In this document: positions 1-64,000 of the stretch, in pieces
How positions within the stretch are numbered: position 1 is the first letter of the stretch
How the letters are laid out: each line of letters starts with the position of its first letter
NCBI RefSeq assembly: GCF_002198115.1
Contig: NZ_NGNR01000003.1
Location: 243,546 to 307,545, forward strand
Length of the DNA stretch: 64,000 nt
Direction of reading: 5' to 3'
DNA from: Robiginitalea sediminis
GTDB taxonomy: Bacteria > Bacteroidota > Bacteroidia > Flavobacteriales > Flavobacteriaceae
Program-made: the position numbers and the translations under genes
The notes under the pieces: model-generated
The model's input: the letters and a program-made list of their open reading frames with translations, nothing else
Database searches by the model: none
What the model was told of the DNA's origin: nothing

Positions 1-182
1 CGCTGGCCGAGTTGTCATCCCTGTGGATTAAGGTACCGGGTCGTAGCCGGATCCCCCCCAGGGCGGCGGAGCGAAACCCAAAGGTCCGGTGGACCTTTGG
101 CGCGACGGGCGAGATGGCGCGCTGGCCGAGTTGTCATCCCTGTGGATTAAGGTACCGGGTCGTAGCCGGATCCCCCCCAGGG
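1..182. repeat. 119-bp-period direct repeat carrying the 3' end of yidD
   Basis: Bases 1-63 and 120-182 are identical, so a 63-base block recurs with a 119-base period. On the minus strand the block encodes the last eleven codons of YidD ([11 protein letters not shown] and a TAA stop) and the bases just downstream. The copy at 120-182 belongs to the intact yidD gene. The copy at 1-63 is a remnant whose stop is at 28-30 and which has no YidD sequence upstream. The window starts inside or at the edge of the first copy, so the array may extend further left. Confidence 0.9.
78..100. repeat. Perfect 10-bp inverted repeat between the two yidD-end copies
   Basis: CCAAAGGTCC at 78-87 and GGACCTTTGG at 91-100 are perfect inverted copies separated by three bases. 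The hairpin lies in the spacer of the duplicated yidD end. No T-run follows on either strand, so it does not look like a classical intrinsic terminator. Confidence 0.8.
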
Positions 183-190
183 ATGACAAC
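130..190. repeat. 13-bp inverted repeat flanking the yidD stop codon
   Basis: GTTGTCATCCCTG at 130-142 and its exact reverse complement at 178-190 bracket the yidD stop (147-149). The 178-190 arm lies inside the coding sequence and encodes the Cys-His-Pro region of YidD. The other arm lies just downstream of the stop. The RNA could form a 13-bp stem around the last codons. The left arm (as GTTGTCATCCCTG) is repeated again at 11-23. Confidence 0.8.
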
Positions 191-380
191 TCCCAATCCG
201 CTTCACAGCCAACCACCCCCCTTTCAGCAACCCATGCTTTTGCAGGGCTTCCACAGTATACTGGGAACAGGTCGGGGTATAGCGGCAGGTAGGGGGCGTT
301 AAGGGTGAAATATACCTTTGGTACCCCCGGATCAGCCAGATAACAGGCCGTGCCAGGTATTTGAGGGTTTGTGAAGCCAT
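147..380 (-). CDS. yidD: YidD, membrane protein insertion efficiency factor
   Basis: A 77-residue protein with an N-terminal hydrophobic/amphipathic stretch and the family signature RGYQRYISP, then [14 protein letters not shown], then [18 protein letters not shown] at the C-terminus. These Cys-rich motifs and the GGSGYDPVP end are diagnostic of the YidD family, small proteins that associate with the inner membrane and assist YidC/Sec-dependent insertion. I chose the ATG at 378-380 because it gives the usual family length; the open frame continues upstream to 449 without family-like sequence. The gene's 3' end is duplicated at 1-63 and overlaps an inverted repeat. The neighbouring genes give no functional context. 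Confidence 0.9.
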
Positions 381-744
381 TGGCAAAACTAGAGGAGAAA
401 GGTACGCCTTTTTGGGGGGATGGGAGGACTGGAGAGGGAAAGTCGTCACGGGCGCTATAACTCACGGAATCGAGGGGCGGTGATTCCCAAAACAACCAAA
501 CTATGTAGGGTTAAGGCGCTCCTGGTGACGACTTTTTATCCGCTTTCCAGGTAGTTAATGGTTTGCTACTTCAGTAGCTTTAAGGGCAGGCCGAGCAGTT
601 GTGCCAGCCTGGTACCAAAGTAGGTATTGCGCCTTTCAACCCTTTGTCGAATCCTGTCATATATATGACCGATACTATCATAAACAAAAGGTAATTCCCA
701 TAAGGTGTTAGGGTTTGGTATCTTGTTCCGACCAAAGATTCTGT
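381..744. other. Gene-free interval upstream of yidD and the AraC-type gene
   Basis: I see no supportable gene in these 364 bases. The right half becomes AT-rich around 655-690 and holds a 14-base palindrome at 656-669. The interval must contain the promoters of the divergent yidD and AraC-type genes. I could not assign a convincing TAnnTTTG motif. Confidence 0.6.
656..669. promoter_or_regulatory. 14-base perfect palindrome, possible operator
   Basis: GTCATATATATGAC reads the same on both strands and sits 75 bases upstream of the AraC-type start codon. The location suits an operator or a cruciform-prone element, but its AT-rich core means it could occur by chance. AraC proteins usually bind direct rather than inverted repeats, so autoregulation by the neighbouring gene is only a guess. 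Confidence 0.3.
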
Positions 745-1668
745 ATGCAATTGCCTGCCAAATTTCTGGAAACCAGAAAGCTCCAAACCCTGGTGGAAAA
801 TCAGACCACCTATGGGTTCAAGGATGCAGTTCTCCATATATTCGAAACGCACCAGCAAGCCCACCAGATTCAGGTGTCTTTTTCCCACCCAGCCCTGCTG
901 AGTATGATAGAGGGCAAAAAAACAGTCTATCTGCGGGATTACGAACGCTTTCCGTTCCTTCCCGGGGAGTCCCTTATTATCCCGTGCTGCGAATCCCTTA
1001 TTATCGATTTTCCTGAGGCCTCCATGTCCCGGCCGGCCCGATGTATGAGTCTCGAGATTTCCGATGACAAATACGCCCAGGTCATAGGGTGGATGAATGC
1101 CAACATGCCCCGGAAGGATGGGAGAAAATGGGAGTTTCCCAGGGGGAATTTCCACTTTGTGAACGACTGTGCCTTCCACCAGATTCTGCAGCGCTTCCTT
1201 TTTCTACTCAGTGAGGACCATCCGAATAAGGACTATTTCCTGGATAACATGCTACAGGAGCTGGTGATCCGCATCCTGCAGGCGTATGAGCAGCCGGGAT
1301 ACCGCCTTGAATTCATCCGGCTGCGGGACGACAGCCGTATGGCCGATACCGTCCGCTACATTCAACGGAACCTGGCAGAGACCCTCGATATCCCGTATCT
1401 GAGTAAAAGGGCCTTTATGAGCGTCTCGCATTTCCACAGGGTTTTCCGGCAGGAAATTGGCATGTCACCCCTGGAGTATATCCGTACCGAGCGCCTGAGG
1501 TTAGCCCTTAGCCTGTTGCAGAATCCGGAAGTCAGTATCAAGGAAGTCTTTATGCGCAGCGGGTTCGAGAGCCGTTCCTACTTTAACCGGGCCTTCAAGA
1601 AAAAATACCATATGACTCCCGGGGTCTACCGGAAGTACTATGTAAACCAGGGTTTTAAGAATCAATAG
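745..1668 (+). CDS. AraC-family transcriptional regulator
   Basis: A 307-residue cytoplasmic protein. The C-terminal hundred residues (about 207-307) form the double helix-turn-helix of AraC/XylS regulators, with the characteristic [21 protein letters not shown] and [26 protein letters not shown] segments. The N-terminal two thirds resemble the AraC_N ligand-binding type, which is often linked to sugar or redox signals; the ligand is not evident. I chose the ATG at 745 over a TTG thirty bases upstream because the intervening residues do not look like part of the domain. The stop overlaps the convergent cysS stop by seven bases. No obvious target operon is adjacent. Confidence 0.9.
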
Positions 1669-3140
1669 GAAAAGGTAGTGCCGTCTTTGCCGTCTTTGAT
1701 CTGGATGCCCAGGTCGTTGAGGGCGTCGCGGATGCGGTCTGCCGTTGCATAATCCTTGTCGGTCCGGGCACGGTTGCGCAGTTCTACCAGCAGCTCCAGG
1801 GTGCCGTCCAGTTTTTCCGATTCCCCGGATTCCCTGTGGGCGCGCTCCAGCCCCAGGACGTCAAAAACAAAGCCGTGGAGGGTTTCGGACAACCCTTCCA
1901 GGTCTGCAGCGGTGATTTCCTGTTTCCCTTCGCGTATCAGATGGATGGCCTTAACCGCCTCGAAGAGTTGTGCGATAAGCACCGGGGCGTTAAAGTCGTC
2001 GTTCATGGCGTCGTAGCACCGCTGCCGCCATGCCCCCAGGTCGAAGCCGGAAGTGACCCCGGTGGGCAGGTTGTGGAGCAGTTCCATGGCATCCATCAGG
2101 CGGTGGTAGCCTTTTTCTGCCGCCAGAAGGGCTTCGTCGCTGAGGTCCAGAATACTGGTGTAATGCGCCTGCATCATAAAAAACCGGACAACCGTTGGTG
2201 CAAAAGCCTTGCTTAGCAAGGTGTTTTCCCCGCTGAATATCTCATTGGGGAGCAGGTTGTTGCCGGTAGACTTGGCCATTTTCTTGCCGTTGAGCGTCAG
2301 CATGTTGGCATGTAGCCAATAGCGTACCGGGGACTTGTCGTTGCTGGCCTCTGCCTGGGCAATTTCGCATTCGTGGTGCGGGAACTTCAGGTCCATCCCA
2401 CCCCCATGGATGTCGAAGGTCTCCCCCAGGTATTTGGTACTCATTACCGTGCATTCCAGGTGCCAGCCCGGGAACCCTTCCCCCCAGGGGGAGGGCCACC
2501 TCATGATGTGCTGGGGTTCGGCCCGTTTCCAGAGGGCAAAATCCTGCGGGTTGTTTTTTTCGTCCTGGGCTGCCAGCTCCCGGGTATTGGCAATCATGTC
2601 CTCGAGTTTGCGGCCGCTGAGTTTCCCGTACTGGTAATCCTCATTGAATTTCACCACGTCGAAGTAGACCGAGCCGTTCTTTTCATAGGCATAGCCCTTG
2701 TCCATGATAACCTTGATGATCTCGATCTGTTCCACGATATGCCCTGTGGCGGTAGGCTCAATACTGGGGGGGAGCAGGTTGAATTTCTGAAGGGTATTGT
2801 GGAAATCCACGGTGTAGCGCTGCACCACTTCCATGGGCTCGATCTTTTCTAGCCTTGCCTTCTTGGAAATTTTATCCTCGCCCTGGTCCGCATCGTCCTC
2901 CAGGTGGCCCGCATCGGTGATGTTGCGCACATAGCGCACCTTATACCCAAGGTGCAACAGGTAGCGGAATATCAGGTCGAAAGACATGAAGGTCCGGCAA
3001 TTGCCCAGATGCACATTGCTGTATACCGTAGGCCCGCAGACGTACATGCCCACGTGGCCCTCGTGTAAGGGCGTGAATTCTTCTTTCTTCCCCGTAAGGG
3101 AGTTGTGGATCTTGAGGGTTTGGGTTTTATACAGGGCCAT
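1662..3140 (-). CDS. cysS: Cysteinyl-tRNA synthetase
   Basis: A 492-residue class I aminoacyl-tRNA synthetase that charges tRNA-Cys in the cytoplasm. The zinc-binding Cys35 lies in MYVCGPTVY, followed by the HIGH-type motif HLGN (44-47). Further ligand motifs are WHLECTVMS and [15 protein letters not shown], and the KMSKS motif appears as KKMAKSTGN. The C-terminal DALR-like helical part ends in a motif typical of the family ([18 protein letters not shown]). Length is normal. folE lies only seven bases upstream on the same strand (its stop is at 3148), so the two are probably cotranscribed. Confidence 0.97.
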
Positions 3141-3147
3141 CTGGGTC

Positions 3148-3831
3148 TTAAAATTCGGTCTCCAGGTTGATGTAATCCAGGAATTCCCTTCGGATGCCTT
3201 CTTCCTTGAAGCGTCCGCCGTATTCTGCAGTAACCGTGCTACTGTCTACATCGCGGATGCCCCGGGAATTTACGCAAAGGTGCTTGGCGTCTATTACACA
3301 GGCCACATCTTCGGTGCCCAGAACGCGCTGCAGTTCCCGTACAATCTGGATGTTCATCCGTTCCTGGACCTGCGGTCTTTTGGCGTAATAGTCCACGATA
3401 CGGTTCATTTTGGAAAGCCCCACCACGGAGCCGTTGGAAATGTAGGCGATATGCGCCTTCCCCACAATGGGCAGCAGGTGGTGCTCGCAGGTACTGTAGA
3501 CGGTGATGTTTTTCTCCACCAGCATTTCCCCGTATTTATACTTGTTGCTGAAGGTGGAGGACTTGGGCCGGCGTTCCGGGTTCAACCCCCCAAAGATTTC
3601 CTTTACGTACATCTTCGCTACGCGCAGTGGGGTACCCTTCATGCTGTCGTCTGTCAGGTCCATACCCAGGGTAAGCAGGATATCGCGTACGCTGGTGGTG
3701 ATCCGTTCGATTTTTTCCTCTTCGCTAAGCACGAAGGCATCGTCCCGTAGCGGGGTCTGTTCCCCCGTGGAAATATGGTCTTCCCCGTACAGGTCCGGGT
3801 TGGGTTCCAGGGCGGGATCTGTATTGGCCAT
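3148..3831 (-). CDS. folE: GTP cyclohydrolase I
   Basis: A 227-residue cytosolic enzyme converting GTP to 7,8-dihydroneopterin triphosphate, the first step of folate/pterin synthesis. The zinc and catalytic motif [18 protein letters not shown], the segment [13 protein letters not shown] and the second zinc Cys in KHLCVNSRG are all present. I chose the ATG at 3829-3831 ([10 protein letters not shown]) rather than an upstream in-frame start at 3873 because the extra residues are unconserved and would overlap the promoter motif at 3851-3858. folP, another folate gene, lies about 19 kb away in this window. Confidence 0.96.
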
Positions 3832-3850
3832 TTCTCGCGTTTTCAAGTGG

Positions 3851-3858
3851 CAAAGATA
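3851..3858 (-). promoter_or_regulatory. Bacteroidetes -7 promoter element of folE
   Basis: On the minus strand these bases read TATCTTTG, an exact match to the Bacteroidetes -7 consensus TAnnTTTG, 20 bases before the chosen folE start codon. I see no clear -33 TTG at the expected distance. Confidence 0.5.
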
Positions 3859-3957
3859 TACATAAAATAGCACTTAATGGCCCGAATCCACGGGTACACA
3901 ACATAAATTCGTGTTAAGGGGAAGGCGCATTTACTTTTAGGTTGCCAAAACCTTGCC

Positions 3958-5766
3958 ATGCGCATTTTAAGGCTTTTCATCTGGTTTTTTGCCTGCGGGA
4001 TTTTCCTTTGCGGGCCTCATCTGCTGGGGCAGGTATCGCCCGATTGCCAGACGGCAATCCCTATTTGCAGTAATACCCCGGTGAATGGGGGCACCAGTGG
4101 TTTTGGAGCCGATGATTTCTACGGGGCTTCCGATTCCGGGTGCCTGGAGCGCACCCTAAGCGGCTTTATTGAATCCAACTCGGCCTGGTACCGTTTCCGC
4201 ACAGGAGCGGCCGGTCAGCTCGGGTTCAATATTGCCTTCAGCCCTACCGAGGACTGGGATTTTGCACTTTACCGTGCGGCCGATTGTGGCAGCCTGGGGG
4301 AACCCGTCAGGTGTAATTTTTTCGACAACCAGGAAATGGCCTCCTATATGGGGGTGGGGGAAGACCCCACGGGAAATTCCGGAAGCTACCAGTACGAGCC
4401 CTGGCTGGATGTCCTGCCCGGGGAAGACTATTACCTGCTTATCAATAATTTCAGCAATACCAACTCCGGGTTTTCCATACAGTTTTCCGGGCAGATTTTT
4501 GTAGACCACCCCTATGATGCCCTGGATTGTTCCATAGTCAGCAACCTGCTGGGGCCTCCCGTGGCGGCCTGTCAGGGGGATACGGTTCCCCTGGATGCGT
4601 ACACCTCAGGAGCCCAGTCCTACCACTGGTTCCTGGATATTGGTTCCGGATTCCAGCCGATCACCGGGGCTTCCACCTCCCAACTGGATGTGGTATCCGA
4701 GGGGGTGTGCCGCGTGAGGGTTACCATGCCGGATGGCTCCCAGATCATCAGCGATGTGCAGGTGGGCTTCAGCCCCAATCCGGTTACCCAGGGGGTTTCC
4801 GATGAAGCATTATGCCAATCGGACGGGGAGCTGGATTTGCAGGTAAAAGCCCTTGAGGCATTGGGAGCCCAGTCTCCCATGGAATTCCGGGTAAGCTTTT
4901 ATACCAACCTTACAGACGCCCAGGCAGACACAAACCCCCTGCCTTCCCAATGGGCAGTCCCACCCGGAGTTCAAACCGTCTATATCCGCACCACGTCCCT
5001 TGCCAACCCGGCTTGTTACGATACCTCGGAGTCTTTTCAGGTGGTGGCGGATGCCATGCCGGCGCTGGATTTTCCGGAAGAGGCATTTATTTGTTCCGAT
5101 GGGGGCCTGGCTACCATCGGGTTACCCGCACCTGAACCAGGCGTGTCCTATTTGTGGGACTCGGGGGAAACCACACCGGGCTTGCAGGTAGTCACCTCCG
5201 GGGAATACACCCTGACGGCTACAAGTGCTAACGGCCTGTGTATGGCGGCCCGTACGGTTCGGGTGCAGGAATCCCTGCCTCCGGCCATTGCCTCGGTTTT
5301 AGTGGAGGACCTGCAGGTGTCCAACCGCATAACCCTGGAGCCCGCCACAGCGGGGGATTTCCAATATGCCCTGGATGGCGGGGCTTTCCAGGATTCCCCG
5401 GTTTTCGATGGGGTCCTTCCCGGGCAACACGAAGTGCGCATGCGGGATGCCCTGGGTTGTGGGGAAGTGGCCGAAACCATAACCGTTGTGGGCTTCCAGC
5501 CCTTTTTCACGCCTAACGGCGATGGGATTAACGACCAGTGGCAGGTAAGCGGCCTGGAGGCCCTGACGGACCCCATCCTCCATATTTTTGACCGGTACGG
5601 CAAGCTCCTCAAGCAATTGGATCCAACCAGCCCTGGATGGGACGGCACCTACAATGGGCACTTGTTGCCGGCTGCGGATTACTGGTTTCGCCTTACCTAT
5701 ACCGATCCAAGGGGCCAGCGCGTGGAGGCCCGGTACCTGAACGCCCATTTCTCCCTGAAACGCTGA
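3958..5766 (+). CDS. Secreted protein with type B type IX secretion sorting domain (paralog 1)
   Basis: A 602-residue exported protein. A signal peptide (about 1-25) is followed by a domain beginning SPDCQTAIPIC (about 28-190) that is shared with the next gene, then Ig-like beta-rich segments. The C-terminal 85 residues are a gliding-motility-associated sorting domain (CHU_C, type B), seen as FFTPNGDGINDQW, then HIFDRYGKLLKQ, then GWDGTYNG. This signal directs the protein through the type IX secretion system to the cell surface or medium. The function of the passenger is unknown; cysteine pairs suggest disulfides or adhesion. A plausible alternative role is carbohydrate or matrix binding. Confidence 0.85.
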   Translation: MRILRLFIWFFACGIFLCGPHLLGQVSPDCQTAIPICSNTPVNGGTSGFGADDFYGASDSGCLERTLSGFIESNSAWYRFRTGAAGQLGFNIAFSPTEDWDFALYRAADCGSLGEPVRCNFFDNQEMASYMGVGEDPTGNSGSYQYEPWLDVLPGEDYYLLINNFSNTNSGFSIQFSGQIFVDHPYDALDCSIVSNLLGPPVAACQGDTVPLDAYTSGAQSYHWFLDIGSGFQPITGASTSQLDVVSEGVCRVRVTMPDGSQIISDVQVGFSPNPVTQGVSDEALCQSDGELDLQVKALEALGAQSPMEFRVSFYTNLTDAQADTNPLPSQWAVPPGVQTVYIRTTSLANPACYDTSESFQVVADAMPALDFPEEAFICSDGGLATIGLPAPEPGVSYLWDSGETTPGLQVVTSGEYTLTATSANGLCMAARTVRVQESLPPAIASVLVEDLQVSNRITLEPATAGDFQYALDGGAFQDSPVFDGVLPGQHEVRMRDALGCGEVAETITVVGFQPFFTPNGDGINDQWQVSGLEALTDPILHIFDRYGKLLKQLDPTSPGWDGTYNGHLLPAADYWFRLTYTDPRGQRVEARYLNAHFSLKR

Positions 5767-5876
5767 CACTGCCGAAGTGTGCCGTTTATCGATTAACGGT
5801 CAAAAACTTCGGTAAAAGCATACTAAATGCCGGGTGTGCGAGTTATACTATTTGAAAAAAACCTGCCCCACCTGCT

Positions 5877-7277
5877 ATGAGAAGCACCCTGATGCTGCTA
5901 TTGGGTTGGCTGCTATGCGCCCCTGCATTGATGGCCCAGAACTCTCCGGACTGCAGATCTGCCATCCCTGTTTGTGCGGACACGGTCATTACCACCTTTG
6001 CCGATGGCAGCGGGGATATCGATGATTTTGATCCGGATGTAATCCGGCAATCCGGTTGCCTGGAGAAGGGGAGTATCGCTTCTGCCAATATCGAGAATAA
6101 TACTTCCTGGTTTGTCTTCCGCGCCGGGACCGGCGGTCAAATCGGTTTTGACATCGAAGCCCTTTCCGATACTGCCGAATGGGACTTTGCCCTCTATGGG
6201 CCGGACGTGGCCTGCGCCGACATCAGTAACGGTACCGCCCAGCCTATCCGCTGCAATTACGAAGTAAACGATACCCGGTTTACCGGGATAGGGGTAAACC
6301 CGGAGAACGGGCAGGCAGGCCAACCTTTTATTAAGGGCAGTCAGAATACGTACGATGAATTCCTGGAAGTACAGCCCGGGGAAATCTACTACCTGCTCAT
6401 CAACAATTACAACACCAATTTTGACGGGGATCCGGAACCGTTTTCCCTGACCTTTACCGGGAATTCGGTTAACCAGGACCAGAACAATGCCCTGGACTGT
6501 ACCTTACGCGACGAGTTTTTGGGCCTGGACATCGTGGCCTGTGAAGGAGACCCGGATATTACCCTCTCGGCCCTCAATTCGCCTGTTGGGCCGGATATTG
6601 CCAACGTGGTCTGGTCCGTGGATTACGATGACGATGGTACCATAGACGACCCCAACCTGCTCAGTGGCCCTGCTGAGACCCAGCTGGTGGTGAGCAGCCC
6701 CAATTCCGGCCGGTATTTTGTGGAGATTACCCCAACGGTAGGCCCGGTTATTACCGACGACATCCTGATCACCTTTTACGGGGAGCCCGTCCTGGACCGG
6801 ATCGATATACTGGAGGACCTATCGGACAATAATACGATAGAGGTCTTTGTCCAGGGTAACGGAGACTACGAATATGCCATTAACGGCGGCCCATATCAGG
6901 ATTCCCCCATTTTTACGGATGTCCCCCCCGGGGAAAACACCCTGGTGATAAACGATAAGAATGGTTGTGGCACTACGGAACCCATCCCGTTTTTGGTGGT
7001 GGGTTACCCGAAGTTTTTTACGCCAAATGCCGACGGGATTCACGATACCTGGCATATCCTGGGCATAGAAACCCTCACGGACCCGGTCGTTTTTATTTTT
7101 GACCGCTATGGCAAGCTGCTCAAGCAGATCGACGAGACCAGCCTGGGTTGGGACGGAACCTTTAACGGACGGCCCTTGCCCTCTTCGGATTACTGGTTCC
7201 GCCTGGAATACAGCCGGGACGAAGCCGGCGTGTTGGTTGCCAACCTGGTGCGTACCCATTTTACCTTGAAAAGATAG
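5877..7277 (+). CDS. Secreted protein with type B type IX secretion sorting domain (paralog 2)
   Basis: A 466-residue paralog of the preceding gene. It has a signal peptide ending near ALMAQ, the same N-terminal opening (NSPDCRSAIPVC), the shared motif pattern WDFALYG / IRCNYE / GEIYYLLINNYNTN, a shorter middle part, and a CHU_C sorting domain (FFTPNADGIHDTW, FIFDRYGKLLKQ, GWDGTFNG). It lacks about 135 residues of the Ig-like middle of paralog 1. The tandem arrangement with a 110-base gap suggests duplication followed by loss or gain of middle modules. The molecular role is not known. Confidence 0.85.
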   Translation: MRSTLMLLLGWLLCAPALMAQNSPDCRSAIPVCADTVITTFADGSGDIDDFDPDVIRQSGCLEKGSIASANIENNTSWFVFRAGTGGQIGFDIEALSDTAEWDFALYGPDVACADISNGTAQPIRCNYEVNDTRFTGIGVNPENGQAGQPFIKGSQNTYDEFLEVQPGEIYYLLINNYNTNFDGDPEPFSLTFTGNSVNQDQNNALDCTLRDEFLGLDIVACEGDPDITLSALNSPVGPDIANVVWSVDYDDDGTIDDPNLLSGPAETQLVVSSPNSGRYFVEITPTVGPVITDDILITFYGEPVLDRIDILEDLSDNNTIEVFVQGNGDYEYAINGGPYQDSPIFTDVPPGENTLVINDKNGCGTTEPIPFLVVGYPKFFTPNADGIHDTWHILGIETLTDPVVFIFDRYGKLLKQIDETSLGWDGTFNGRPLPSSDYWFRLEYSRDEAGVLVANLVRTHFTLKR

Positions 7278-7581
7278 GGGAGTAATCCCATAAAATTTGG
7301 GGGTGCCCCCGCCCCCTACAACCATAATAGGCTGTAAGGGTGCATTTACCTTTCAATATCACCACGAATTTTCACTGTAGTAGAATTGGGGCTTTTCCAA
7401 TCATAAATACCGAAGATGACCTTTAGCCAGGAAACCTGAGGCATTTTTTTGCCCCCCCGGGGGCTTGCGCCCTCCCCCGCCGAAAAGATACCCTGCACCC
7501 CTGCACCTCACCATCAGTTTAAAGCCAATGCCGCTCAATAAAAAAGCCCCGGTACCGGGGCTTTCCTGTTTTGTTTTCTAA
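7278..7581. other. Intergenic region between convergent genes
   Basis: No gene is supportable in these 304 bases. The interval contains a strong terminator for the minus-strand gene (7541-7564) and G/C-run hairpins near 7300-7312 and 7457-7480 that may slow plus-strand transcription after the sorting-domain gene. Confidence 0.6.
7541..7564 (-). terminator. Intrinsic terminator of the FadL-like operon
   Basis: AAAGCCCCGG and CCGGGGCTTT form a ten-pair stem with a two-base centre at 7543-7564. On the minus strand the stem is followed by further T residues, giving a standard Rho-independent terminator 17 bases past the stop at 7582. Confidence 0.85.
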
Positions 7582-9090
7582 CTAAAAGTTGAGCGAATAA
7601 CTCAGGGTAATATAGTGGTTTACCCTGTTAATGAGGACATCTGCGAGGCCGCCATCGTAGAGGGCTTCCCCGGTATCCTGCTCACTGCGGCTATAGGCCA
7701 GGTCCAGTCTGTTGGGCCCCCAGGCATAGCCCAGGCCTCCGGAATACCCCTGAAGGTCCCCCCAGCTGTCGTTATTCTTGAAAGGGCTTTGGCGGTAGCG
7801 GTAGCCGCCGCGCAGGCTTACCTGGTCTATACGGTATTCCCCGCCCAGCCGGAAGCCGGACGCCCCTCCCAATTCCTGGGAGATGAATTGATTCTCACTA
7901 CTGAAGGACGGATCCCCGGTAGGCCGTAGTTCGGCACGGGAGAAATCCTGGTAGTCGTAGTCGAAACTCAGCAGCCCTTGCTTGCCGAAAACCAGGGCAA
8001 GGCTGCCGGTCCATTTTCCGGGGGTTTTGATGGTATACTCGTCGAAGAGGTTTACCACCCCAAAGTTAATGGCTGAGATATTCGGGTTTTTATCCGGGAA
8101 GTCCGTATTGGCCCGTTGGGCAAAGTCGTCAGTAAGCCTGTACCAGGTTGGGGATTGGTAGCTGCCGCCCAGCCGTACGTTGTCGTTTACGCGCGCTATC
8201 GCACCCAGGCTGAAGGAAAAGCCGGCCCCTTCGCTGTGCAGGAAGCTGTCGAAGGTGGCGCTTTGGATAGGCGAATCCGTATCGTACCCGGTTTCATCCA
8301 TAAAGGTGAGGCGCTCATACAGTACTGAATGAAAATTGAGGGATGCCCCGAGGTATAGGTTTTCCTGGTATTGCCCGGCAAAGTTCAGGACAAACTTGCT
8401 GTTGTACCCATTGGTCTGCTGCAGGTAATCCTGGTTTACCGTGTTATAGGAGGCGTTGGAAAAATACTGGGTATTGCCATCATCGTCCGGGTCTACCGGG
8501 TCTATGAAGCCCGCCTGGAAACCCAGGAAGGCCTGCTGGTCTGCAAAGCCGAGGCTGGCTCCTATGTCGAAGTAGGCATCCACGATGCTTTCCCCCTGTT
8601 GCACCCGCAACGGACCCAGGGGGACCCCGTCTGCGAAATTCAGGAAGTAATTATCCAGCCCGATGGGGCTTGCACCCACAACGCGAAACTCGTCGTCGAA
8701 ATTCTGTACCATGTCGTAATTCACCGCCAGGGCGAGTTTACGCCAGGGCGAGCCTTCATTGCTTTTGAAGACAAAAACGCCACCAACCTGGTTCAGTTCT
8801 ACCGAATTGATCTCGGCCCCCGTGTTGTAACGGGTAAACCCGGCCAGGTTGTCCCGGTTATAATTAGAGCCGGTAACCGTAAAGAACCCGTTGTTGAATA
8901 CAGCCGATCCGGCAGGGTTTACATTGATGGCGGAAAGGTCTCCGCCCAGGGCGCCAAAAGCGCCGCTCATTCCCTGGAACCGTGCGGTGCCCTGGGTTTC
9001 CTCCAGACTGTAGCGCAAGGCATCGCTAATGGTCTGGGCGTTTGCGCCCAGGCACAGGCCGAGCGTTATGAAAGTGATGATCCGTTTCAT
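7582..9090 (-). CDS. FadL/OmpP1-type outer-membrane transport protein
   Basis: A 502-residue protein with a signal peptide ending at LGANAQ and a sequence dominated by alternating beta-strands, ending in an aromatic residue (SYSLNF) as outer-membrane barrels do. The N-terminal GTARFQGMSGAFGALGGDLSAINVNPAGSA is the hallmark of the OmpP1/FadL/TodX family, whose members carry long-chain fatty acids or other hydrophobic compounds across the outer membrane. The lipoprotein gene 38 bases upstream is probably in the same operon. The substrate is not predictable. Confidence 0.85.
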   Translation of the reverse strand: MKRIITFITLGLCLGANAQTISDALRYSLEETQGTARFQGMSGAFGALGGDLSAINVNPAGSAVFNNGFFTVTGSNYNRDNLAGFTRYNTGAEINSVELNQVGGVFVFKSNEGSPWRKLALAVNYDMVQNFDDEFRVVGASPIGLDNYFLNFADGVPLGPLRVQQGESIVDAYFDIGASLGFADQQAFLGFQAGFIDPVDPDDDGNTQYFSNASYNTVNQDYLQQTNGYNSKFVLNFAGQYQENLYLGASLNFHSVLYERLTFMDETGYDTDSPIQSATFDSFLHSEGAGFSFSLGAIARVNDNVRLGGSYQSPTWYRLTDDFAQRANTDFPDKNPNISAINFGVVNLFDEYTIKTPGKWTGSLALVFGKQGLLSFDYDYQDFSRAELRPTGDPSFSSENQFISQELGGASGFRLGGEYRIDQVSLRGGYRYRQSPFKNNDSWGDLQGYSGGLGYAWGPNRLDLAYSRSEQDTGEALYDGGLADVLINRVNHYITLSYSLNF

Positions 9091-9128
9091 AGTAAAGGAT
9101 TTGATTCGGTAAATAGGCTTATGGGTTC

Positions 9129-10460
9129 TTATCCGTTGGAACGGCCACCACCACTGCGGCCACCACCACTGCGACCTCCGCCGCTGCTTCGGCCACCGCC
9201 ACTGCTGCGGCTTCCGCCTCCACTGCTCCTGAAGCTGCCCGAAGACCGGCTTCCTCCGCCACTGCTTCGGAAACTTCCGGAAGACCGGCTTCCTCCACCG
9301 CTACTGCGGAAAGTCCCGGAAGACCGGCTGCTGCTACCGCTGCTGCGATAGGTGCCTCCGCTCCGGCTCGACCCGCTGTAGCCCCGGTATGTCCCGCTTC
9401 TTGGGGCGGAATAGGAGCCGCTTGAGCCGCTGCGAGTGGTACCGTAGGTCCTCCTTGCGCTATTGGCGGAATTGCCCGAATATGTGCGGGAATTGCGTCC
9501 GTTGTACCCCACTACAGACCGGGTGCTCCTGCTGCTGCGATAGGCGCGGTTCCGTGCTGCCGCATCGGCATTTACACGGCTTCGTGAGTAGCGAGAGGTT
9601 CCGTATCGGCTGTCGTTGGTGCGCGCATTGGACCGGCCGCTGTTATTGCGGATTCTCGAGGTGGTATTTGCCCGGGTTGAGGCGTATCGGGCCCCTTGCA
9701 GGTTGAGGTTGTCGCGGGTATAAAATCCGCGCCGGCCCCGGTTATAGCCCCAGGCATATCGGTTGTATCCGTAGTAGGGGTTGTTCCAGCCCCAGTTGTT
9801 CCAGCCCCAGCCGTATCCCCAGCCCCAGTTGTTCCAACCCCAGTTGTTCCAGCCCCAGCCCCAGCGGTTCCAACCCCAGCGGTTCCAGCCCCAGTTGTTC
9901 CAGCCCCAGCCGTAATAGAACGGGTCTACCCAGCCCCAGCCGTTGTTCCATACCCAGGGGTCATACCACCCCCAGTTGTTCCATCCCGGAGCATTCCAGC
10001 CCCACCCGAAGGAGTTGCCGTAAAAGTTGATGCTTACATTGCTACCGCTGTCGCCCCATCCGGGGTTGCCGGCATAATCGTTATTGTAGGAGTCAAAATA
10101 GTCATTCGGGTTGCCGATAAGGCTATCCTGGGCAATGCCAAGGCTGTCTGCCTGCCCGGCACTCGAGTAGGAGTCTATGTCGGTAAATACTTCACTATCC
10201 AGGATCTGGTCCAGTTCCTGGGCGCGCTGGCCGAAGTAATCTTCGTAGAATTCTGCATTTTCACTTCGGGCAGGGGGGCGCTGACTGCGGGCGTCACGAA
10301 CCACCACGCGCTCCGTGGGGCGCATGTCTTCAGTAGCGTATATACCGTCTGTATCGTAATAGGAAGCCTGCTGGTACGAACCGCAGGAAGTCATCAAGAC
10401 GGCCAGCAGCCCGAAAGAGAGGGAATGCCGAAATTTCAAGTGGGGTAGTAGTGCATTCAT
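9129..10460 (-). CDS. Trp/Gly/Asn-repeat and Ser/Gly/Arg-repeat lipoprotein
   Basis: A 443-residue protein with a lipoprotein signal (lipobox LMTSC near residue 26), an acidic segment to about residue 150, then roughly 75 residues made almost only of Trp, Gly, Asn, Arg and Tyr in repeats such as GWNNWGWN. This is followed by an Arg/Ser/Tyr/Gly-rich tail ending in 13-residue RSSGGGSRSSGSF repeats. No enzymatic domain is visible. Such proteins are found next to FadL-like genes and proS in other Flavobacteriia as hypotheticals. The composition suggests a surface-exposed, aromatic-rich filament, adhesin or phase-separating segment; this is inference. It is probably cotranscribed with the FadL-like gene. 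Confidence 0.75.
   Translation of the reverse strand: MNALLPHLKFRHSLSFGLLAVLMTSCGSYQQASYYDTDGIYATEDMRPTERVVVRDARSQRPPARSENAEFYEDYFGQRAQELDQILDSEVFTDIDSYSSAGQADSLGIAQDSLIGNPNDYFDSYNNDYAGNPGWGDSGSNVSINFYGNSFGWGWNAPGWNNWGWYDPWVWNNGWGWVDPFYYGWGWNNWGWNRWGWNRWGWGWNNWGWNNWGWGYGWGWNNWGWNNPYYGYNRYAWGYNRGRRGFYTRDNLNLQGARYASTRANTTSRIRNNSGRSNARTNDSRYGTSRYSRSRVNADAAARNRAYRSSRSTRSVVGYNGRNSRTYSGNSANSARRTYGTTRSGSSGSYSAPRSGTYRGYSGSSRSGGTYRSSGSSSRSSGTFRSSGGGSRSSGSFRSSGGGSRSSGSFRSSGGGSRSSGGGRSSGGGRSGGGRSGGGRSNG
9202..9357. repeat. 39-bp tandem repeats in the C-terminal coding region
   Basis: The block starting GAAGACCGGCT recurs at 9241, 9280 and 9319, an exact 39-base period, with degenerate copies on both sides. 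It encodes the 13-residue Ser/Gly/Arg repeat on the minus strand and keeps the reading frame. Confidence 0.85.
9775..9975. repeat. Short tandem repeats coding for GWNNWGWN-type units
   Basis: Units like CAGCCCCAGTTGTTC are repeated many times with 12-, 15- and 18-base spacings, all multiples of three. They encode the Trp/Gly/Asn tract on the minus strand. Copy number could vary by slippage or recombination without breaking the frame. Confidence 0.8.
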
Positions 10461-10502
10461 GGCTGCAATCTTTTATTGTTGAACATACTAAAATTAGTTA
10501 GC

Positions 10503-10530
10503 TTTGGCGAATGATTTCCGTTAATATTTG
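10503..10530 (+). promoter_or_regulatory. Possible proS promoter
   Basis: TTTG at 10503-10506 and a near-match to the TAnnTTTG -7 element (AATATTTG, 10523-10530) lie 16 bases apart, 28 bases before the proS ATG. The -7 element has one mismatch, so the call is tentative. Confidence 0.35.
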
Positions 10531-10557
10531 CACAAGTTCTGTGCCAAACTCGGGTAG

Positions 10558-12033
10558 ATGGGAAAAAATCTAACAAAGCGCAGCGAGGATTATTCAAAGT
10601 GGTATAACGAATTGGTGGTCAAAGCAGACCTGGCCGAAAATTCGGGTGTGCGCGGCTGTATGGTGATCAAGCCCTACGGATATGCCATTTGGGAGAAGAT
10701 GCAAGCAGGCCTGGACAAGATGTTTAAGGATACAGGCCACCAGAATGCCTATTTCCCGCTTTTTATCCCCAAATCCTACCTGAGCAAGGAAGCCAGCCAT
10801 GTGGAGGGGTTTGCCAAGGAGTGTGCTGTGGTTACCCACTACCGCCTGAAGAATGCGGAAGACGGGAGCGGGATTGTCGTAGACGAAGACGCCAAACTGG
10901 AGGAGGAGCTCATTGTAAGACCTACCTCGGAGACCATTATCTGGGATACCTACCGCAAGTGGATTCAGTCGTACAGAGACCTGCCCCTGCTCATTAACCA
11001 GTGGGCAAACGTGGTGCGCTGGGAAATGCGTACCCGTCTGTTCCTCAGGACAGCGGAATTCCTCTGGCAGGAAGGCCATACCGCGCACGCTACCGAGGCC
11101 GAGGCCATTGCAGAGGCGGAAACCATCCTGGATGTATATGCCACCTTTGCCGAGGAGCATATGGGGGTCCCGGTTATCCGGGGTACCAAAACTCCGGGGG
11201 AACGATTTGCCGGAGCGGTGGAAACCTATTGTATTGAGGCAATGATGCAGGATGGAAAGGCCTTACAGGCTGGCACCTCCCATTTCCTTGGGCAGAATTT
11301 TGCCAAAGCGTTCGATGTGACCTTCGACAACAAAGAAGGCCAGCAGGAATATGTCTGGGCGACCTCATGGGGGGTAAGCACCCGCCTTATGGGAGCCCTG
11401 ATTATGACCCACTCGGACGACAACGGCCTGGTACTCCCCCCGCGGCTTGCCCCTATACAAGTCGTAATCGTCCCGATCTACAGGGGAGAGGAACAACTCG
11501 AGGCCATCCGCCAGGCGGTAACCCCGGTGGTAAAACGCCTGCGCGACCTGGATATCTCCGTGAAATTCGACGACCGGGATACCCACAAGCCCGGGTTTAA
11601 GTTCAACGAGTACGAGCTCAAAGGTGTACCGGTCCGACTGGCCGTAGGACCCAGGGACCTGGAAAATGGGACCGTGGAAGTAGCCCGAAGGGATACCCTT
11701 CAGAAAGAAGTGGTGGCCATGGAAGGGATCGAAAACCACATTAAGGAGCTGTTGGGAGACATCCAGCAGCAGATCTTCCAGAAGGCGGAGGCCTTCCGGG
11801 AAGCCCATATTACCGAGGTGGACACCTATGAGGAGTTTAAGGCTGTCATTAAGGGCAAAGGCGGTTTTGTAAGTGCCCATTGGGACGGAACCCCGGAAAC
11901 CGAGGAGCGGATCAAGGAGGAGACCAAGGCCACGATCCGCTGTATCCCCCTGGACCCGAAACCCGATCCGGGGAGTTGTGTCCGCACCGGCAAACCATCG
12001 CCCTACCGGGTACTCTTTGCCAAGGCCTATTAA
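10558..12033 (+). CDS. proS: Prolyl-tRNA synthetase, short (archaeal/eukaryotic) type
   Basis: A 491-residue class II synthetase that charges tRNA-Pro. It begins with [16 protein letters not shown] and has the class II core ([16 protein letters not shown], then [27 protein letters not shown], then [13 protein letters not shown]), an anticodon-binding domain and a C-terminal domain ending in a Tyr (KAY). It lacks the INS editing insertion of the long bacterial type, consistent with its 491-residue length. This form is normal in Bacteroidetes. The tRNA-Glu pair follows. Confidence 0.96.
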
Positions 12034-12059
12034 GGGGTTGAAAAAATCCCTTTTGGCTG

Positions 12060-12089
12060 TTGTTGGGGAAAAAAATAATTGTATTTTTG
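12060..12089 (+). promoter_or_regulatory. Promoter of the tRNA-Glu pair
   Basis: TTG at 12060-12062 and TATTTTTG at 12082-12089 match the Bacteroidetes -33 and -7 (TAnnTTTG) elements with a 19-base spacer, the optimum for this sigma factor. Transcription would start near 12096, about 34 bases before the first tRNA. Confidence 0.7.
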
Positions 12090-12129
12090 CAGGCGCCTAA
12101 TCGAAGCCGCAATTGCGGTTTTCAGGTAT

Positions 12130-12201
12130 GGCCCGTTCGTCTAGGGGTTAGGACGCCAGGTTTTCATCCTGGTAGCAGGGGTTCGAATCCCCTACGGGCT
12201 A
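12130..12201 (+). tRNA. tRNA-Glu (anticodon TTC), copy 1
   Basis: The sequence folds as a full cloverleaf: acceptor GGCCCGT/ACGGGCT (with a G-T first pair), anticodon stem CCAGG/CCTGG around loop TTTTCAT with anticodon TTC, and T arm AGGGG-TTCGAAT-CCCCT. The discriminator base is A; CCA is not encoded. It is identical to the copy 119 bases downstream. Confidence 0.97.
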
Positions 12202-12248
12202 CAAGAGGTTACCGGGGCTTAACCCCAGGCAGCCAGAAGGCTTTAAAA

Positions 12249-12320
12249 GGCCCGTTCGTCTAGGGGTTAGGACGCCAGGTTTTCATCCTGGTAGCAGGGG
12301 TTCGAATCCCCTACGGGCTA
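12249..12320 (+). tRNA. tRNA-Glu (anticodon TTC), copy 2
   Basis: All 72 bases are identical to the first copy, separated by a 47-base spacer with unrelated sequence. No separate promoter is visible, so the two are probably processed from one transcript. Confidence 0.97.
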
Positions 12321-12388
12321 CTAAGAATAGGTTTAGATACGCGCATGGGAATCCCGGGGACGGGCCCGGCACTAAGGAGAAAATACAT

Positions 12389-12640
12389 ATGGCAAATCAC
12401 AAGTCCGCATTAAAACGCATCCGCAGAAACGAAGCTGTTCGCCTTCGCAACCGCTATCAGCACAAGACCACCCGCAACGCGATCAAGAAGCTGCGCAACG
12501 AAACCGACAAGAAAAAGGCTGAGGCCTTGTTGCCGTCTGTTGTGAGTATGATCGATAAGCTGGCCAAGCGCAATATCATCCACAGCAACAAAGCAGCTAA
12601 CCTGAAAGGAAAGCTGATGAAGCAAGTGGCTCACCTGTAG
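12389..12640 (+). CDS. rpsT: 30S ribosomal protein S20
   Basis: An 83-residue basic protein starting [21 protein letters not shown] and containing [11 protein letters not shown] and [17 protein letters not shown], the classic S20 sequence. It binds 16S rRNA in the small subunit. A clear Shine-Dalgarno AAGGAG at 12374-12379 precedes the ATG, which is notable because most genes here lack one. A strong terminator follows. Confidence 0.98.
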
Positions 12641-12663
12641 CCCCTTGTCTTTCTCTACGAGAT

Positions 12664-12689
12664 AACCCTGGCTTTTGCCGGGGTTTTTT
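12664..12689 (+). terminator. Intrinsic terminator of rpsT
   Basis: AACCCTGGC and GCCGGGGTT pair (one G-T) around a TTTT loop and are followed by TTTT. It ends at the stop of the convergent minus-strand gene. Confidence 0.85.
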
Positions 12690-13401
12690 ATTTCCCGTTG
12701 CCGTGGATCTCCTTCTCCGGACCGGGACGCTTCATTTTTTTCATCACCAAAAGACCCGCTATAAACAGGGCGTACATCAGGTGGATTAACCCGAGGTGTA
12801 CCGGACGTACCCAGGCCATGGTGGCAAGGGGTACCTCCACCATCAGGTACCTCAGGAGTTTAATTGGGGTATAACCTGCCTGGAATAGCAAAACCCCGCT
12901 ACTAAGCCAAACCAGGAGGTTCCTCCCCATCGGGCCATTCTTTCGGTTGCGGCTTTCCTTTTTGAGGTATATGAAGGCCATCGGAATCAGCAACAGGCTG
13001 CCTACCCCATAGGAATACACCTGGGACACCACCCGGAAATCGTCCAGAAAGGCATTCAGAAGGACGGCTAGGCCATAGAGGCCAACCCCGGGAAGAATCC
13101 ATCTAAGCCGGAGGTAGTGGTAATAAACGTAGAAATAGAAGCCGAAGTAAATCAGGGAAAAGATATTGAAGATCAGCCAATTATTGTTGTAATAAAGTTC
13201 CTGTAAGAACAGGCTGTACTCCGGGTTATCGCGGATCACCATGCCCATGGCCTCTGTGAGCAGGGTATAGGCAAGCAGTACGGGTAAATAACGTACAGGG
13301 GTGTCGTAGTACTTCGGAAACCTGATGACAGACAAAAGCAGGGTAATGCCATACAGGGCCATAAAGGAAATCTCCGTCCAGACCAGAAGTGGCGGCAACA
13401 C
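12688..13401 (-). CDS. Multi-pass membrane protein, unknown function (paralog B)
   Basis: A 237-residue protein with six or seven hydrophobic segments. It shares a strong pattern with its upstream neighbour: YYDTPVRYLPVLLAYTLLTE, then IRDNPEYSL, then NNNWLIFNI near residues 30-80. The start codon appears to be GTG at 13399-13401, fused to the preceding stop as TAGTG, which implies translational coupling; an ATG lies 13 codons later. I do not recognise a named family. Seven-helix sensors are one possibility, but no partner kinase is adjacent. Confidence 0.75.
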   Translation of the reverse strand: MLPPLLVWTEISFMALYGITLLLSVIRFPKYYDTPVRYLPVLLAYTLLTEAMGMVIRDNPEYSLFLQELYYNNNWLIFNIFSLIYFGFYFYVYYHYLRLRWILPGVGLYGLAVLLNAFLDDFRVVSQVYSYGVGSLLLIPMAFIYLKKESRNRKNGPMGRNLLVWLSSGVLLFQAGYTPIKLLRYLMVEVPLATMAWVRPVHLGLIHLMYALFIAGLLVMKKMKRPGPEKEIHGNGK

Positions 13402-14111
13402 TAACTACCCTGGGGTTTTTTCATACGCTTCAGCAGGAGGAAACCCAATAGGAAGCTGCCGTACATAAAATAAATAAGCCCAAGGTGAAACGTCCGCAGC
13501 AGCGCAAGGGAAGCATCGCTGTCCATGGTTACTATGGAAAAGCGCAGGTATTTGATGGGCAGGTACCCGGTGTAAAAAACCAGGATGCCCAGGCTGATCC
13601 AGACCAGAAGGTTCCGCCTTTGCGGTATTTGAAAGCGCAATTTCCACTGCTGGTATAAATACGCCCCGGAGAGAAGGATCATCCATAGCCCTCCCACGGT
13701 GTAGGAATACAACTGGGAGACGATCCGGAAGTCTTCCATAAGGGCGTTGATGCCACTGGTCAGAACAAAAACGGCTGTCCCTGCCCAGGCTATTTTCTTC
13801 CACCTATCACGCTGCAGATACAACCGGTATACGTACAGGAAGTACAGGAAGAAAATCAGGTTGTATATGTTGAAAATCAGCCAGTTGTTATTGAAATAAA
13901 ATTCGGTCAGGTTCAGGCTGTATTCCGCGTTGTCCCGGATGATCATCCCCATGAGTTCGGTGAGCAGGGTATACATCAAAAGTACGGGGAGGAACCGCAA
14001 CGGGGTATCGTAGTATTTACGGTACTTCCACAGGGAAAAAATCACCGCCAGCAGGTAGACTGCCAGAAACGGTTCTCCCCAAAGGTATTCGATTAACCAT
14101 CCGGGCTTCAT
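13401..14111 (-). CDS. Multi-pass membrane protein, unknown function (paralog A)
   Basis: A 236-residue protein with six or seven membrane segments, clearly paralogous to the next gene (shared YYDTPLRFLPVLLMYTLLTE, IRDNAEYSL, FNNNWLIFNI and a late HLGLIYFMYG motif). The conserved DNxEYSL and NNNWLIFNI segments between helices 2 and 3 could be a binding or signalling element. It sits between a lipoprotein gene (19-base gap) and its paralog (one-base overlap), forming a three-gene operon. The function is unknown. Confidence 0.75.
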   Translation of the reverse strand: MKPGWLIEYLWGEPFLAVYLLAVIFSLWKYRKYYDTPLRFLPVLLMYTLLTELMGMIIRDNAEYSLNLTEFYFNNNWLIFNIYNLIFFLYFLYVYRLYLQRDRWKKIAWAGTAVFVLTSGINALMEDFRIVSQLYSYTVGGLWMILLSGAYLYQQWKLRFQIPQRRNLLVWISLGILVFYTGYLPIKYLRFSIVTMDSDASLALLRTFHLGLIYFMYGSFLLGFLLLKRMKKPQGS

Positions 14112-14130
14112 CGCGGCGTTACATCAAGAA

Positions 14131-14799
14131 TTAGTTATATGGGGGCGGTGCCGAAGTACCTTCGTTCATAATCAGGCTTCCACCTCCTCCCTGAGCCGTA
14201 AGGGGTAGCGATGGGAGCATCCCTGCTTCGGACCGCTCCTCCAGGTGCAATTCCATCCCCATGGCCTTAGGGTCTGCGGGTTTCAGGTCCAGCCCGAGAA
14301 AGCCGGCTTTACCGTTGTTGATGAACAACCCCCATTCCGCTTCGCTTTCGGCCATCGGTTTCACCGCGGGCACCAGCATAACGGTATTCTGTTTCGGGTG
14401 CACTTTTTCTTTTTCATCCGGGTTATTTCCGAAATAAACGCGGAGGCTTACAATCTTGGAGTCTACACGGCCGGCCTCCTGTTCGATATAGGCCATGTAC
14501 TGTTTGAGCGTCTCGTAGTCGAAGGAGACATAGCGGGCCACATCAAAACGCGCTTCGGCATCCGTACTGCGGTTTACGGAATCCTCGTATTGCTGGATAA
14601 GCGGAACGCGCCGGGTGCTATAGCGGTCGTAATACACCTGCGCCTGTTCCAGCGGGATAATAGATGTGGGGGTGGCAATTTCTACTTTGGCCGCCTGTTG
14701 GGGATCGGGACCTTGGGTTTCTCCGGATTGCTGCCCGCAGCTCAGTAGGGTTATCCCGCATGCCAGCAGGGCTATCCCCAAGATTTTCGTGTACTTCAT
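14131..14799 (-). CDS. Lipoprotein of unknown function
   Basis: A 222-residue protein with a lipoprotein signal peptide and lipobox LLSC (Cys21). The mature part is hydrophilic and contains a conserved-looking IIPLEQAQVYYDRYSTRR segment and a Tyr-rich helix (YVSFDYETLKQYMAYIEQEA), ending in a Gly-rich tail. I do not recognise a named domain. It is the first gene of an operon with two paralogous membrane proteins. Confidence 0.75.
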   Translation of the reverse strand: MKYTKILGIALLACGITLLSCGQQSGETQGPDPQQAAKVEIATPTSIIPLEQAQVYYDRYSTRRVPLIQQYEDSVNRSTDAEARFDVARYVSFDYETLKQYMAYIEQEAGRVDSKIVSLRVYFGNNPDEKEKVHPKQNTVMLVPAVKPMAESEAEWGLFINNGKAGFLGLDLKPADPKAMGMELHLEERSEAGMLPSLPLTAQGGGGSLIMNEGTSAPPPYN

Positions 14800-14910
14800 A
14801 GGAAAGGGTTAAAGGTTAATGTTTATTGTAATCTTGGGGGAACCTGTATAAAAATAGTACAATAATTCCTTCTGCCCGGCCACCAGCCGCCAGCTTTCGA
14901 TTAACGGGAT

Positions 14911-14941
14911 AAAAAAAACCGGCCTTTAAAGGCCGGTTTTT
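14911..14941 (-). terminator. Intrinsic terminator downstream of rho
   Basis: AAAACCGGCC and GGCCGGTTTT form a ten-pair stem around TTTAAA (14917-14940) and are flanked by A-runs on the left, giving a U-tract on the minus strand. The structure is symmetrical and could also stop plus-strand transcription. It separates rho from the lipoprotein operon. Confidence 0.85.
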
Positions 14942-14961
14942 ACATTTTGGTATTGCGGATG

Positions 14962-16596
14962 CTATTCGTTCATGGTCATCAAAAACTCCTCGTTGGAACG
15001 GGTCTGTTTGATCCGTTGTTCCAGGAATTCCATGGCCTCGATAGGATTCATATCGGCCAGGTACTTGCGAAGGATCCACATGCGCTGCAGGGTTTGCTCG
15101 TCCAACAACAGGTCGTCCCGCCTTGTACTGGAAGCCACCAGGTCGATGGCCGGGAAAATCCTGCGGTTGGAAATCCGGCGGTCCAGTTGCAGTTCCATGT
15201 TACCGGTTCCCTTGAATTCCTCAAAGATTACCTCGTCCATTTTGGATCCGGTTTCGGTAAGGGCCGTGGCAATTATAGTAAGGGACCCCCCGTTTTCGAT
15301 GTTCCGGGCAGCTCCGAAGAAGCGCTTGGGTTTATGCAGTGCGTTGGCATCCACACCCCCGCTGAGTACTTTACCGGAGGCGGGTTGTACGGTGTTGTAC
15401 GCCCGCGCCAAACGGGTAATACTGTCCAGGAGGATGACCACATCGTGCCCGCATTCGGTAAGCCTTTTGGCTTTGTCGATGACGATATTGGCCACGCGGA
15501 CGTGTTCGGAAGCCTCCTTGTCGAAGGTGGAAGCCACAACTTCACCCCGCACATTGCGCTGCATGTCGGTTACTTCCTCCGGGCGCTCGTCTATGAGCAG
15601 GATAATCTGGTATACCTCCGGGTGGTTAGCCGCTATGCCATTGGCAATATCCTTGAGCAACATGGTCTTTCCCGTTTTAGGCTGGGCCACAATCATCCCG
15701 CGCTGCCCTTTCCCGATAGGGGAGAACAGGTCGATGATACGGGTGGAAATGTTGCTGGACTTGTCTGCCAGTTTAAATTTCTCCTTGGGGAACAAGGGGG
15801 TCAGGTGCTCAAAAGCCACCCGGTCCCGCACCACGGCTGGGTCCAGGCCGTTGATCTTGTTCACCTTGATCAGGGGGAAGTACTTTTCCCCTTCCTTAGG
15901 CGGCCGGACATTGCCCAGTACGGTATCTCCGGATTTCAGGCCGAAGAGGCGGATCTGGGATTGGGATACATAGATATCGTCCGGTGAGGATAGGTAATTG
16001 TAATCTGAGGAACGCAGGAAACCGTACCCATCGGACATAATATCCAGTACGCCTTCGCTCTCGATGATGCTGTCGAATTCGTATTCGGGTTGCTTGTATT
16101 TGTTTTTCTGGCTGGCGTCATAGTTGCCGTTCTTCTTATCCGAAGAAGGCTCTTTTTTATGATGTTTGCCCCGCTTTTTTCCCTGGGCGTCGCCATCGTT
16201 GTCATGCTTGCGCTGCTGCTGTTGTTGCGGTTTGCGCTCTTGTTTTTTCTGGGGCTGCTCCTCGGAACGGGAGTCGCGGGATTCCTTTTGCTCTTCCCCG
16301 TTGCTCTTGTGGCGCTGTTGCCCGGAGCGCCCATCCTGACGCGCATCCTGACGTCCGCGTCCGCGCTGTTGCTTGGGCTTTTCTTTTTCTTCCTGGGCAG
16401 GGGCCTCCTGCGCAGGGGATGAGGCGTCTTCCTTGATCTGTTCGCGCACTGCCGCGGGGTTGCTCGCCTGCAGGTCCAGGATTTGGTATACCAGGTCCAG
16501 TTTTTTCATGGTCCGGTATTTAGGAACATTTAAATCTTTAGCAATGTCCTGAAGTTCAGGCAGTTTCTTTGCCTTTAATTCGGAAATCTCAAACAT
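14962..16596 (-). CDS. rho: Transcription termination factor Rho
   Basis: A 544-residue RNA-dependent helicase/ATPase. It has an N-terminal SAP-like Rho_N segment ([22 protein letters not shown]), a long Gln/Lys/Glu/Arg-rich low-complexity insertion (about 60-165) typical of Bacteroidetes Rho, an OB-fold RNA-binding domain ([21 protein letters not shown]), and the ATPase core with Walker A QPKTGKT and Walker B-region [16 protein letters not shown]. The C-terminus is complete. A leader of about 100-200 bases precedes it, in which autoregulation could occur as in other bacteria. Confidence 0.97.
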
Positions 16597-16904
16597 GTAT
16601 TGTTAGAATAATCGTTGTTGAAGTACTACTGTGTGTCGAATAATGGGGACGTGTCCCATAAAAAAATTGAAGAAAGGTTATTCGGAATTTGCCCGGGATC
16701 TGAAAGCCCGTTTGGTAAGTGCGGCGTGAAATAACACTACAATGATACGAAACTTTTTCGAAATAGCGTTTTAACATGCCTTATTTTAACGCCCAAATGT
16801 TTTGAAACCATAGGGTTGCACCCAAGTCACCAATTCCTGGCGGGACGGGTAGGTCAAAAGCGATTTTCTCTTTATTTTTGCTTCCTGTCCTGACAGATTC
16901 ACGT
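16597..16904. other. Divergent intergenic region between rho and DUF4293 gene
   Basis: These 308 bases hold no supportable gene. They carry the rho leader on the minus strand and the promoter of the DUF4293 gene. On the minus strand a near-match to TAnnTTTG (TATCATTG, around 16740) could serve rho. Confidence 0.5.
16873..16880 (+). promoter_or_regulatory. -7 promoter element of the DUF4293 gene
   Basis: TATTTTTG matches TAnnTTTG exactly, 24 bases before the ATG at 16905. A convincing -33 element is not visible. Confidence 0.45.
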
Positions 16905-17315
16905 ATGATACAGCGCATCCAGACCGTATACCTGATTATCGTGGCCCTGCTTTGCGGGGTACTCCCGTTCTGGCTTGCCCTTTGGACCGACGCTGCCGGG
17001 GCGCCTGTGTATGCCCATCAGGAAGTGCCGGTGTCTGTTGCCTTCTACGGCTCAGCCCTTTTGGCATTGGTGGCTATCGTGCGTTTTAAAGATCGTAAGC
17101 AACAGTTCGTATTGAACCGGTTCAATATGATACTGCACCTTTTTTTACTAGGATTTTTCGTGTACCGTTCCCTAAACCTACCCGGAGAGGCTGGTGCCTC
17201 GGAGAAGGGTATTGGGATGCTTATCCCCATTTTTTCTATCGTTTTTTTAGTGCTGGCCAACAAGGCCATTAAAAGGGATGAGGATCTTGTAAAATCTGTG
17301 GACCGGTTGCGATAA
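16905..17315 (+). CDS. DUF4293 integral membrane protein
   Basis: A 136-residue protein with four predicted membrane helices. The opening MIQRIQTVYL and the late LANKAIKRDEDLVKSVDRLR are characteristic of DUF4293 proteins, which in Bacteroidetes usually sit divergently next to rho, as here. No biochemical function is known to me. I chose the ATG at 16905 because the upstream alternative start would lie within the promoter region. Confidence 0.85.
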   Translation: MIQRIQTVYLIIVALLCGVLPFWLALWTDAAGAPVYAHQEVPVSVAFYGSALLALVAIVRFKDRKQQFVLNRFNMILHLFLLGFFVYRSLNLPGEAGASEKGIGMLIPIFSIVFLVLANKAIKRDEDLVKSVDRLR

Positions 17316-17345
17316 GCCTTTCATCTTAGTAGTATTAGTGCGATA

Positions 17346-17370
17346 GACCCTGGCTCAGGCCGGGGTCTTT
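17346..17370 (+). terminator. Likely terminator of the DUF4293 gene
   Basis: GACCCTGGC and GCCGGGGTC pair (one G-T) around a TCAG loop and are followed by TTT and, after GCA, TTTT. The T-tract is interrupted, so termination may be partial. Confidence 0.6.
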
Positions 17371-17418
17371 GCATTTTAGTATAGGCCTCCGGTACCCTAT
17401 CTTTACGCGCCCATACCT

Positions 17419-17916
17419 ATGAAAAAAATCCTCTTGCTTTCTGATACCCATGGCCATATGGACGAGCGTATCCTGCAGTACGCGTCCCAGGCGGATGAAA
17501 TCTGGCATGCCGGGGATATCGGGACCCTGGAAGTGACCGATGCCCTGGCCGCGGTAAAACCGCTGCGCGCCGTTTACGGCAATATAGACGGCCACAAACT
17601 CCGGCAGGAGTTCCCCCTGGACCAGCGCTTTTATTGTGAAAAGGTTAAGGTGTGGATCACACATATTGGCGGGTACCCCGGCCGGTATGAAAAACGGGTG
17701 CGGGAAGGGTTTGCCGAAAACCGCCCACAGCTGTTTATCTGTGGCCATTCCCATATCCTGAAGGTGATGTACGACAAGAAGCACGACCTGCTGCACATGA
17801 ATCCAGGGGCAGCCGGCAAGCAGGGGTTCCACCAGGTGCGGACGATGCTCCGCTTTGTGGTGGACGGGTCGGACATCAAGGACCTGGAGGTAGTGGAGCT
17901 GGGAAAGCGCGGGTAG
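17419..17916 (+). CDS. YfcE/MJ0936-type metallophosphoesterase
   Basis: A 165-residue calcineurin-like phosphodiesterase. The metal-binding motifs appear in order: LLSDTHGH (residues 6-13), HAGDIG, YGNIDGH, ITHIGGYPG and CGHSH. This short YfcE family typically hydrolyses small phosphodiesters with Mn2+; the natural substrate is uncertain. No signal peptide is visible. It lies upstream of truA in the same direction. Confidence 0.9.
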   Translation: MKKILLLSDTHGHMDERILQYASQADEIWHAGDIGTLEVTDALAAVKPLRAVYGNIDGHKLRQEFPLDQRFYCEKVKVWITHIGGYPGRYEKRVREGFAENRPQLFICGHSHILKVMYDKKHDLLHMNPGAAGKQGFHQVRTMLRFVVDGSDIKDLEVVELGKRG

Positions 17917-18009
17917 GGGGCCTCCTCACCTCCGCCCCACAGCAAAGTTCGGTTTTTTCCCTGCAAGTACCTGGCAGGAATCAAGTGGCGGTAACCTGCT
18001 TGAACTTCC

Positions 18010-18017
18010 TATCTTTG
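18010..18017 (+). promoter_or_regulatory. -7 promoter element of truA
   Basis: TATCTTTG matches TAnnTTTG exactly, 16 bases before the truA ATG. A TTG at the standard -33 distance is not visible. Confidence 0.5.
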
Positions 18018-18033
18018 CCCATATTCTTCTACC

Positions 18034-18795
18034 ATGCGCTATTTCATGGAATTCTCCTATCTGGGCACCGCCTACCACGGTTGGCAGCGGCAGCCCAATG
18101 CCCTCAGCATCCAGGAGGTCATGGAGTCCCGGATGGCCACCCTCCTGGGCACTGACCACCTGGATGTTGTGGCAGCAGGGCGCACGGATGCCGGGGTACA
18201 TGCACGTAAAATGGTGGCGCATTTCGACCGGGAGGACCTGCCTGCGGACTTTGCCCACCGGCTCAACGCCTTCCTTCCTGACGATATTGCCATCCACGGG
18301 ATCCGGCCCGTCCGGGAAGGGGCGCATTCGCGGTTCGATGCCACCAGCAGAAGTTACGAGTACCATTTGGTACAGGAGAAAAACCCCTTCTGGCACCACG
18401 GGGCACATCTGGTGCATGCACCCCTGGATTTCGAAGCCATGAACCGGGCGGCCAGCCTGCTGCCAGGGTTCGAGGACTTCAAGGCTTTTTCCCGCTCCAA
18501 GACCGATGTAAAGACATACCGCTGCGACATCCGGGAGGCGCAGTGGAGGCCGGCCCCGCACGGGTGGGTATTCTGTATCTCGGCAGACCGCTTCCTCAGG
18601 AACATGGTTCGCGCGGTTGTGGGGACCCTTCTTATGGTGGGAAAAGGGGAGTGGCACCCGGACGATGTTAAGACAATAATAAAAAGCCGCGATAGGCGCA
18701 GGGCAGGGCCTTCAGTCCCGGCAAAAGGGCTATATTTGACGGATATCCAATACCCCCCTGGCATTTACGAAGATGGAGAAGGAGAAAACCGGTAA
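18034..18795 (+). CDS. truA: tRNA pseudouridine(38-40) synthase
   Basis: A 253-residue enzyme that isomerises uridines 38-40 in the tRNA anticodon arm. The catalytic Asp52 lies in AAGRTDAGVHA, and other family motifs are YLGTAYHGWQRQPNALSIQEV, SRSYEYHL and RFLRNMVRAVVGTLL. Length is standard. The 3' end overlaps the following ABC transporter by 23 bases, implying cotranscription. Confidence 0.96.
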   Translation: MRYFMEFSYLGTAYHGWQRQPNALSIQEVMESRMATLLGTDHLDVVAAGRTDAGVHARKMVAHFDREDLPADFAHRLNAFLPDDIAIHGIRPVREGAHSRFDATSRSYEYHLVQEKNPFWHHGAHLVHAPLDFEAMNRAASLLPGFEDFKAFSRSKTDVKTYRCDIREAQWRPAPHGWVFCISADRFLRNMVRAVVGTLLMVGKGEWHPDDVKTIIKSRDRRRAGPSVPAKGLYLTDIQYPPGIYEDGEGENR

Positions 18796-20545
18796 CGCAT
18801 TCGATTTGTTTTTGTTCCGCCGTGTAATGGCCTACACGAAGCCCTACCGGTGGACCTTCTTCGGGACGGCCTTTTCCGCCATCCTGCTTACGGGTTTTTC
18901 GGTGCTAACCCCCATGATCCTGAGGGAGACCATCGACAAGGCCATCGCCCTTAAAGACCAGGACTACCTGCTAACGCTCTCCCTGGCCATGCTCGGGGTG
19001 CTCATCGGGCAGGTGGTTTGCCAGTTGCTCTTCACCTACTACGCGAACTGGCTGGGGGAATCCGTAATCAAGGATATGCGCATCAAGCTGTTTAATCGCA
19101 TGGTGGGCTTCCGTATGGAGTACTACAACAAGTCCAGCATCGGCGTGCTGGTAACCCGTGCCGTTGCAGACTTGCAACGTATTGGGGAAATATTTTCCCA
19201 GGGATTCTTCACCATCGTAGCGGACCTTTTGAAAATGCTGGCGGCTTCCGCCATCATGGTTTACTGGAACTGGCGGCTGGCCCTCATTGTCTTTGCAATC
19301 CTGCCATTAATCCTGTATGCTACACGGGTATTTCAACAGAAAATGAAAGTGGCCTTCACCGAGGTAAGGGCCCAGGTGGCCCACCTGAACTCTTTTGTGC
19401 AGGAGCGCATTACCGGGATGAAGATCGTGCAGCTGTTTACCCGGGAGAAAGCCGAAAGCCGCAACTTCAGGGAAATCAACGAAAAGCACCAGAACGCCTG
19501 GCTGAAAACGGTTTGGTATAACTCCTTTTTCTTTCCTATTGCCGAGATTGTAACTTCCATTGCCATCGGCCTGGTGGTCTGGTATGGCGGGTTGCAGGAC
19601 ATCACCAACCTGGGGGCAGACAACAAGGGAATTATTTTCGGGTTTATCCTGCTCATCGAGATGTTGTTCCGGCCCCTACGGCAGATTGCCGACAAGTTCA
19701 ATACACTCCAGATGGGGATGGTGGCTGCGGGCCGGGTCTTCCGCATCCTGGATACCGAGAGCCGCATCGAGGACCATGGAGACCTGGAAGTCCCTCATAT
19801 GGACGGGGGGATCCGTTTTGAAGACGTGCGCTTCAGCTATGTGGAAGGAGAGGAGGTCCTGCACGGGATTTCCTTTGCCGTGGAACCCGGGCAGAAAATC
19901 GCCATTGTAGGCGCTACCGGGGCGGGAAAATCGACCATCATCAACCTGCTGAACCGTTTCTACGATATCGATTCGGGCCACATTGTGCTCGACGGAAAAG
20001 ACATCAAGGACTTCCGCCTGGCTTCCCTGAGGCGGAACATCGCGGTGGTCCTGCAGGATGTATTCCTGTTTGCCGATACCATCGCGGCCAACATCACCCT
20101 CCACGACCCGGACATCCGGCAGGAGGGCATCGAAACCGCCGCCAGGGCCATAGGGGTACACGAGTTTATCAGCAGCCTTCCCGGAGGCTACGACTACAAC
20201 GTAAAGGAGCGGGGCAGCATGCTCTCCAGCGGACAGCGTCAGCTCATCGCTTTCCTCCGGGCCTATATGCGAAACCCCAGCATCCTGGTGCTGGACGAGG
20301 CCACTTCCTCGGTGGATACCTACACCGAACAGCTCATCCAGCAGGCTACCGAGAAGGTTACCGAGGGCCGGACTTCCATTATCATTGCCCACCGTCTGGC
20401 AACGGTCAAAAAGGTCGATACCATTGTGGTGATGGAGAGCGGCCGGATCGTGGAAATGGGCTCCCACAAGACCCTGCTCGCCAAGAAAGGGTACTACCAC
20501 AAACTTTACGAGGCCCAGTTTATGGCGGAGGAGGAAATGGCCTGA
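18773..20545 (+). CDS. MsbA-like ABC exporter (fused permease-ATPase)
   Basis: A 590-residue half transporter: six membrane helices in the first 320 residues, then an ATPase domain with Walker A GATGAGKST (380-388), Q-loop VVLQDVFLFADT, signature SSGQRQLIAFLRA and Walker B ILVLDEATSSVD. It should act as a homodimer in the inner membrane. The signature has SSGQRQ in place of the usual LSGGQ, as in many multidrug/lipid exporters of this subfamily. The substrate could be lipid or drug. Its 3' end overlaps the convergent DUF3667 gene by 40 bases. Confidence 0.93.
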   Translation: MEKEKTGNAFDLFLFRRVMAYTKPYRWTFFGTAFSAILLTGFSVLTPMILRETIDKAIALKDQDYLLTLSLAMLGVLIGQVVCQLLFTYYANWLGESVIKDMRIKLFNRMVGFRMEYYNKSSIGVLVTRAVADLQRIGEIFSQGFFTIVADLLKMLAASAIMVYWNWRLALIVFAILPLILYATRVFQQKMKVAFTEVRAQVAHLNSFVQERITGMKIVQLFTREKAESRNFREINEKHQNAWLKTVWYNSFFFPIAEIVTSIAIGLVVWYGGLQDITNLGADNKGIIFGFILLIEMLFRPLRQIADKFNTLQMGMVAAGRVFRILDTESRIEDHGDLEVPHMDGGIRFEDVRFSYVEGEEVLHGISFAVEPGQKIAIVGATGAGKSTIINLLNRFYDIDSGHIVLDGKDIKDFRLASLRRNIAVVLQDVFLFADTIAANITLHDPDIRQEGIETAARAIGVHEFISSLPGGYDYNVKERGSMLSSGQRQLIAFLRAYMRNPSILVLDEATSSVDTYTEQLIQQATEKVTEGRTSIIIAHRLATVKKVDTIVVMESGRIVEMGSHKTLLAKKGYYHKLYEAQFMAEEEMA

Positions 20546-21327
20546 GCCGTCTCGACGGGTTTAAAATCGCTTAGGTCAAAATAGCCTGTTAGTATCAATA
20601 CGACCATCAGCCCCATTATAAGCACAAAAAACAGGAATACAACCATGGCCAAAAAGGCTATGGACCTTCCCAAAAAGGGGAGGAATTTGTAGGAGTTAAT
20701 CCGCCAAAGAACCCATAGAACGTAGGCCAGGGTCACCAAAAGCGTATACCGGCTGAAATCCATATAATGTTCGGCGTCATAGATAAGGAAACCCAGGCTG
20801 ATTGGAAAGGTAAGTATGCTGAATTCGGCAATGGTATACACGAGTACCACAAAGTGTTCAGCCAGATTATACCTAACCTTGTTAAATAAGAGGAAGGCCG
20901 GTAATGCCAGGACCGGAAAGTAGAGCAGGAAAAAGACGGCATTGAAGTCGAACGCGATATTCGCCCATTTCCGGGTAAATTCCGGGTTGACGTTTTCGGC
21001 CCCTCCGGTAAAATCGATTTCTCCGCCGTACATTTTTTGCATCACAAAAATCATGATTCCCGAAAGCGTCAGGGCAATCCCGAGATAGCTAATGGGGTTT
21101 AGGTACCGTTTGCGCAGCCCCGATATATACCCGCCAATAACAGCCTCGGGCCGGACAATCATCTGAGTCAGCGTCCGGACCACGGAGTTATCAAGATTAA
21201 AAAACCGGTCGACCACATCCCGAATCAGAGCTTTAAAGGTAATCCTCTGAACCTCTGTTTTGGCACCGCATGTAGGGCAAAACCGGTATTCCAACCGCAA
21301 TGCCGTAGCGCAATTCTTGCAATTCAT
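20506..21327 (-). CDS. DUF3667 membrane protein with N-terminal zinc ribbon
   Basis: A 273-residue protein. An N-terminal four-Cys zinc-ribbon (CKNC then CPTC, residues 3-20) precedes a soluble linker and then about five membrane helices from residue 85. This architecture (RFCPTCGAKTEV, then RFFNLDNSVVRTL, then RPEAVIGGYISGLRKRYLNPISYL) is typical of DUF3667. Function is unknown. The start overlaps the cdaA stop by four bases, so it is translationally coupled to the c-di-AMP synthase gene. The 3' end runs 40 bases into the ABC exporter on the other strand. Confidence 0.85.
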   Translation of the reverse strand: MNCKNCATALRLEYRFCPTCGAKTEVQRITFKALIRDVVDRFFNLDNSVVRTLTQMIVRPEAVIGGYISGLRKRYLNPISYLGIALTLSGIMIFVMQKMYGGEIDFTGGAENVNPEFTRKWANIAFDFNAVFFLLYFPVLALPAFLLFNKVRYNLAEHFVVLVYTIAEFSILTFPISLGFLIYDAEHYMDFSRYTLLVTLAYVLWVLWRINSYKFLPFLGRSIAFLAMVVFLFFVLIMGLMVVLILTGYFDLSDFKPVETAQAISSSAINWAS

Positions 21328-22112
21328 TGACTCAAGTCTTTTCGGATCATACGGCCCAGTTCCTCCAGGTCTTTAAAAAGCACGAACTCGCCGTTTTTGA
21401 TATAGGAAATCAGCCCGGTTTCCTCGCTTACCACAAGGGCAAGGGCATCGCTCCGTTCGGTAATACCAACGGCTGCCCGGTGGCGGAGGCCGAAGCGCTG
21501 GGGGATGGATCGCTCCCGCGATACCGGAAGAATAACGCGGGTGGCCACCACCTGGTTGCCCTTGATGATGGCGGCCCCGTCGTGCAGGGGGCTGTTTTTG
21601 AAAAAGATGCTCTCCAGGATGGGCTGGTTTACTTCGATGTTCATGCGGTCCCCGCTGGATTTGATGAAGTCCAGGGAGGTGTCCCGTTCCATGACCAGGA
21701 TAGCACCTGTACCCGACTTTCCCATATTCTGGCAGGCCAATAGCACAGCCTCCACGTTGAGTTCCAGGCTGATGCCTTCCTGTTTGATGAATTTAAAATG
21801 GCGGATAAAGCGGCGCTTGTTGGCGAAGTTGGTGGAGCCGATCACCAGCAGGAACTTGCGGATTTCCTGTTGAAAGACGATGATCAGGGCTATGAGCCCC
21901 ACCTGCATAAACCCGCCCAGCATACTGCTGGTCATGCGCATATCCATAAGCTGGGTAAACTTCCAGAAGGCCCAGATAAAAACGATCCCCAGGAAAATAT
22001 TGATGGCTACCGTCCCGCGAACCAGGCGGTAAAAATAATAGAGCAGGATGGCGACCAGCAGGATGTCGATGAGGTCCGTAACACCAAAATCCAGAAAATT
22101 GAGAAAGTCCAA
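21324..22112 (-). CDS. cdaA: Diadenylate cyclase CdaA
   Basis: A 262-residue enzyme that makes cyclic di-AMP from two ATP. Three N-terminal membrane helices are followed by the DisA_N cyclase domain with the two catalytic motifs intact: SPLHDGAAII (DGA) and GLRHRAAVGI (RHR). The membrane-bound, single cyclase form is the common CdaA type that controls potassium and osmotic balance. It is in a minus-strand cluster with folP (39-base gap upstream) and DUF3667 (four-base overlap downstream). No CdaR-type regulator is adjacent. Confidence 0.95.
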   Translation of the reverse strand: MDFLNFLDFGVTDLIDILLVAILLYYFYRLVRGTVAINIFLGIVFIWAFWKFTQLMDMRMTSSMLGGFMQVGLIALIIVFQQEIRKFLLVIGSTNFANKRRFIRHFKFIKQEGISLELNVEAVLLACQNMGKSGTGAILVMERDTSLDFIKSSGDRMNIEVNQPILESIFFKNSPLHDGAAIIKGNQVVATRVILPVSRERSIPQRFGLRHRAAVGITERSDALALVVSEETGLISYIKNGEFVLFKDLEELGRMIRKDLSQ

Positions 22113-22151
22113 GCTGCGCCGGTTTCTGTAAAAGTAGAAAAATTACAAGAA

Positions 22152-22979
22152 TCAGCGCCCCCTTGTTTCCCGCCAAAGGCGGATACATTCCGAGGCCTCC
22201 CGAACATCGTGGACCCGGAGGATGTGTGCCCCGGCCTCCAGGGCCAGCATATTGAGGGCCGTGGTCCCGTTTAGGGCTTCGGCGGGGCTGGTCCCCAGGG
22301 TTTTCCAGATCATGGATTTTCGGCTAAGGCCTATCAGGAGTGGTACGCCCAATTCCGCAAAGTCCCGAAGGTTACCCAGTAACTGGAAATTCTGCTCCCG
22401 GGTTTTGGCGAAGCCGAATCCGGGGTCGGCCAGACAGTCGGCAATGCCAAGGGCCCGGGCGGCTGCCAGGCGTTCGGAGAAATAGTAGAGCACTTCCCCA
22501 ACGAGGTCCTCATAGTGGACCTGGGTCGCCATGGTCTGCGGCGTTCCCCTCATGTGCATCATGATATACGGAACCCGGTATGCCGCCACCAGGGGCAACA
22601 TCTTTTCGTCCAGGAGCCCCGCACTGATATCGTTTACCATGGAGGCCCCGGCTTCGAGTGCCGCCCGGGCAACCCCGCTGCGGAAGGTATCCACACTGAT
22701 GCGGATATCGGGATATTCCTTTGTAAGGGCTTCTATGACGGGCACTACCCGTTGCCGCTCCACTTCCTCCGGGATATCGTCTGCGCCGGGGCGGGAACTG
22801 TATCCGCCTATGTCGATGAAGTCCGCCCCGGCCCTGAGCATCTCCCCGGCCTGTGTAAGGGCTGCGCCCGTACCGGTATACCGGCCCCCGTCGTAGAAGG
22901 AGTCCGGGGTGGTGTTCAGGATGCCCATTACCCGGGGGTGGGTCAGGTCTATAAGCTCCCCTTTGCAACAAATGGTCAT
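22152..22979 (-). CDS. folP: Dihydropteroate synthase
   Basis: A 275-residue TIM-barrel enzyme joining dihydropterin pyrophosphate to para-aminobenzoate. All family motifs are present in order: MGILNTTPDSFYDGG, DIGGYSSRPGA, ISVDTFRSGVARAALEAGA, NDISAG, MMHMRGTP, DPGFGFAKT and GLSRKSM. Length is normal. It probably leads an operon with cdaA and the DUF3667 gene. Confidence 0.96.
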   Translation of the reverse strand: MTICCKGELIDLTHPRVMGILNTTPDSFYDGGRYTGTGAALTQAGEMLRAGADFIDIGGYSSRPGADDIPEEVERQRVVPVIEALTKEYPDIRISVDTFRSGVARAALEAGASMVNDISAGLLDEKMLPLVAAYRVPYIMMHMRGTPQTMATQVHYEDLVGEVLYYFSERLAAARALGIADCLADPGFGFAKTREQNFQLLGNLRDFAELGVPLLIGLSRKSMIWKTLGTSPAEALNGTTALNMLALEAGAHILRVHDVREASECIRLWRETRGR

Positions 22980-23027
22980 GCGCTTGTGGTTTTTTGTGGC
23001 TGCCCTGCAAAACTCCGTTGAAAACCC

Positions 23028-23035
23028 TACTTTTG
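23028..23035 (+). promoter_or_regulatory. -7 promoter element of the DUF1599 operon
   Basis: TACTTTTG matches TAnnTTTG exactly, 43 bases before the ATG at 23079, in the divergent gap with folP. No good -33 element is seen. Confidence 0.4.
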
Positions 23036-23078
23036 ACAGGGGAAAACCCGCGGGAAATTACACAAATTCCAACAACCC

Positions 23079-23636
23079 ATGAAGGACACTTCGAAAGCCT
23101 TTGACCTTGTTATCGGGGAGTGCCGCGAGCTGTTCAGGCGCAAGATGAACGACTACGGCGCGGCCTGGAGAATCCTGAGGCTGCCCTCCCTCACCGACCA
23201 GATTTTTATCAAGGCCCAGCGCATCCGGAGCCTGCAGCAATCCGGACAGCGGCGTGTGGAAGAAGGGGAGCGGCCCGAGTTTATAGGGATTATCAATTAT
23301 TCCCTTATGGCCCTCATTCAATTGGAGAAAGGAGTGGTGGAAATGCCCGACCTGGATGCCGGGGAGGCTTTGGAATTATACGATGTGGAAGTGGCACGCA
23401 CCAAATCCCTGATGGAAGACAAGAACCACGACTACGGGGAGGCCTGGCGCGATATGCGCATCAGTTCCCTTACGGACCTGATCCTGCAAAAACTCCTCCG
23501 GGTTAAGCAGATTGAAAACAACCAGGGCCGTACGGAAGTCAGTGAAGGGGTAGATGCCAACTACCGGGATATGATCAATTATGCCGTGTTTGCCCTGATC
23601 CATATGGGGGAAGCGGAAAAACAGCAAGCCTCATGA
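23079..23636 (+). CDS. DUF1599 protein with two tandem domains
   Basis: A 185-residue soluble protein. Two halves are repeats of one another: KMNDYGAAWRILRLPSLTDQIFIKAQRI (about 22-49) and KNHDYGEAWRDMRISSLTDLILQKLLRV (about 115-142), each followed by an INYSLMALI / INYAVFALI helix. This is the DUF1599 duplication, all-alpha and reminiscent of MazG-like nucleotide-binding folds. The function is not established. The stop overlaps the start of the DoxX-like gene by four bases (ATGA), implying coupled translation. Confidence 0.85.
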   Translation: MKDTSKAFDLVIGECRELFRRKMNDYGAAWRILRLPSLTDQIFIKAQRIRSLQQSGQRRVEEGERPEFIGIINYSLMALIQLEKGVVEMPDLDAGEALELYDVEVARTKSLMEDKNHDYGEAWRDMRISSLTDLILQKLLRVKQIENNQGRTEVSEGVDANYRDMINYAVFALIHMGEAEKQQAS

Positions 23637-25309
23637 AAATCCCAGTCCAGATTGCAAGGGTCCTGGTGGGGGTCCTTTTTATCGTTTCAGGCTTTATCAA
23701 ACTCAACGACCCGGTGGGGTTCTCCTTTAAGCTGGAGGAGTATTTCAGCGCGCCGGTCCTGGACCTTCCCTTCCTGGAGCCCTATGCCCTTGCCCTTGCC
23801 CTTTTCGTGGTCGTCCTGGAGGTAATCCTGGGAGTTACCCTGCTGCTGGGCTACCGGATAAAACTTACCCTTTGGACCTTATTGGCCACCATTGTGTTTT
23901 TTACCTTCCTAACCCTGTATTCCGCTGTAACCGGGAAGGTGACCGATTGCGGCTGTTTCGGAGACGCCCTGAAGCTCACTCCCTGGCAGTCTTTCTACAA
24001 GGACGTGGCCCTGCTGGTGCTGATCCTGTTCCTGCTCTGGGGCCGCAAATGGCTATCCCCCCTGGGGAGCCCGGCATTCCGGCTGGGGGCTACTATAGCT
24101 TCTTTGGTGGCTTGCGTCCTTTTTGCCCAGCACGTCCTGGCCCACCTGCCCTGGATCGATTTCAGGCCTTATAAAATCGGGGCCAGCATCCCGGAAGGCA
24201 TGCGCATCCCGGACGATGCCCCCAAACCGGTCTATGAGTACGACTGGAAGTTCCGCATCGATGGGCAGGAAACCATCATTACCACAGACGGTTCGTATCC
24301 TTCGGTAGACGGGGAATTTATCGAAGTGGCCGAGACCCGCGAGATCCGCGCCGGGTATGAACCGCCCATCCACGATTTTACCCTGGAGCGGGAGGGCACC
24401 GATTATGCCGCTTCCCTCCTGAAGCGCAAGCAATTGCTGATGGTGATCTCCTACGACCTGGACCGAGCCCACCTCCCGGCCTTTGAGGCCCTGAAAACCC
24501 TTACCGATACGGCCCTGGCCCGCGGGTATTCCGTGATCGGGATGTCTGCCTCCTCCCCCCAGCAGGTAGCCGGACTGAAAGAGGCCTATGGCCTTGATTT
24601 CCCGTTTTATTTCAGCGACCAGACTACCCTGAAGACCATTGTCAGGTCTAACCCCGGGGTGCTCCGCCTGGAATCCGGGACCATCCGCCAGAAGGTCCAC
24701 TACAATGATCTGGAGGAGATTCAGCTGCCAGAGCTTTCAGACGAGCAGCGCTATGATATGCCCTTGAAAAAGGCCCTGGACAGCATCCTGGAACTGGACC
24801 AGAAATACCGGGCAGCGCCCGACATGGAGACCTGGAGGTTGCAGATGCAGATAGACAGCGCCAATATCATCTATATCGATTCCCTCATCTCGAATTCCGG
24901 ATACCCCGGCAAGAGTGTGGTGGGGGAACCGGCCAACAAGGCTGCCTGGTATGTGATCCAGCACTCTACCCGTATCGATGATTTCCTGCCCCAGATTCAG
25001 GAGGCTGCCGAGACCGGGGAGTTGCCGTACCGGCTGTACGCCATGATGCTGGACCGCTCCCTGATGAACCGCGGGCTCCCCCAGCGGTATGGCACCCAGG
25101 GAATGTCGTTCTACATCGGGTCCCCAAAGGAGCTCAACATCATCTGGCCTATTGAGTCCCCCGATTCAGTAAATGCCTGGCGGGCAGCCGCTGGGTTCGA
25201 CAGTGACCTGGAAACCTACGGCAGGGACCTGTTTGGTGCGGAGTTTACCTACAAGGCCTATACCATAGAAGAAATCAAGGCGATCCAAGAAGAAGCGAAC
25301 CAACAATAA
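23633..25309 (+). CDS. BT_3928-like DoxX-family membrane protein
   Basis: A 558-residue protein. The N-terminal 150 residues hold four membrane helices of the DoxX/MauE type, including KLNDPVGFSFKLEEYF and the conserved TDCGCFGDALKLTPWQSFYKD. The remaining soluble part includes a thioredoxin-like section without a CxxC (around 255-345) and a helical tail. MauE/DoxX proteins take part in redox handling, but the exact role is unknown. It is flanked by DUF1599 and tpiA in an apparent operon, an arrangement I recall in other Bacteroidetes. Confidence 0.85.
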   Translation: MKIPVQIARVLVGVLFIVSGFIKLNDPVGFSFKLEEYFSAPVLDLPFLEPYALALALFVVVLEVILGVTLLLGYRIKLTLWTLLATIVFFTFLTLYSAVTGKVTDCGCFGDALKLTPWQSFYKDVALLVLILFLLWGRKWLSPLGSPAFRLGATIASLVACVLFAQHVLAHLPWIDFRPYKIGASIPEGMRIPDDAPKPVYEYDWKFRIDGQETIITTDGSYPSVDGEFIEVAETREIRAGYEPPIHDFTLEREGTDYAASLLKRKQLLMVISYDLDRAHLPAFEALKTLTDTALARGYSVIGMSASSPQQVAGLKEAYGLDFPFYFSDQTTLKTIVRSNPGVLRLESGTIRQKVHYNDLEEIQLPELSDEQRYDMPLKKALDSILELDQKYRAAPDMETWRLQMQIDSANIIYIDSLISNSGYPGKSVVGEPANKAAWYVIQHSTRIDDFLPQIQEAAETGELPYRLYAMMLDRSLMNRGLPQRYGTQGMSFYIGSPKELNIIWPIESPDSVNAWRAAAGFDSDLETYGRDLFGAEFTYKAYTIEEIKAIQEEANQQ

Positions 25310-25318
25310 CACACAGAC

Positions 25319-26071
25319 ATGAGAAAGCAAATCGTTGCCGGAAACTGGAAAATGAATAAAACGGCCTCCGAAACCCGGGCGCTACTGGAGGAGTTGCAGG
25401 CGCAACTGCCGGCTACTTCGGCCGGAGTAATGGTGGCCCCCACCTTTGTGAATCTGACGGGAGCTGTGGAGCAACTCGGCGGTTCGGCTATAGAAGTGGT
25501 GGCCCAAAACATGCATTTCGCGGACAGCGGGGCCTATACGGGAGAGATTTCTGCAGACATGCTCGCCGATATCGGAATACAAACGGTGATTCTCGGGCAC
25601 TCCGAGCGCCGCGCGTATTTCGGCGAGGACGATGCCCTGCTGGAGAAAAAAACCGCGCAGGCCATCTCCAAGGGTATGCAGGTTATCTTCTGTTTCGGGG
25701 AAGAGCTCGAGGACCGCAAGGCCGGGAAGCATTTCGAGGTAGTGGCATCCCAATTGAAAAACGCCCTCTTCGGCCTGCCGGACACGGCCTGGGGGCAGAT
25801 CATCCTGGCGTATGAACCGGTTTGGGCCATTGGGACCGGGGAAACCGCTTCCCCGGAACAGGCCCAGGAAATGCACGCCTTTATCCGCAAGATTGTAGCC
25901 GATGCCTATACCCCGGAAGTGGCAGATGCCGTGACCATTTTGTATGGGGGCAGCGTGAAGCCCGGGAATGCCGCCGAGATCTTTTCCAAACCCGATGTGG
26001 ACGGTGGCCTTATTGGGGGGGCATCCCTCAATGCAGAGGATTTTTCGGCCATTGTAGCGGCAATCGGGTAG
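25319..26071 (+). CDS. tpiA: Triosephosphate isomerase
   Basis: A 250-residue glycolytic enzyme interconverting dihydroxyacetone phosphate and glyceraldehyde 3-phosphate. The motifs AGNWKMNK (Lys11), GHSERR (catalytic His), LAYEPVWAIGTG (catalytic Glu) and LYGGSVKPGNA (phosphate loop) are intact. Nine bases separate it from the gene before and four from the gene after, so it belongs to the DUF1599-prmA operon. Confidence 0.98.
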   Translation: MRKQIVAGNWKMNKTASETRALLEELQAQLPATSAGVMVAPTFVNLTGAVEQLGGSAIEVVAQNMHFADSGAYTGEISADMLADIGIQTVILGHSERRAYFGEDDALLEKKTAQAISKGMQVIFCFGEELEDRKAGKHFEVVASQLKNALFGLPDTAWGQIILAYEPVWAIGTGETASPEQAQEMHAFIRKIVADAYTPEVADAVTILYGGSVKPGNAAEIFSKPDVDGGLIGGASLNAEDFSAIVAAIG

Positions 26072-26075
26072 GGGG

Positions 26076-26909
26076 ATGTACCTGTGTTGTACCCTTAGCC
26101 TGGAACCCCTGCAACCGGCTTCCGAGATTTTTATTGCCGCCCTGGGGGACCTGGGCTTCGAGAGTTTTGAGGAGACTGAAACAGGCTTAAAAGCCTACAT
26201 TAAAGCTTCGGATTTCGACGAGGCGGCCTTCCGGGAGCTTCCCTACCTGGACTCTCCCCTGTGGGAAGCCCGTTTTACCCTGGAGGAAATCCCCCTGGAG
26301 AACTGGAATGCCCGGTGGGAGTCCGAATACGAGCCCATCCGCGTGGGGGATCGATGCCTGGTGCGCGCCCCCTTCCACCCCGAGCCCGAAACCCCGGTGG
26401 CGTTCGACCTGGTCATTGCCCCTAAGATGAGTTTTGGTACAGGACACCACCAAACCACCTGGCTTATGCTTAGGGGACTGCTGGAGCGGGATCTGGAAGG
26501 AAAGGATGTACTGGATATGGGTTCCGGTACCGGGGTATTGGCTATCCTGGCGGCCCGTATGGGCGCCCGGGTAGTTCGCGCCATAGATATAGATCCATGG
26601 GCCCGTGAGAACGGGATTGAAAATGCCGCCCGCAACGGGGTCGGCCATATCCGGGTGGAACTCGGGGATGCCTCGGCCATCGGTGGGGAGACCTACGATT
26701 TGATCCTGGCCAACATCAACAAGAACATCCTCCTGCAAGACCTGCCTATCTACGCCCAGGCCCTTCTGCCCGGGGGGGAGCTCCTGCTCAGCGGGTTTTA
26801 CCGGGAAGACCTGGATGACCTGAAACAGGCAGCCCGGGAACTCGGGTTGGCGTACATCGCACATCAGGAGCGGGATGCCTGGGTGGCGGCTGTGTTTCGC
26901 AAGGGCTGA
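26076..26909 (+). CDS. prmA: Ribosomal protein L11 methyltransferase
   Basis: A 277-residue S-adenosylmethionine-dependent methyltransferase expected to trimethylate L11. It has an N-terminal substrate-recognition domain and the methyltransferase core with VIAPKMSFGTGHHQTTWLML, the SAM-binding DMGSGTGVLAILAA and the catalytic-site NINKNIL. The ATG lies four bases after the tpiA stop, supporting this start and cotranscription. Confidence 0.93.
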   Translation: MYLCCTLSLEPLQPASEIFIAALGDLGFESFEETETGLKAYIKASDFDEAAFRELPYLDSPLWEARFTLEEIPLENWNARWESEYEPIRVGDRCLVRAPFHPEPETPVAFDLVIAPKMSFGTGHHQTTWLMLRGLLERDLEGKDVLDMGSGTGVLAILAARMGARVVRAIDIDPWARENGIENAARNGVGHIRVELGDASAIGGETYDLILANINKNILLQDLPIYAQALLPGGELLLSGFYREDLDDLKQAARELGLAYIAHQERDAWVAAVFRKG

Positions 26910-27039
26910 TTCGTATTTTCCCCTGTAGCGATCCGAGGATTTAATGGTAAAACCGCTGGTAATCTGAGGGTTCCGCAAATATAGGCCCCGGGTGGCGTTG
27001 GGCCCCTAATTTTTGTATATTCGTGACAAACCTTTGGTT

Positions 27040-27315
27040 ATGAGTGGGAAGGAACGCTTACAGGAAACCCTTCTGGTCGACGAAAAAGAGAAGAACCTCA
27101 GTGAGATTGTATTGTTCAACGACGAGGTGAACACCTTCGACCACGTGATCCAAACCCTTATCGATGTTTGCGAACATACGCCCGAGCAGGCCCACCAATG
27201 TTCCCTTATTGTGCACCACAACGGTAAATGCACCGTAAAAACGGGAGAGTACAGCGATTTGAAACCCCGGTGCACCCGGCTGCTGCAAGCTGGCCTGAGT
27301 GCGGAGATTGTGTGA
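27040..27315 (+). CDS. clpS: ATP-dependent Clp protease adaptor ClpS
   Basis: A 91-residue adaptor that delivers N-degron substrates to ClpAP. The conserved IVLFNDEVNTFDHVIQTLI, the metal/N-degron pocket region (EQAHQCSLIVHHNGKC) and the KTGEYSDLKPRCTRL tail are present. I chose the ATG at 27040 over an alternative start at 27013 because the family begins near there. The next gene starts about 60 bases after the stop. Confidence 0.93.
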   Translation: MSGKERLQETLLVDEKEKNLSEIVLFNDEVNTFDHVIQTLIDVCEHTPEQAHQCSLIVHHNGKCTVKTGEYSDLKPRCTRLLQAGLSAEIV

Positions 27316-27374
27316 ACGCCTTCCGTGGCGGAGCCCGTTCGCGAGTAACCAGGCTTATGCCCATGCCCTCTGAC

Positions 27375-30185
27375 ATGCGCGTATTACCCATATGTTTCTT
27401 CCTGTTTTTTTGCATAGGCCTCGGACATGCCCAGGTCCTTCCCCCAATACGCAGTTTTGAACCCTCGGAATACGCGGCAGCCAACCAGAACTGGGGGGTG
27501 CAGCAAACCGATGCCGGGTGGATGTATTTTGCCAATAATGCGGGATTATTGGAGTTCAACGGCGTCAGATGGACCCTGTACAATTCTCCCAACGGCTCCG
27601 CATTGCGGTCTGTCCTGGCCCTGGGGGAGCGGGTGTACACCGGCTGTTATATGGAATTCGGGTTCTGGGATATGGACCCTTTCGGACAGCGGCGCTACAC
27701 CTCCCTGAGCGACGGGTTGCGGGACCAGTTGCTGCCGGACGAGGAAATCTGGCAAATCCGTTCCGTGGGGGACTGGGTACTGTTCCAGTCCTTACAACGC
27801 ATTTACGCCTTCCGGGCCGATCATACAGAAATTACTGTTATCCCTGCCCAGGCATCCAGAGCCCAGCTCTTCGGCTACGCGGGAGAGCTGTATTACAAAA
27901 AAGAGGACGAAGGACTGATGCGGCTGCGCAATGGGCAGCCGGAAGTCCTTATTCCCGGTCAGGAAATAGCAGACCAAGTGTTTATTGCCATGGCAGAGGT
28001 AAAGGGAATGCCTGCCCTTATAGGAGAGGATGGTGCTTTTCATTTGCTGTATCCGGATGGGATCCGGACCTGGACCCCGCCCGGTTTGGTTTCCTTTCCC
28101 GGGATAAAACTGTATAGCGCCCACCAGCTTTACGACGGGGTTCTTGCCCTTGGAAGCCTGTCTCAAGGCCTTATCCTGCTGGATGCTGAGGGGGAGTATA
28201 TGGCCAAGATGGGAAAGGCTGAAGGATTAAACAACAACACGGTCCTGGCGGTATTTGAGGACAGGTACCAGAACATTTGGCTTGGCCTGGATAATGGCAT
28301 AGGGGTCATTAACCGGGGTTCCGCCTACCGGGAATATATAGACAGGGAAGGGAAACTCGGGGTGGTCTATACCGCAAAGGAATATGACGGCAGGTTATAT
28401 CTGGGTACCAACCAGGGGCTTTTTAAATCCGCTTCCGGTCTGGGAGGACCCTACAGGCTTGTTCCGGGTACTGAAGGGCAGGTGTGGGCCCTCAGGGAAT
28501 ACGACGGGATATTGCTTGTGGGCCATCATAAAGGCACCTTTCAGGTAGAGGGTAATGGGGCAAGGATAATAGCGGAAACCCCTGGTACATGGGAGATAAA
28601 GCCGGTCCCCGGAGAAGATGACCTGCTGATGCAGGGGGGCTACCAGGGGTTGAGCCTGTTACAGAAGGGTGACAGGGGATGGGAGTCTCGCAATACCCTG
28701 GAAGGTTTTGGGATCTCCAGCCGCTTTTTTGAATTCACCGGCCCCAACCACATCATTGTCAACCACGAATTCAAAGGGGTCTTTGACCTGGATACCGACA
28801 GTGCCCTCAGGCGGGTAACCGATAGCAGTCAAACCCCGGCATTTGGTTTTGGTGCCAGTCTTTTCCGTTTTCGCCAAAAGGTTTATTATGCCAATAGCAG
28901 CGGGGTATTCCGGTATGTGGGCAATAATGGGGGGTTTGTAGCCGACACCTTGCTTAATACCAGTTTGTTTTCCGGAGTGGATAACCCCATTGGGGTGGTG
29001 CTCCCTGACGAAAGGGCAGAACGTATCTGGGCAATGGGCAATAGCACCATATACCAGGTAGAGCCGGAGCCGCTGGGCGGAGGGCTGAAGACACGTACCA
29101 TCCATATTCCCGAAGGCCTTCGCAGGCGCCTGGGCGTGGTGGGTTTTGAGTGTATTGCTCCCCTGGAAAATGGGCAATACCTCTTGGGCATGTCCGATGG
29201 TTTTCTCATCCTTAACCCGGACCGGTTGCGGGAGGAGCGCCCTGTGGTTCAGATAAGCAAGGCCCTCCATTACGGCAAGAACCGGGATTCCCTCGTGGGA
29301 TTACCACTTATGGAAACTCCTCGGACCCTGCAATCTGCCCGGAATAATCTCGAGTTCCAGTACGGTGTTCCCCAATACGATAAATACCGGGAGGTGGAGT
29401 ATCAGTATTGGCTGGAAGGTTTACAGGAGGACTGGAGTGCCTGGAGTACCCGGTCCGAAGTCCGTTTCGATAATTTATCCTTCGGCGATTACACCTTCCA
29501 CGTAAGGGCCCGCATCGGGGAAGCAGAATCCGATGGGGCTGTACCCTTCCGGTTTTCCATTTCCAGGCCCTGGTACCTCACCTATTGGGCCATTGCCCTG
29601 TTCACCTTAGCCGCAGCCGGGATGGCCTTTCTGATTCATCTTCGATACCGGGCTTACTACCGCAAACAACAAGCCCAGTTGCAATCCCAAGCCCGGAAAA
29701 AACTGAAAAGGAAGAAACTCAAGGCGAGGAAGAAACTCGTGGAGGTGCGAAATGCAAACCTGCGGCAGGAAATTGAAAGCAAGAACCGTGAACTCGCCGT
29801 TTCCACCATGTCCCTGATCAGGAAGAATGAATTCCTGAACACCCTGAAAGAGCAGCTTAAGAAGGCGGAGAATACCGCCCAGATTAGGTCGGTTATCCGA
29901 ACCATAGACCGCAATATCAACAATGAGGAAGATTGGGAGTTTTTTGAGGCTGCCTTCAATAATGCGGACAAGGATTTTCTGAAGAATATTAAACACCGCC
30001 ATCCGGAACTTACGCCAAATGATCTCCGGTTATGTGCCTATCTGCGTCTTAACCTGTCCTCCAAGGAGATTGCGCCCCTGCTCAACATTTCGGTACGAAG
30101 TGTTGAGGTCAAACGTTACAGGCTACGCAAAAAGATGGATCTGGAACACGACCAGAGCCTTACCAACTATATCCTGGAGCTTTAA
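27375..30185 (+). CDS. Membrane-spanning beta-propeller / Y_Y_Y / HTH sensor-regulator of the glucan locus
   Basis: About 936 residues. A signal peptide (VLPICFFLFFCIGLGHAQ) is followed by a large periplasmic part built of repeated seven-bladed-propeller-like strands (Reg_prop type, e.g. NIWLGLDNGIGVINR), then a Y_Y_Y triple-tyrosine domain (about 665-730), one membrane helix (about 733-757), a Lys/Arg-rich coiled coil (about 760-850), and a C-terminal LuxR-like helix-turn-helix (about 873-936: LTPNDLRLCAYLRLNLSSKEIAPLLNISVRSVEVKRYRLRKK, given in part). No histidine kinase or receiver domain is present, so it should sense periplasmic glycans and act directly on DNA. It lies immediately upstream of susC on the same strand. 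The start is uncertain: ATG codons at 27357, 27363 and 27375 are all in frame. Confidence 0.85.
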   Translation: MRVLPICFFLFFCIGLGHAQVLPPIRSFEPSEYAAANQNWGVQQTDAGWMYFANNAGLLEFNGVRWTLYNSPNGSALRSVLALGERVYTGCYMEFGFWDMDPFGQRRYTSLSDGLRDQLLPDEEIWQIRSVGDWVLFQSLQRIYAFRADHTEITVIPAQASRAQLFGYAGELYYKKEDEGLMRLRNGQPEVLIPGQEIADQVFIAMAEVKGMPALIGEDGAFHLLYPDGIRTWTPPGLVSFPGIKLYSAHQLYDGVLALGSLSQGLILLDAEGEYMAKMGKAEGLNNNTVLAVFEDRYQNIWLGLDNGIGVINRGSAYREYIDREGKLGVVYTAKEYDGRLYLGTNQGLFKSASGLGGPYRLVPGTEGQVWALREYDGILLVGHHKGTFQVEGNGARIIAETPGTWEIKPVPGEDDLLMQGGYQGLSLLQKGDRGWESRNTLEGFGISSRFFEFTGPNHIIVNHEFKGVFDLDTDSALRRVTDSSQTPAFGFGASLFRFRQKVYYANSSGVFRYVGNNGGFVADTLLNTSLFSGVDNPIGVVLPDERAERIWAMGNSTIYQVEPEPLGGGLKTRTIHIPEGLRRRLGVVGFECIAPLENGQYLLGMSDGFLILNPDRLREERPVVQISKALHYGKNRDSLVGLPLMETPRTLQSARNNLEFQYGVPQYDKYREVEYQYWLEGLQEDWSAWSTRSEVRFDNLSFGDYTFHVRARIGEAESDGAVPFRFSISRPWYLTYWAIALFTLAAAGMAFLIHLRYRAYYRKQQAQLQSQARKKLKRKKLKARKKLVEVRNANLRQEIESKNRELAVSTMSLIRKNEFLNTLKEQLKKAENTAQIRSVIRTIDRNINNEEDWEFFEAAFNNADKDFLKNIKHRHPELTPNDLRLCAYLRLNLSSKEIAPLLNISVRSVEVKRYRLRKKMDLEHDQSLTNYILEL

Positions 30186-30218
30186 GCGTTAAAAGTAAAC
30201 TTTATATTTCCTGCTATT

Positions 30219-30240
30219 TACCACAACATTACCACAACAT
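30219..30240 (+). promoter_or_regulatory. Two tandem 11-bp direct repeats upstream of susC
   Basis: TACCACAACAT occurs twice head-to-tail at 30219-30229 and 30230-30240. The 11-base period places both copies on one face of the helix, as expected of an HTH-regulator site. It is 34 bases after the regulator stop and about 200 bases before the susC ATG. Binding by the neighbouring regulator is inference. Confidence 0.45.
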
Positions 30241-30440
30241 AGGTGGGTGTGGCTTCTTTCCTAATGAAATGTTATAAATCTGCCTGGAATTGCGAATGCC
30301 TTAATTTCAGGGCTATTTCACTGCTATAGTACCAAAATATGGCCCTTGTAATTTGGGGCTGTATGTTTTTTGTAGGGGTAACAAATTAGATTTTCACCTA
30401 TACAAGGTATACATTGGGACATCCATCAAATGTCGTGGAA

Positions 30441-33400
30441 ATGAAACACAGGTTAGTCCTTATCTTCGGTTTTCTAACCCTCGGGTTGTACGCACAGGAT
30501 ATTCAGGTCCAGGGGGTCATTCTGGACGCGATGACCTCGGAGCCACTGCCAGGGGTAAATGTTATTGTTAAAGGAACCAATCGCGGCACGTCTGCGGATT
30601 TCGACGGAGCGTTCCAGCTCTCCGATTTGTCTGTCGGGGAGGTTCTGGAATTTTCGTACATCGGGTATCTCAGGAAAGAATATACGGTTCGGGGGCCCGA
30701 GAGCATCACCATAACCCTGCAGGAGGATGTCAGCGCCCTCGATGAGGTAGTGGTTATCGGTTATGGTACCCAGACCAAGAAAGAGATCACCGGTGCCGTG
30801 TCCGTGGTAGGTGCTGAGACCATTGAGGAACTAAACCCGACACGGATCGAACAGGCCCTTCAGGGGCAGGTCGCCGGGGTTCAGATCACCTCGGAATCCG
30901 GGTCGCCGGGTAGCGGCTCAAATATCCGCATCCGGGGGATTTCCACCAACGGAGACAACCGTCCGCTCATCCTTGTGGATGGGAACGTCATAGAAGACCT
31001 TAGTGTCATCAACCCTGGCGATATTGAGAGTATCAATATCCTGAAGGATGCCACCGCCGGTATTTATGGGGTACGGGCTGCCAACGGGGTTATCCTGATT
31101 ACCACCAAAACGGGAAGGCGCAATACCGACCTGAAGTTCAGTTACGATGCCTGGGGCGGGATGCAACAGACCTCCCGACGCATACCGGTACTCAATGCCA
31201 CGGAATATGCTGTTATTGCCAATGAGGCTTTTGCAGCCGGAGGCAGTCCCAACCCGTATCCGACCCTTTCCGGCCTGGGCAGCGGTACCGACTGGCAGGA
31301 CGAAGTATTCCGCAACGCTCCGATTTTCAACCACAACTTTAGCGCCAACGGGGGAAGTGAAAAATCGACCTATTCCTTTGGGGCATCCTACCTTACCCAG
31401 GACGGGATCGTGGGCGGTCCGAAGGCCAACTTCAACCGTTCCACCCTGCGGTTCAACTATAATACGGAGCTCCTTGAAAACCTGAACCTGGTCGCCAATG
31501 TCTTGTACACCCGGACCAACCGGAGGACCCTCCCGGAAAACAGCCTGGGAAGCGTGCTTTTTAATGCCCTGAACAACGCGCCTACCTTTGCCGTCAGGGA
31601 TGCCACAGGTAATTTCACCCTGGCCGAAGGTTTGGGTAACGAGGTTATCAACCCCCTTGCCCAGATTGAAAACACCTTCAATAAAACCACAGTAGACCGG
31701 ATCAGCGGTAAAATAGGGGCCGCCTACACCTTATTCGAGGGCCTTACCGCGGAATCCAATTTCCAGTTCAACTACGCGGAAGTGAACAGTATTTTCTTTG
31801 CGCCCACGGCCTTTTATGGTTCCGGGAAGGTTTTCAACGTGGAACGGAATTTCGTGGTGGAAAGCAAGAATATCTTCAGGGACTATACCTGGGACACCTT
31901 CCTGAAATACGCGAAGGAACTTGGGGGAGACCACAGTCTTAATGCTACCCTGGGGATGTCGGTTTTCCGCACCAGCGGTCAGTTTTCAGGGAGTACGGGC
32001 TTTGACATTCCCGGAAATGACTTTACCAATGCCTCCATTGAAAACGCCTCGGACGTCATAGACAACTTTATCAATACGGCCGGTAAATTCGATTCCCGCC
32101 TGCTATCCTATTTTGTGCGCCTTCAGTATGACTACGCCGGGAAGTATCTCCTGTCCGGAGTACTCAGGAGGGATGGCTCCACTGTTTTCGGCCCCAGAAA
32201 TAAATTCGGGTATTTTCCTTCTGCTTCTCTGGGCTGGATTGTTACCGAGGAGAATTTCCTGAATGACAGTTCCTGGTTGGATTTCCTCAAGCTGCGGGCC
32301 AGTTACGGAATTGTGGGTAATGACCGGATTGGGGTTTCAGATGCTTTCCGTTCTATCCTCTCCGGGGAAGGGGCTTATGTTTTCAACGATGAATTGCGCT
32401 TTGGCCAGGCCATCGGAGCCATTTCAAACCCCGAAATCCAATGGGAGGAGCAAAAAACCCTGGACATCGGTCTGGATGCGCGCCTTTTTGACGACCATAT
32501 CACCATAACCACGGATTATTTCCAGAAACGCACAGAAGGGCTGTTGGTTTCCCCTCCGGTTTCCGGCATCCTGGGGGCTGCCGCCCCGGGTTCCGGCCCT
32601 CCTTTTGTGAACGCCGGTACCGTGGAGAATAAGGGTCTTGAATTAGCAGTTGGGTACCAGACAGACCCAATGTCGGACTTCAGCGCCAACATCAACTACA
32701 ACGTCACCTTCCTTCAGAATGAAGTCATCTCGGTGAACAATGGTGTTGGTTTCATCCCCGGAGGTTCTTTCGGGGTAGGTCAGGACCCGCCTTCCCGAAT
32801 GGAGGATGGTTTCCCCCTGGGGTATTTCTACGGCCTTCAGACCGACGGGATTTTCCAGACCCAGCAGGAAGTGGATGCCCATGCCACTCAAGCCAATGCG
32901 GCTCCCGGAGACCTGCGCTTTGTGGACATCAACGGGGATGGCGTCATAGATACGGACGACAGGACGAACATCGGGGATCCCTTCCCGGATGCCACCATGG
33001 GTCTCAATATCAGCCTGGGATACAAACATTGGGATTTTACCGCCTATGCCTTTGCCTCCATCGGGAATGAAATTGTCCGCAATTACGAGCGGAACCAACC
33101 CCTGGTGAACCGTTCGGTCTACACCCTGGACCGCTGGACAGGCCCGGGTACCAGTACAGAGGTCCCGCGGGTCACGACCGGGGCTACTTCCAACACTTTG
33201 TTTTCCGATTTCTTTGTGGAAGACGGATCCTTTGTCCGGCTGCAAAATGCCCAGCTTGGGTACACCTTTTCCGATGTCTTCAACCAGGACCTCGGGATAG
33301 ACAAATTGCGGTTTTACGTTTCAGTCAACAACCTTTTCACCCTTACCAAGTACCGTGGCTATGATCCGGTAGCCTCTTCCGGTGCCCCCATTGGGGCCGG

Positions 33401-33464
33401 TATAGACCAGGGATTCTATCCTGTGGCACGGACGTATTTGTTGGGTGTTAATTTCAAATTTTAA
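30441..33464 (+). CDS. SusC/RagA-type TonB-linked outer-membrane transporter
   Basis: A 1007-residue outer-membrane protein. A signal peptide (MKHRLVLIFGFLTLGLYAQ) precedes a carboxypeptidase-D-regulatory-like domain (about 22-100: DAMTSEPLPGVNVIVKGTNRGT), a TonB box-like segment (DEVVVIGYGTQTKKEITGAVS), the plug (NIRIRGISTNGDNRPLILVDG) and a 22-strand barrel ending LLGVNFKF. It imports glycan oligomers bound by SusD using TonB energy. I chose the ATG at 30441, nine codons after an alternative start, because the signal peptide begins there. SusD follows by five bases. Confidence 0.95.
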   Translation: MKHRLVLIFGFLTLGLYAQDIQVQGVILDAMTSEPLPGVNVIVKGTNRGTSADFDGAFQLSDLSVGEVLEFSYIGYLRKEYTVRGPESITITLQEDVSALDEVVVIGYGTQTKKEITGAVSVVGAETIEELNPTRIEQALQGQVAGVQITSESGSPGSGSNIRIRGISTNGDNRPLILVDGNVIEDLSVINPGDIESINILKDATAGIYGVRAANGVILITTKTGRRNTDLKFSYDAWGGMQQTSRRIPVLNATEYAVIANEAFAAGGSPNPYPTLSGLGSGTDWQDEVFRNAPIFNHNFSANGGSEKSTYSFGASYLTQDGIVGGPKANFNRSTLRFNYNTELLENLNLVANVLYTRTNRRTLPENSLGSVLFNALNNAPTFAVRDATGNFTLAEGLGNEVINPLAQIENTFNKTTVDRISGKIGAAYTLFEGLTAESNFQFNYAEVNSIFFAPTAFYGSGKVFNVERNFVVESKNIFRDYTWDTFLKYAKELGGDHSLNATLGMSVFRTSGQFSGSTGFDIPGNDFTNASIENASDVIDNFINTAGKFDSRLLSYFVRLQYDYAGKYLLSGVLRRDGSTVFGPRNKFGYFPSASLGWIVTEENFLNDSSWLDFLKLRASYGIVGNDRIGVSDAFRSILSGEGAYVFNDELRFGQAIGAISNPEIQWEEQKTLDIGLDARLFDDHITITTDYFQKRTEGLLVSPPVSGILGAAAPGSGPPFVNAGTVENKGLELAVGYQTDPMSDFSANINYNVTFLQNEVISVNNGVGFIPGGSFGVGQDPPSRMEDGFPLGYFYGLQTDGIFQTQQEVDAHATQANAAPGDLRFVDINGDGVIDTDDRTNIGDPFPDATMGLNISLGYKHWDFTAYAFASIGNEIVRNYERNQPLVNRSVYTLDRWTGPGTSTEVPRVTTGATSNTLFSDFFVEDGSFVRLQNAQLGYTFSDVFNQDLGIDKLRFYVSVNNLFTLTKYRGYDPVASSGAPIGAGIDQGFYPVARTYLLGVNFKF

Positions 33465-33469
33465 AAACC

Positions 33470-34936
33470 ATGGTAGCATCAAAACACCTCAAGACCCTTC
33501 TGGGCCTGCTGTTGGCCACCCTCTGGATCGCCTGTAGTGACGACTTCGTGGATGTGGATTCCTTCGATGAGGATTCCGAGAACTTCTTCAATTCGGAAGA
33601 GGACTACGAGCAGGCACTGATCTCGGCCTATGACATGCTTCAATCCACCTACCTGAACGTCATGCTTGGTGAAATTGCCTCCGACAACACTCTGGCCGGG
33701 GGCGAAAGCGCCACAGACGTACCGGGGATACAGGAAATAGACGATATGGTACACACCCCGGTCAATGAACAGCTTCGCTCCATCTGGAGCTGGATGTTTG
33801 CAGGGGTTAACCGTGCCAACTACATCCTGGAATTCCGGGACAAGACGGATTTCCCCGGGAAAGAGCGCATCCTTGCCGAGGCCACCTTCCTCAGGGCTTA
33901 CTATTATTTCGAATTGGTAAAGTGGTTTGGCGACGTCCCGCTGGCAGTAGACCAGCGGCTATTGTTCGGCGACCAGGATGTGGTTGAGAGGACACCCGCA
34001 AGCGAGGTCTACGACCAGATTGAGGCAGACCTGACCTATGCAGCAGCCAACCTGCCGTACACCGCATTCGAAACCGGACGGGTTACCCGGGGTGCTGCCC
34101 AGGCCTTGCTGGGTAAGGTTCTGGTCTACCGTGAAAAATTCCAGCCGGCCGCCCAGGTCCTCGAAGACCTGATCAACAATGGCCCGCACCAATTGGTGAC
34201 TGACTACACCACCCTGTTTGAGAATGACAACGAGAACACCGTGGAATCGGTTTTCGAAGTGCAATACACAGACGTGGAAGGTGCCGGTTTCGGGTGCCTC
34301 CAGTGCAGTGAAGGGAATGTGGCCGTCGGGTTTAACGGGATCCGGAATTACTCCGGGCCTGTTTTTGAATCGGGCTTTAGTTTTAATGTCCCAACGGCCG
34401 AGGCCTATGCGGCCTTCGAGGACGGCGACCTTCGCCGGGATGTAGCTATCCTCGACATCGAGGCATGGGCAGCCGCCAACGATGGGGTATCCTACGTGGA
34501 AGGGTTTGAACACACCGGGTACTACAACCGGAAATACATCGCCCGCCAGGGAGACCTGAACACGGGGGACGCCAACCTGACCAACCCGAACAACTACCGG
34601 GCCATCCGCTATGCCGAAGTACTGCTGCTTGCTGCCGAAGCCCTGAACAGGGGTGGTATTGACGATGCGCGCGCCCTGGGGTATCTCAACCAGGTCCGCA
34701 ACCGCGCAGGTCTGTCGGATCTGAGCGCCACGGGTAGCGACCTGACCGAGGCCATCTACCGGGAGCGGCGCGTGGAACTAATGGGCGAAGGACACCGGTT
34801 CTTCGACCTGGTGCGCACCGGGCGGGCTGCGGCCAACATCCCCGGATTCCAGTCCGGCAAACACGAATTATTTCCTATTCCATCTATAGAAATTGAATTA
34901 GCGGGCAACCGCTGGGAGCAGAATCCCGGGTATTAA
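33470..34936 (+). CDS. SusD/RagB-type starch-binding-like lipoprotein
   Basis: A 488-residue surface lipoprotein. The signal peptide ends at lipobox WIAC near residue 22. The fold is helical with tetratricopeptide-like helices and the family motifs ANYILEF, FLRAYYYFELVKWFGDVPL, AEVLLLAAEALNRGG, YLNQVRNRAGL and the C-terminal ERRVELMGEGHRFFDLVRTG. It forms the lid on the SusC barrel and binds the glycan. It is in the middle of the susCD-binding protein-GH16 operon. Confidence 0.95.
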   Translation: MVASKHLKTLLGLLLATLWIACSDDFVDVDSFDEDSENFFNSEEDYEQALISAYDMLQSTYLNVMLGEIASDNTLAGGESATDVPGIQEIDDMVHTPVNEQLRSIWSWMFAGVNRANYILEFRDKTDFPGKERILAEATFLRAYYYFELVKWFGDVPLAVDQRLLFGDQDVVERTPASEVYDQIEADLTYAAANLPYTAFETGRVTRGAAQALLGKVLVYREKFQPAAQVLEDLINNGPHQLVTDYTTLFENDNENTVESVFEVQYTDVEGAGFGCLQCSEGNVAVGFNGIRNYSGPVFESGFSFNVPTAEAYAAFEDGDLRRDVAILDIEAWAAANDGVSYVEGFEHTGYYNRKYIARQGDLNTGDANLTNPNNYRAIRYAEVLLLAAEALNRGGIDDARALGYLNQVRNRAGLSDLSATGSDLTEAIYRERRVELMGEGHRFFDLVRTGRAAANIPGFQSGKHELFPIPSIEIELAGNRWEQNPGY

Positions 34937-34951
34937 TAAAAATTGGCAACC

Positions 34952-37624
34952 ATGAAACAGATCAGAACATTTGTAACAGCATGTATCGCTTTACTGGTAT
35001 TCTCCGGATGCTCCGAGGACGACCAGGTATCGTATGTGCTGCAGAATATCTCCGCTCCGACCAATGTCGAGGCCATCTTCGATATCGCTCAGGACGACAC
35101 CGGGACCGTTTCGGTTACCCCGACGGCCATTGGGGCGAGCTCCTTCAATATTTTCTTCGGCGATGTGGAGGATGAAACCCCCGTGCAGGCAGCACCGGGT
35201 GAAACGGTTACCCATATCTACGGAGAGGGCACCTTCCAGCTCCGCATTGTAGCGGTCGGGGCCACCGGGCTCACCAGCGAGCTGGTACGCGTGGTAAATA
35301 TCTCCTTTACCCCGCCCACCAACCTGGCGGTGGATATCTCCATCTCCCAGACCAATCCCTTTGAGGTGATCGTAGCCCCCACGGCAGATAATGCCACGGT
35401 CTTCGACATCTTTTACGGGGACGTAGCGGACGAAGTACCCCAGACCATCATGGCAGGGGAGACGGCTACCCACCTGTATGCCGAAACCGGCGATTACACC
35501 ATCCGGGTTGTAGCCCGGGGGGCCGGAGCAGCAACCCTTGAATATACCGAAGTGGTGACCATCAGCGGGGCTTCAGACCCCATCAGCCTCCCGATCACCT
35601 TCGATTCCCCCACTGTAAACTACGCCTTTGGCACGTTTAACGGCGCCAGCTACGAGGTGGTGGACAATCCCGACCCGAGCGGTGCCAACCCGACCGTCTC
35701 CAAAGTAGGGGCCATCACCAATTCCGGGAATAATTTTGAGGGCGGGGCCTTCAACCTGGGAACCCCTGTGGATTTCAGCGGCTCCGACAAGACCATCACC
35801 ATGAAGTTCTGGTCTAATGTCGCTGTTCCCATCCTCCTGAAATTCGAAGGAGGCGTGAACGGGGAGCGCGAGAATGAAGTTACCGTGAACCACGGAGGTA
35901 CCGGATGGGAAGAACTCAGCTTTAATTTTGCCACCGATGCCGTCAAGAGTTTTATCGACGGCAGCCAGGGGGTAGGTGAGCCTTTTGTCCCCACTGGGGA
36001 GTACGCCACCATGGTCATCTTTGTAGACGGCCCGGGCACCACCGCAGGGACATTCTATATAGACGATATCGATCAGTCAGGCGGCACCACAAGTCCGTTG
36101 GAACTGCCCATTACCTTCGATGTCTCCGGGGTAGATTACGCCTTCGGGACCTTTAACGGGGCTTCCTATGATATCGTAGACAACCCGGACCCGAGCGGTG
36201 CCAATGCTTCGGTCAGCAAAGTAGGAGCCATCACCAATTCCGGTAACCAGTGGGAAGGCGGAGCTTTCGTCCTGGATACCCCGGTAGATTTCAGCGGCAG
36301 CAACAAAACCATCCGCCTGAAATTGTGGTCTACCGTTTCCCTTCCCGTCCTGCTGAAATTTGAAGGAGGAGTGAACGGGGAACGCGAAAACGAGGTAACA
36401 GCCACCCACGGCGGTACCGGATGGGAGGAACTCAGTTTCAACTTTGCCACCGATGCCACCAAGAGCTTTATCGACGGAAACCAGGGCGTAGGAGAACCCT
36501 TCGTGCCCACCGGACAGTACGGGACCCTGGTCTTGTTTATAGACGGGCCTGGCTTCTCTGCCGGCACCTTCTACCTGGACGATATTTCCCAGGATGCTGA
36601 AACCCAGCCGCTGGCGCTGCCGATGAATTTTGACAACCCTTCGGTGGCCTACGATATGGGCACCTTTAACGGGGCCAGTTATGCGGTGGTAGACAACCCG
36701 GATGCCTCCGGGGCAAACCCCACCGTATCTAAGGTAGGGGCGCTGACCAATTCCGGAAACCAGTTTGAGGGCGGAGCCTTTAACCTGGGAACCCCGGTGG
36801 ATTTCAGCGGAAACGACAAGACTATCCGCATGAAGTTCTGGTCCAATGCAGCCGTGCCCATCCTCCTGAAATTCGAAGGCGGGGTTAACGGAGAACGCCA
36901 GAATGAGGTAACGGCCAACCACGGCGGTACCGGGTGGGAGGAGATCAGTTTTGATTTCGCCACCGATGCGGTCAAGAGTTTCATTGACGGCAGCCAGGGG
37001 GTGGGCGAACCCTTTGTGCCCACCGGCCAGTACGCCACCATGGTCATCTTTGTAGATGGTCCTGGCTTTACCTCCGGCACTTTCTATTTTGACGATATCG
37101 AGCAGATAGCCCCCAGCACAGAGCTGAAGCTGCCTATCGATTTCGACCAGCCCGGAGTAGCTTACGATATGACCACGTTTAACGGTGCCTCCTATGCGGT
37201 GGTGGCAAACCCGGACGCTTCCGGTGCCAACCCCACGGTAAGCAACGTAGGGGCCATTACCAATGCCGGCGTACAGTTTGAGGGCGGTTTCTTTGTCCTG
37301 GATGTCCCGGTGGATTTCTCCGGCGCCAACAAGACCATAGCTCTGAAGTTCTGGTCCAACACCGCAGTCCCGGTCCTGCTTAAGTTCGAAGGCGGGGTCA
37401 ACGGGGAACGCCAGTGTGAGGTTACGGCCAACCACAGCGGCTCCGGATGGGAAGAACTCACCTTCGACTTTGCCACCGATGCAGTCAAGAGCTTTATCGA
37501 CGGATCCCAGGGGGTGGGAGAGCCTTTTGTACCTACCGGCCAATACGGCCAGATGACCTTCTTTGTAGACGGGCCCGGCTTTACGGCGGGTACCTTCTAC
37601 CTGGACGATATCACCCAACAATAA
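34952..37624 (+). CDS. Surface glycan-binding lipoprotein with two Ig-like and four 171-residue repeats
   Basis: A 890-residue lipoprotein (lipobox LVFSGC, about residue 19) in the position of SusE/SusF. Two Ig/PKD-like modules of about 90 residues (about 30-115 and 118-205; both contain NxFYGDV- and GETATHxY-like motifs) are followed by four nearly identical 171-172-residue modules whose first Leu codons are at 35588, 36104, 36617 and 37130. Each module begins xLPITFD, contains FNGASYxVVDNPDxSGAN, LLKFEGGVNGER, GTGWEELSFNFATDA, FIDGSQGVGEPFVPTG and ends FYLDDI. The repeats look like glycan-binding beta-sandwiches; no catalytic motif is evident. I chose the ATG at 34952 rather than a TTG at 34943 because the signal peptide starts there. 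Confidence 0.85.
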   Translation: MKQIRTFVTACIALLVFSGCSEDDQVSYVLQNISAPTNVEAIFDIAQDDTGTVSVTPTAIGASSFNIFFGDVEDETPVQAAPGETVTHIYGEGTFQLRIVAVGATGLTSELVRVVNISFTPPTNLAVDISISQTNPFEVIVAPTADNATVFDIFYGDVADEVPQTIMAGETATHLYAETGDYTIRVVARGAGAATLEYTEVVTISGASDPISLPITFDSPTVNYAFGTFNGASYEVVDNPDPSGANPTVSKVGAITNSGNNFEGGAFNLGTPVDFSGSDKTITMKFWSNVAVPILLKFEGGVNGERENEVTVNHGGTGWEELSFNFATDAVKSFIDGSQGVGEPFVPTGEYATMVIFVDGPGTTAGTFYIDDIDQSGGTTSPLELPITFDVSGVDYAFGTFNGASYDIVDNPDPSGANASVSKVGAITNSGNQWEGGAFVLDTPVDFSGSNKTIRLKLWSTVSLPVLLKFEGGVNGERENEVTATHGGTGWEELSFNFATDATKSFIDGNQGVGEPFVPTGQYGTLVLFIDGPGFSAGTFYLDDISQDAETQPLALPMNFDNPSVAYDMGTFNGASYAVVDNPDASGANPTVSKVGALTNSGNQFEGGAFNLGTPVDFSGNDKTIRMKFWSNAAVPILLKFEGGVNGERQNEVTANHGGTGWEEISFDFATDAVKSFIDGSQGVGEPFVPTGQYATMVIFVDGPGFTSGTFYFDDIEQIAPSTELKLPIDFDQPGVAYDMTTFNGASYAVVANPDASGANPTVSNVGAITNAGVQFEGGFFVLDVPVDFSGANKTIALKFWSNTAVPVLLKFEGGVNGERQCEVTANHSGSGWEELTFDFATDAVKSFIDGSQGVGEPFVPTGQYGQMTFFVDGPGFTAGTFYLDDITQQ
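35588..37621 (+). repeat. Four 513-516-bp in-frame coding repeats
   Basis: The repeat unit starts at 35588, 36104, 36617 and 37130 (spacings 516, 513 and 513 bases). Nucleotide similarity is highest over the FEGGVNGER and TGWEE segments, where the copies align almost base for base. This favours recombination and copy-number change. Confidence 0.85.
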
Positions 37625-37634
37625 AAACCGCGGC

Positions 37635-39242
37635 ATGACACGATTCGGAATATTTTTGATAGCGATACTGGCCCTGATGGCCGGGTGCCAGGAAGAGGAA
37701 CCCGAACTCCAGGAGCTCGCCATCCCCACAAACCTGACGGTAAACGTCAGCGTGGCTTCGGACCAGTCCGGGAATGTGACGGTGACACCCCAGTCCGACA
37801 ACAGTCTGTATTACCACGTCTTTTTTATTCCCGGGAATGATCCCGTGGTCATAAGCGCAGGCGAATCCGCCCAGTTCCGCTTCACGCGTTCCGGGCAGTA
37901 CAGCACCCCGGTAACGGTAGTGGCTTACAGTGCCGGTGGGTTGTCTTCCAGCACAACGGTCTATGTAGACATGGATGTCCGCCTTTTTATTGACGCCGCT
38001 ACCCTGCAACAGATTGCGGGTAACGGGGAAAAACGATGGGTATGGAACCGCACAGAGGCCGGCCATTTCGGGGTAGGTCCCCTTACCAATGACTTCCCCG
38101 AGTTTTTCAGCGCAGGCCCCGACCAGCTTAACCCCTGTCTGTACGACGATGTACTGGTGTTCAGTTACGATGCCAACGACAACTACAGTTTCCGCCTGGA
38201 ACCGGGGGCAGACAACCAGATTTTCATGAACTGGACAGAGGTGAACCGGTTTTTTCCGGATGCCACCCCGGGCCAGTTTGTGGATGAATGCCGCGACATT
38301 ACCGACCAGGCCTCCTTTGCCAGTAATTTCGTGATTATCGACAATGCCGACGGGACCCGAACCCTCGATGTGGGGAACAGTTTTATGAGTTATTGGGCCG
38401 TTATCTCAGGCCAGTATCAGATCGTGGAACTTACCGAAGACCGTCTTACGGTTCGGGGAATCAGCCAGCCTTTTAACGGGGACGACCCCCTGGCCTGGTA
38501 TTCCACATTTGTGCCGGAGGATAGCGGAACCCCCCCGGCCGACAGTTTCGACACCCTCATTTTTGAAGAGGCCTTCGATACCGACGGGGCACCGGACCCG
38601 GCCGTTTGGAATTACGACCTGGGTACCGGAAACAACGGCTGGGGTAACGGGGAATCCCAGTATTACACCGACCGCCCGGAGAACGTTATTGTGGAAGATG
38701 GCCTGCTGAAAATAACGGCCCGCGCAGAGGCTTTTTCCGGTAGTGACTATACCTCTTCCAGGATCCAGAGCTACCAAAAGTTCGAATTTCAGTACGGGAG
38801 GGTAGAGGTCCGTGCCAAGCTGCCCACCGGCGGCGGTACATGGCCTGCCATCTGGATGCTGGGGGCCGATTTTGAAACCAACATCTGGCCGGCTGCCGGG
38901 GAGATCGACATCATGGAGCACGTAGGGAACGACCAGGACCGCATCTTCGGTTCTACCCACGACCCGAACAACTTTGCGGGCAATGCCCGTACCGGATCCA
39001 CTGTGGTGACCGGGGTTTCGGACGATTTCCATGTCTATGCCATGGAATGGACCGCAGAGGAAATCCGCTTTTTCGTGGATGACCAGGAGTACCATGCCGT
39101 AACCAATAATTCGGGCCTGCCCTTCAACAAGGACTTTTTCCTGATCCTGAATGTAGCCATGGGCGGCACCTTCGGAGGAGCCATCGACCCCGGTTTTACG
39201 GCGTCGACCATGGAGGTGGATTACATCCGGGTGTATCAATAG
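37635..39242 (+). CDS. GH16 laminarinase-like lipoprotein
   Basis: A 535-residue lipoprotein (lipobox LMAGC near residue 18) with an N-terminal Ig-like module (about 30-118, similar to those of the preceding gene), a middle domain of unknown name (about 122-295) and a C-terminal GH16 catalytic domain (about 305-535). The active site GEIDIMEHVG gives nucleophile Glu423 and acid/base Glu428 (ExDxxE, with Asp425). The extra residue and the following STHD motif fit the GH16_3 beta-1,3-glucanase subgroup rather than agarases. It should cut beta-1,3-glucan at the cell surface. It is the last gene of the first PUL segment, followed by a hairpin. Confidence 0.9.
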   Translation: MTRFGIFLIAILALMAGCQEEEPELQELAIPTNLTVNVSVASDQSGNVTVTPQSDNSLYYHVFFIPGNDPVVISAGESAQFRFTRSGQYSTPVTVVAYSAGGLSSSTTVYVDMDVRLFIDAATLQQIAGNGEKRWVWNRTEAGHFGVGPLTNDFPEFFSAGPDQLNPCLYDDVLVFSYDANDNYSFRLEPGADNQIFMNWTEVNRFFPDATPGQFVDECRDITDQASFASNFVIIDNADGTRTLDVGNSFMSYWAVISGQYQIVELTEDRLTVRGISQPFNGDDPLAWYSTFVPEDSGTPPADSFDTLIFEEAFDTDGAPDPAVWNYDLGTGNNGWGNGESQYYTDRPENVIVEDGLLKITARAEAFSGSDYTSSRIQSYQKFEFQYGRVEVRAKLPTGGGTWPAIWMLGADFETNIWPAAGEIDIMEHVGNDQDRIFGSTHDPNNFAGNARTGSTVVTGVSDDFHVYAMEWTAEEIRFFVDDQEYHAVTNNSGLPFNKDFFLILNVAMGGTFGGAIDPGFTASTMEVDYIRVYQ

Positions 39243-39272
39243 AATTATGTACCTTCAAGGCACATCGTCAGC

Positions 39273-39299
39273 GGGCTCCGGGGATTCCCTCCGGAGCCC
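39273..39299 (+). other. Strong hairpin between GH16 and the sugar-porter gene
   Basis: GGGCTCCGG (39273-39281) and CCGGAGCCC (39291-39299) pair perfectly around a nine-base loop. No T-run follows, so it is not a clear terminator. It may stabilise the upstream mRNA, mark a processing site or reduce readthrough into the transporter gene. Confidence 0.6.
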
Positions 39300-39340
39300 C
39301 GGTGTCTGATGGAAAATCAACCTGACCAAAACCGACCGAC

Positions 39341-40879
39341 ATGCAACAGGAAACCACCATTAAGATGAACAAGTCCTATACCATCCTCATAAGCCTCATC
39401 GTGGCTTTGGGGGGGTTCCTTCTGGGCTTCGACAGCGCTGTAATCTCAGGCGCCGTCCGCGGAATTACCGTCTATTTTGAAATGACCGACGCCATGCTCG
39501 GTTTCGCCGTAGGCTGTGTCATATTTGGTGCCATGGCGGGCAACCTTGCCGCAGGCCCCATAAGCGACCGCTTCGGACGCCGCAATGTCCTTATTGTGGT
39601 GGCAGCCCTCTTTACGATTTCTGCATCCTGGTCTGCCCTGGCAACCGGGTATACCGAATTTATCATCGCCCGTATCATCGGGGGTGTGGGCATAGGCGGG
39701 GCCATCCTGATCGCCCCGGTTTATATCGCCGAAATTGCCCCGCCCAAACTCCGGGGGAGCCTGGTATCCTTTAACCAGCTCAATATCGTAATCGGTATTT
39801 CCGTGGCTTATTTTTCCAATTATTTCCTGGTAGACCTGGGTGAGGATAGCTGGCGGTGGATGCTGGGGGTGGAGGCCATCCCGGCCCTGATTTATTTCCT
39901 GGCCCTTTTTACCGTCCCTAAAAGCCCGAGGTGGCTAATCCAGAAGCTCAACAAAATTGATCTGGCCCGGAAGATCCTCGTAAAAATCGGCGGGGAGGAA
40001 TATGCAGAAGCCACCATTGTGGAAATCCAGCGCGGGCTCGCCAAAAAGGAGTCCAAAGGCAAACTCTCCGATTTGCTGCAAAGCAAATACGCCACCATCA
40101 TGATCATTGCTATGGGGATTGCCTTTTTCCAACAGATTACCGGAATCAATGCCATTTTCTACTATGCCCCCACCATATTCGAACAGGCGGGTGGCAGCAC
40201 CGATTCCTCCTTCCTCCAGGCTATAGTGGTAGGGCTCACCAACCTGGTATTTACCCTTGTGGCCATCTGGCTTATCGACAAGCTGGGCCGCAAACCCCTG
40301 CTGCTTATCGGGACAACCTGTATGACCATAGCCCTTCTGCTGGCAACCCTGGCGTTTAACAATGCGACTTACGAGTTTAGCGATGCCGCCCTGGCGAAGG
40401 TCTCCAATGAGCAGACCCGGGCGCAGCTGACCGAGTTCCAGGGGCGTTCCTTCGACGGGCAGGCAGCCCTCTTTGAGGCGATTGCCCCGAGCCTTTCGGA
40501 AGATGAGTTCCTGGATTTCAAGCGGAACCAGATCACCAACTTTATCCAGATCAATGCCACCCTGGTATTGGTCGCCATTCTGCTCTATGTTGCGGCGTTT
40601 GCGATTTCGCTTGGACCGGTCATGTGGACGCTGATATCCGAGATTTTCCCGAGTAAGATTAAAGGGATTGCCATCTCGGTTGTAGGTTTCTTCAACTCCC
40701 TGGTGAGTTTCTCGGTAACCCAGGTATTTCCCTGGGAGCTATCCAACCTGGGCCCCACAACAACCTTTGCCATTTACGCCCTTTTATCGCTTTTGGCGCT
40801 TTTGTTTGTAAAACGATATGTCATCGAAACCAAGGGCAGGAGCCTGGAAGAGGTGGAGGAGTTACTGATTCGAAAATAA
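39341..40879 (+). CDS. Sugar-porter family MFS transporter
   Basis: A 512-residue inner-membrane carrier with twelve helices. Family motifs are GFDSAVISGA (helix 1), GPISDRFGRRN (loop 2-3), ARIIGGVGIGGA, QQITGINAIFYYAPTIFEQAG, LIDKLGRKPLLLIG and the C-terminal VIETKGRSLEEVEELL. It resembles xylose/glucose:proton symporters (XylE/GalP type). Its place in the PUL suggests it brings the released glucose or short glucan oligomers into the cytoplasm. An insertion with extra charge sits between helices 9 and 10. The start ATG at 39341 is 8 codons before a second in-frame ATG. Confidence 0.93.
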   Translation: MQQETTIKMNKSYTILISLIVALGGFLLGFDSAVISGAVRGITVYFEMTDAMLGFAVGCVIFGAMAGNLAAGPISDRFGRRNVLIVVAALFTISASWSALATGYTEFIIARIIGGVGIGGAILIAPVYIAEIAPPKLRGSLVSFNQLNIVIGISVAYFSNYFLVDLGEDSWRWMLGVEAIPALIYFLALFTVPKSPRWLIQKLNKIDLARKILVKIGGEEYAEATIVEIQRGLAKKESKGKLSDLLQSKYATIMIIAMGIAFFQQITGINAIFYYAPTIFEQAGGSTDSSFLQAIVVGLTNLVFTLVAIWLIDKLGRKPLLLIGTTCMTIALLLATLAFNNATYEFSDAALAKVSNEQTRAQLTEFQGRSFDGQAALFEAIAPSLSEDEFLDFKRNQITNFIQINATLVLVAILLYVAAFAISLGPVMWTLISEIFPSKIKGIAISVVGFFNSLVSFSVTQVFPWELSNLGPTTTFAIYALLSLLALLFVKRYVIETKGRSLEEVEELLIRK

Positions 40880-40888
40880 GTTTTCATT

Positions 40889-42202
40889 ATGCGTTCAATT
40901 TTAGTTTTATTCAGCATTGTTTGTCTCATTGCCTGTAAGCAGCAACCCGAACCTGCAGCCGCAGCGCAGCAGGAAACACCAGGCCCTGCCAAGGTAACCC
41001 TCAGTGAAGCAGAAGGGAAGTATACCCTGGAGGTAAACGGAGAACCGTTCTACATCAAAGGAGCAGGCCTCGAATTTGGCAATATCCCGGCCCTGGCCGC
41101 ACATAACGGGAATTCGTTTCGCACCTGGAGGACCGATAACGGACAGCGTCCGGCCCTGGAAATCCTCGATGAAGCCTATGCCAATGGCCTGATGGTAACC
41201 ATGGGGATCGAGGTGGCACGGGAAAGGCACGGGTTCGATTACAACGACCGCGAGGCCGTACAGGCGCAACTGGAGGATATTCGTCGCCAGGTCCTCGAAT
41301 TAAAGGACCATCCGGCCCTGCTCATCTGGGGTATTGGCAATGAGCTCAACCTGCATTATACCAATCCGAAAGTATGGGATGCAGTGAACGAAATTTCGGA
41401 GATGATCCATGAAGTAGACCCGAACCACCTGACCACTACAAGCCTGGCGGGCATTTCCAAAAAGGAAGTGGATTACATCAAGGCCCGGTGCCCGGACCTG
41501 GATATTCTTTCGGTACAGATGTATGGCGATTTACCCGACCTCCCGCGCCTGGTGCGCGAGTTTGGATGGGAAGGCCCCTATATGGTGACCGAATGGGGGG
41601 CTACCGGCCACTGGGAAGTCCCTACCACGGATTGGAAAGCCCCAATTGAAGAGCACAGCTCGGTTAAGGCCTCGAAATACCTGAAGCGCTTCCAGGGTGG
41701 GATTGAGGCAGACAGCCTGCAGTGTATCGGATCTTATGTTTTTTTGTGGGGAAACAAACAGGAGCGCACACCTACCTGGTACGGGATTTTTCTCGAAGAT
41801 GGAAAGGAAACCGAGTCTGTAGATGTGATGCATTATATTTGGAATGGGGCGTGGCCGGACAACCGGACCCCCCAGATCGAGAGCTTTACCCTCAATGGTA
41901 AAACGGCCTATGAGAATGTCAGAATTGCCAGCGGGTCTGTAGTGACGGCGAGCGCCGTGATTACAGATCCGGAGTCTGACCCCCTTACCTACCGCTGGGA
42001 AGTGCTGCCTGAGAGTACTGACCTGGGAGAAGGCGGGGATTATGAGGAGCGTCCGGAAGCCGTAACGGGGCTTTTCCAGTCCCAGTCCGGAGGGGAGCTC
42101 GAAATGACGGCCCCGGCCCCCGGCGCCTACCGGCTATTTGTATATGCTACAGATGGCCATCCGCATGCCGCAACGGCAAACATCCCGTTCCTGGTGGAAT
42201 AA
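40889..42202 (+). CDS. Clan GH-A glycoside hydrolase-like lipoprotein
   Basis: A 437-residue lipoprotein (lipobox CLIAC near residue 16). A TIM barrel (about 45-320) carries the clan GH-A signature pair: IWGIGNELN with acid/base Glu152, and MVTEWGATGH with nucleophile Glu235, 83 residues apart, plus LNxHY and RTWR motifs. It ends in an Ig-like domain (about 330-437, TASAVITDPESDPLTYRWEV). It is annotated as GH2-like TIM barrel by similarity of pattern; a GH158-like beta-1,3-glucanase is possible from its context and architecture. The family cannot be settled by eye. It starts nine bases after the MFS gene. Confidence 0.75.
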   Translation: MRSILVLFSIVCLIACKQQPEPAAAAQQETPGPAKVTLSEAEGKYTLEVNGEPFYIKGAGLEFGNIPALAAHNGNSFRTWRTDNGQRPALEILDEAYANGLMVTMGIEVARERHGFDYNDREAVQAQLEDIRRQVLELKDHPALLIWGIGNELNLHYTNPKVWDAVNEISEMIHEVDPNHLTTTSLAGISKKEVDYIKARCPDLDILSVQMYGDLPDLPRLVREFGWEGPYMVTEWGATGHWEVPTTDWKAPIEEHSSVKASKYLKRFQGGIEADSLQCIGSYVFLWGNKQERTPTWYGIFLEDGKETESVDVMHYIWNGAWPDNRTPQIESFTLNGKTAYENVRIASGSVVTASAVITDPESDPLTYRWEVLPESTDLGEGGDYEERPEAVTGLFQSQSGGELEMTAPAPGAYRLFVYATDGHPHAATANIPFLVE

Positions 42203-42286
42203 GGGATACGCACCTATCACAAACACCCGCGGGCCTCTTTAGCGTAATTCTGAAGGGGCCTATGGTATTTAAAAAGAGCAGTACTT

Positions 42287-45200
42287 ATGCAAACTCATGT
42301 AGGTAATACCCCGATCCTGGATACTTCCGGCAAGGTGGAAGGAGAGATTGTTGAATTCCAGGGGGAATCCTTTTATAAAATCGCCAATGTAGACCAGATG
42401 CGCCCATTTTTTATGAGCCTGGTCAGCGATGGGAACCATTGGATGTTTATCTCCAGTAACGGGGGCCTGACGGCAGGTCGTAAAAACAGCGAGTTCGCCC
42501 TTTTCCCGTATTATACAGACGACAAGATCACGGAATCTGTGGATACCACGGGCTGTAAGACCCTTTTCCGCGTCGCTTCGGCTTCTGGGGGTTCTATGCT
42601 TTGGGAACCCTTCTCCGAGCGGTATTCCGGGCTTTACAACATCCGTCGCAACCTCTATAAGAACCGGTATGGCAATACCCTGATCTTCGAGGAGGAAAAT
42701 CTGGACCTGGGGTTGGTCTTTCAATACCAGTGGGAGACCAGCAACCGTTTCGGATTTGTGAGAAAGGCGCGGCTGTGCAATACTTCCGGGAACCCTTGTG
42801 AGGTACATCTGCTTGACGGGTTCCTCAACCTGGTACCCCATGGGGTAACCACAGAATTGCAGAATACCCGGAGCAACCTGGTAGACGCCTATAAGAAGAG
42901 CGAACTGCTGCCCGAAAGCGGCCTGGGCATCTATGCCCTGAGCGCCATTATTGTGGACCGGGCCGAACCCAGCGAGGCGCTAAAAGCCAATGTGGTCTGG
43001 TCCGCCGGGCTGGAATCCCCGGTTTGCCTGGTATCTGCCAGGCAGGTGGAGGACTTTCGGCATGGGGTAACCCCCACCCCGGAGACCCTGAACAAAGGGG
43101 AGAAAGGGGCGTACCTGGCCTATTCCCGGCTTAACCTGGATGCAGGCAGGGAGCACCATTGGACCCTGGTAGCCAACGTGAACCAGGGGCCTTCCGCGGT
43201 GGCGGACCTGCACAAAGCCCTTGGGAAGCCGGATGCGCTGCTACAGGAAGTAGAGTCCGATATCCGTTTGGGAACCGAAAAATTAATGGGGCTTGCTGCA
43301 GCGGCAGATGGCTTACAGCTAACGGCCGACCCCCTGCGCACCATGCGCCACTACGCCAACGTGATGTACAACATCATGCGGGGCGGAATTATGGACCAGG
43401 ATTACCTCCTGGAGCGTGAAGACCTGGCGGAATACATTCGCAGGGCCAGCCAGCGGGTCTCCCAGCAGCACCGGGAAATGCTCTCGGGCCTGCCGGAAGC
43501 GTTTACCCGCTTCGACCTCCTGGAAAGGGCCGGGCAGGTTGCCGATGCAGATCTGATGCGGCTGTGCCTGGAATACCTCCCCCTGAAATTCAGCCGCCGC
43601 CACGGGGATCCCAGCAGGCCCTGGAATAAGTTTTCCATCAATACCCAGCGCGAATCGGATGGGGCTAAAATCCTGGATTACCAGGGGAACTGGAGGGATA
43701 TTTTCCAGAATTGGGAAGCCCTGGCCCATTCGTATCCGGGCTTTATCCATGGGATGATCCACAAATTCCTGAATGCCTCCACGGCAGATGGGTATAACCC
43801 GTACCGGATTACCAAATACGGGGTGGACTGGGAGGTTATCGAACCCGACGACCCCTGGTCCTACATAGGGTACTGGGGAGACCACCAGGTGATCTACCTG
43901 CTGAAATTCCTGGAATTTGCAGAAGATTACGAACCGGGGCGCCTCATGGATTTCTGGGAAACAGATGTCTTTGTCTATGTAGATGTGCCCTACCGCATCA
44001 AATCCTTCGACGATATCCTGCAGAACCCAAAGGATACCATTGTATTCGATGCGGCCCTGGATAAGGAACTGCGCAAACGAATGTCCGATTCCGGTTCCGA
44101 TGGAGTGCTCCTGAGGGGGGTGGACGGGCAGCCCTACCGCGTGAACCTGGTGGAAAAACTCCTGGCCATGCTCCTGGCCAAGGTATCCAACTTTGTCCCC
44201 GAAGCCGGGATTTGGCTCAACACCCAGCGCCCGGAGTGGAATGACGCCAACAATGCCCTGGTGGGCAACGGGGTATCCATGGTAACCCTGTATTACCTGC
44301 ACCGCTTCCTGAATTTCCTGGATGGGGTGTTGGATCGGCACCAGCCCGGACGTGCCATGGTTTCCAAGGCCTTGCTCGATTTCTTCGACGCCGCGGACCA
44401 GGCTCTTAAGGCCCATGAAGGGGAATTGTCCGGATCCTTCGACGATGTGCGCCGGATGGCCCTTACCGAGACCCTGGGAAGGGCAGGGGAGCAGTACCGT
44501 GCCTCTGTCTATCAGGGGAGGCTCCCCAGTGGTAAATCCGAATTACCTGCAGACCGACTGGCCGTCTTTGTTAAGCAGATGCTTCGTTACACCGCACATT
44601 CCATTGCAGCCAACCGCCGGAAGGATCAACTCTTCCATAGTTACAACCTCATCGACCTTAGCCAGCCCGGGTCCCTGTCGGTTTCCTACCTGGACCTGAT
44701 GCTCGAAGGTCAGGTCGCAGTACTGAGTTCCGGGTACCTGGATGCGGCCGCATCCGCAGACTTGATGGATGCCCTGCGCTCCAGTGCCCTGTACCGTAAA
44801 GATCAGAATAGCTATATCCTCTACCCGAATAAAGACCTGCCGCCCTTTACCCGGAAGAATCTTATCCCGGAAGCCCGGGTCGCAGCATCCGAATTGTTGA
44901 AACAGCTGCTGGAGGACGGGGACCGGTCGGTTATCGAGCAGGACAGCTCTGGTGGGTATCACTTTAACGGGGCCTTTAATAATGCCTCCCGTCTGGCAGA
45001 AGCCCTGGACTGCCTTCCGCCCTCCTACGCTCATTTGGTAGCGGGTGAACGGAAGCTCATCCTGGAAACCTATGAGGAGCTTTTCGACCATCGCTCCTTC
45101 ACCGGGCGGAGCGGCACCTTTTTTGGCTATGAAGGTCTCGGATCCATTTATTGGCACATGGTATCCAAATTATCCCTGGCGGTCCTGGAGACCTGTGCCA

Positions 45201-45739
45201 GGGGCCAGGCAAGTGGGGCGCCGCAGGAGCTGATCCGCAGGCTTGAAAGACATTACCACGAGGTCAACGCCGGAATTGGGGTACATAAATCCCCAGGGGT
45301 TTACGGGGCTTTCCCTACAGACCCCTACTCTCATACCCCTGCACACCGGGGTGCCCAGCAACCCGGGATGACGGGCCAGGTGAAGGAAGATGTCCTGACC
45401 CGGCTTATGGAGCTCGGGGTAAGGGTCCAATCCGGTGCCATAGCGTTTGGCCCGTTCTGGTTCGACCCGGAAGAATGGTTGGGCCAGGCAGATACCTTCG
45501 TGTACCGCAACCTAGCAGGAAATGAGGAATCCCTGGCCCTGCCGGCAGGTTCCCTGGCCTTTACCTATTGCCAGGTGCCCATTGTTTACCACCGCTCGGG
45601 AGAGGCCTATATCGAAGTGCATTATGCTAAGGGCAAGCCGGAGCGCAAGCCCGGGCACAGGCTAGACCCTGAACGTTCCGCCGCCATTTTCAAAAGGTCC
45701 GGGGAGGTGGTCCGTGTGGAGGTGGGCATCCCTGGATAA
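42287..45739 (+). CDS. Large cytosolic glycoside phosphorylase, GH149/GH161-like (beta-1,3-glucan phosphorylase candidate)
   Basis: A 1150-residue protein without a signal peptide or membrane segments. The N-terminal half is beta-rich (supersandwich-like), and the C-terminal half is helix-rich with an (alpha/alpha)6-type pattern. PEWNDANNALVG at 649-660 (Glu650-Trp-Asn-Asp653) resembles the xDWND active-site motif of GH94 phosphorylases. The size and the location in a beta-1,3-glucan locus match GH149 (and GH161) beta-1,3-glucan phosphorylases, which convert glucan plus phosphate to glucose-1-phosphate. This is a family-level inference; the alternative is another GH94-clan enzyme. It ends the PUL, 84 bases after the previous gene. 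Confidence 0.7.
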   Translation: MQTHVGNTPILDTSGKVEGEIVEFQGESFYKIANVDQMRPFFMSLVSDGNHWMFISSNGGLTAGRKNSEFALFPYYTDDKITESVDTTGCKTLFRVASASGGSMLWEPFSERYSGLYNIRRNLYKNRYGNTLIFEEENLDLGLVFQYQWETSNRFGFVRKARLCNTSGNPCEVHLLDGFLNLVPHGVTTELQNTRSNLVDAYKKSELLPESGLGIYALSAIIVDRAEPSEALKANVVWSAGLESPVCLVSARQVEDFRHGVTPTPETLNKGEKGAYLAYSRLNLDAGREHHWTLVANVNQGPSAVADLHKALGKPDALLQEVESDIRLGTEKLMGLAAAADGLQLTADPLRTMRHYANVMYNIMRGGIMDQDYLLEREDLAEYIRRASQRVSQQHREMLSGLPEAFTRFDLLERAGQVADADLMRLCLEYLPLKFSRRHGDPSRPWNKFSINTQRESDGAKILDYQGNWRDIFQNWEALAHSYPGFIHGMIHKFLNASTADGYNPYRITKYGVDWEVIEPDDPWSYIGYWGDHQVIYLLKFLEFAEDYEPGRLMDFWETDVFVYVDVPYRIKSFDDILQNPKDTIVFDAALDKELRKRMSDSGSDGVLLRGVDGQPYRVNLVEKLLAMLLAKVSNFVPEAGIWLNTQRPEWNDANNALVGNGVSMVTLYYLHRFLNFLDGVLDRHQPGRAMVSKALLDFFDAADQALKAHEGELSGSFDDVRRMALTETLGRAGEQYRASVYQGRLPSGKSELPADRLAVFVKQMLRYTAHSIAANRRKDQLFHSYNLIDLSQPGSLSVSYLDLMLEGQVAVLSSGYLDAAASADLMDALRSSALYRKDQNSYILYPNKDLPPFTRKNLIPEARVAASELLKQLLEDGDRSVIEQDSSGGYHFNGAFNNASRLAEALDCLPPSYAHLVAGERKLILETYEELFDHRSFTGRSGTFFGYEGLGSIYWHMVSKLSLAVLETCARGQASGAPQELIRRLERHYHEVNAGIGVHKSPGVYGAFPTDPYSHTPAHRGAQQPGMTGQVKEDVLTRLMELGVRVQSGAIAFGPFWFDPEEWLGQADTFVYRNLAGNEESLALPAGSLAFTYCQVPIVYHRSGEAYIEVHYAKGKPERKPGHRLDPERSAAIFKRSGEVVRVEVGIPG

Positions 45740-45750
45740 GGGAAGTCAAG

Positions 45751-46221
45751 TTACTGCGTATACACCTCTGCCTGTAGCCCTGGCAGCACCTCGCCGATGA
45801 GGTTGGTAAGGGTGTTGTTTGCACTGTCGAAGGCAAACTGGGTGACATTTCCGGTGCCGTCGGCCAGGCGCAGGGTATTGCCCTGGATGTCCCAGTTCCC
45901 GCCGGAGGTCCGGTTCTCTTCCGAACAGAAAAATTTGAAGAGGCCCCCGGTAATGGTAGTCACCACCAGGTCGTTTCCGTTAAAGGTCCATGTGTTGTCC
46001 GCGCGCAGGGTAATGCGTGCGCTGATACAGTCCAGCTCAGTCAGGACATTCGAGGTAGGGGTCCCGTCCTCGTCGATGTCCTGGGCAGGGCTGATCCGGA
46101 GTTCCGTCAGGTTCCAGGTGCCCACTACCAGTTCGGCATTGGGGTTTGGTCCAGTGCCCCCGTCGTCGTCCGAACAGGACCACAGCAACAGGGCTGTCAT
46201 AAGGTAAGCGATCTTTCTCAT
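45751..46221 (-). CDS. Lipocalin-like lipoprotein
   Basis: A 156-residue lipoprotein beginning MRKIAYLMTALLLWSC with a lipobox near residue 16 followed by an acidic DDDGG linker. The mature part has a lipocalin-like pattern (VGTWNLTELRIS, then RADNTWTFNGN, then GGNWDIQGNTLRLADG) common in Bacteroidetes surface lipoproteins. Ligand and function are unknown. I chose the ATG at 46221 rather than 46233 because the signal peptide starts there. It converges on the PUL. Confidence 0.75.
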   Translation of the reverse strand: MRKIAYLMTALLLWSCSDDDGGTGPNPNAELVVGTWNLTELRISPAQDIDEDGTPTSNVLTELDCISARITLRADNTWTFNGNDLVVTTITGGLFKFFCSEENRTSGGNWDIQGNTLRLADGTGNVTQFAFDSANNTLTNLIGEVLPGLQAEVYTQ

Positions 46222-46345
46222 AGGTATAGGCAATGGGGCGTCCCTGTTGGGACGGTCCCGAAAGATACTAAATTTTCACGGCGGGGCATTGCCAGGTCCT
46301 CCTGACGGAGCGGTCATGGGTTTATTTGCTCATATTTAGTACATT

Positions 46346-47044
46346 ATGGGAAAAACCATGAAAATCACAATCATTGGCAGCGGTGTGGTGGGGCAAACCC
46401 TGGCAGCTGCATTCCATTCCCAGGGCCACCAGGTTTGGATGGCGACCCGAAACCCGGATGAAACCGCAAAAAGAACGGTGGAAGACCCGCAAAGCGGGGA
46501 GTCATTTGCCCATTGGCATGCCGAAAACCCCGGGGTAACCCTGGTGTCCTTCGGGCAGGTGCCGGACGGGTCCGAGGTGTTGGTCAATGCCACAGGTGGG
46601 ATGGTTTCCCTGGACGCACTAGACCAGATAGGTGCCGATAAAATAGGGTCCAAAGTCCTCCTGGACGTGGCTAACCCATTGGATTTTTCCCAAGGGTTTC
46701 CGCCTACCCTGGCCTACTGCAATACAGATTCCCTTGGGGAACGTATTCAGCAACGGTTTCCCGGGGCAAGGGTTGTGAAGGCCCTCAATACGGTAAATTT
46801 TCGGGTCATGGTCCAGCCGGATATCGTTCCCGGCGCCCATAATCTCTTTATGTGCGGGGATGACCCCGGAGCAAAAGAGGTGGTTCTGGGGTTGCTGGCT
46901 TCCCTGGGGTGGCCACGTGGGCGGGTGCTGGATCTCGGGGGGATCGGTGCCGCCCGGGGCACGGAAATGCTTATGCCCCTTTGGCTTGGGCTGATGGTCC
47001 AAATGGGATCCCCCATCATGAACTTCGAGATCCGACGCCCCTGA
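46346..47044 (+). CDS. NADP-binding oxidoreductase (F420 reductase-like)
   Basis: A 232-residue cytosolic protein. The Rossmann motif IIGSGVVGQTLA (about 9-20) and a following basic residue pattern (ATRNPDET) point to NADPH binding. ALNTVNFRVM and GLLASLGWP match the NADPH-dependent F420-reductase-like family (F420_oxidored), which in bacteria without F420 has unknown acceptors. The substrate is not predictable. A second in-frame ATG is at 46358. Confidence 0.8.
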   Translation: MGKTMKITIIGSGVVGQTLAAAFHSQGHQVWMATRNPDETAKRTVEDPQSGESFAHWHAENPGVTLVSFGQVPDGSEVLVNATGGMVSLDALDQIGADKIGSKVLLDVANPLDFSQGFPPTLAYCNTDSLGERIQQRFPGARVVKALNTVNFRVMVQPDIVPGAHNLFMCGDDPGAKEVVLGLLASLGWPRGRVLDLGGIGAARGTEMLMPLWLGLMVQMGSPIMNFEIRRP

Positions 47045-47102
47045 ATTCCCAGAAAGCAACAGCTTGCCACTTTTTCCGATCTTTGCAAAAAAAAGGACGG
47101 CA

Positions 47103-47621
47103 ATGACGCTATTTGTGGACATGGACGAGGTAATTGCAGATACCTACGGCGCGCATATCGAACGGTTCAATGCCCGCCATGGTACGGCCCTGAGCCGGGA
47201 GCAATGCATGGGCGGGGAAGTTTGGCAACAGGTTCCCGAGTACCGGCAAACCATCTGGAACCACTATTACGAGCCGGGCTTCTTCAGGGAACTCAACCCC
47301 ATTGCCCACAGCCAGGAAGTGCTTAGGGAACTCGTTGAGAAGTATGAGGTCTTTATTGCTTCGGCTGCTATGCAATTTCCCAATTCCCTGAAGGAAAAAC
47401 ACGAATGGCTGGATGAGCACTTCCCCTTTATCCACTGGCGCAACCGCATCCTCTGCGGGGACAAGCACATTCTCAGGGGAGATATCCTCATAGACGACCG
47501 CAGCCACAACCTGGAGACCTTCCAGGGCCGCAGTATCCTGTTTACCTCCCCCCACAACATCCACACCACAGGTTTCGAACGCCTGGACAACTGGCAGGAC
47601 GCGGCAGACCGCCTGCTGTAA
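47103..47621 (+). CDS. 5'(3')-deoxyribonucleotidase, NT5C type
   Basis: A 172-residue HAD phosphatase. The nucleophile motif FVDMDEVIADTYG (Asp6, Asp8) and the late ILIDDRSHNLETF motif fit the NT5C family, which dephosphorylates deoxyribonucleotides (dUMP/dTMP) to control pools. I chose the ATG at 47103, as the upstream in-frame sequence lies inside an A-rich stretch with no homology to the family. A 47622-47750 gap separates it from the next gene. Confidence 0.88.
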   Translation: MTLFVDMDEVIADTYGAHIERFNARHGTALSREQCMGGEVWQQVPEYRQTIWNHYYEPGFFRELNPIAHSQEVLRELVEKYEVFIASAAMQFPNSLKEKHEWLDEHFPFIHWRNRILCGDKHILRGDILIDDRSHNLETFQGRSILFTSPHNIHTTGFERLDNWQDAADRLL

Positions 47622-47750
47622 GCGGCCCGGGAACCGTTTTTTTACCTACATTTAAGAAAACCAGGGGCGGTATCTGACCTTTCCCCGGGGCGTACACCTG
47701 CGTTTCCCGTGGGCAGGACATTCATTTCCCCTCAGACCAACCGATTTTCC

Positions 47751-49085
47751 ATGAAAAAATTCCCGAATGCCTTTACCATTATGCTGGGGGTAATCCTGCT
47801 GGCGTGGGGCCTCACCTTTGTGGTTCCCAAAGGGGCCTATGAGCGCCAGACCCACCCAACCTCCGGGCAGGTAACGGTGGTGCCGGATTCCTATTCCGAA
47901 ATACAGGCCGAACCCCTTGGTGTTATGGACCTGGTCCTAGCCATCCCGGAAGGCCTGGTAGACCGGGCAGACCTGATTGTCCTGATCCTACTTATTGGCG
48001 GATGTTTCTACCTGATCGAAAAAACCGGGGTACTGGGGCAGGCCCTGCAGCGTATCGTAGACCTGTTACAGGGCAGGGAAGCCCTGGCCATCCTGGCGGT
48101 TTCGGTCCTCTTTGCGGCCGCAGGGGCTACCATCGGTTTGCAGGAGGAAGTGATTGCCATGGCTCCCATTTTGGTGCTCTTCTCGCGCTCCATGGGCTAC
48201 GACGCCAAATTGGCGGTGGCCATGAGTTTTGGTTCCGCAGTCCTCGGGGCAGCCTTCAGCCCGCTTAACCCGTTTGCCGTCTTACTGGCCCAGCAGGAAG
48301 CGGGTCTGGCCCTGCTCTCGGGCATGCCTTTCCGGTTGGTAGTGCTGGCCATTGCCCTGGGGGTGTGGGTGCTATACCTGGTGCGGTATGCAAGGCGGAA
48401 CCCGGTAGCCAAAATCCCGATGGATGCCTCCAACGGGCAACTCAGCTCCAGGGGGATGCTTATCCTGGGGTTGCTCGCCGCGACTTTTTGCCTGGTTACC
48501 TACGGGATGCTGCAATGGGACTGGGGGTTTAACCACCTTTCGGGCTGTTTTTTTGCCCTGGCTATTGCCAGTGGACTTATAGCGCGCATGGGGCTTAACC
48601 AGACCGGGATGACCTACGCCGGCGGGTTCCGGGAGATGATCTACGCCAGTGTCGTCATTGGTATGGCCGGCAGTATTTCCCTCCTGCTTAAAAAGGGGAT
48701 GGTTATAGACACCATTGTATATGGCCTTTTTGCCCCCATGGAAGCCCTGCCCACCCCCCTGGCGGCCCTGGGGATGCTTGTGGGTCAATCCCTCCTGCAC
48801 TTGCCGGTCCCCAGCTATTCGGGCCAGGCCATCCTGACCATGCCCATCCTGACCCCCCTCTCCGATTTGGCCGGCATGCCGCGGCAGGTTTGTGTCCTGG
48901 CCTATCAGTACGGGGCGGTCAATATGGATATGCTGGTACCCACCAACGGGGCGCTTATGGCCATCCTCTCCGTTTGTGAAATCCCTTATAATCAGTGGCT
49001 GCGGTTTATCTGGAAACCTGCCCTCCTGCTGTTCGGGATAGCGGCACTGGCGCTCATCGTGGCCTTACAGACCGGTTATTCCTGA
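47751..49085 (+). CDS. YfcC-family membrane carrier
   Basis: A 444-residue inner-membrane protein with about eleven or twelve helices. MKKFPNAFTIMLGVILLAW opens the first helix, and SVLFAAAGATIGLQEEVIAMAPILV and AVLGAAFSPLNPFAVLLAQQEAGL resemble the C4-dicarboxylate/basic-amino-acid anaerobic carrier family (YfcC, DcuC-related). The transported substrate is not clear. I chose the ATG at 47751 over an earlier one at 47709 because the first 14 residues are not family-like. Confidence 0.85.
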   Translation: MKKFPNAFTIMLGVILLAWGLTFVVPKGAYERQTHPTSGQVTVVPDSYSEIQAEPLGVMDLVLAIPEGLVDRADLIVLILLIGGCFYLIEKTGVLGQALQRIVDLLQGREALAILAVSVLFAAAGATIGLQEEVIAMAPILVLFSRSMGYDAKLAVAMSFGSAVLGAAFSPLNPFAVLLAQQEAGLALLSGMPFRLVVLAIALGVWVLYLVRYARRNPVAKIPMDASNGQLSSRGMLILGLLAATFCLVTYGMLQWDWGFNHLSGCFFALAIASGLIARMGLNQTGMTYAGGFREMIYASVVIGMAGSISLLLKKGMVIDTIVYGLFAPMEALPTPLAALGMLVGQSLLHLPVPSYSGQAILTMPILTPLSDLAGMPRQVCVLAYQYGAVNMDMLVPTNGALMAILSVCEIPYNQWLRFIWKPALLLFGIAALALIVALQTGYS

Positions 49086-49088
49086 AGA

Positions 49089-49511
49089 TTACCGGAATTT
49101 AACCAGGCGTTGCAGGGTACTGCCTTTGCCGTTGTCCCAAAGGGTGTCTGTGCGCGTGCTGTCCGGGGAGCGCAGTGTCTGGTGGTAGGTTTCGCGTATG
49201 GAATCCCCGGGCGCTTCCAGGGTAATCTCCAGGCTTTGACCGGTTTCCAACCACCTGCCGCGCCGGATTTTCTCCAGGTGGTACTCCGAAAACCGCCCGT
49301 TGCGCCTTAAGGTATGGTGTTCGGCCTGGCCACTGGTGGCCAGCACGTAGCGTTCCGTTACGTTGGGGTTGTCCTGCCCCTGGGTTCGCAGCAGGTATTG
49401 CCCGGCCCATTCGGCAGAAGCCGAGGTGTTTTTTTCATAAGTTTCGGCTTCCCGGCAGCCTTGGATGAAGAAGGTCAGGAATGCAAGGGCAAGTGACAGA
49501 AAACGTGACAT
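49089..49511 (-). CDS. Small lipoprotein of unknown function
   Basis: A 140-residue lipoprotein: MSRFLSLALAFLTFFIQGC with lipobox FIQGC, then a mature part of mixed beta character. I see no known domain. It is one of five minus-strand genes for exported proteins between 49.1 and 52.2 kb. Start chosen at 49511 because the signal peptide begins there. Confidence 0.6.
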   Translation of the reverse strand: MSRFLSLALAFLTFFIQGCREAETYEKNTSASAEWAGQYLLRTQGQDNPNVTERYVLATSGQAEHHTLRRNGRFSEYHLEKIRRGRWLETGQSLEITLEAPGDSIRETYHQTLRSPDSTRTDTLWDNGKGSTLQRLVKFR

Positions 49512-49572
49512 GATCTCCAAAATACAACTTATGCAAAAATTGAGATACTTATAATAGGGAATAGTACTCTCT

Positions 49573-50175
49573 CTAATTCCTTTTTTTAGGCGGTTTACAG
49601 GTCTTGCAGAAACCGGAAAGCGCGTTTATCTCCTCCCGCACCCGCTCCTGCTCTTCCCTGAGTTTATCCTGGTCCTGCCCCATCTGTGTGACGTTGGCCA
49701 CCCGGCTGCTCTCCGCGGCCATTTCGGCTTGTAATTCCTGGAAATAGGGCTCAAAAAACCCGATGTCCGAGAAGGTTTTTTTGTTTTCGAACAGGGCTTT
49801 GCGGAGTTTGCGGGCATAGAGTTCGGTAAGGTCGAATTCGTAGCGGGCCAGCCCTGCCAGCTGCTTGGCCGTAGTGCTGTCCGGGGCGGTCAGGAATGCC
49901 GCCGACCGCTGCAGGGTGGCGCTCACCTTTGGGTTGAAATTTCGGGTAAACATAAATGCGGCCGTACTCATCTGTACCCCAAAGCCCAGGCGTACCCCGG
50001 ACTGCATGCTGCTCCCGGGCAGTTTCGGGTGGATTTGTGTGGCGGCAGAGCGGAAGTCCGAGAGGGTTACCTGGTACGCCTCTGACCATTCAACAAGGTC
50101 GGTTTCCGCCTGGGCGCGCCCCGGAAGGACAGGGGCAACCAACAGGGTAATCAGGGCAACCAAGGTTCGGGTCAT
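49573..50175 (-). CDS. Exported protein of unknown function with C-terminal coiled coil
   Basis: A 200-residue protein starting MTRTLVALITLLVAPVLPGRAQA, a signal peptide with probable cleavage after ARAQA. The mature part begins with WSEAYQVTLSDF and has a C-terminal coiled coil rich in Gln, Glu and Arg ending with a CKTCKPPKK Cys pair. The family is not recognised. It lies three bases after the DUF1080 gene stop and is probably cotranscribed with it. Confidence 0.65.
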   Translation of the reverse strand: MTRTLVALITLLVAPVLPGRAQAETDLVEWSEAYQVTLSDFRSAATQIHPKLPGSSMQSGVRLGFGVQMSTAAFMFTRNFNPKVSATLQRSAAFLTAPDSTTAKQLAGLARYEFDLTELYARKLRKALFENKKTFSDIGFFEPYFQELQAEMAAESSRVANVTQMGQDQDKLREEQERVREEINALSGFCKTCKPPKKRN

Positions 50176-50193
50176 AATCGTGCGGAGCATTAT

Positions 50194-50751
50194 TTAAGGG
50201 TATAAGCGGATATTCCTGAAGCGGATAGTCCCAGTCCCGCTGGCCTGCAATCCGATATAACCGGACCCAAGCCCGGGGTTTGCCAGCCTGGCGGTGAGGG
50301 TGTCGTTCACCCAGATCTTCAGGGTATCGGGGCGGCAGTCTATACGGTAGGTATTCCAGCGGTTCAGGGTGTTGACATGGGCCAGGGGGGGGTGCCGGGT
50401 TACGATAGCCCCGGTCCGGAACTCCGGGTTGGGGTGCAGGTCCCAGATATTGATTTCATGGCAGTCCGTGGCACTTAGTTCCTGTTTGGCACAGCGGATA
50501 AAGATGCCGGAATTGATGGTACTGTCCGGCATGAATTCCAGTTCCAGTCGGAAATCGGTGTAACGCTCCCGCGTCATTACAAAACCTTCTGCGGAATCGG
50601 CCCGGCCTTGAAGCAGCCCGTCTCGGAAGTCCCATTGGGCCGCACCATGGACCTCCCAATCTGCCTGGCCCGGGGCAAACAATTCCCGTCCCCGGTCGGT
50701 GCATGTGCTAATGGCCAGGGCAAGCATCCACAATGGAATAAGTATCCTCAT
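50194..50751 (-). CDS. DUF1080 (3-keto-glycoside hydrolase-like) lipoprotein
   Basis: A 185-residue exported protein with a signal peptide MRILIPLWMLALAISTC and a likely lipobox Cys. The remainder is a concanavalin-like beta-sandwich: YTDFRLELEFMPDSTINSGIFIRC, then CHEINIWDLHPNPEFRTGAI, then LNRWNTYRIDCRPDTLKIWVND, then GYIGLQ, which match DUF1080. Relatives include enzymes acting on 3-ketosugars and carbohydrate-binding proteins. Whether this copy is catalytic is uncertain. Confidence 0.85.
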   Translation of the reverse strand: MRILIPLWMLALAISTCTDRGRELFAPGQADWEVHGAAQWDFRDGLLQGRADSAEGFVMTRERYTDFRLELEFMPDSTINSGIFIRCAKQELSATDCHEINIWDLHPNPEFRTGAIVTRHPPLAHVNTLNRWNTYRIDCRPDTLKIWVNDTLTARLANPGLGSGYIGLQASGTGTIRFRNIRLYP

Positions 50752-50844
50752 ACCGGACTTAAAGATACAAAAGCGGGTGTGGCCAAAGGAGTAAGGGGCG
50801 GGTATTTTTATCCCCCGGATTTTTCGGGAAGTCCGCCCATCCCT

Positions 50845-51336
50845 TTAGTTTGCCAATTTAAAGATGCCGGATACCTGCAGTTCTTTTTCGATGGACCCAT
50901 AGAGAAAGGAGACATCAATATCCACCTCCCATTCGGTCTGCGAACGCCGGTTTCCGGAAATGGTGCCGCTTGTTACCGGGAAGCTGTCATTGGTTTCGCA
51001 AAAACAGCTTTGACGGTAATAGGGGGAAAGCCGCACCAGGGCCAGTCCTGTCGCGGTAAAGGAGGTGAGTGCCGCATCCACTTCGAAAATCAGAATTTCC
51101 GAGAAGCCCGAATCGGCAATCTGAGGGTCGGAATCGATGGTGAACTCGTAGCGGAATACCCTTTTGTCCCCGGAGCCAACCGTAGCGATCTGGACGGGGG
51201 CATCCGGGTCCGGGGGGATCACGGCGGTATTCTCGGTGAAGGTCAGCAGGGTACGGCGGTCTTCCCCGGAATCGTCCGAGGAACAGCCCTGCATCAGGAG
51301 CAGGACGCCCAATAGCAATAGGATGTAGTGGCGCAT
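50845..51336 (-). CDS. Lipoprotein of unknown function
   Basis: A 163-residue lipoprotein with signal peptide MRHYILLLLGVLLLMQGC and a Ser/Asp linker. The mature sequence is beta-rich, with a Cys pair at SCFCET, and no family is recognised. Flanked by other lipoprotein genes of the same strand but with larger spacings. Confidence 0.65.
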   Translation of the reverse strand: MRHYILLLLGVLLLMQGCSSDDSGEDRRTLLTFTENTAVIPPDPDAPVQIATVGSGDKRVFRYEFTIDSDPQIADSGFSEILIFEVDAALTSFTATGLALVRLSPYYRQSCFCETNDSFPVTSGTISGNRRSQTEWEVDIDVSFLYGSIEKELQVSGIFKLAN

Positions 51337-51450
51337 GGCAGTGAGATTTGGGGTTTTATCTCCGCTACAAACCCGTCTCGGGCCTTGGCGGATACTATAA
51401 AGATAAGGTTTTGCCCGGGGGGTTGCTTTAAACCTCCTGGTAGTACCCTT

Positions 51451-52173
51451 TTATTTTTCCAGATCGGCCAGCCACGGATACCCTGACGTTCCCGCTTTCA
51501 AGGGCCTCAAGGTTTGTTCCAGACTGTCCCGGTTCCACCCCAGCCCGGCGGTTTCGGGCCGCTCGTACAACAGGTTGTAGGCCGATTGGTGCATACCAAA
51601 TGCCTTAAGCTGGCCAAATGCCGAAAGGGCCCGCTCCTCGATCCAGGCCCCGGTGCCGAATTCCAGGTTCAGCAGGGCTGCGAGGGTGTCGTTAACCCTG
51701 CCGGGCCGGGAAGGCAGCATGCGGCCCCGGTGGGTAAGGTCGTTGAATTCCCGAAGGATGAGGTGTACGGCCGAATCATTTCCTTCTTCTCGGCGGCGCT
51801 CCCAGAATTCCCGGTAGTAGGTCCCAAAAGCCTCCGGATCCGCAAATGAGGCCTCCAGGCTGTCTGCCCATTGGCGGAAATTCTTTCGGACATAAACAGG
51901 GCCAATGAGAAACTCCCCGGCACCCTGATGGACCTGGTCCAGGAGTTTGAAGTACCCGAATTGCTTGAAACTCTCGTGGAGCATCAGCAGGTTTTCGGGT
52001 TTTCGCACCCATTGGTTTGCGGTCCAGTCTCCGTGTCGGAGTTCAGAAAAACTGGGGCGGTGCTCCTGGTAGGCGGTAGGAGGTTGCTCCCCGCAGCCGG
52101 TAGCCCACATCAGCAGGCCAGCCAGGCAGGTGGTGGCCCAGGCGCGCAGAGCGCAATGTCGTTGGTGTTTCAT
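51451..52173 (-). CDS. Lipoprotein of unknown function
   Basis: A 240-residue lipoprotein (lipobox ATGC near residue 27). The mature protein is mainly helical with motifs such as HESFKQFGYFKLLDQVHQGAGEFL and NLLYERPETAGLGW. No known domain is visible. It is divergent from katG across a 321-base gap. Confidence 0.65.
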   Translation of the reverse strand: MKHQRHCALRAWATTCLAGLLMWATGCGEQPPTAYQEHRPSFSELRHGDWTANQWVRKPENLLMLHESFKQFGYFKLLDQVHQGAGEFLIGPVYVRKNFRQWADSLEASFADPEAFGTYYREFWERRREEGNDSAVHLILREFNDLTHRGRMLPSRPGRVNDTLAALLNLEFGTGAWIEERALSAFGQLKAFGMHQSAYNLLYERPETAGLGWNRDSLEQTLRPLKAGTSGYPWLADLEK

Positions 52174-52386
52174 TCAGGTGTCTTGAAGGCCTATTTTTAA
52201 CAAGCCTGATGGGTCAGGGTCAAACTTATGGAATTTCGGATAACCGCATGGTATGGGAGGTAACAATCCCAGGCACCTGCCCCCATCCCGACAGGACAGC
52301 TTTCCCTCTCGAAATATCCCGTGAATTGCTTTCGAATGGGATGTTAATTGCTTAAATTTAAGGTCCTTTCCACGGGAGCGATACTA

Positions 52387-54732
<2,346 letters not shown>

Positions 54733-54757
54733 AACTGAGGTTCATTTTTAAATTCCG

Positions 54758-54784
54758 AAAAGCGGCCCCCGGGCCGCTTTTTTT
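54758..54784 (+). terminator. Intrinsic terminator of katG
   Basis: AAAAGCGGCCC (54758-54768) and GGGCCGCTTTT (54771-54781) pair perfectly with a two-base centre, followed by TTT. It lies 26 bases after the stop. By symmetry it may also terminate the minus-strand GNAT gene, whose stop is 24 bases away. Confidence 0.88.
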
Positions 54785-54808
54785 ATGCCTGCGCGGTAAG
54801 GGGTAGCG

Positions 54809-55270
54809 CTATGGGGAAGGGTCCCGTTGCCTTTCAAACCGGATCTTCCGGACCCCGTGGTCGGTATCGTATTGCCCGGATTCCCGGAACCCGCAGCGGA
54901 GATAGAGCGCTGTGGCCGGCAGATTCTTCAGCCCGGTCTCTACGGTATAACGGGAGGTAACGTAGGTGTCCAGGACGAACTGCACCAGAGCCTTGCCAAT
55001 CCCTTTTCGAAAGAACCGGGGTAGGACCACCAGGCTCTGGATATGCGTTGAGTTCGTGCCGGGTACCACCTCTACAACCCCGGCCAGGGCACCCGAGCGA
55101 AAAAATCCATAAAAATCGTTGGAGGAAGTTGTAAACCCCTCAAGGGGCCGTTTCAGAGGCGGGAAATCGGTTGCCCCGAGCAACCTGGCTTCTACGGCGT
55201 AAGAGGCCTGGAAAACCTCCCGGATGGCGCGGGCAGTATCAGGTTTATGGTGGTCCAGCTTCCGGATCAT
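54809..55270 (-). CDS. GNAT-family N-acetyltransferase
   Basis: A 153-residue cytoplasmic acetyltransferase. The acetyl-CoA loop is IQSLVVLPRFFRKGIGKALVQFVLD (partly shown), followed by TVETGLKNLPATALYLRCGFRESG, a classical C-terminal GNAT pattern. The acceptor substrate is unknown. I chose the ATG at 55270 because it sits right behind a purine-rich AAGGAGG; an upstream start at 55318 would overlap the 43-residue gene more. The start overlaps that small gene by 26 bases. Confidence 0.85.
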   Translation of the reverse strand: MIRKLDHHKPDTARAIREVFQASYAVEARLLGATDFPPLKRPLEGFTTSSNDFYGFFRSGALAGVVEVVPGTNSTHIQSLVVLPRFFRKGIGKALVQFVLDTYVTSRYTVETGLKNLPATALYLRCGFRESGQYDTDHGVRKIRFERQRDPSP

Positions 55271-55376
55271 CCTCCTTGTCTGTTTTACGCGGGGTGAGTT
55301 TATAAACCAGCCAGCCAAACCCTACAACCAGGTGCAGGGCAATAAGGGCCAGGATAATTTTGGTGGTCAGGTTCAT
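55245..55376 (-). CDS. 43-residue single-span membrane protein
   Basis: A small ORF of 43 codons plus stop. It begins with MNLTTKIILALIALHLVVG, a single hydrophobic helix, then a Trp/Tyr interface and a short charged tail (KLTPRKTDKEDD). It overlaps the GNAT start by 26 bases, so the two are probably coexpressed. I recall similar mini-proteins in other Flavobacteriia, but I cannot name the family. It is easy to miss because of its size. Confidence 0.6.
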   Translation of the reverse strand: MNLTTKIILALIALHLVVGFGWLVYKLTPRKTDKEDDPEAGPP

Positions 55377-55519
55377 GGAGCAGGGTGTCTATCGGAGTGA
55401 AAAATAAGCAAAAGGGCCAGAAAGCCATGTAACCTAGGGCACCGATAGATCGTTTTTGTATGGCAGTTTGGTTATTTAGCAGAAAAGTAGTATTATTATG
55501 ATATCAAATATGTATCAAA

Positions 55520-56374
55520 ATGAAAAATGAAAAAGAAATCAGGCCCGGCAGCGGGTATCTGATGTTGCTGGTCCTCTTTCTGGTTATTGCAGGGACCATC
55601 GCCGGTTTGATTGCCCTTCGCAGCCCCTGGTTCCTGGTGGGCCTCCCCCTGATGATCCTGATTATGCGGGGGTTCTTTATTGTAAACCCAAACAGTTCCA
55701 AGGTGCTGGTCCTCTTCGGGGCCTATAAGGGTACGGTTAAAGAGAACGGGTTTTTCTGGGCCAATCCGTTCTACGCGCGCCAGAAGATCTCCCTCAGGGC
55801 CCGCAACTTCGACAGTGAACGGGTTAAGGTAAATGACAAGATCGGGAACCCTATCCTGATCAACGTTATCCTGGTCTGGCAGGTACAGGATACCTACAAA
55901 TCTGCCTTCGACGTAGATAATTACGTGGAGTTTGTCCGGGTGCAGACCGACGCCGCTGTCCGGAAGCTGGCGGGGTCCTATCCCTATGACAATTTCGACG
56001 ATGAGCAGGCAGAGCTCACCCTGCGCTCCGGGATGGATGAGGTGAATGAGGCCCTGGAAGTGGAGATTACCGAGCGCCTGGCCATTGCCGGGATAAAAGT
56101 TATCGAAGCCCGGATTGGGTACCTGGCCTATGCCCCGGAAATTGCCAATGCCATGCTCAAACGCCAGCAAGCGGTGGCCATTGTAGCCGCCCGGAAGAAG
56201 ATCGTGGAAGGCGCAGTAGGCATGGTGGAGGACGCCCTGGAGCAGCTGAGCCGGGACCAGATCATTGAATTCGACGAAGACAAGAAGGCTGCCATGGTCA
56301 GCAACCTCATGGTGGTGCTATGCGGCGATAAGGAAGCGGTGCCTGTGGTCAATGCCGGAACGCTGAATTCCTGA
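55520..56374 (+). CDS. SPFH/band 7 domain membrane protein
   Basis: A 284-residue protein with two N-terminal membrane helices (about 13-30 and 36-52) and an SPFH domain (about 58-240; NPNSSKVLVLFGAYKGTV, DKIGNPILINVILVWQV, VTERLAIAGIKVIEARIGYLAYAPEIANAMLKRQQA-like region). SPFH proteins form oligomeric scaffolds in membrane microdomains and can bind or regulate proteases. The next gene, a ribbon-helix-helix protein, begins four bases downstream. Confidence 0.88.
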   Translation: MKNEKEIRPGSGYLMLLVLFLVIAGTIAGLIALRSPWFLVGLPLMILIMRGFFIVNPNSSKVLVLFGAYKGTVKENGFFWANPFYARQKISLRARNFDSERVKVNDKIGNPILINVILVWQVQDTYKSAFDVDNYVEFVRVQTDAAVRKLAGSYPYDNFDDEQAELTLRSGMDEVNEALEVEITERLAIAGIKVIEARIGYLAYAPEIANAMLKRQQAVAIVAARKKIVEGAVGMVEDALEQLSRDQIIEFDEDKKAAMVSNLMVVLCGDKEAVPVVNAGTLNS

Positions 56375-56378
56375 TTTT

Positions 56379-56552
56379 GTGAGCAAGCGCAAGGCCTTTG
56401 TCCTCCGGCTAGACCCGGAAACGTTCAAAGCGGTCCAGAAATGGGCAGACGATGAATTCCGCAGCGTAAACGGCCAACTGGAATGGATCATCCACAAAGG
56501 GCTTAAAGAGGTCCGGCGCCTGCCCAGGCAAAACCCCGAAAAGGACGCCTGA
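56379..56552 (+). CDS. 57-residue ribbon-helix-helix (Arc-type) DNA-binding protein
   Basis: A GTG-started frame of 57 codons plus stop: a beta-strand (KRKAFVLRLD), helix 1 (PETFKAVQKWADDEF), the turn RSVNGQ and helix 2 (LEWIIHKGLKEVRRL) give the Arc/MetJ fold, with alternating residues in the DNA-reading strand. It starts four bases after the SPFH stop, so it is translationally linked to it. A similar SPFH-Arc pair occurs in other Bacteroidetes in my memory. It is below the length many gene callers require. The target is unknown. Confidence 0.75.
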   Translation: MSKRKAFVLRLDPETFKAVQKWADDEFRSVNGQLEWIIHKGLKEVRRLPRQNPEKDA

Positions 56553-56556
56553 GGCA

Positions 56557-58092
56557 TTACTTCCCCGGAGTCATCCGAAGTTCGAAGATGTCGGTCCGCC
56601 TGTCTTTCAGGTTCCGTACCGCCCCGTGTTCGTGCAGCTCGCGGAGCAGGTCGATATCCACATCGGCGATGAGGATCATCTCTGTATTCTGGGTGGCCTC
56701 TGCCTTGATCCCGTTGGTGGGAAAGGCAAAGTCGCAGGGTGTAAACACGGCAGACTGGGCAAATTGGATATCCATGTTGTGCACATTGGGCAGGTTGCCC
56801 ACGCTCCCGGCAATGGCCACATAGCACTCGTTTTCGATGGCCCGCGCCTGGGCGCAGTTGCGCACCCGGGCGTACCCGTTCTGGGTGTCGGTCAAAAAGG
56901 GAACAAAGAGGATGTCCATCCCCTGGTCTGCCAGCAACCGGCTGAGTTCCGGGAATTCGCTGTCGTAGCAGATCAAGACCCCTACCTTGCCGCAATCCGT
57001 ATCGAAGACTTTAAGGCCGGAGCCGCCCTGCATGCCCCAGACCTTGGCTTCGTCCGGCGTAACGTGCAGTTTTTCATACCGTTCCACCGTCCCGTCCCGC
57101 TTACAGAGGTACCCTACATTGAGCAGTTTTCCTTCATGGAGTTCCGGCATACTGCCGGTCACGATGTTGATATTATAGGAAATGGCCAGGCCGGAAAACC
57201 GGCTTACAATCTCATCGGTATGCCGGGCCAGCTCGCGGATGGCGTTGGCCTCCGAGAGGTGGTTGTTTTTGGCCATGAGCGGGGCGTTAAAGAATTCCGG
57301 GAACACGGCAAAGTCGGAGCGATAGCCCGAAACCGCATCCACGAAATACTCTGCCTGCTGTAACAGGTCCTCCACCGAATCGTAGGGGCGCATCTGCCAC
57401 TGGATCAACCCCAGGCGGATCACTTTTTTAAGGGTGGCGGCCTTCTGCACCGGCTTTTCGTAGAAAATATTGTTCCACTCCATCAGCACCGCATACTCAT
57501 TGGAAGCCGCATCGCCTTCCAGATACCCTTTCAGGATGCGGATGGGGTGGAAGTCGTTAGAGAGCTGGAAGTTAAGCACCGGATCGTGGATAGCTTTCTG
57601 CCGTACCTGTTCAATATAGGCCTTGGGTGTCATCTGCCCAGCGTACTTGTGATAGTTGGGGATGCGCCCCCCAAAGACAATTCCCTTGAGGTTCTGTTTC
57701 TCGCAGAGCTCCTTCCGGTAGTCGTAGAGCCGACGGCCCAGGCGCAACCCCCGGAATTCCGGTTTGATAAACACATCTATCCCGTAGAGCACCTCGCCCT
57801 GGTCGGTATGGGTATTGAAGCTGTAGTCTCCGGTGATCTCCCGGTAGGTGTGTTTTTCCTCAATCAGGTCTTCCGGGACCAGGATGGAAAGGGCGCAACC
57901 TGCCAGTTCCCCGTTTATACGGATCACCACCTGCCCCTCAGGGTACTTTTCGATAAGGGACCGCACGTGTTGCTCCCGCCAGTAGGCATCCGGCATGGAC
58001 GGGTAGGCCGAAACCATGGCCTGTTGCAGGTCGTGGTAGTCGTCCAGGGAAAGGTATTTCAGTTCGATCTTATCGATGTCGCGTAGCTCCAT
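56557..58092 (-). CDS. GNAT acetyltransferase fused to a carbon-nitrogen hydrolase
   Basis: A 511-residue fusion. Residues about 1-215 form a GNAT domain (GIDVFIKPEFRGLRLGRRLYDYRKEL acetyl-CoA region, partly shown). Residues about 225-500 form a nitrilase-superfamily domain with the catalytic Glu region (FAVFPEFFNAPLM), Lys (EKLHVTPDE) and Cys375 in LICYDSEFPE. The two domains together are known in bacteria and probably act on amide- or amine-containing small molecules. The exact substrate is unknown. Convergent with the RHH gene. Confidence 0.93.
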   Translation of the reverse strand: MELRDIDKIELKYLSLDDYHDLQQAMVSAYPSMPDAYWREQHVRSLIEKYPEGQVVIRINGELAGCALSILVPEDLIEEKHTYREITGDYSFNTHTDQGEVLYGIDVFIKPEFRGLRLGRRLYDYRKELCEKQNLKGIVFGGRIPNYHKYAGQMTPKAYIEQVRQKAIHDPVLNFQLSNDFHPIRILKGYLEGDAASNEYAVLMEWNNIFYEKPVQKAATLKKVIRLGLIQWQMRPYDSVEDLLQQAEYFVDAVSGYRSDFAVFPEFFNAPLMAKNNHLSEANAIRELARHTDEIVSRFSGLAISYNINIVTGSMPELHEGKLLNVGYLCKRDGTVERYEKLHVTPDEAKVWGMQGGSGLKVFDTDCGKVGVLICYDSEFPELSRLLADQGMDILFVPFLTDTQNGYARVRNCAQARAIENECYVAIAGSVGNLPNVHNMDIQFAQSAVFTPCDFAFPTNGIKAEATQNTEMILIADVDIDLLRELHEHGAVRNLKDRRTDIFELRMTPGK

Positions 58093-58329
58093 AGGTTTTT
58101 TTTTAAGGCCGGCATATCAGACGCCGTTTCCGGCTCAAAGGTATAACAGATTCCAAGGCAACCCGCGGTTTAATTTTAGCCCGGAAGGGAGAAGATATCT
58201 CGAGACACGCGGGTAACTGCCCCTGGTTTGAATACCGGGATAAATGCGTATTTTCAAGCGCAACACCCGGGTCTTTGCCTTTAGGTCTTTTGTGAAGGGA
58301 TCCCGGGGTATAACGCAAACAGATTCCTT

Positions 58330-58869
58330 ATGATGCTACGTAAGATACAAAGAGCCGCCTTACTCTTCCTCATGGTTACGGGAGTGGCGCATTCCCAGCA
58401 AGAACCGAAAACTGACTTTACCCGCATGTACCTCCCGGTTTGGGAGGAGGCACGGGACCATTGCCTGGATGTGGCCCGGGCCATGCCTGAGGAGCTTTAC
58501 AGCTATAAGCCCACGGAAGTGAGCAAGACCTTCGGGGAGCAGATGGTGCATATTGCCCATACGGTAGTATTGCTGACCGAGCGCTATGTTCAGGGCATGG
58601 ACGTAACCCCCAACACCCCGGATGCTTCAAAAATGACCAAGGCGGAAATACTGGCGCTGCTGGAAGAAGGATTCAATTACGTGGAAGGGGTTATCCGCAC
58701 GGTGGAACAGGAGCAACTGGACCAGACCTGCGTCATGTACCACAGCGGTAATACAGTTAGCCGGGCCTTCGCCTTTTTCTATGTACAGGACCACATGGCC
58801 AACCACCGCTCCAAGTCCAACCTGTATCTCCGGATCAATGGGATAGATCCGCCGGAATATACCTGGTAG
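58330..58869 (+). CDS. Exported DinB-like protein
   Basis: A 179-residue protein with a signal peptide (MMLRKIQRAALLFLMVTGVAHSQ) and a DinB/four-helix-bundle domain: a His in MVHIAHTVVLLTERY and two more in VQDHMANHRSKSNLY form the metal-binding triad pattern of DinB proteins. Activity may be a metal-dependent thiol transfer or none. The exported nature is unusual for DinB proteins, though many Bacteroidetes have such forms. Confidence 0.8.
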   Translation: MMLRKIQRAALLFLMVTGVAHSQQEPKTDFTRMYLPVWEEARDHCLDVARAMPEELYSYKPTEVSKTFGEQMVHIAHTVVLLTERYVQGMDVTPNTPDASKMTKAEILALLEEGFNYVEGVIRTVEQEQLDQTCVMYHSGNTVSRAFAFFYVQDHMANHRSKSNLYLRINGIDPPEYTW

Positions 58870-59050
58870 GAGATCTTAAGGCGAAAAGAAAGGTTTGCGG
58901 TTCATGTCTTCTATTCAGGCCTGTGATTGGGCCTGGAATTTTTGGAGGGTGATAGGCGGTTGCAGGTTGTTGGTGTAGTTTGATGGGTGGGGGGAGGGGG
59001 CCCCAGAATCCCGGAATCCTTATTTCTAACCCATCCGTTCACAAAAGGCT

Positions 59051-59914
59051 TTAACCCCATCCACTTCTCTTTCGCTCCAGAAACGCCTCCTGCAACCGCC
59101 GGGTTACCGGCCCTGCTTCCGAGGTGAAGAAAACATGGTCATCCAATTGCTGTATGGCCGTTATCTGGGTGCTTGTGCCAGTCAGGAAGGCTTCGTCTGC
59201 TTGTGGGATGTCCTTGGCCGGGTAACCTTCCTCCCGCACTTCAAGGCCCAGTTCTGCGCATAGTTCCAGTACTACCTGCCGGGTAATCCCATCCAAAATA
59301 AACGTATCGGCCGGGTGGGTGATCACCACCCCGTCCTTCACAAAAAAAACATTGCAGTGAGAGGCCTCGGTTACCACCCCGTTGCGGACCAAAACGGTTT
59401 CATAACAATCGTTGCGCATGGCATGTTCATTTACCATGACATTTCCCAGCAGGGAGGTCATCTTGATATCGCACCGGGCCCACCGGAAGTCCTCCATGGA
59501 AATGGTCCGGGCATGATTTGCCGGGATATCGGGGAGACTCTTGGCCCATGCGTACATCAGCACCGTGGGTTCAATGCCTTTGGGATAGTTATGCTGTCGG
59601 GGGGCCACCCCCCGGGTCACCTGAATATAAAGAAGGCAGTCCTTTCCGGTAAGCCCGGTAGCATCCAGAAGGGCAGGAATCTCGGCCTCCAGGGCGTCCA
59701 AATCCAATTGGATGTCGATTTTTTCCAGGCAGGAACGCAGTCGGTCTAGATGGGCCTTGCGGTAAAAGAAACGCCCGCCAATCTGCGCCATGACCTCGTA
59801 GATACCGTCCCCGAAAATAAACCCCCGGTCAAAAACGGAGATGCGGGCCTCTGAGGCCTCGAGGATTTGGCCGTTGAGGTAGACCTTTGGGGGAAAGCTA
59901 GCAGGTGGTGCCAT
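59051..59914 (-). CDS. Class IV aminotransferase, D-amino acid transaminase-like
   Basis: A 287-residue PLP enzyme. The fold-IV signature includes VFDRGFIFGDGIYEV, the D-alanine aminotransferase-type YIQVTRGVAPRQH, the catalytic Lys151 in CDIKMTSLLGNV, and TEASHCNVFFVKDG. It most resembles D-amino acid transaminases (D-Ala and 2-oxoglutarate to D-Glu) rather than branched-chain aminotransferases, but the two cannot be separated by eye with certainty. It starts 15 bases after the stop of the MFS gene and is probably in one operon. Confidence 0.85.
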   Translation of the reverse strand: MAPPASFPPKVYLNGQILEASEARISVFDRGFIFGDGIYEVMAQIGGRFFYRKAHLDRLRSCLEKIDIQLDLDALEAEIPALLDATGLTGKDCLLYIQVTRGVAPRQHNYPKGIEPTVLMYAWAKSLPDIPANHARTISMEDFRWARCDIKMTSLLGNVMVNEHAMRNDCYETVLVRNGVVTEASHCNVFFVKDGVVITHPADTFILDGITRQVVLELCAELGLEVREEGYPAKDIPQADEAFLTGTSTQITAIQQLDDHVFFTSEAGPVTRRLQEAFLERKRSGWG

Positions 59915-59929
59915 ATTACCTGTTTACGT

Positions 59930-61180
59930 TTATGATTTGCCGTAACGCCTGAGGTACGCCGATGCTGCCCACGCCCCGAGCAGGGAAAAGCCCACAAGCA
60001 TCCAGAACACGTGTTGGTGCCCCTCCCGGCCCGGGTGGGCTTCGAGGAGGTAGCCTATGACCGGCCCCGCAAATATGTCCGGGGTAAATCCGGTCAGGGA
60101 AACCAAACCCACAGCTGTCCCGGTATATCTCAGGGGGATACGTCCGGAATTCATTACTGCAAAATACAACGAACGGGTGGCATATACGCCACCGGCTACC
60201 ACCAAAATCGAAAGGAAAAACAAGATGGTAAACGATGGCTGCATAAGGCCTGAGGCAAAAAGCAAGCCTCCCGCAACGGAGAGCCAGAACCCTGCTAGAA
60301 GCACTTTCGAGGTGGCTGTCCGGTCTGCCAGTACACCTATAACCACCCCCACCACAGGCCTTAGAAATAGCAGGAAAGTCCCCACCCTGGCAGCGCCAAC
60401 GGGGTCATAGCCCATCACTTCCTGGGCATAAAGGGAAAAGATGTCTGTTATCTTATACCCTACATAGGCACAAAGGATAATTGCCATAAGCAACCAGACA
60501 GACCTTAAGCGCAGGACTTCCCTAAGGTGGTTCAGCCGCATCCGCTCCATTTGCGTTGCTTCTCCGGTGTCCTGAGGATGCCGGAGACCCCACCACACCA
60601 GGATACCCACCACGGCTACCAGGCCAGAGGAAACCAGGATTACCGTGCGGAAGGCTGTCTGCACCCCTTGGGTTGCAGCGTTGGTTTCCATGAAAGTGGA
60701 GAGAAGGAAGACCCCAAGCGAACCAAAGAGCGCGGCCACCAGGCCCCTGCCTCCATCCAGGAACCCGAATGCCTTACCCTGGGAGGCTGACCCTCCCCAG
60801 ATCCTTGTGGCTTTAATCATGGGTGCCCAAAACAGAAATATGGTGGTCATGCCCCAGTATCCGTAGAGGATTTTCAGAAGGGAATAGGAGGGAAAGGTGG
60901 CCAGGACTAAGCCTCCCAGGGCAGTGAGCCACAGGGCCAGGGCAATGAGTTTTCTGGGGTCTAACCGGTCTGCCAGGGGCCCGCCTAAAAGATATGACCC
61001 CATGGCCACGAAGCCGTATATCGAGAAACAAATGCCAAGTTCCAGGTTGTCCAGGCCAAAGGCGTCCAATACAGTGGGGCGGAAGACTCTGGGCAGCACA
61101 AATGGTAGTACAAATACAGCCTCTCCGGCAAGGATCAGCAAGGCCAGGTAATACCAGGGAATGCGGCGGTTCTTTTCCAT
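59930..61180 (-). CDS. MFS transporter
   Basis: A 416-residue inner-membrane carrier with twelve predicted helices. Motif A-like GGPLADRLDPRKLIALALW lies between helices 2 and 3, and a second PVVGVVIGVLADRTATSKVL between helices 8 and 9. It resembles anion/carboxylate (OPA or NNP-like) MFS members. The substrate is unknown; the aminotransferase in the same operon suggests an amino acid or keto acid, but this is weak inference. Confidence 0.85.
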   Translation of the reverse strand: MEKNRRIPWYYLALLILAGEAVFVLPFVLPRVFRPTVLDAFGLDNLELGICFSIYGFVAMGSYLLGGPLADRLDPRKLIALALWLTALGGLVLATFPSYSLLKILYGYWGMTTIFLFWAPMIKATRIWGGSASQGKAFGFLDGGRGLVAALFGSLGVFLLSTFMETNAATQGVQTAFRTVILVSSGLVAVVGILVWWGLRHPQDTGEATQMERMRLNHLREVLRLRSVWLLMAIILCAYVGYKITDIFSLYAQEVMGYDPVGAARVGTFLLFLRPVVGVVIGVLADRTATSKVLLAGFWLSVAGGLLFASGLMQPSFTILFFLSILVVAGGVYATRSLYFAVMNSGRIPLRYTGTAVGLVSLTGFTPDIFAGPVIGYLLEAHPGREGHQHVFWMLVGFSLLGAWAASAYLRRYGKS

Positions 61181-61251
61181 TGGTGCCCGTTAAAGGCTTT
61201 TGGGAAAGTACCTTATTTTACCGCCATAGCAAAATGTTGCTTTGCCCCGTC

Positions 61252-63942
61252 TTATTCCCGAACCACGCGGAACCCGGTGTGCTCCGCAGCGCTGCTGCCG
61301 CTCTCCTGCATGGGGTCCACAAAATCGTAAGCGCTGTAATCGTACGTTTTGAGCGCGTCACCGTCTTTATAGTATTCCGCTACATTGCCCCCCAGGTCGT
61401 ATACCTTGGTTTCCTTCTCCAGGGTTATCGGGTCGTGGCTGCCGGCGGCTTTCACCAGGGAGGTTTTGAGCGCTTCCAGTTTAGCCTTAAGGCCCGGGAC
61501 ATCCAGGGCTGTTAAGGCATACCCGGCCCAATGGTTCAGGTTGTTTTGTTTTTCGAACGCCTTCCGGCCTTTCTGGTGGAGGCTCTTCGCTTCTTTGGCA
61601 GTTGGCAGGCGGTAGGTGTCCCCCGTCTGAGCGCTGAGCCACGCCAGGTAGCCATTAATCTCCGCTTCGGAGAGACCTGTTACCGGATGGTTGGCAAAAA
61701 GGCGGTCGTAGGATTTGCCGCTATAGGCGTGATACTGGGCCAGGGTGACCTCGTGCAGCGCAACCGAGATACTGTCCTTGCCGACAGCCACAACGGCGGG
61801 CAGAAGGGTGCCCTCCTTCAGGGTGCCCAACAGGCCGTTTTCGGTAGTGTTTTCCTGCAATTCGATCCTGGAAGCCAGCGGGCTGTCCTTTTTGAAAGCC
61901 TCGTTTTTGGTTTCATCCTCCCCGAACAAATAGGTGTCGAACCACGCCATCTCCTCCTTCATCTTCCGCAGCTGGTGGGTGATTTTCTGAAGCCCGTGGG
62001 GCTGGCCGGGGAACCAGAGGAATTTCACCGGCGCCTGTCCTACCTGTTGCAGCCCGCGGTAGTACTCCCACCCCTGGTCCCGGGGTACGGCCCGGTCCTC
62101 ACTTCCGTGGAAAATGATGGTAGGGGTTTTGATTTTCTCGATTTCGAAAATAGGGGAGTATTTAATGTACCACTCATTGTAATGCTTCCCGTTGGTGTCA
62201 TCCCAGGGGGCCCCGCCAAAGTAACTCTGGTCGAAGGTCACCCCAAAGCGGCAGGTCCCGTAGTCCGAGGTCCAGTTGATATCCCCGGCCCCAGGGGCTG
62301 CAACTTTAAACATGTCCGGGTATTTGAGGGTCATCCAGGTGGTGAGGATGGCCCCGTTGGACCAGCCCATGGTGCCCAGCTGGTCCATATCGATCAGCCC
62401 CAGGCTGTTGAGGTGTTGTATCCCGTTGTAGATGTCCACCTGCTCCAGGGAGTAGTAGTTCCCGTTTTTGATGGACTCAATAAAGGCCAGGCTGTGGTCG
62501 CCCGAACCGTGGTAGTTGGGCTTCAGCACAAAGGCTCCTTTGTCGGTCAGGATTTGCGGGTAGGTAGACCAGCGCTCGGACCACTGGTCCTTGTCCACCC
62601 CTGTAGGCCCGCCATGGATGCTCAGTACCAGCGGGTATTTCTTCCCTTCCTCGTACCCTTTCGGATAGTACAGGATGCCGTTTACCTGGTCCCCGTTGGC
62701 GCCTTCCCAGTAAATCACCTCGGCTTTGGCAATGGGCTTTTTCTTAAGCGCGTCGTTCAGGGAAACCAGGGTCTGGGACCCTTCTATGGTACCCCCCCGC
62801 CGGCCTGCTTTCAGGGTGCCTGTGTAGTATTCCGGGAGCTGGGAGGCGGTGGAATGGCGGTAGACCACCTTTCCGGTAGGTGCATTGAAGGCCAGGATGG
62901 CCACGTGTTGCCCCTTCCCGTCAAAATCCAGTTCCCTCGGGGTCCAGCTGTTTCCGTCTTTGCGGTAATAGCGCGCCTTCATATAGGGGCCGTTGGCCAG
63001 CTGGGCAATTACGTCCTCCCCGTTGAGGTAGTAGGACCCGCTCAGGCCGTTTTCCCAATCCAGGTCTACCTGGGTATAGGCCCCGTTGGCCAGGTTGTAA
63101 AAGTAAAGCTCGCGCACACCGGCACCGTTCCACTGGGGGTCCGAGGAGCGGACCGCCGAGAAATAGAACCCACTGCCGCTGCGGGTAAAGGTAAACCCGG
63201 AAGGCTCCTGCAGGCCCTTCAGGATGTTCTGGCTACTGCCGCTTTTGAGGTCTACCAGCACGATATTTGGTTTGGGGTTCCCGTCGGTCCCGTAGTCCGG
63301 CGAGGTGATCTCGGTGTAGACCAGGTGGCTCCCGCTTTCCGAAACCGCGTAGTCGGCAATGCGGTAAGCATTATCCGTAATGCGGCGTATTTTTTTGGAT
63401 TTCAGGTTGAAGGCATAAATGCGGCGGGGGTTCCAGTGCAGGGTGTCCTCCACAATTACCGTATTGTCCTTTTCGTAGGTGATGTCGTAGAGGGTTTTCC
63501 CTTCCCCGGCCACAAACAACAGGGCAGAGTCCGCCAGGCGCTGCAGGCCGGAGATACCGTTCTCGAAGGTGTGGACCTGCTCGGGCTCGCCCCCGGCCAG
63601 GTTCAGTATCCAAAGGGCTTTCCCTTCCTCCCGGGAAGACAGGAAGTAAAGCGCCTTTCCATCGGCAGAAAAGGTCGCGCCGGATTCGCTCGATTCCGAA
63701 CGGGTGAGCTGCAGCACCTCCGGGGATTCCTCTCCCAGGCGGGCCAGGTGGAGCTTGCTGACGAATTTATCCTCCTTGGTTAACCCCTTGCGCTGGCTCC
63801 AGACCAGTTTCGAACCGTCTCGGGAAAATTCCGGGCCGGATACATATTCCGTGTTTATTATCTCTTCGGGTGTCCATTTTTCCTGTTGGCTCCAGGCCAG
63901 CACAGGCAGGGATGCCAGCAGCACCCAGGCGAATGTTCTCAT
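61252..63942 (-). CDS. S9 prolyl oligopeptidase-like exported peptidase fused to a SUMF1/FGE-like domain
   Basis: A 896-residue protein with a signal peptide (VLLASLPVLAWSQ). Residues about 25-430 form a WD40/TolB-like beta-propeller. Residues about 430-680 are the alpha/beta-hydrolase domain with catalytic triad Ser528 (GWSNG), Asp616 (HGSEDRA) and His649 (GQPHG), all intact. Residues about 700-896 resemble the SUMF1/formylglycine-generating-enzyme fold (VTLAQYHAYSG, VTGLSEAEINGYLAWLS, YRLPTAKEAKSL, YDLGGNVAEYY, EHTGFRVVRE). This C-terminal domain has no Cys, so it lacks the FGE catalytic pair and probably serves as a binding or structural module. It is exported and probably periplasmic or surface-bound. 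Confidence 0.92.
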   Translation of the reverse strand: MRTFAWVLLASLPVLAWSQQEKWTPEEIINTEYVSGPEFSRDGSKLVWSQRKGLTKEDKFVSKLHLARLGEESPEVLQLTRSESSESGATFSADGKALYFLSSREEGKALWILNLAGGEPEQVHTFENGISGLQRLADSALLFVAGEGKTLYDITYEKDNTVIVEDTLHWNPRRIYAFNLKSKKIRRITDNAYRIADYAVSESGSHLVYTEITSPDYGTDGNPKPNIVLVDLKSGSSQNILKGLQEPSGFTFTRSGSGFYFSAVRSSDPQWNGAGVRELYFYNLANGAYTQVDLDWENGLSGSYYLNGEDVIAQLANGPYMKARYYRKDGNSWTPRELDFDGKGQHVAILAFNAPTGKVVYRHSTASQLPEYYTGTLKAGRRGGTIEGSQTLVSLNDALKKKPIAKAEVIYWEGANGDQVNGILYYPKGYEEGKKYPLVLSIHGGPTGVDKDQWSERWSTYPQILTDKGAFVLKPNYHGSGDHSLAFIESIKNGNYYSLEQVDIYNGIQHLNSLGLIDMDQLGTMGWSNGAILTTWMTLKYPDMFKVAAPGAGDINWTSDYGTCRFGVTFDQSYFGGAPWDDTNGKHYNEWYIKYSPIFEIEKIKTPTIIFHGSEDRAVPRDQGWEYYRGLQQVGQAPVKFLWFPGQPHGLQKITHQLRKMKEEMAWFDTYLFGEDETKNEAFKKDSPLASRIELQENTTENGLLGTLKEGTLLPAVVAVGKDSISVALHEVTLAQYHAYSGKSYDRLFANHPVTGLSEAEINGYLAWLSAQTGDTYRLPTAKEAKSLHQKGRKAFEKQNNLNHWAGYALTALDVPGLKAKLEALKTSLVKAAGSHDPITLEKETKVYDLGGNVAEYYKDGDALKTYDYSAYDFVDPMQESGSSAAEHTGFRVVRE

Positions 63943-64000
63943 GCAGCGTTTCGTTTGCGTTTAGCGCCACTCAAGATAGGGGATTTTGGGGAATGGGGAC

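Follow-up and report, generated by a model that had tools for sequence, protein, structure and literature searches.

The analysed window is a stretch of 64,000 nucleotides of the Robiginitalea sediminis genome, with a GC content of 55%, numbered here from its first letter. Eight genes follow one another on the + strand between positions 27375 and 45739; an ORF check found every one of them in place, and family matches far above chance bear out the gene order of the original prediction:

27375..30185, + strand: transcription regulator with Reg_prop propeller, Y_Y_Y and LuxR-type HTH (Pfam Y_Y_Y 36.6 bits, GerE 23.9 bits, Reg_prop 21.9 bits)
30414..33464, + strand: SusC-like TonB-dependent outer-membrane transporter (TIGR04056, SusC/RagA, 839.5 bits, cut-off 368.25)
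33470..34936, + strand: SusD-like surface glycan-binding protein, probable lipoprotein (WIAC, by eye; PF07980, SusD_RagB, 111.8 bits; PF14322, 79.3 bits)
34943..37624, + strand: surface glycan-binding protein of four tandem ~170-residue modules, probable lipoprotein (FSGC, by eye; repeats, PDB 8qx6)
37635..39242, + strand: GH16 laminarinase-like lipoprotein (PF00722, 88.9 bits; best structures 3iln and 4bq1)
39341..40879, + strand: sugar-porter MFS transporter (TIGR00879, 367.8 bits, cut-off 237.8)
40889..42202, + strand: GH158 lipoprotein, probable endo-beta-1,3-glucanase (9oro, E 8.6e-91; its relative 6pal, E 8.9e-81)
42287..45739, + strand: GH149 beta-1,3-glucan phosphorylase, no signal peptide by eye (NF058639, 1661.6 bits, cut-off 1150; 6hq6, 1408.1 bits)

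With SusC and SusD as neighbours and at least two CAZyme genes, the locus agrees with the canonical definition of a Bacteroidota PUL, as worded in an excerpt of PMC10811738 (adjacent SusC and SusD, at least two CAZyme genes). The longest ORF of the regulator starts at 27228, and 27375 is an internal ATG that opens the signal-peptide-like MRVLPICFF; the protein is probably a sensor of glucan products. The predicted SusC, SusD and GH16 identities hold at the scores listed, and the predicted four repeats are plainly there, with modules beginning at residues 216, 388, 559 and 730 and sharing 73-83% identity. Module 2 matches PDB 8qx6 (E 7.7e-48), a structure that we take to be linked to laminarin. 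The GH16 protein carries the catalytic motif EIDIME at residues 423-428 and a MAGC lipobox. What had been called a clan GH-A lipoprotein can be narrowed to GH158: it has a LIAC lipobox and full-length similarity to GH158 structures, and its E152 (GNE) and E235 (TEWG) are the counterparts of E137/E220, given as the catalytic pair in a passage on BuGH158 (PMC7157763).

The last gene had been predicted to encode a GH149/161-like phosphorylase. The GH149 part of this call stands, with the NF058639 alignment spanning profile positions 3-1133 of 1134, while the GH161 part falls, the GH161 structure 9qqk scoring 70.7 bits against the 1408.1 bits of GH149 structure 6hq6. Residue D653 sits in a PEWND motif and is presumably the general acid, a role that we carry over from GH94; PEWNDAN is kept in all 115 GH149 rows (113 of them distinct), the window row counted. 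The GH149 enzymes EgP1 and Pro_7066 are described in published passages as phosphorolysing beta-1,3-gluco-oligosaccharides to glucose (PMC5827456, PMC6484121). By its sequence, the 1150-residue protein belongs to the GH149 beta-1,3-glucan phosphorylases, and to no non-phosphorylase family.

The sugar porter combines two features. Five tested pocket residues of the XylE/GLUT type are kept (QQQNW), with roles that we assume from XylE, and such a pocket would suit a monosaccharide. It also possesses an extra loop of ~60 residues (~338-403), at which the XylE alignment breaks (339/403). Among sugar porters with a returned locus, four ORFs of at most 430 aa being set aside (L037, L041 and two in L066), the loop was found in 25/25 porters of GH149 loci and in 0/10 other sugar porters. 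The loop is also present in porters whose stretches contain GH127 or sulfatase genes and bear no GH149 or GH94 label, which disproves it as an exclusive mark of GH149 loci; the loop is therefore no mark of oligosaccharide transport. Within the genus, one genome (G300) keeps a loop-bearing porter (L184) beside GH158-GH3 with GH149 absent, and a porter of this type is missing from 14 of the 38 genomes with GH149. In eight GH149-negative genomes of another family, the gene after a porter of this kind is a GH94-superfamily ORF (six genomes), a copy of such an ORF in pieces (one) or a 39-residue remnant (one), and five of the eight have a GH158-type gene nearby. This is a second pairing of this porter type with a probably cytosolic phosphorylase.

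As predicted, neither GH3, GH17 nor GH30 was found in the locus. The eight-gene order is found again in G296 (L182/L171), a further species of the genus, and in G109 (L127/L165), which belongs to another genus and has a different SusC (31% identical) and SusD (25%), and both stretches are likewise devoid of GH3, GH17 and GH30 labels. We compared the chromosomal slot of the terminal genes in nine of the ten genus genomes. The slot holds SP-GH158-GH149 in the window genome (G000), G296 and G303; SP-GH158-GH3 in G300; SP-GH149-GH3 in G297 and G304; GH3 alone in G298 and G302; and unrelated genes in G299. GH149 is kept in seven of the ten genomes, with no match to it in G298, G300 or G302. Phosphorylase and exo-hydrolase thus alternate at one slot across sister species, and this exchange lends direct comparative support to the predicted replacement of exo-hydrolases by a phosphorylase. 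Between the window and G296, dN is 0.251 for GH149, 0.090 for SusC, 0.052 for SusD, 0.080 for GH16, 0.104 for the repeat protein, 0.072 for the porter and 0.134 for GH158; flanking genes compared with G303 fall in the GH149 range (TpiA 0.178, DoxX-like 0.238) and dS is close to saturated, so that the faster change of GH149 carries no conclusion.

Beyond the genus, we examined GH149 neighbourhoods with full flanks in a named and an unnamed set; the sets have two loci in common, one of which is fully flanked in both and hence counted in each. At least one of GH17, GH30 and GH3 was labelled in 48/51 named and 26/27 unnamed neighbourhoods, and all three were absent from 3/51 and 1/27, as labelled with profiles derived from clusters in the 80 named loci, which would miss hydrolase families beyond those clusters. 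Phosphorylase and hydrolases therefore normally coexist, and a GH149 locus free of these hydrolases is a minority form, an uncommon arrangement of parts that are all known. The original prediction had presented the phosphorylase itself as a departure from the usual laminarin loci; this was overstated, since passages of earlier work already report GH149 both from Bacteroidetes PULs and from laminarin PULs of 'variant 1' (PMC5827456, PMC10108472, PMC10877868).

The closest known systems, as far as the relevant passages describe them, each share part of this layout. The variant 1/variant B laminarin PULs of marine Flavobacteriia also cluster SusCD, GH16, an MFS transporter and GH149, with GH158 in some (PMC10108472, PMC10877868, PMC6298971, PMC6246565); the present locus differs in being without GH17, GH30, GH3 and an MFS_2-type transporter, and in having a sugar porter and GH158 ahead of GH149. 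The pair that marks variant 1/B, GH17 and GH30 in the cluster, is not seen here, GH30 being found on another contig only and the GH17 query being negative. An Aurantivirga laminarin PUL given as GH149-GH0-GH16_3 (PMC10108472) likewise has GH149 and GH16 with no listed GH3, GH17 or GH30; GH158, to which its 'GH0' gene may or may not be related, and the sugar porter set the present locus apart. The Bacteroides uniformis 1,3GUL shares SusC/SusD-type proteins, a further SGBP, GH16 and GH158, yet ends in a periplasmic GH3 beta-glucosidase where GH149 stands here, and is regulated by a hybrid two-component sensor, unlike the present locus (PMC7157763). Some Muricauda laminarin clusters have GH3 in place of GH149, the same exchange as described above, whereas they retain two GH17 and a GH30 (PMC13188888). 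Gammaproteobacterial Type II GH149 clusters share a TonB-dependent receptor, GH16, MFS and GH149 but list GH17 and an MFS_2-type (pfam13347) transporter, and the passages on them mention neither SusD nor GH158 (PMC5827456). Literature searches for CBM102 with laminarin, and for a sugar porter with laminarin and a phosphorylase, returned nothing, and the matches listed for Robiginitalea held nothing on such a locus.

We consider it likely that the locus is a PUL for a laminarin-type beta-1,3-glucan whose breakdown ends in phosphorolysis. On the outside of the cell, SusD and the repeat protein would hold the glucan. It would be cut to oligosaccharides by GH16, helped by GH158 either on the surface or in the periplasm; SusC would bring these oligosaccharides into the periplasm; and the loop-bearing porter would carry laminari-oligosaccharides, or part of them, to the cytosol. 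There, GH149 and phosphate would convert them to glucose-1-phosphate and finally glucose, sparing one ATP per bond. The inner-membrane step, with oligosaccharides as the presumed cargo, is the weak link of this phosphorolytic reading.

An alternative is that glucose is made in the periplasm by a GH3 (or GH30) whose gene lies outside the locus, and is imported by the porter, leaving GH149 for a minor leak of oligosaccharides. The genome supplies candidates: five GH3 and one GH30, all on contigs other than that of the window. One GH3 (at L118) is lipoprotein-like by eye, nearest to GH3 structure 8va7 and to beta-glucosidases, and shares 44% identity with the GH3 that G297 and G304 have in the slot, making exo-hydrolysis outside the locus possible; the hexose-type pocket of the porter and the SP-GH158-GH3 arrangement of G300 point the same way. 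Against it, the 20-kb stretches around these GH3 and GH30 genes have no ORF matching the SusC or SusD of the locus, another GH3 (at L117) adjoins genes resembling anmK and murQ by eye, as for the peptidoglycan-recycling NagZ, none of the five GH3s is closely related to those in the slot of G298, G302 and G300 (best identity 31-32%), and GH149 is widely retained in the genus. We regard this alternative as unlikely. A Pfam GH17 search of the genome was dropped as uninformative, being silent in every control genome; a single GH17 protein query from L058 used in its place gave nothing in the window genome or in G109, and rang in three relatives serving as controls. A second GH16 gene of the genome (C8:426736) lies in stretch L164 with no neighbour labelled SusC, SusD or GH3, so this stretch is apparently not another laminarin PUL. 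With GH3 and GH30 genes elsewhere, calling the locus complete, as predicted, overstates the case, most of all with respect to beta-1,6 branches, which no member is expected to take off.

About equally improbable, in our estimate, is a target other than algal laminarin, such as mixed-linkage or fungal or plant beta-1,3-glucan. The lack of a GH30 or GH17 partner in the locus would fit such a target; the match of the repeat protein to 8qx6, presumably linked to laminarin, argues against it. In the published passages, B. uniformis BuGH16 is active on mixed-linkage glucan too, whereas BuGH158 and BfGH158 are highly specific laminarinases (PMC7157763) and EgP1 (GH149) is restricted to beta-1,3 bonds. 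It is far less probable still that GH149 runs synthetically, joining glucose-1-phosphate to porter-imported glucose to give beta-1,3-gluco-oligosaccharides: the GH149 reaction is reversible and the enzymes accept glucose, according to published passages, and a glucose-type porter lies nearby, but the operon context is degradative and GH149 alternates with GH3 in one slot.

Few carbon flows in the sea are larger than that of laminarin. The ATP yield per glucose depends on whether its digestion ends by hydrolysis or by phosphorolysis, and so does the cargo at the inner membrane, glucose or oligosaccharides. With its exchange of GH3 and GH149 at one position, the genus offers a natural experiment on this choice that is ready to use, and for the role of oligosaccharide importer the loop-bearing porter is a concrete candidate.

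Robiginitalea sediminis (3.30 Mb, 15 contigs, GC 55%) carries eight consecutive plus-strand genes at 27375-45739 of the window (contig C9:243546-307545), separated by intergenic gaps of 5 to 228 bases.

Genes of the locus, in order
27375 (start of first gene), +, regulator: Reg_prop, Y_Y_Y and LuxR HTH by profile searches
second gene, +, SusC/RagA by profile search
third gene, +, SusD by profile search
fourth gene, +, four-module repeat protein; module 2 matches structure 8qx6 (search of solved structures)
fifth gene, +, GH16 by profile search; nearest solved structures are laminarinases
39341-40879, +, sugar porter by profile search; XylE by solved-structure search
seventh gene, +, GH158 lipoprotein; GH2-like TIM barrel in Pfam with no finer placement, GH158 through solved structure 9oro
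42287-45739, +, GH149; no Pfam match, GH149 1,3-beta-D-glucan phosphorylase in NCBIfam

Against solved structures, the phosphorylase scored 1408.1 bits with GH149 6hq6 and 70.7 bits with the GH161 entry 9qqk, while the TIM-barrel lipoprotein was also close to 6pal, the structure of BuGH158. Catalytic motifs are intact in GH149 (PEWND, D653), GH158 (GNE/TEWG, E152 and E235) and GH16 (EIDIME). Lipoboxes are present in GH16 and GH158, and no signal peptide was visible by eye in GH149. Between the window genome and its relative G296, GH149 evolves 2-5x faster than the adjacent locus genes (dN 0.251 vs 0.052-0.134, with dS near saturation). Elsewhere in the window, a tandem pair of tRNA-Glu(ttc) genes lies at 12130-12321.

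The original prediction, that a phosphorylase stands in place of exo-acting hydrolases in this beta-glucan locus, has its strongest support in a comparison of the chromosomal slot across the genus. The slot is flanked on one side by DoxX-like, tpiA and prmA-like genes and on the other by a small lipoprotein/nucleotidase-like/YfcC-like group (all named by eye). Nine genus genomes could be compared at this slot; the tenth, G301, is represented by a short contig only.

Slot contents in the genus
G000 (window genome), G296: eight-gene locus
G303: porter-GH158-GH149
G297, G304: porter-GH149-GH3 (the G304 contig stops short of the far flank)
G300: porter-GH158-GH3, GH149 absent
G298, G302: GH3 alone, GH149 absent
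G299: unrelated genes; GH149 elsewhere, adjoining GH17 and GH30

GH149 is present in 7/10 genus genomes. Judged by their closest solved structures, the slot GH3s fall into two types. A tree of four flanking proteins places G300 as sister to G000 and G296 (support 95/96) and implies that GH149 was gained or lost two or more times. For Muricauda, GH3 instead of GH149 in some clusters is already in print.

Because the GH3 (n=5) and GH30 (n=1) genes of the window genome all lie off contig C9 and the GH17 query was negative, the locus is without GH3, GH17 or GH30, yet possible exo-glucosidases are kept in the genome. The GH17 query, derived from stretch L058, found no match in the window genome or in G109, and was positive in G276, G281 and G079. 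No ORF matching the SusC or SusD of the locus was found in the 20-kb stretches around the GH3 and GH30 genes. One GH3 (stretch L117) adjoins genes that by eye resemble anmK and murQ; its likeliest role is peptidoglycan recycling. Another, of 747 aa (L118), is similar to GH3 8va7 and to beta-glucosidases. The closest structure to the GH30 is 5ngk, deposited as a glucosylceramidase.

GH149 occurs in 38/296 genomes of the order. Among the best 80 named loci, the nearest part of a larger GH149 family, GH17, GH30 or GH3 accompanied it in 48 of the 51 neighbourhoods with flanks of 8 kb or more on each side; the three with none are from Eudoraea chungangensis (L036), Gaetbulibacter saemankumensis (L075) and a Flavobacteriaceae MAG (L078). 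A second set drew 34 stretches from the remaining 37 GH149 genomes of the order, of which 33 were used and four with fragmentary hits excluded; at least one of these hydrolases was present in 26 of its 27 full-flank stretches, L127 being the sole one with none. The sets overlap by one full-flank locus. From these counts, phosphorylase and hydrolases together are the usual state, and the window locus is a minority form. The porter-GH158-GH149 triplet occurs in 8 of the best 80 named loci and in 3/34 order-set loci. The complete gene order of the window locus recurs in G109 (L127 and L165), with 83% identity for the porter, 70% for GH158 and 54% for GH149, and with 31% for SusC and 25% for SusD (against window 30414-45739), as if one cassette had been attached to different SusCD pairs. 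In 45 of the best 80 neighbourhoods (L039 1694-4828 and 44 more) we also observed a protein of ~1045 residues containing a GH2-like TIM barrel; a representative had no match at E 0.1 among solved structures, and published laminarin PULs may list this protein as 'GH0'. Eudoraea chungangensis (L036 14718-17207) and one Flavobacteriaceae MAG (L065) have a GH94 phosphorylase gene close to GH149.

The porter carries an extra loop of ~60 residues (window 40352-40549) between TM9 and TM10, a position that is periplasmic under the usual MFS topology. All 25 GH149-locus porters longer than 430 aa, including porters 40-49% identical, have 63-92 residues at this site; ten other sugar porters have 5-20 (eight genomes were searched and seven yielded these porters), and the eleventh compared, from the GH149-less G300 slot, has the loop. 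All 34 distinct fetched porter copies possess it (63-101 residues). Across 296 genomes, porter (E <= 1e-90) and GH149 occurred together in 24, porter only in 13, GH149 only in 14 and neither in 245 (Fisher p 1.4e-16, relatedness ignored). The porter-only genomes form two groups. Eight belong to one family: after the porter, six of them have a GH94-superfamily ORF (Pfam on four of the six; WND motif in 5/5 inspected), one has a fragmented copy and one retains a 39-residue remnant; a GH158-type gene lies nearby in 5/8. In the other five, of the window's family, the porter lies among GH127, sulfatase or agarase-like genes. Given these two kinds of partner, the porter repeatedly, though not exclusively, accompanies phosphorylases. 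Its pocket residues are of the hexose-porter type, and oligosaccharide transport is therefore a plausible but putative function. Small GH149-negative genomes of the order (L231, L235-L239) have a porter of this type and then a GH94-superfamily protein, in many cases close to a GH158-type gene, and at L234 (6484-9141) a GH94 gene in several pieces adjoins an intact porter.

A phosphorylase in laminarin loci is not new, because GH149 is already part of published PULs: the available texts describe it with GH3/GH30_1 and GH16/GH17 in Bacteroidetes (PMC5827456), in Formosa laminarin PULs (PMC6246565), in variant-1 PULs with GH17, GH16, GH158 and GH30 'including variations' (PMC10877868), and, for the bacteroidetal MAG with the highest expression (an Aurantivirga), in a GH149-GH0-GH16_3 PUL (PMC10108472). 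Neither a GH16-porter-GH158-GH149 locus without exo-hydrolases nor the porter loop was found in the search listings and passages of open-licence papers that the analysis covered; the phrase 'including variations' may already cover the former.

In the pathway that we propose, SusD and the four-module protein would capture glucan at the surface, GH16 and GH158 would perform endo-cleavage, SusC would import the products, and the porter would provide the step between this import and GH149, whose phosphorolysis would yield glucose-1-phosphate and glucose. In published work, BuGH158 is described as an endo-beta-1,3-glucanase whose pathway ends hydrolytically via BuGH3 (PMC7157763), and the GH149 enzymes Pro_7066 and EgP1 as using phosphate to break laminari-oligosaccharides down to glucose (PMC5827456, PMC6484121). 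EgP1 is described there as attacking only beta-1,3 bonds; therefore, beta-1,6 branches would require an unlinked GH30 or GH3.
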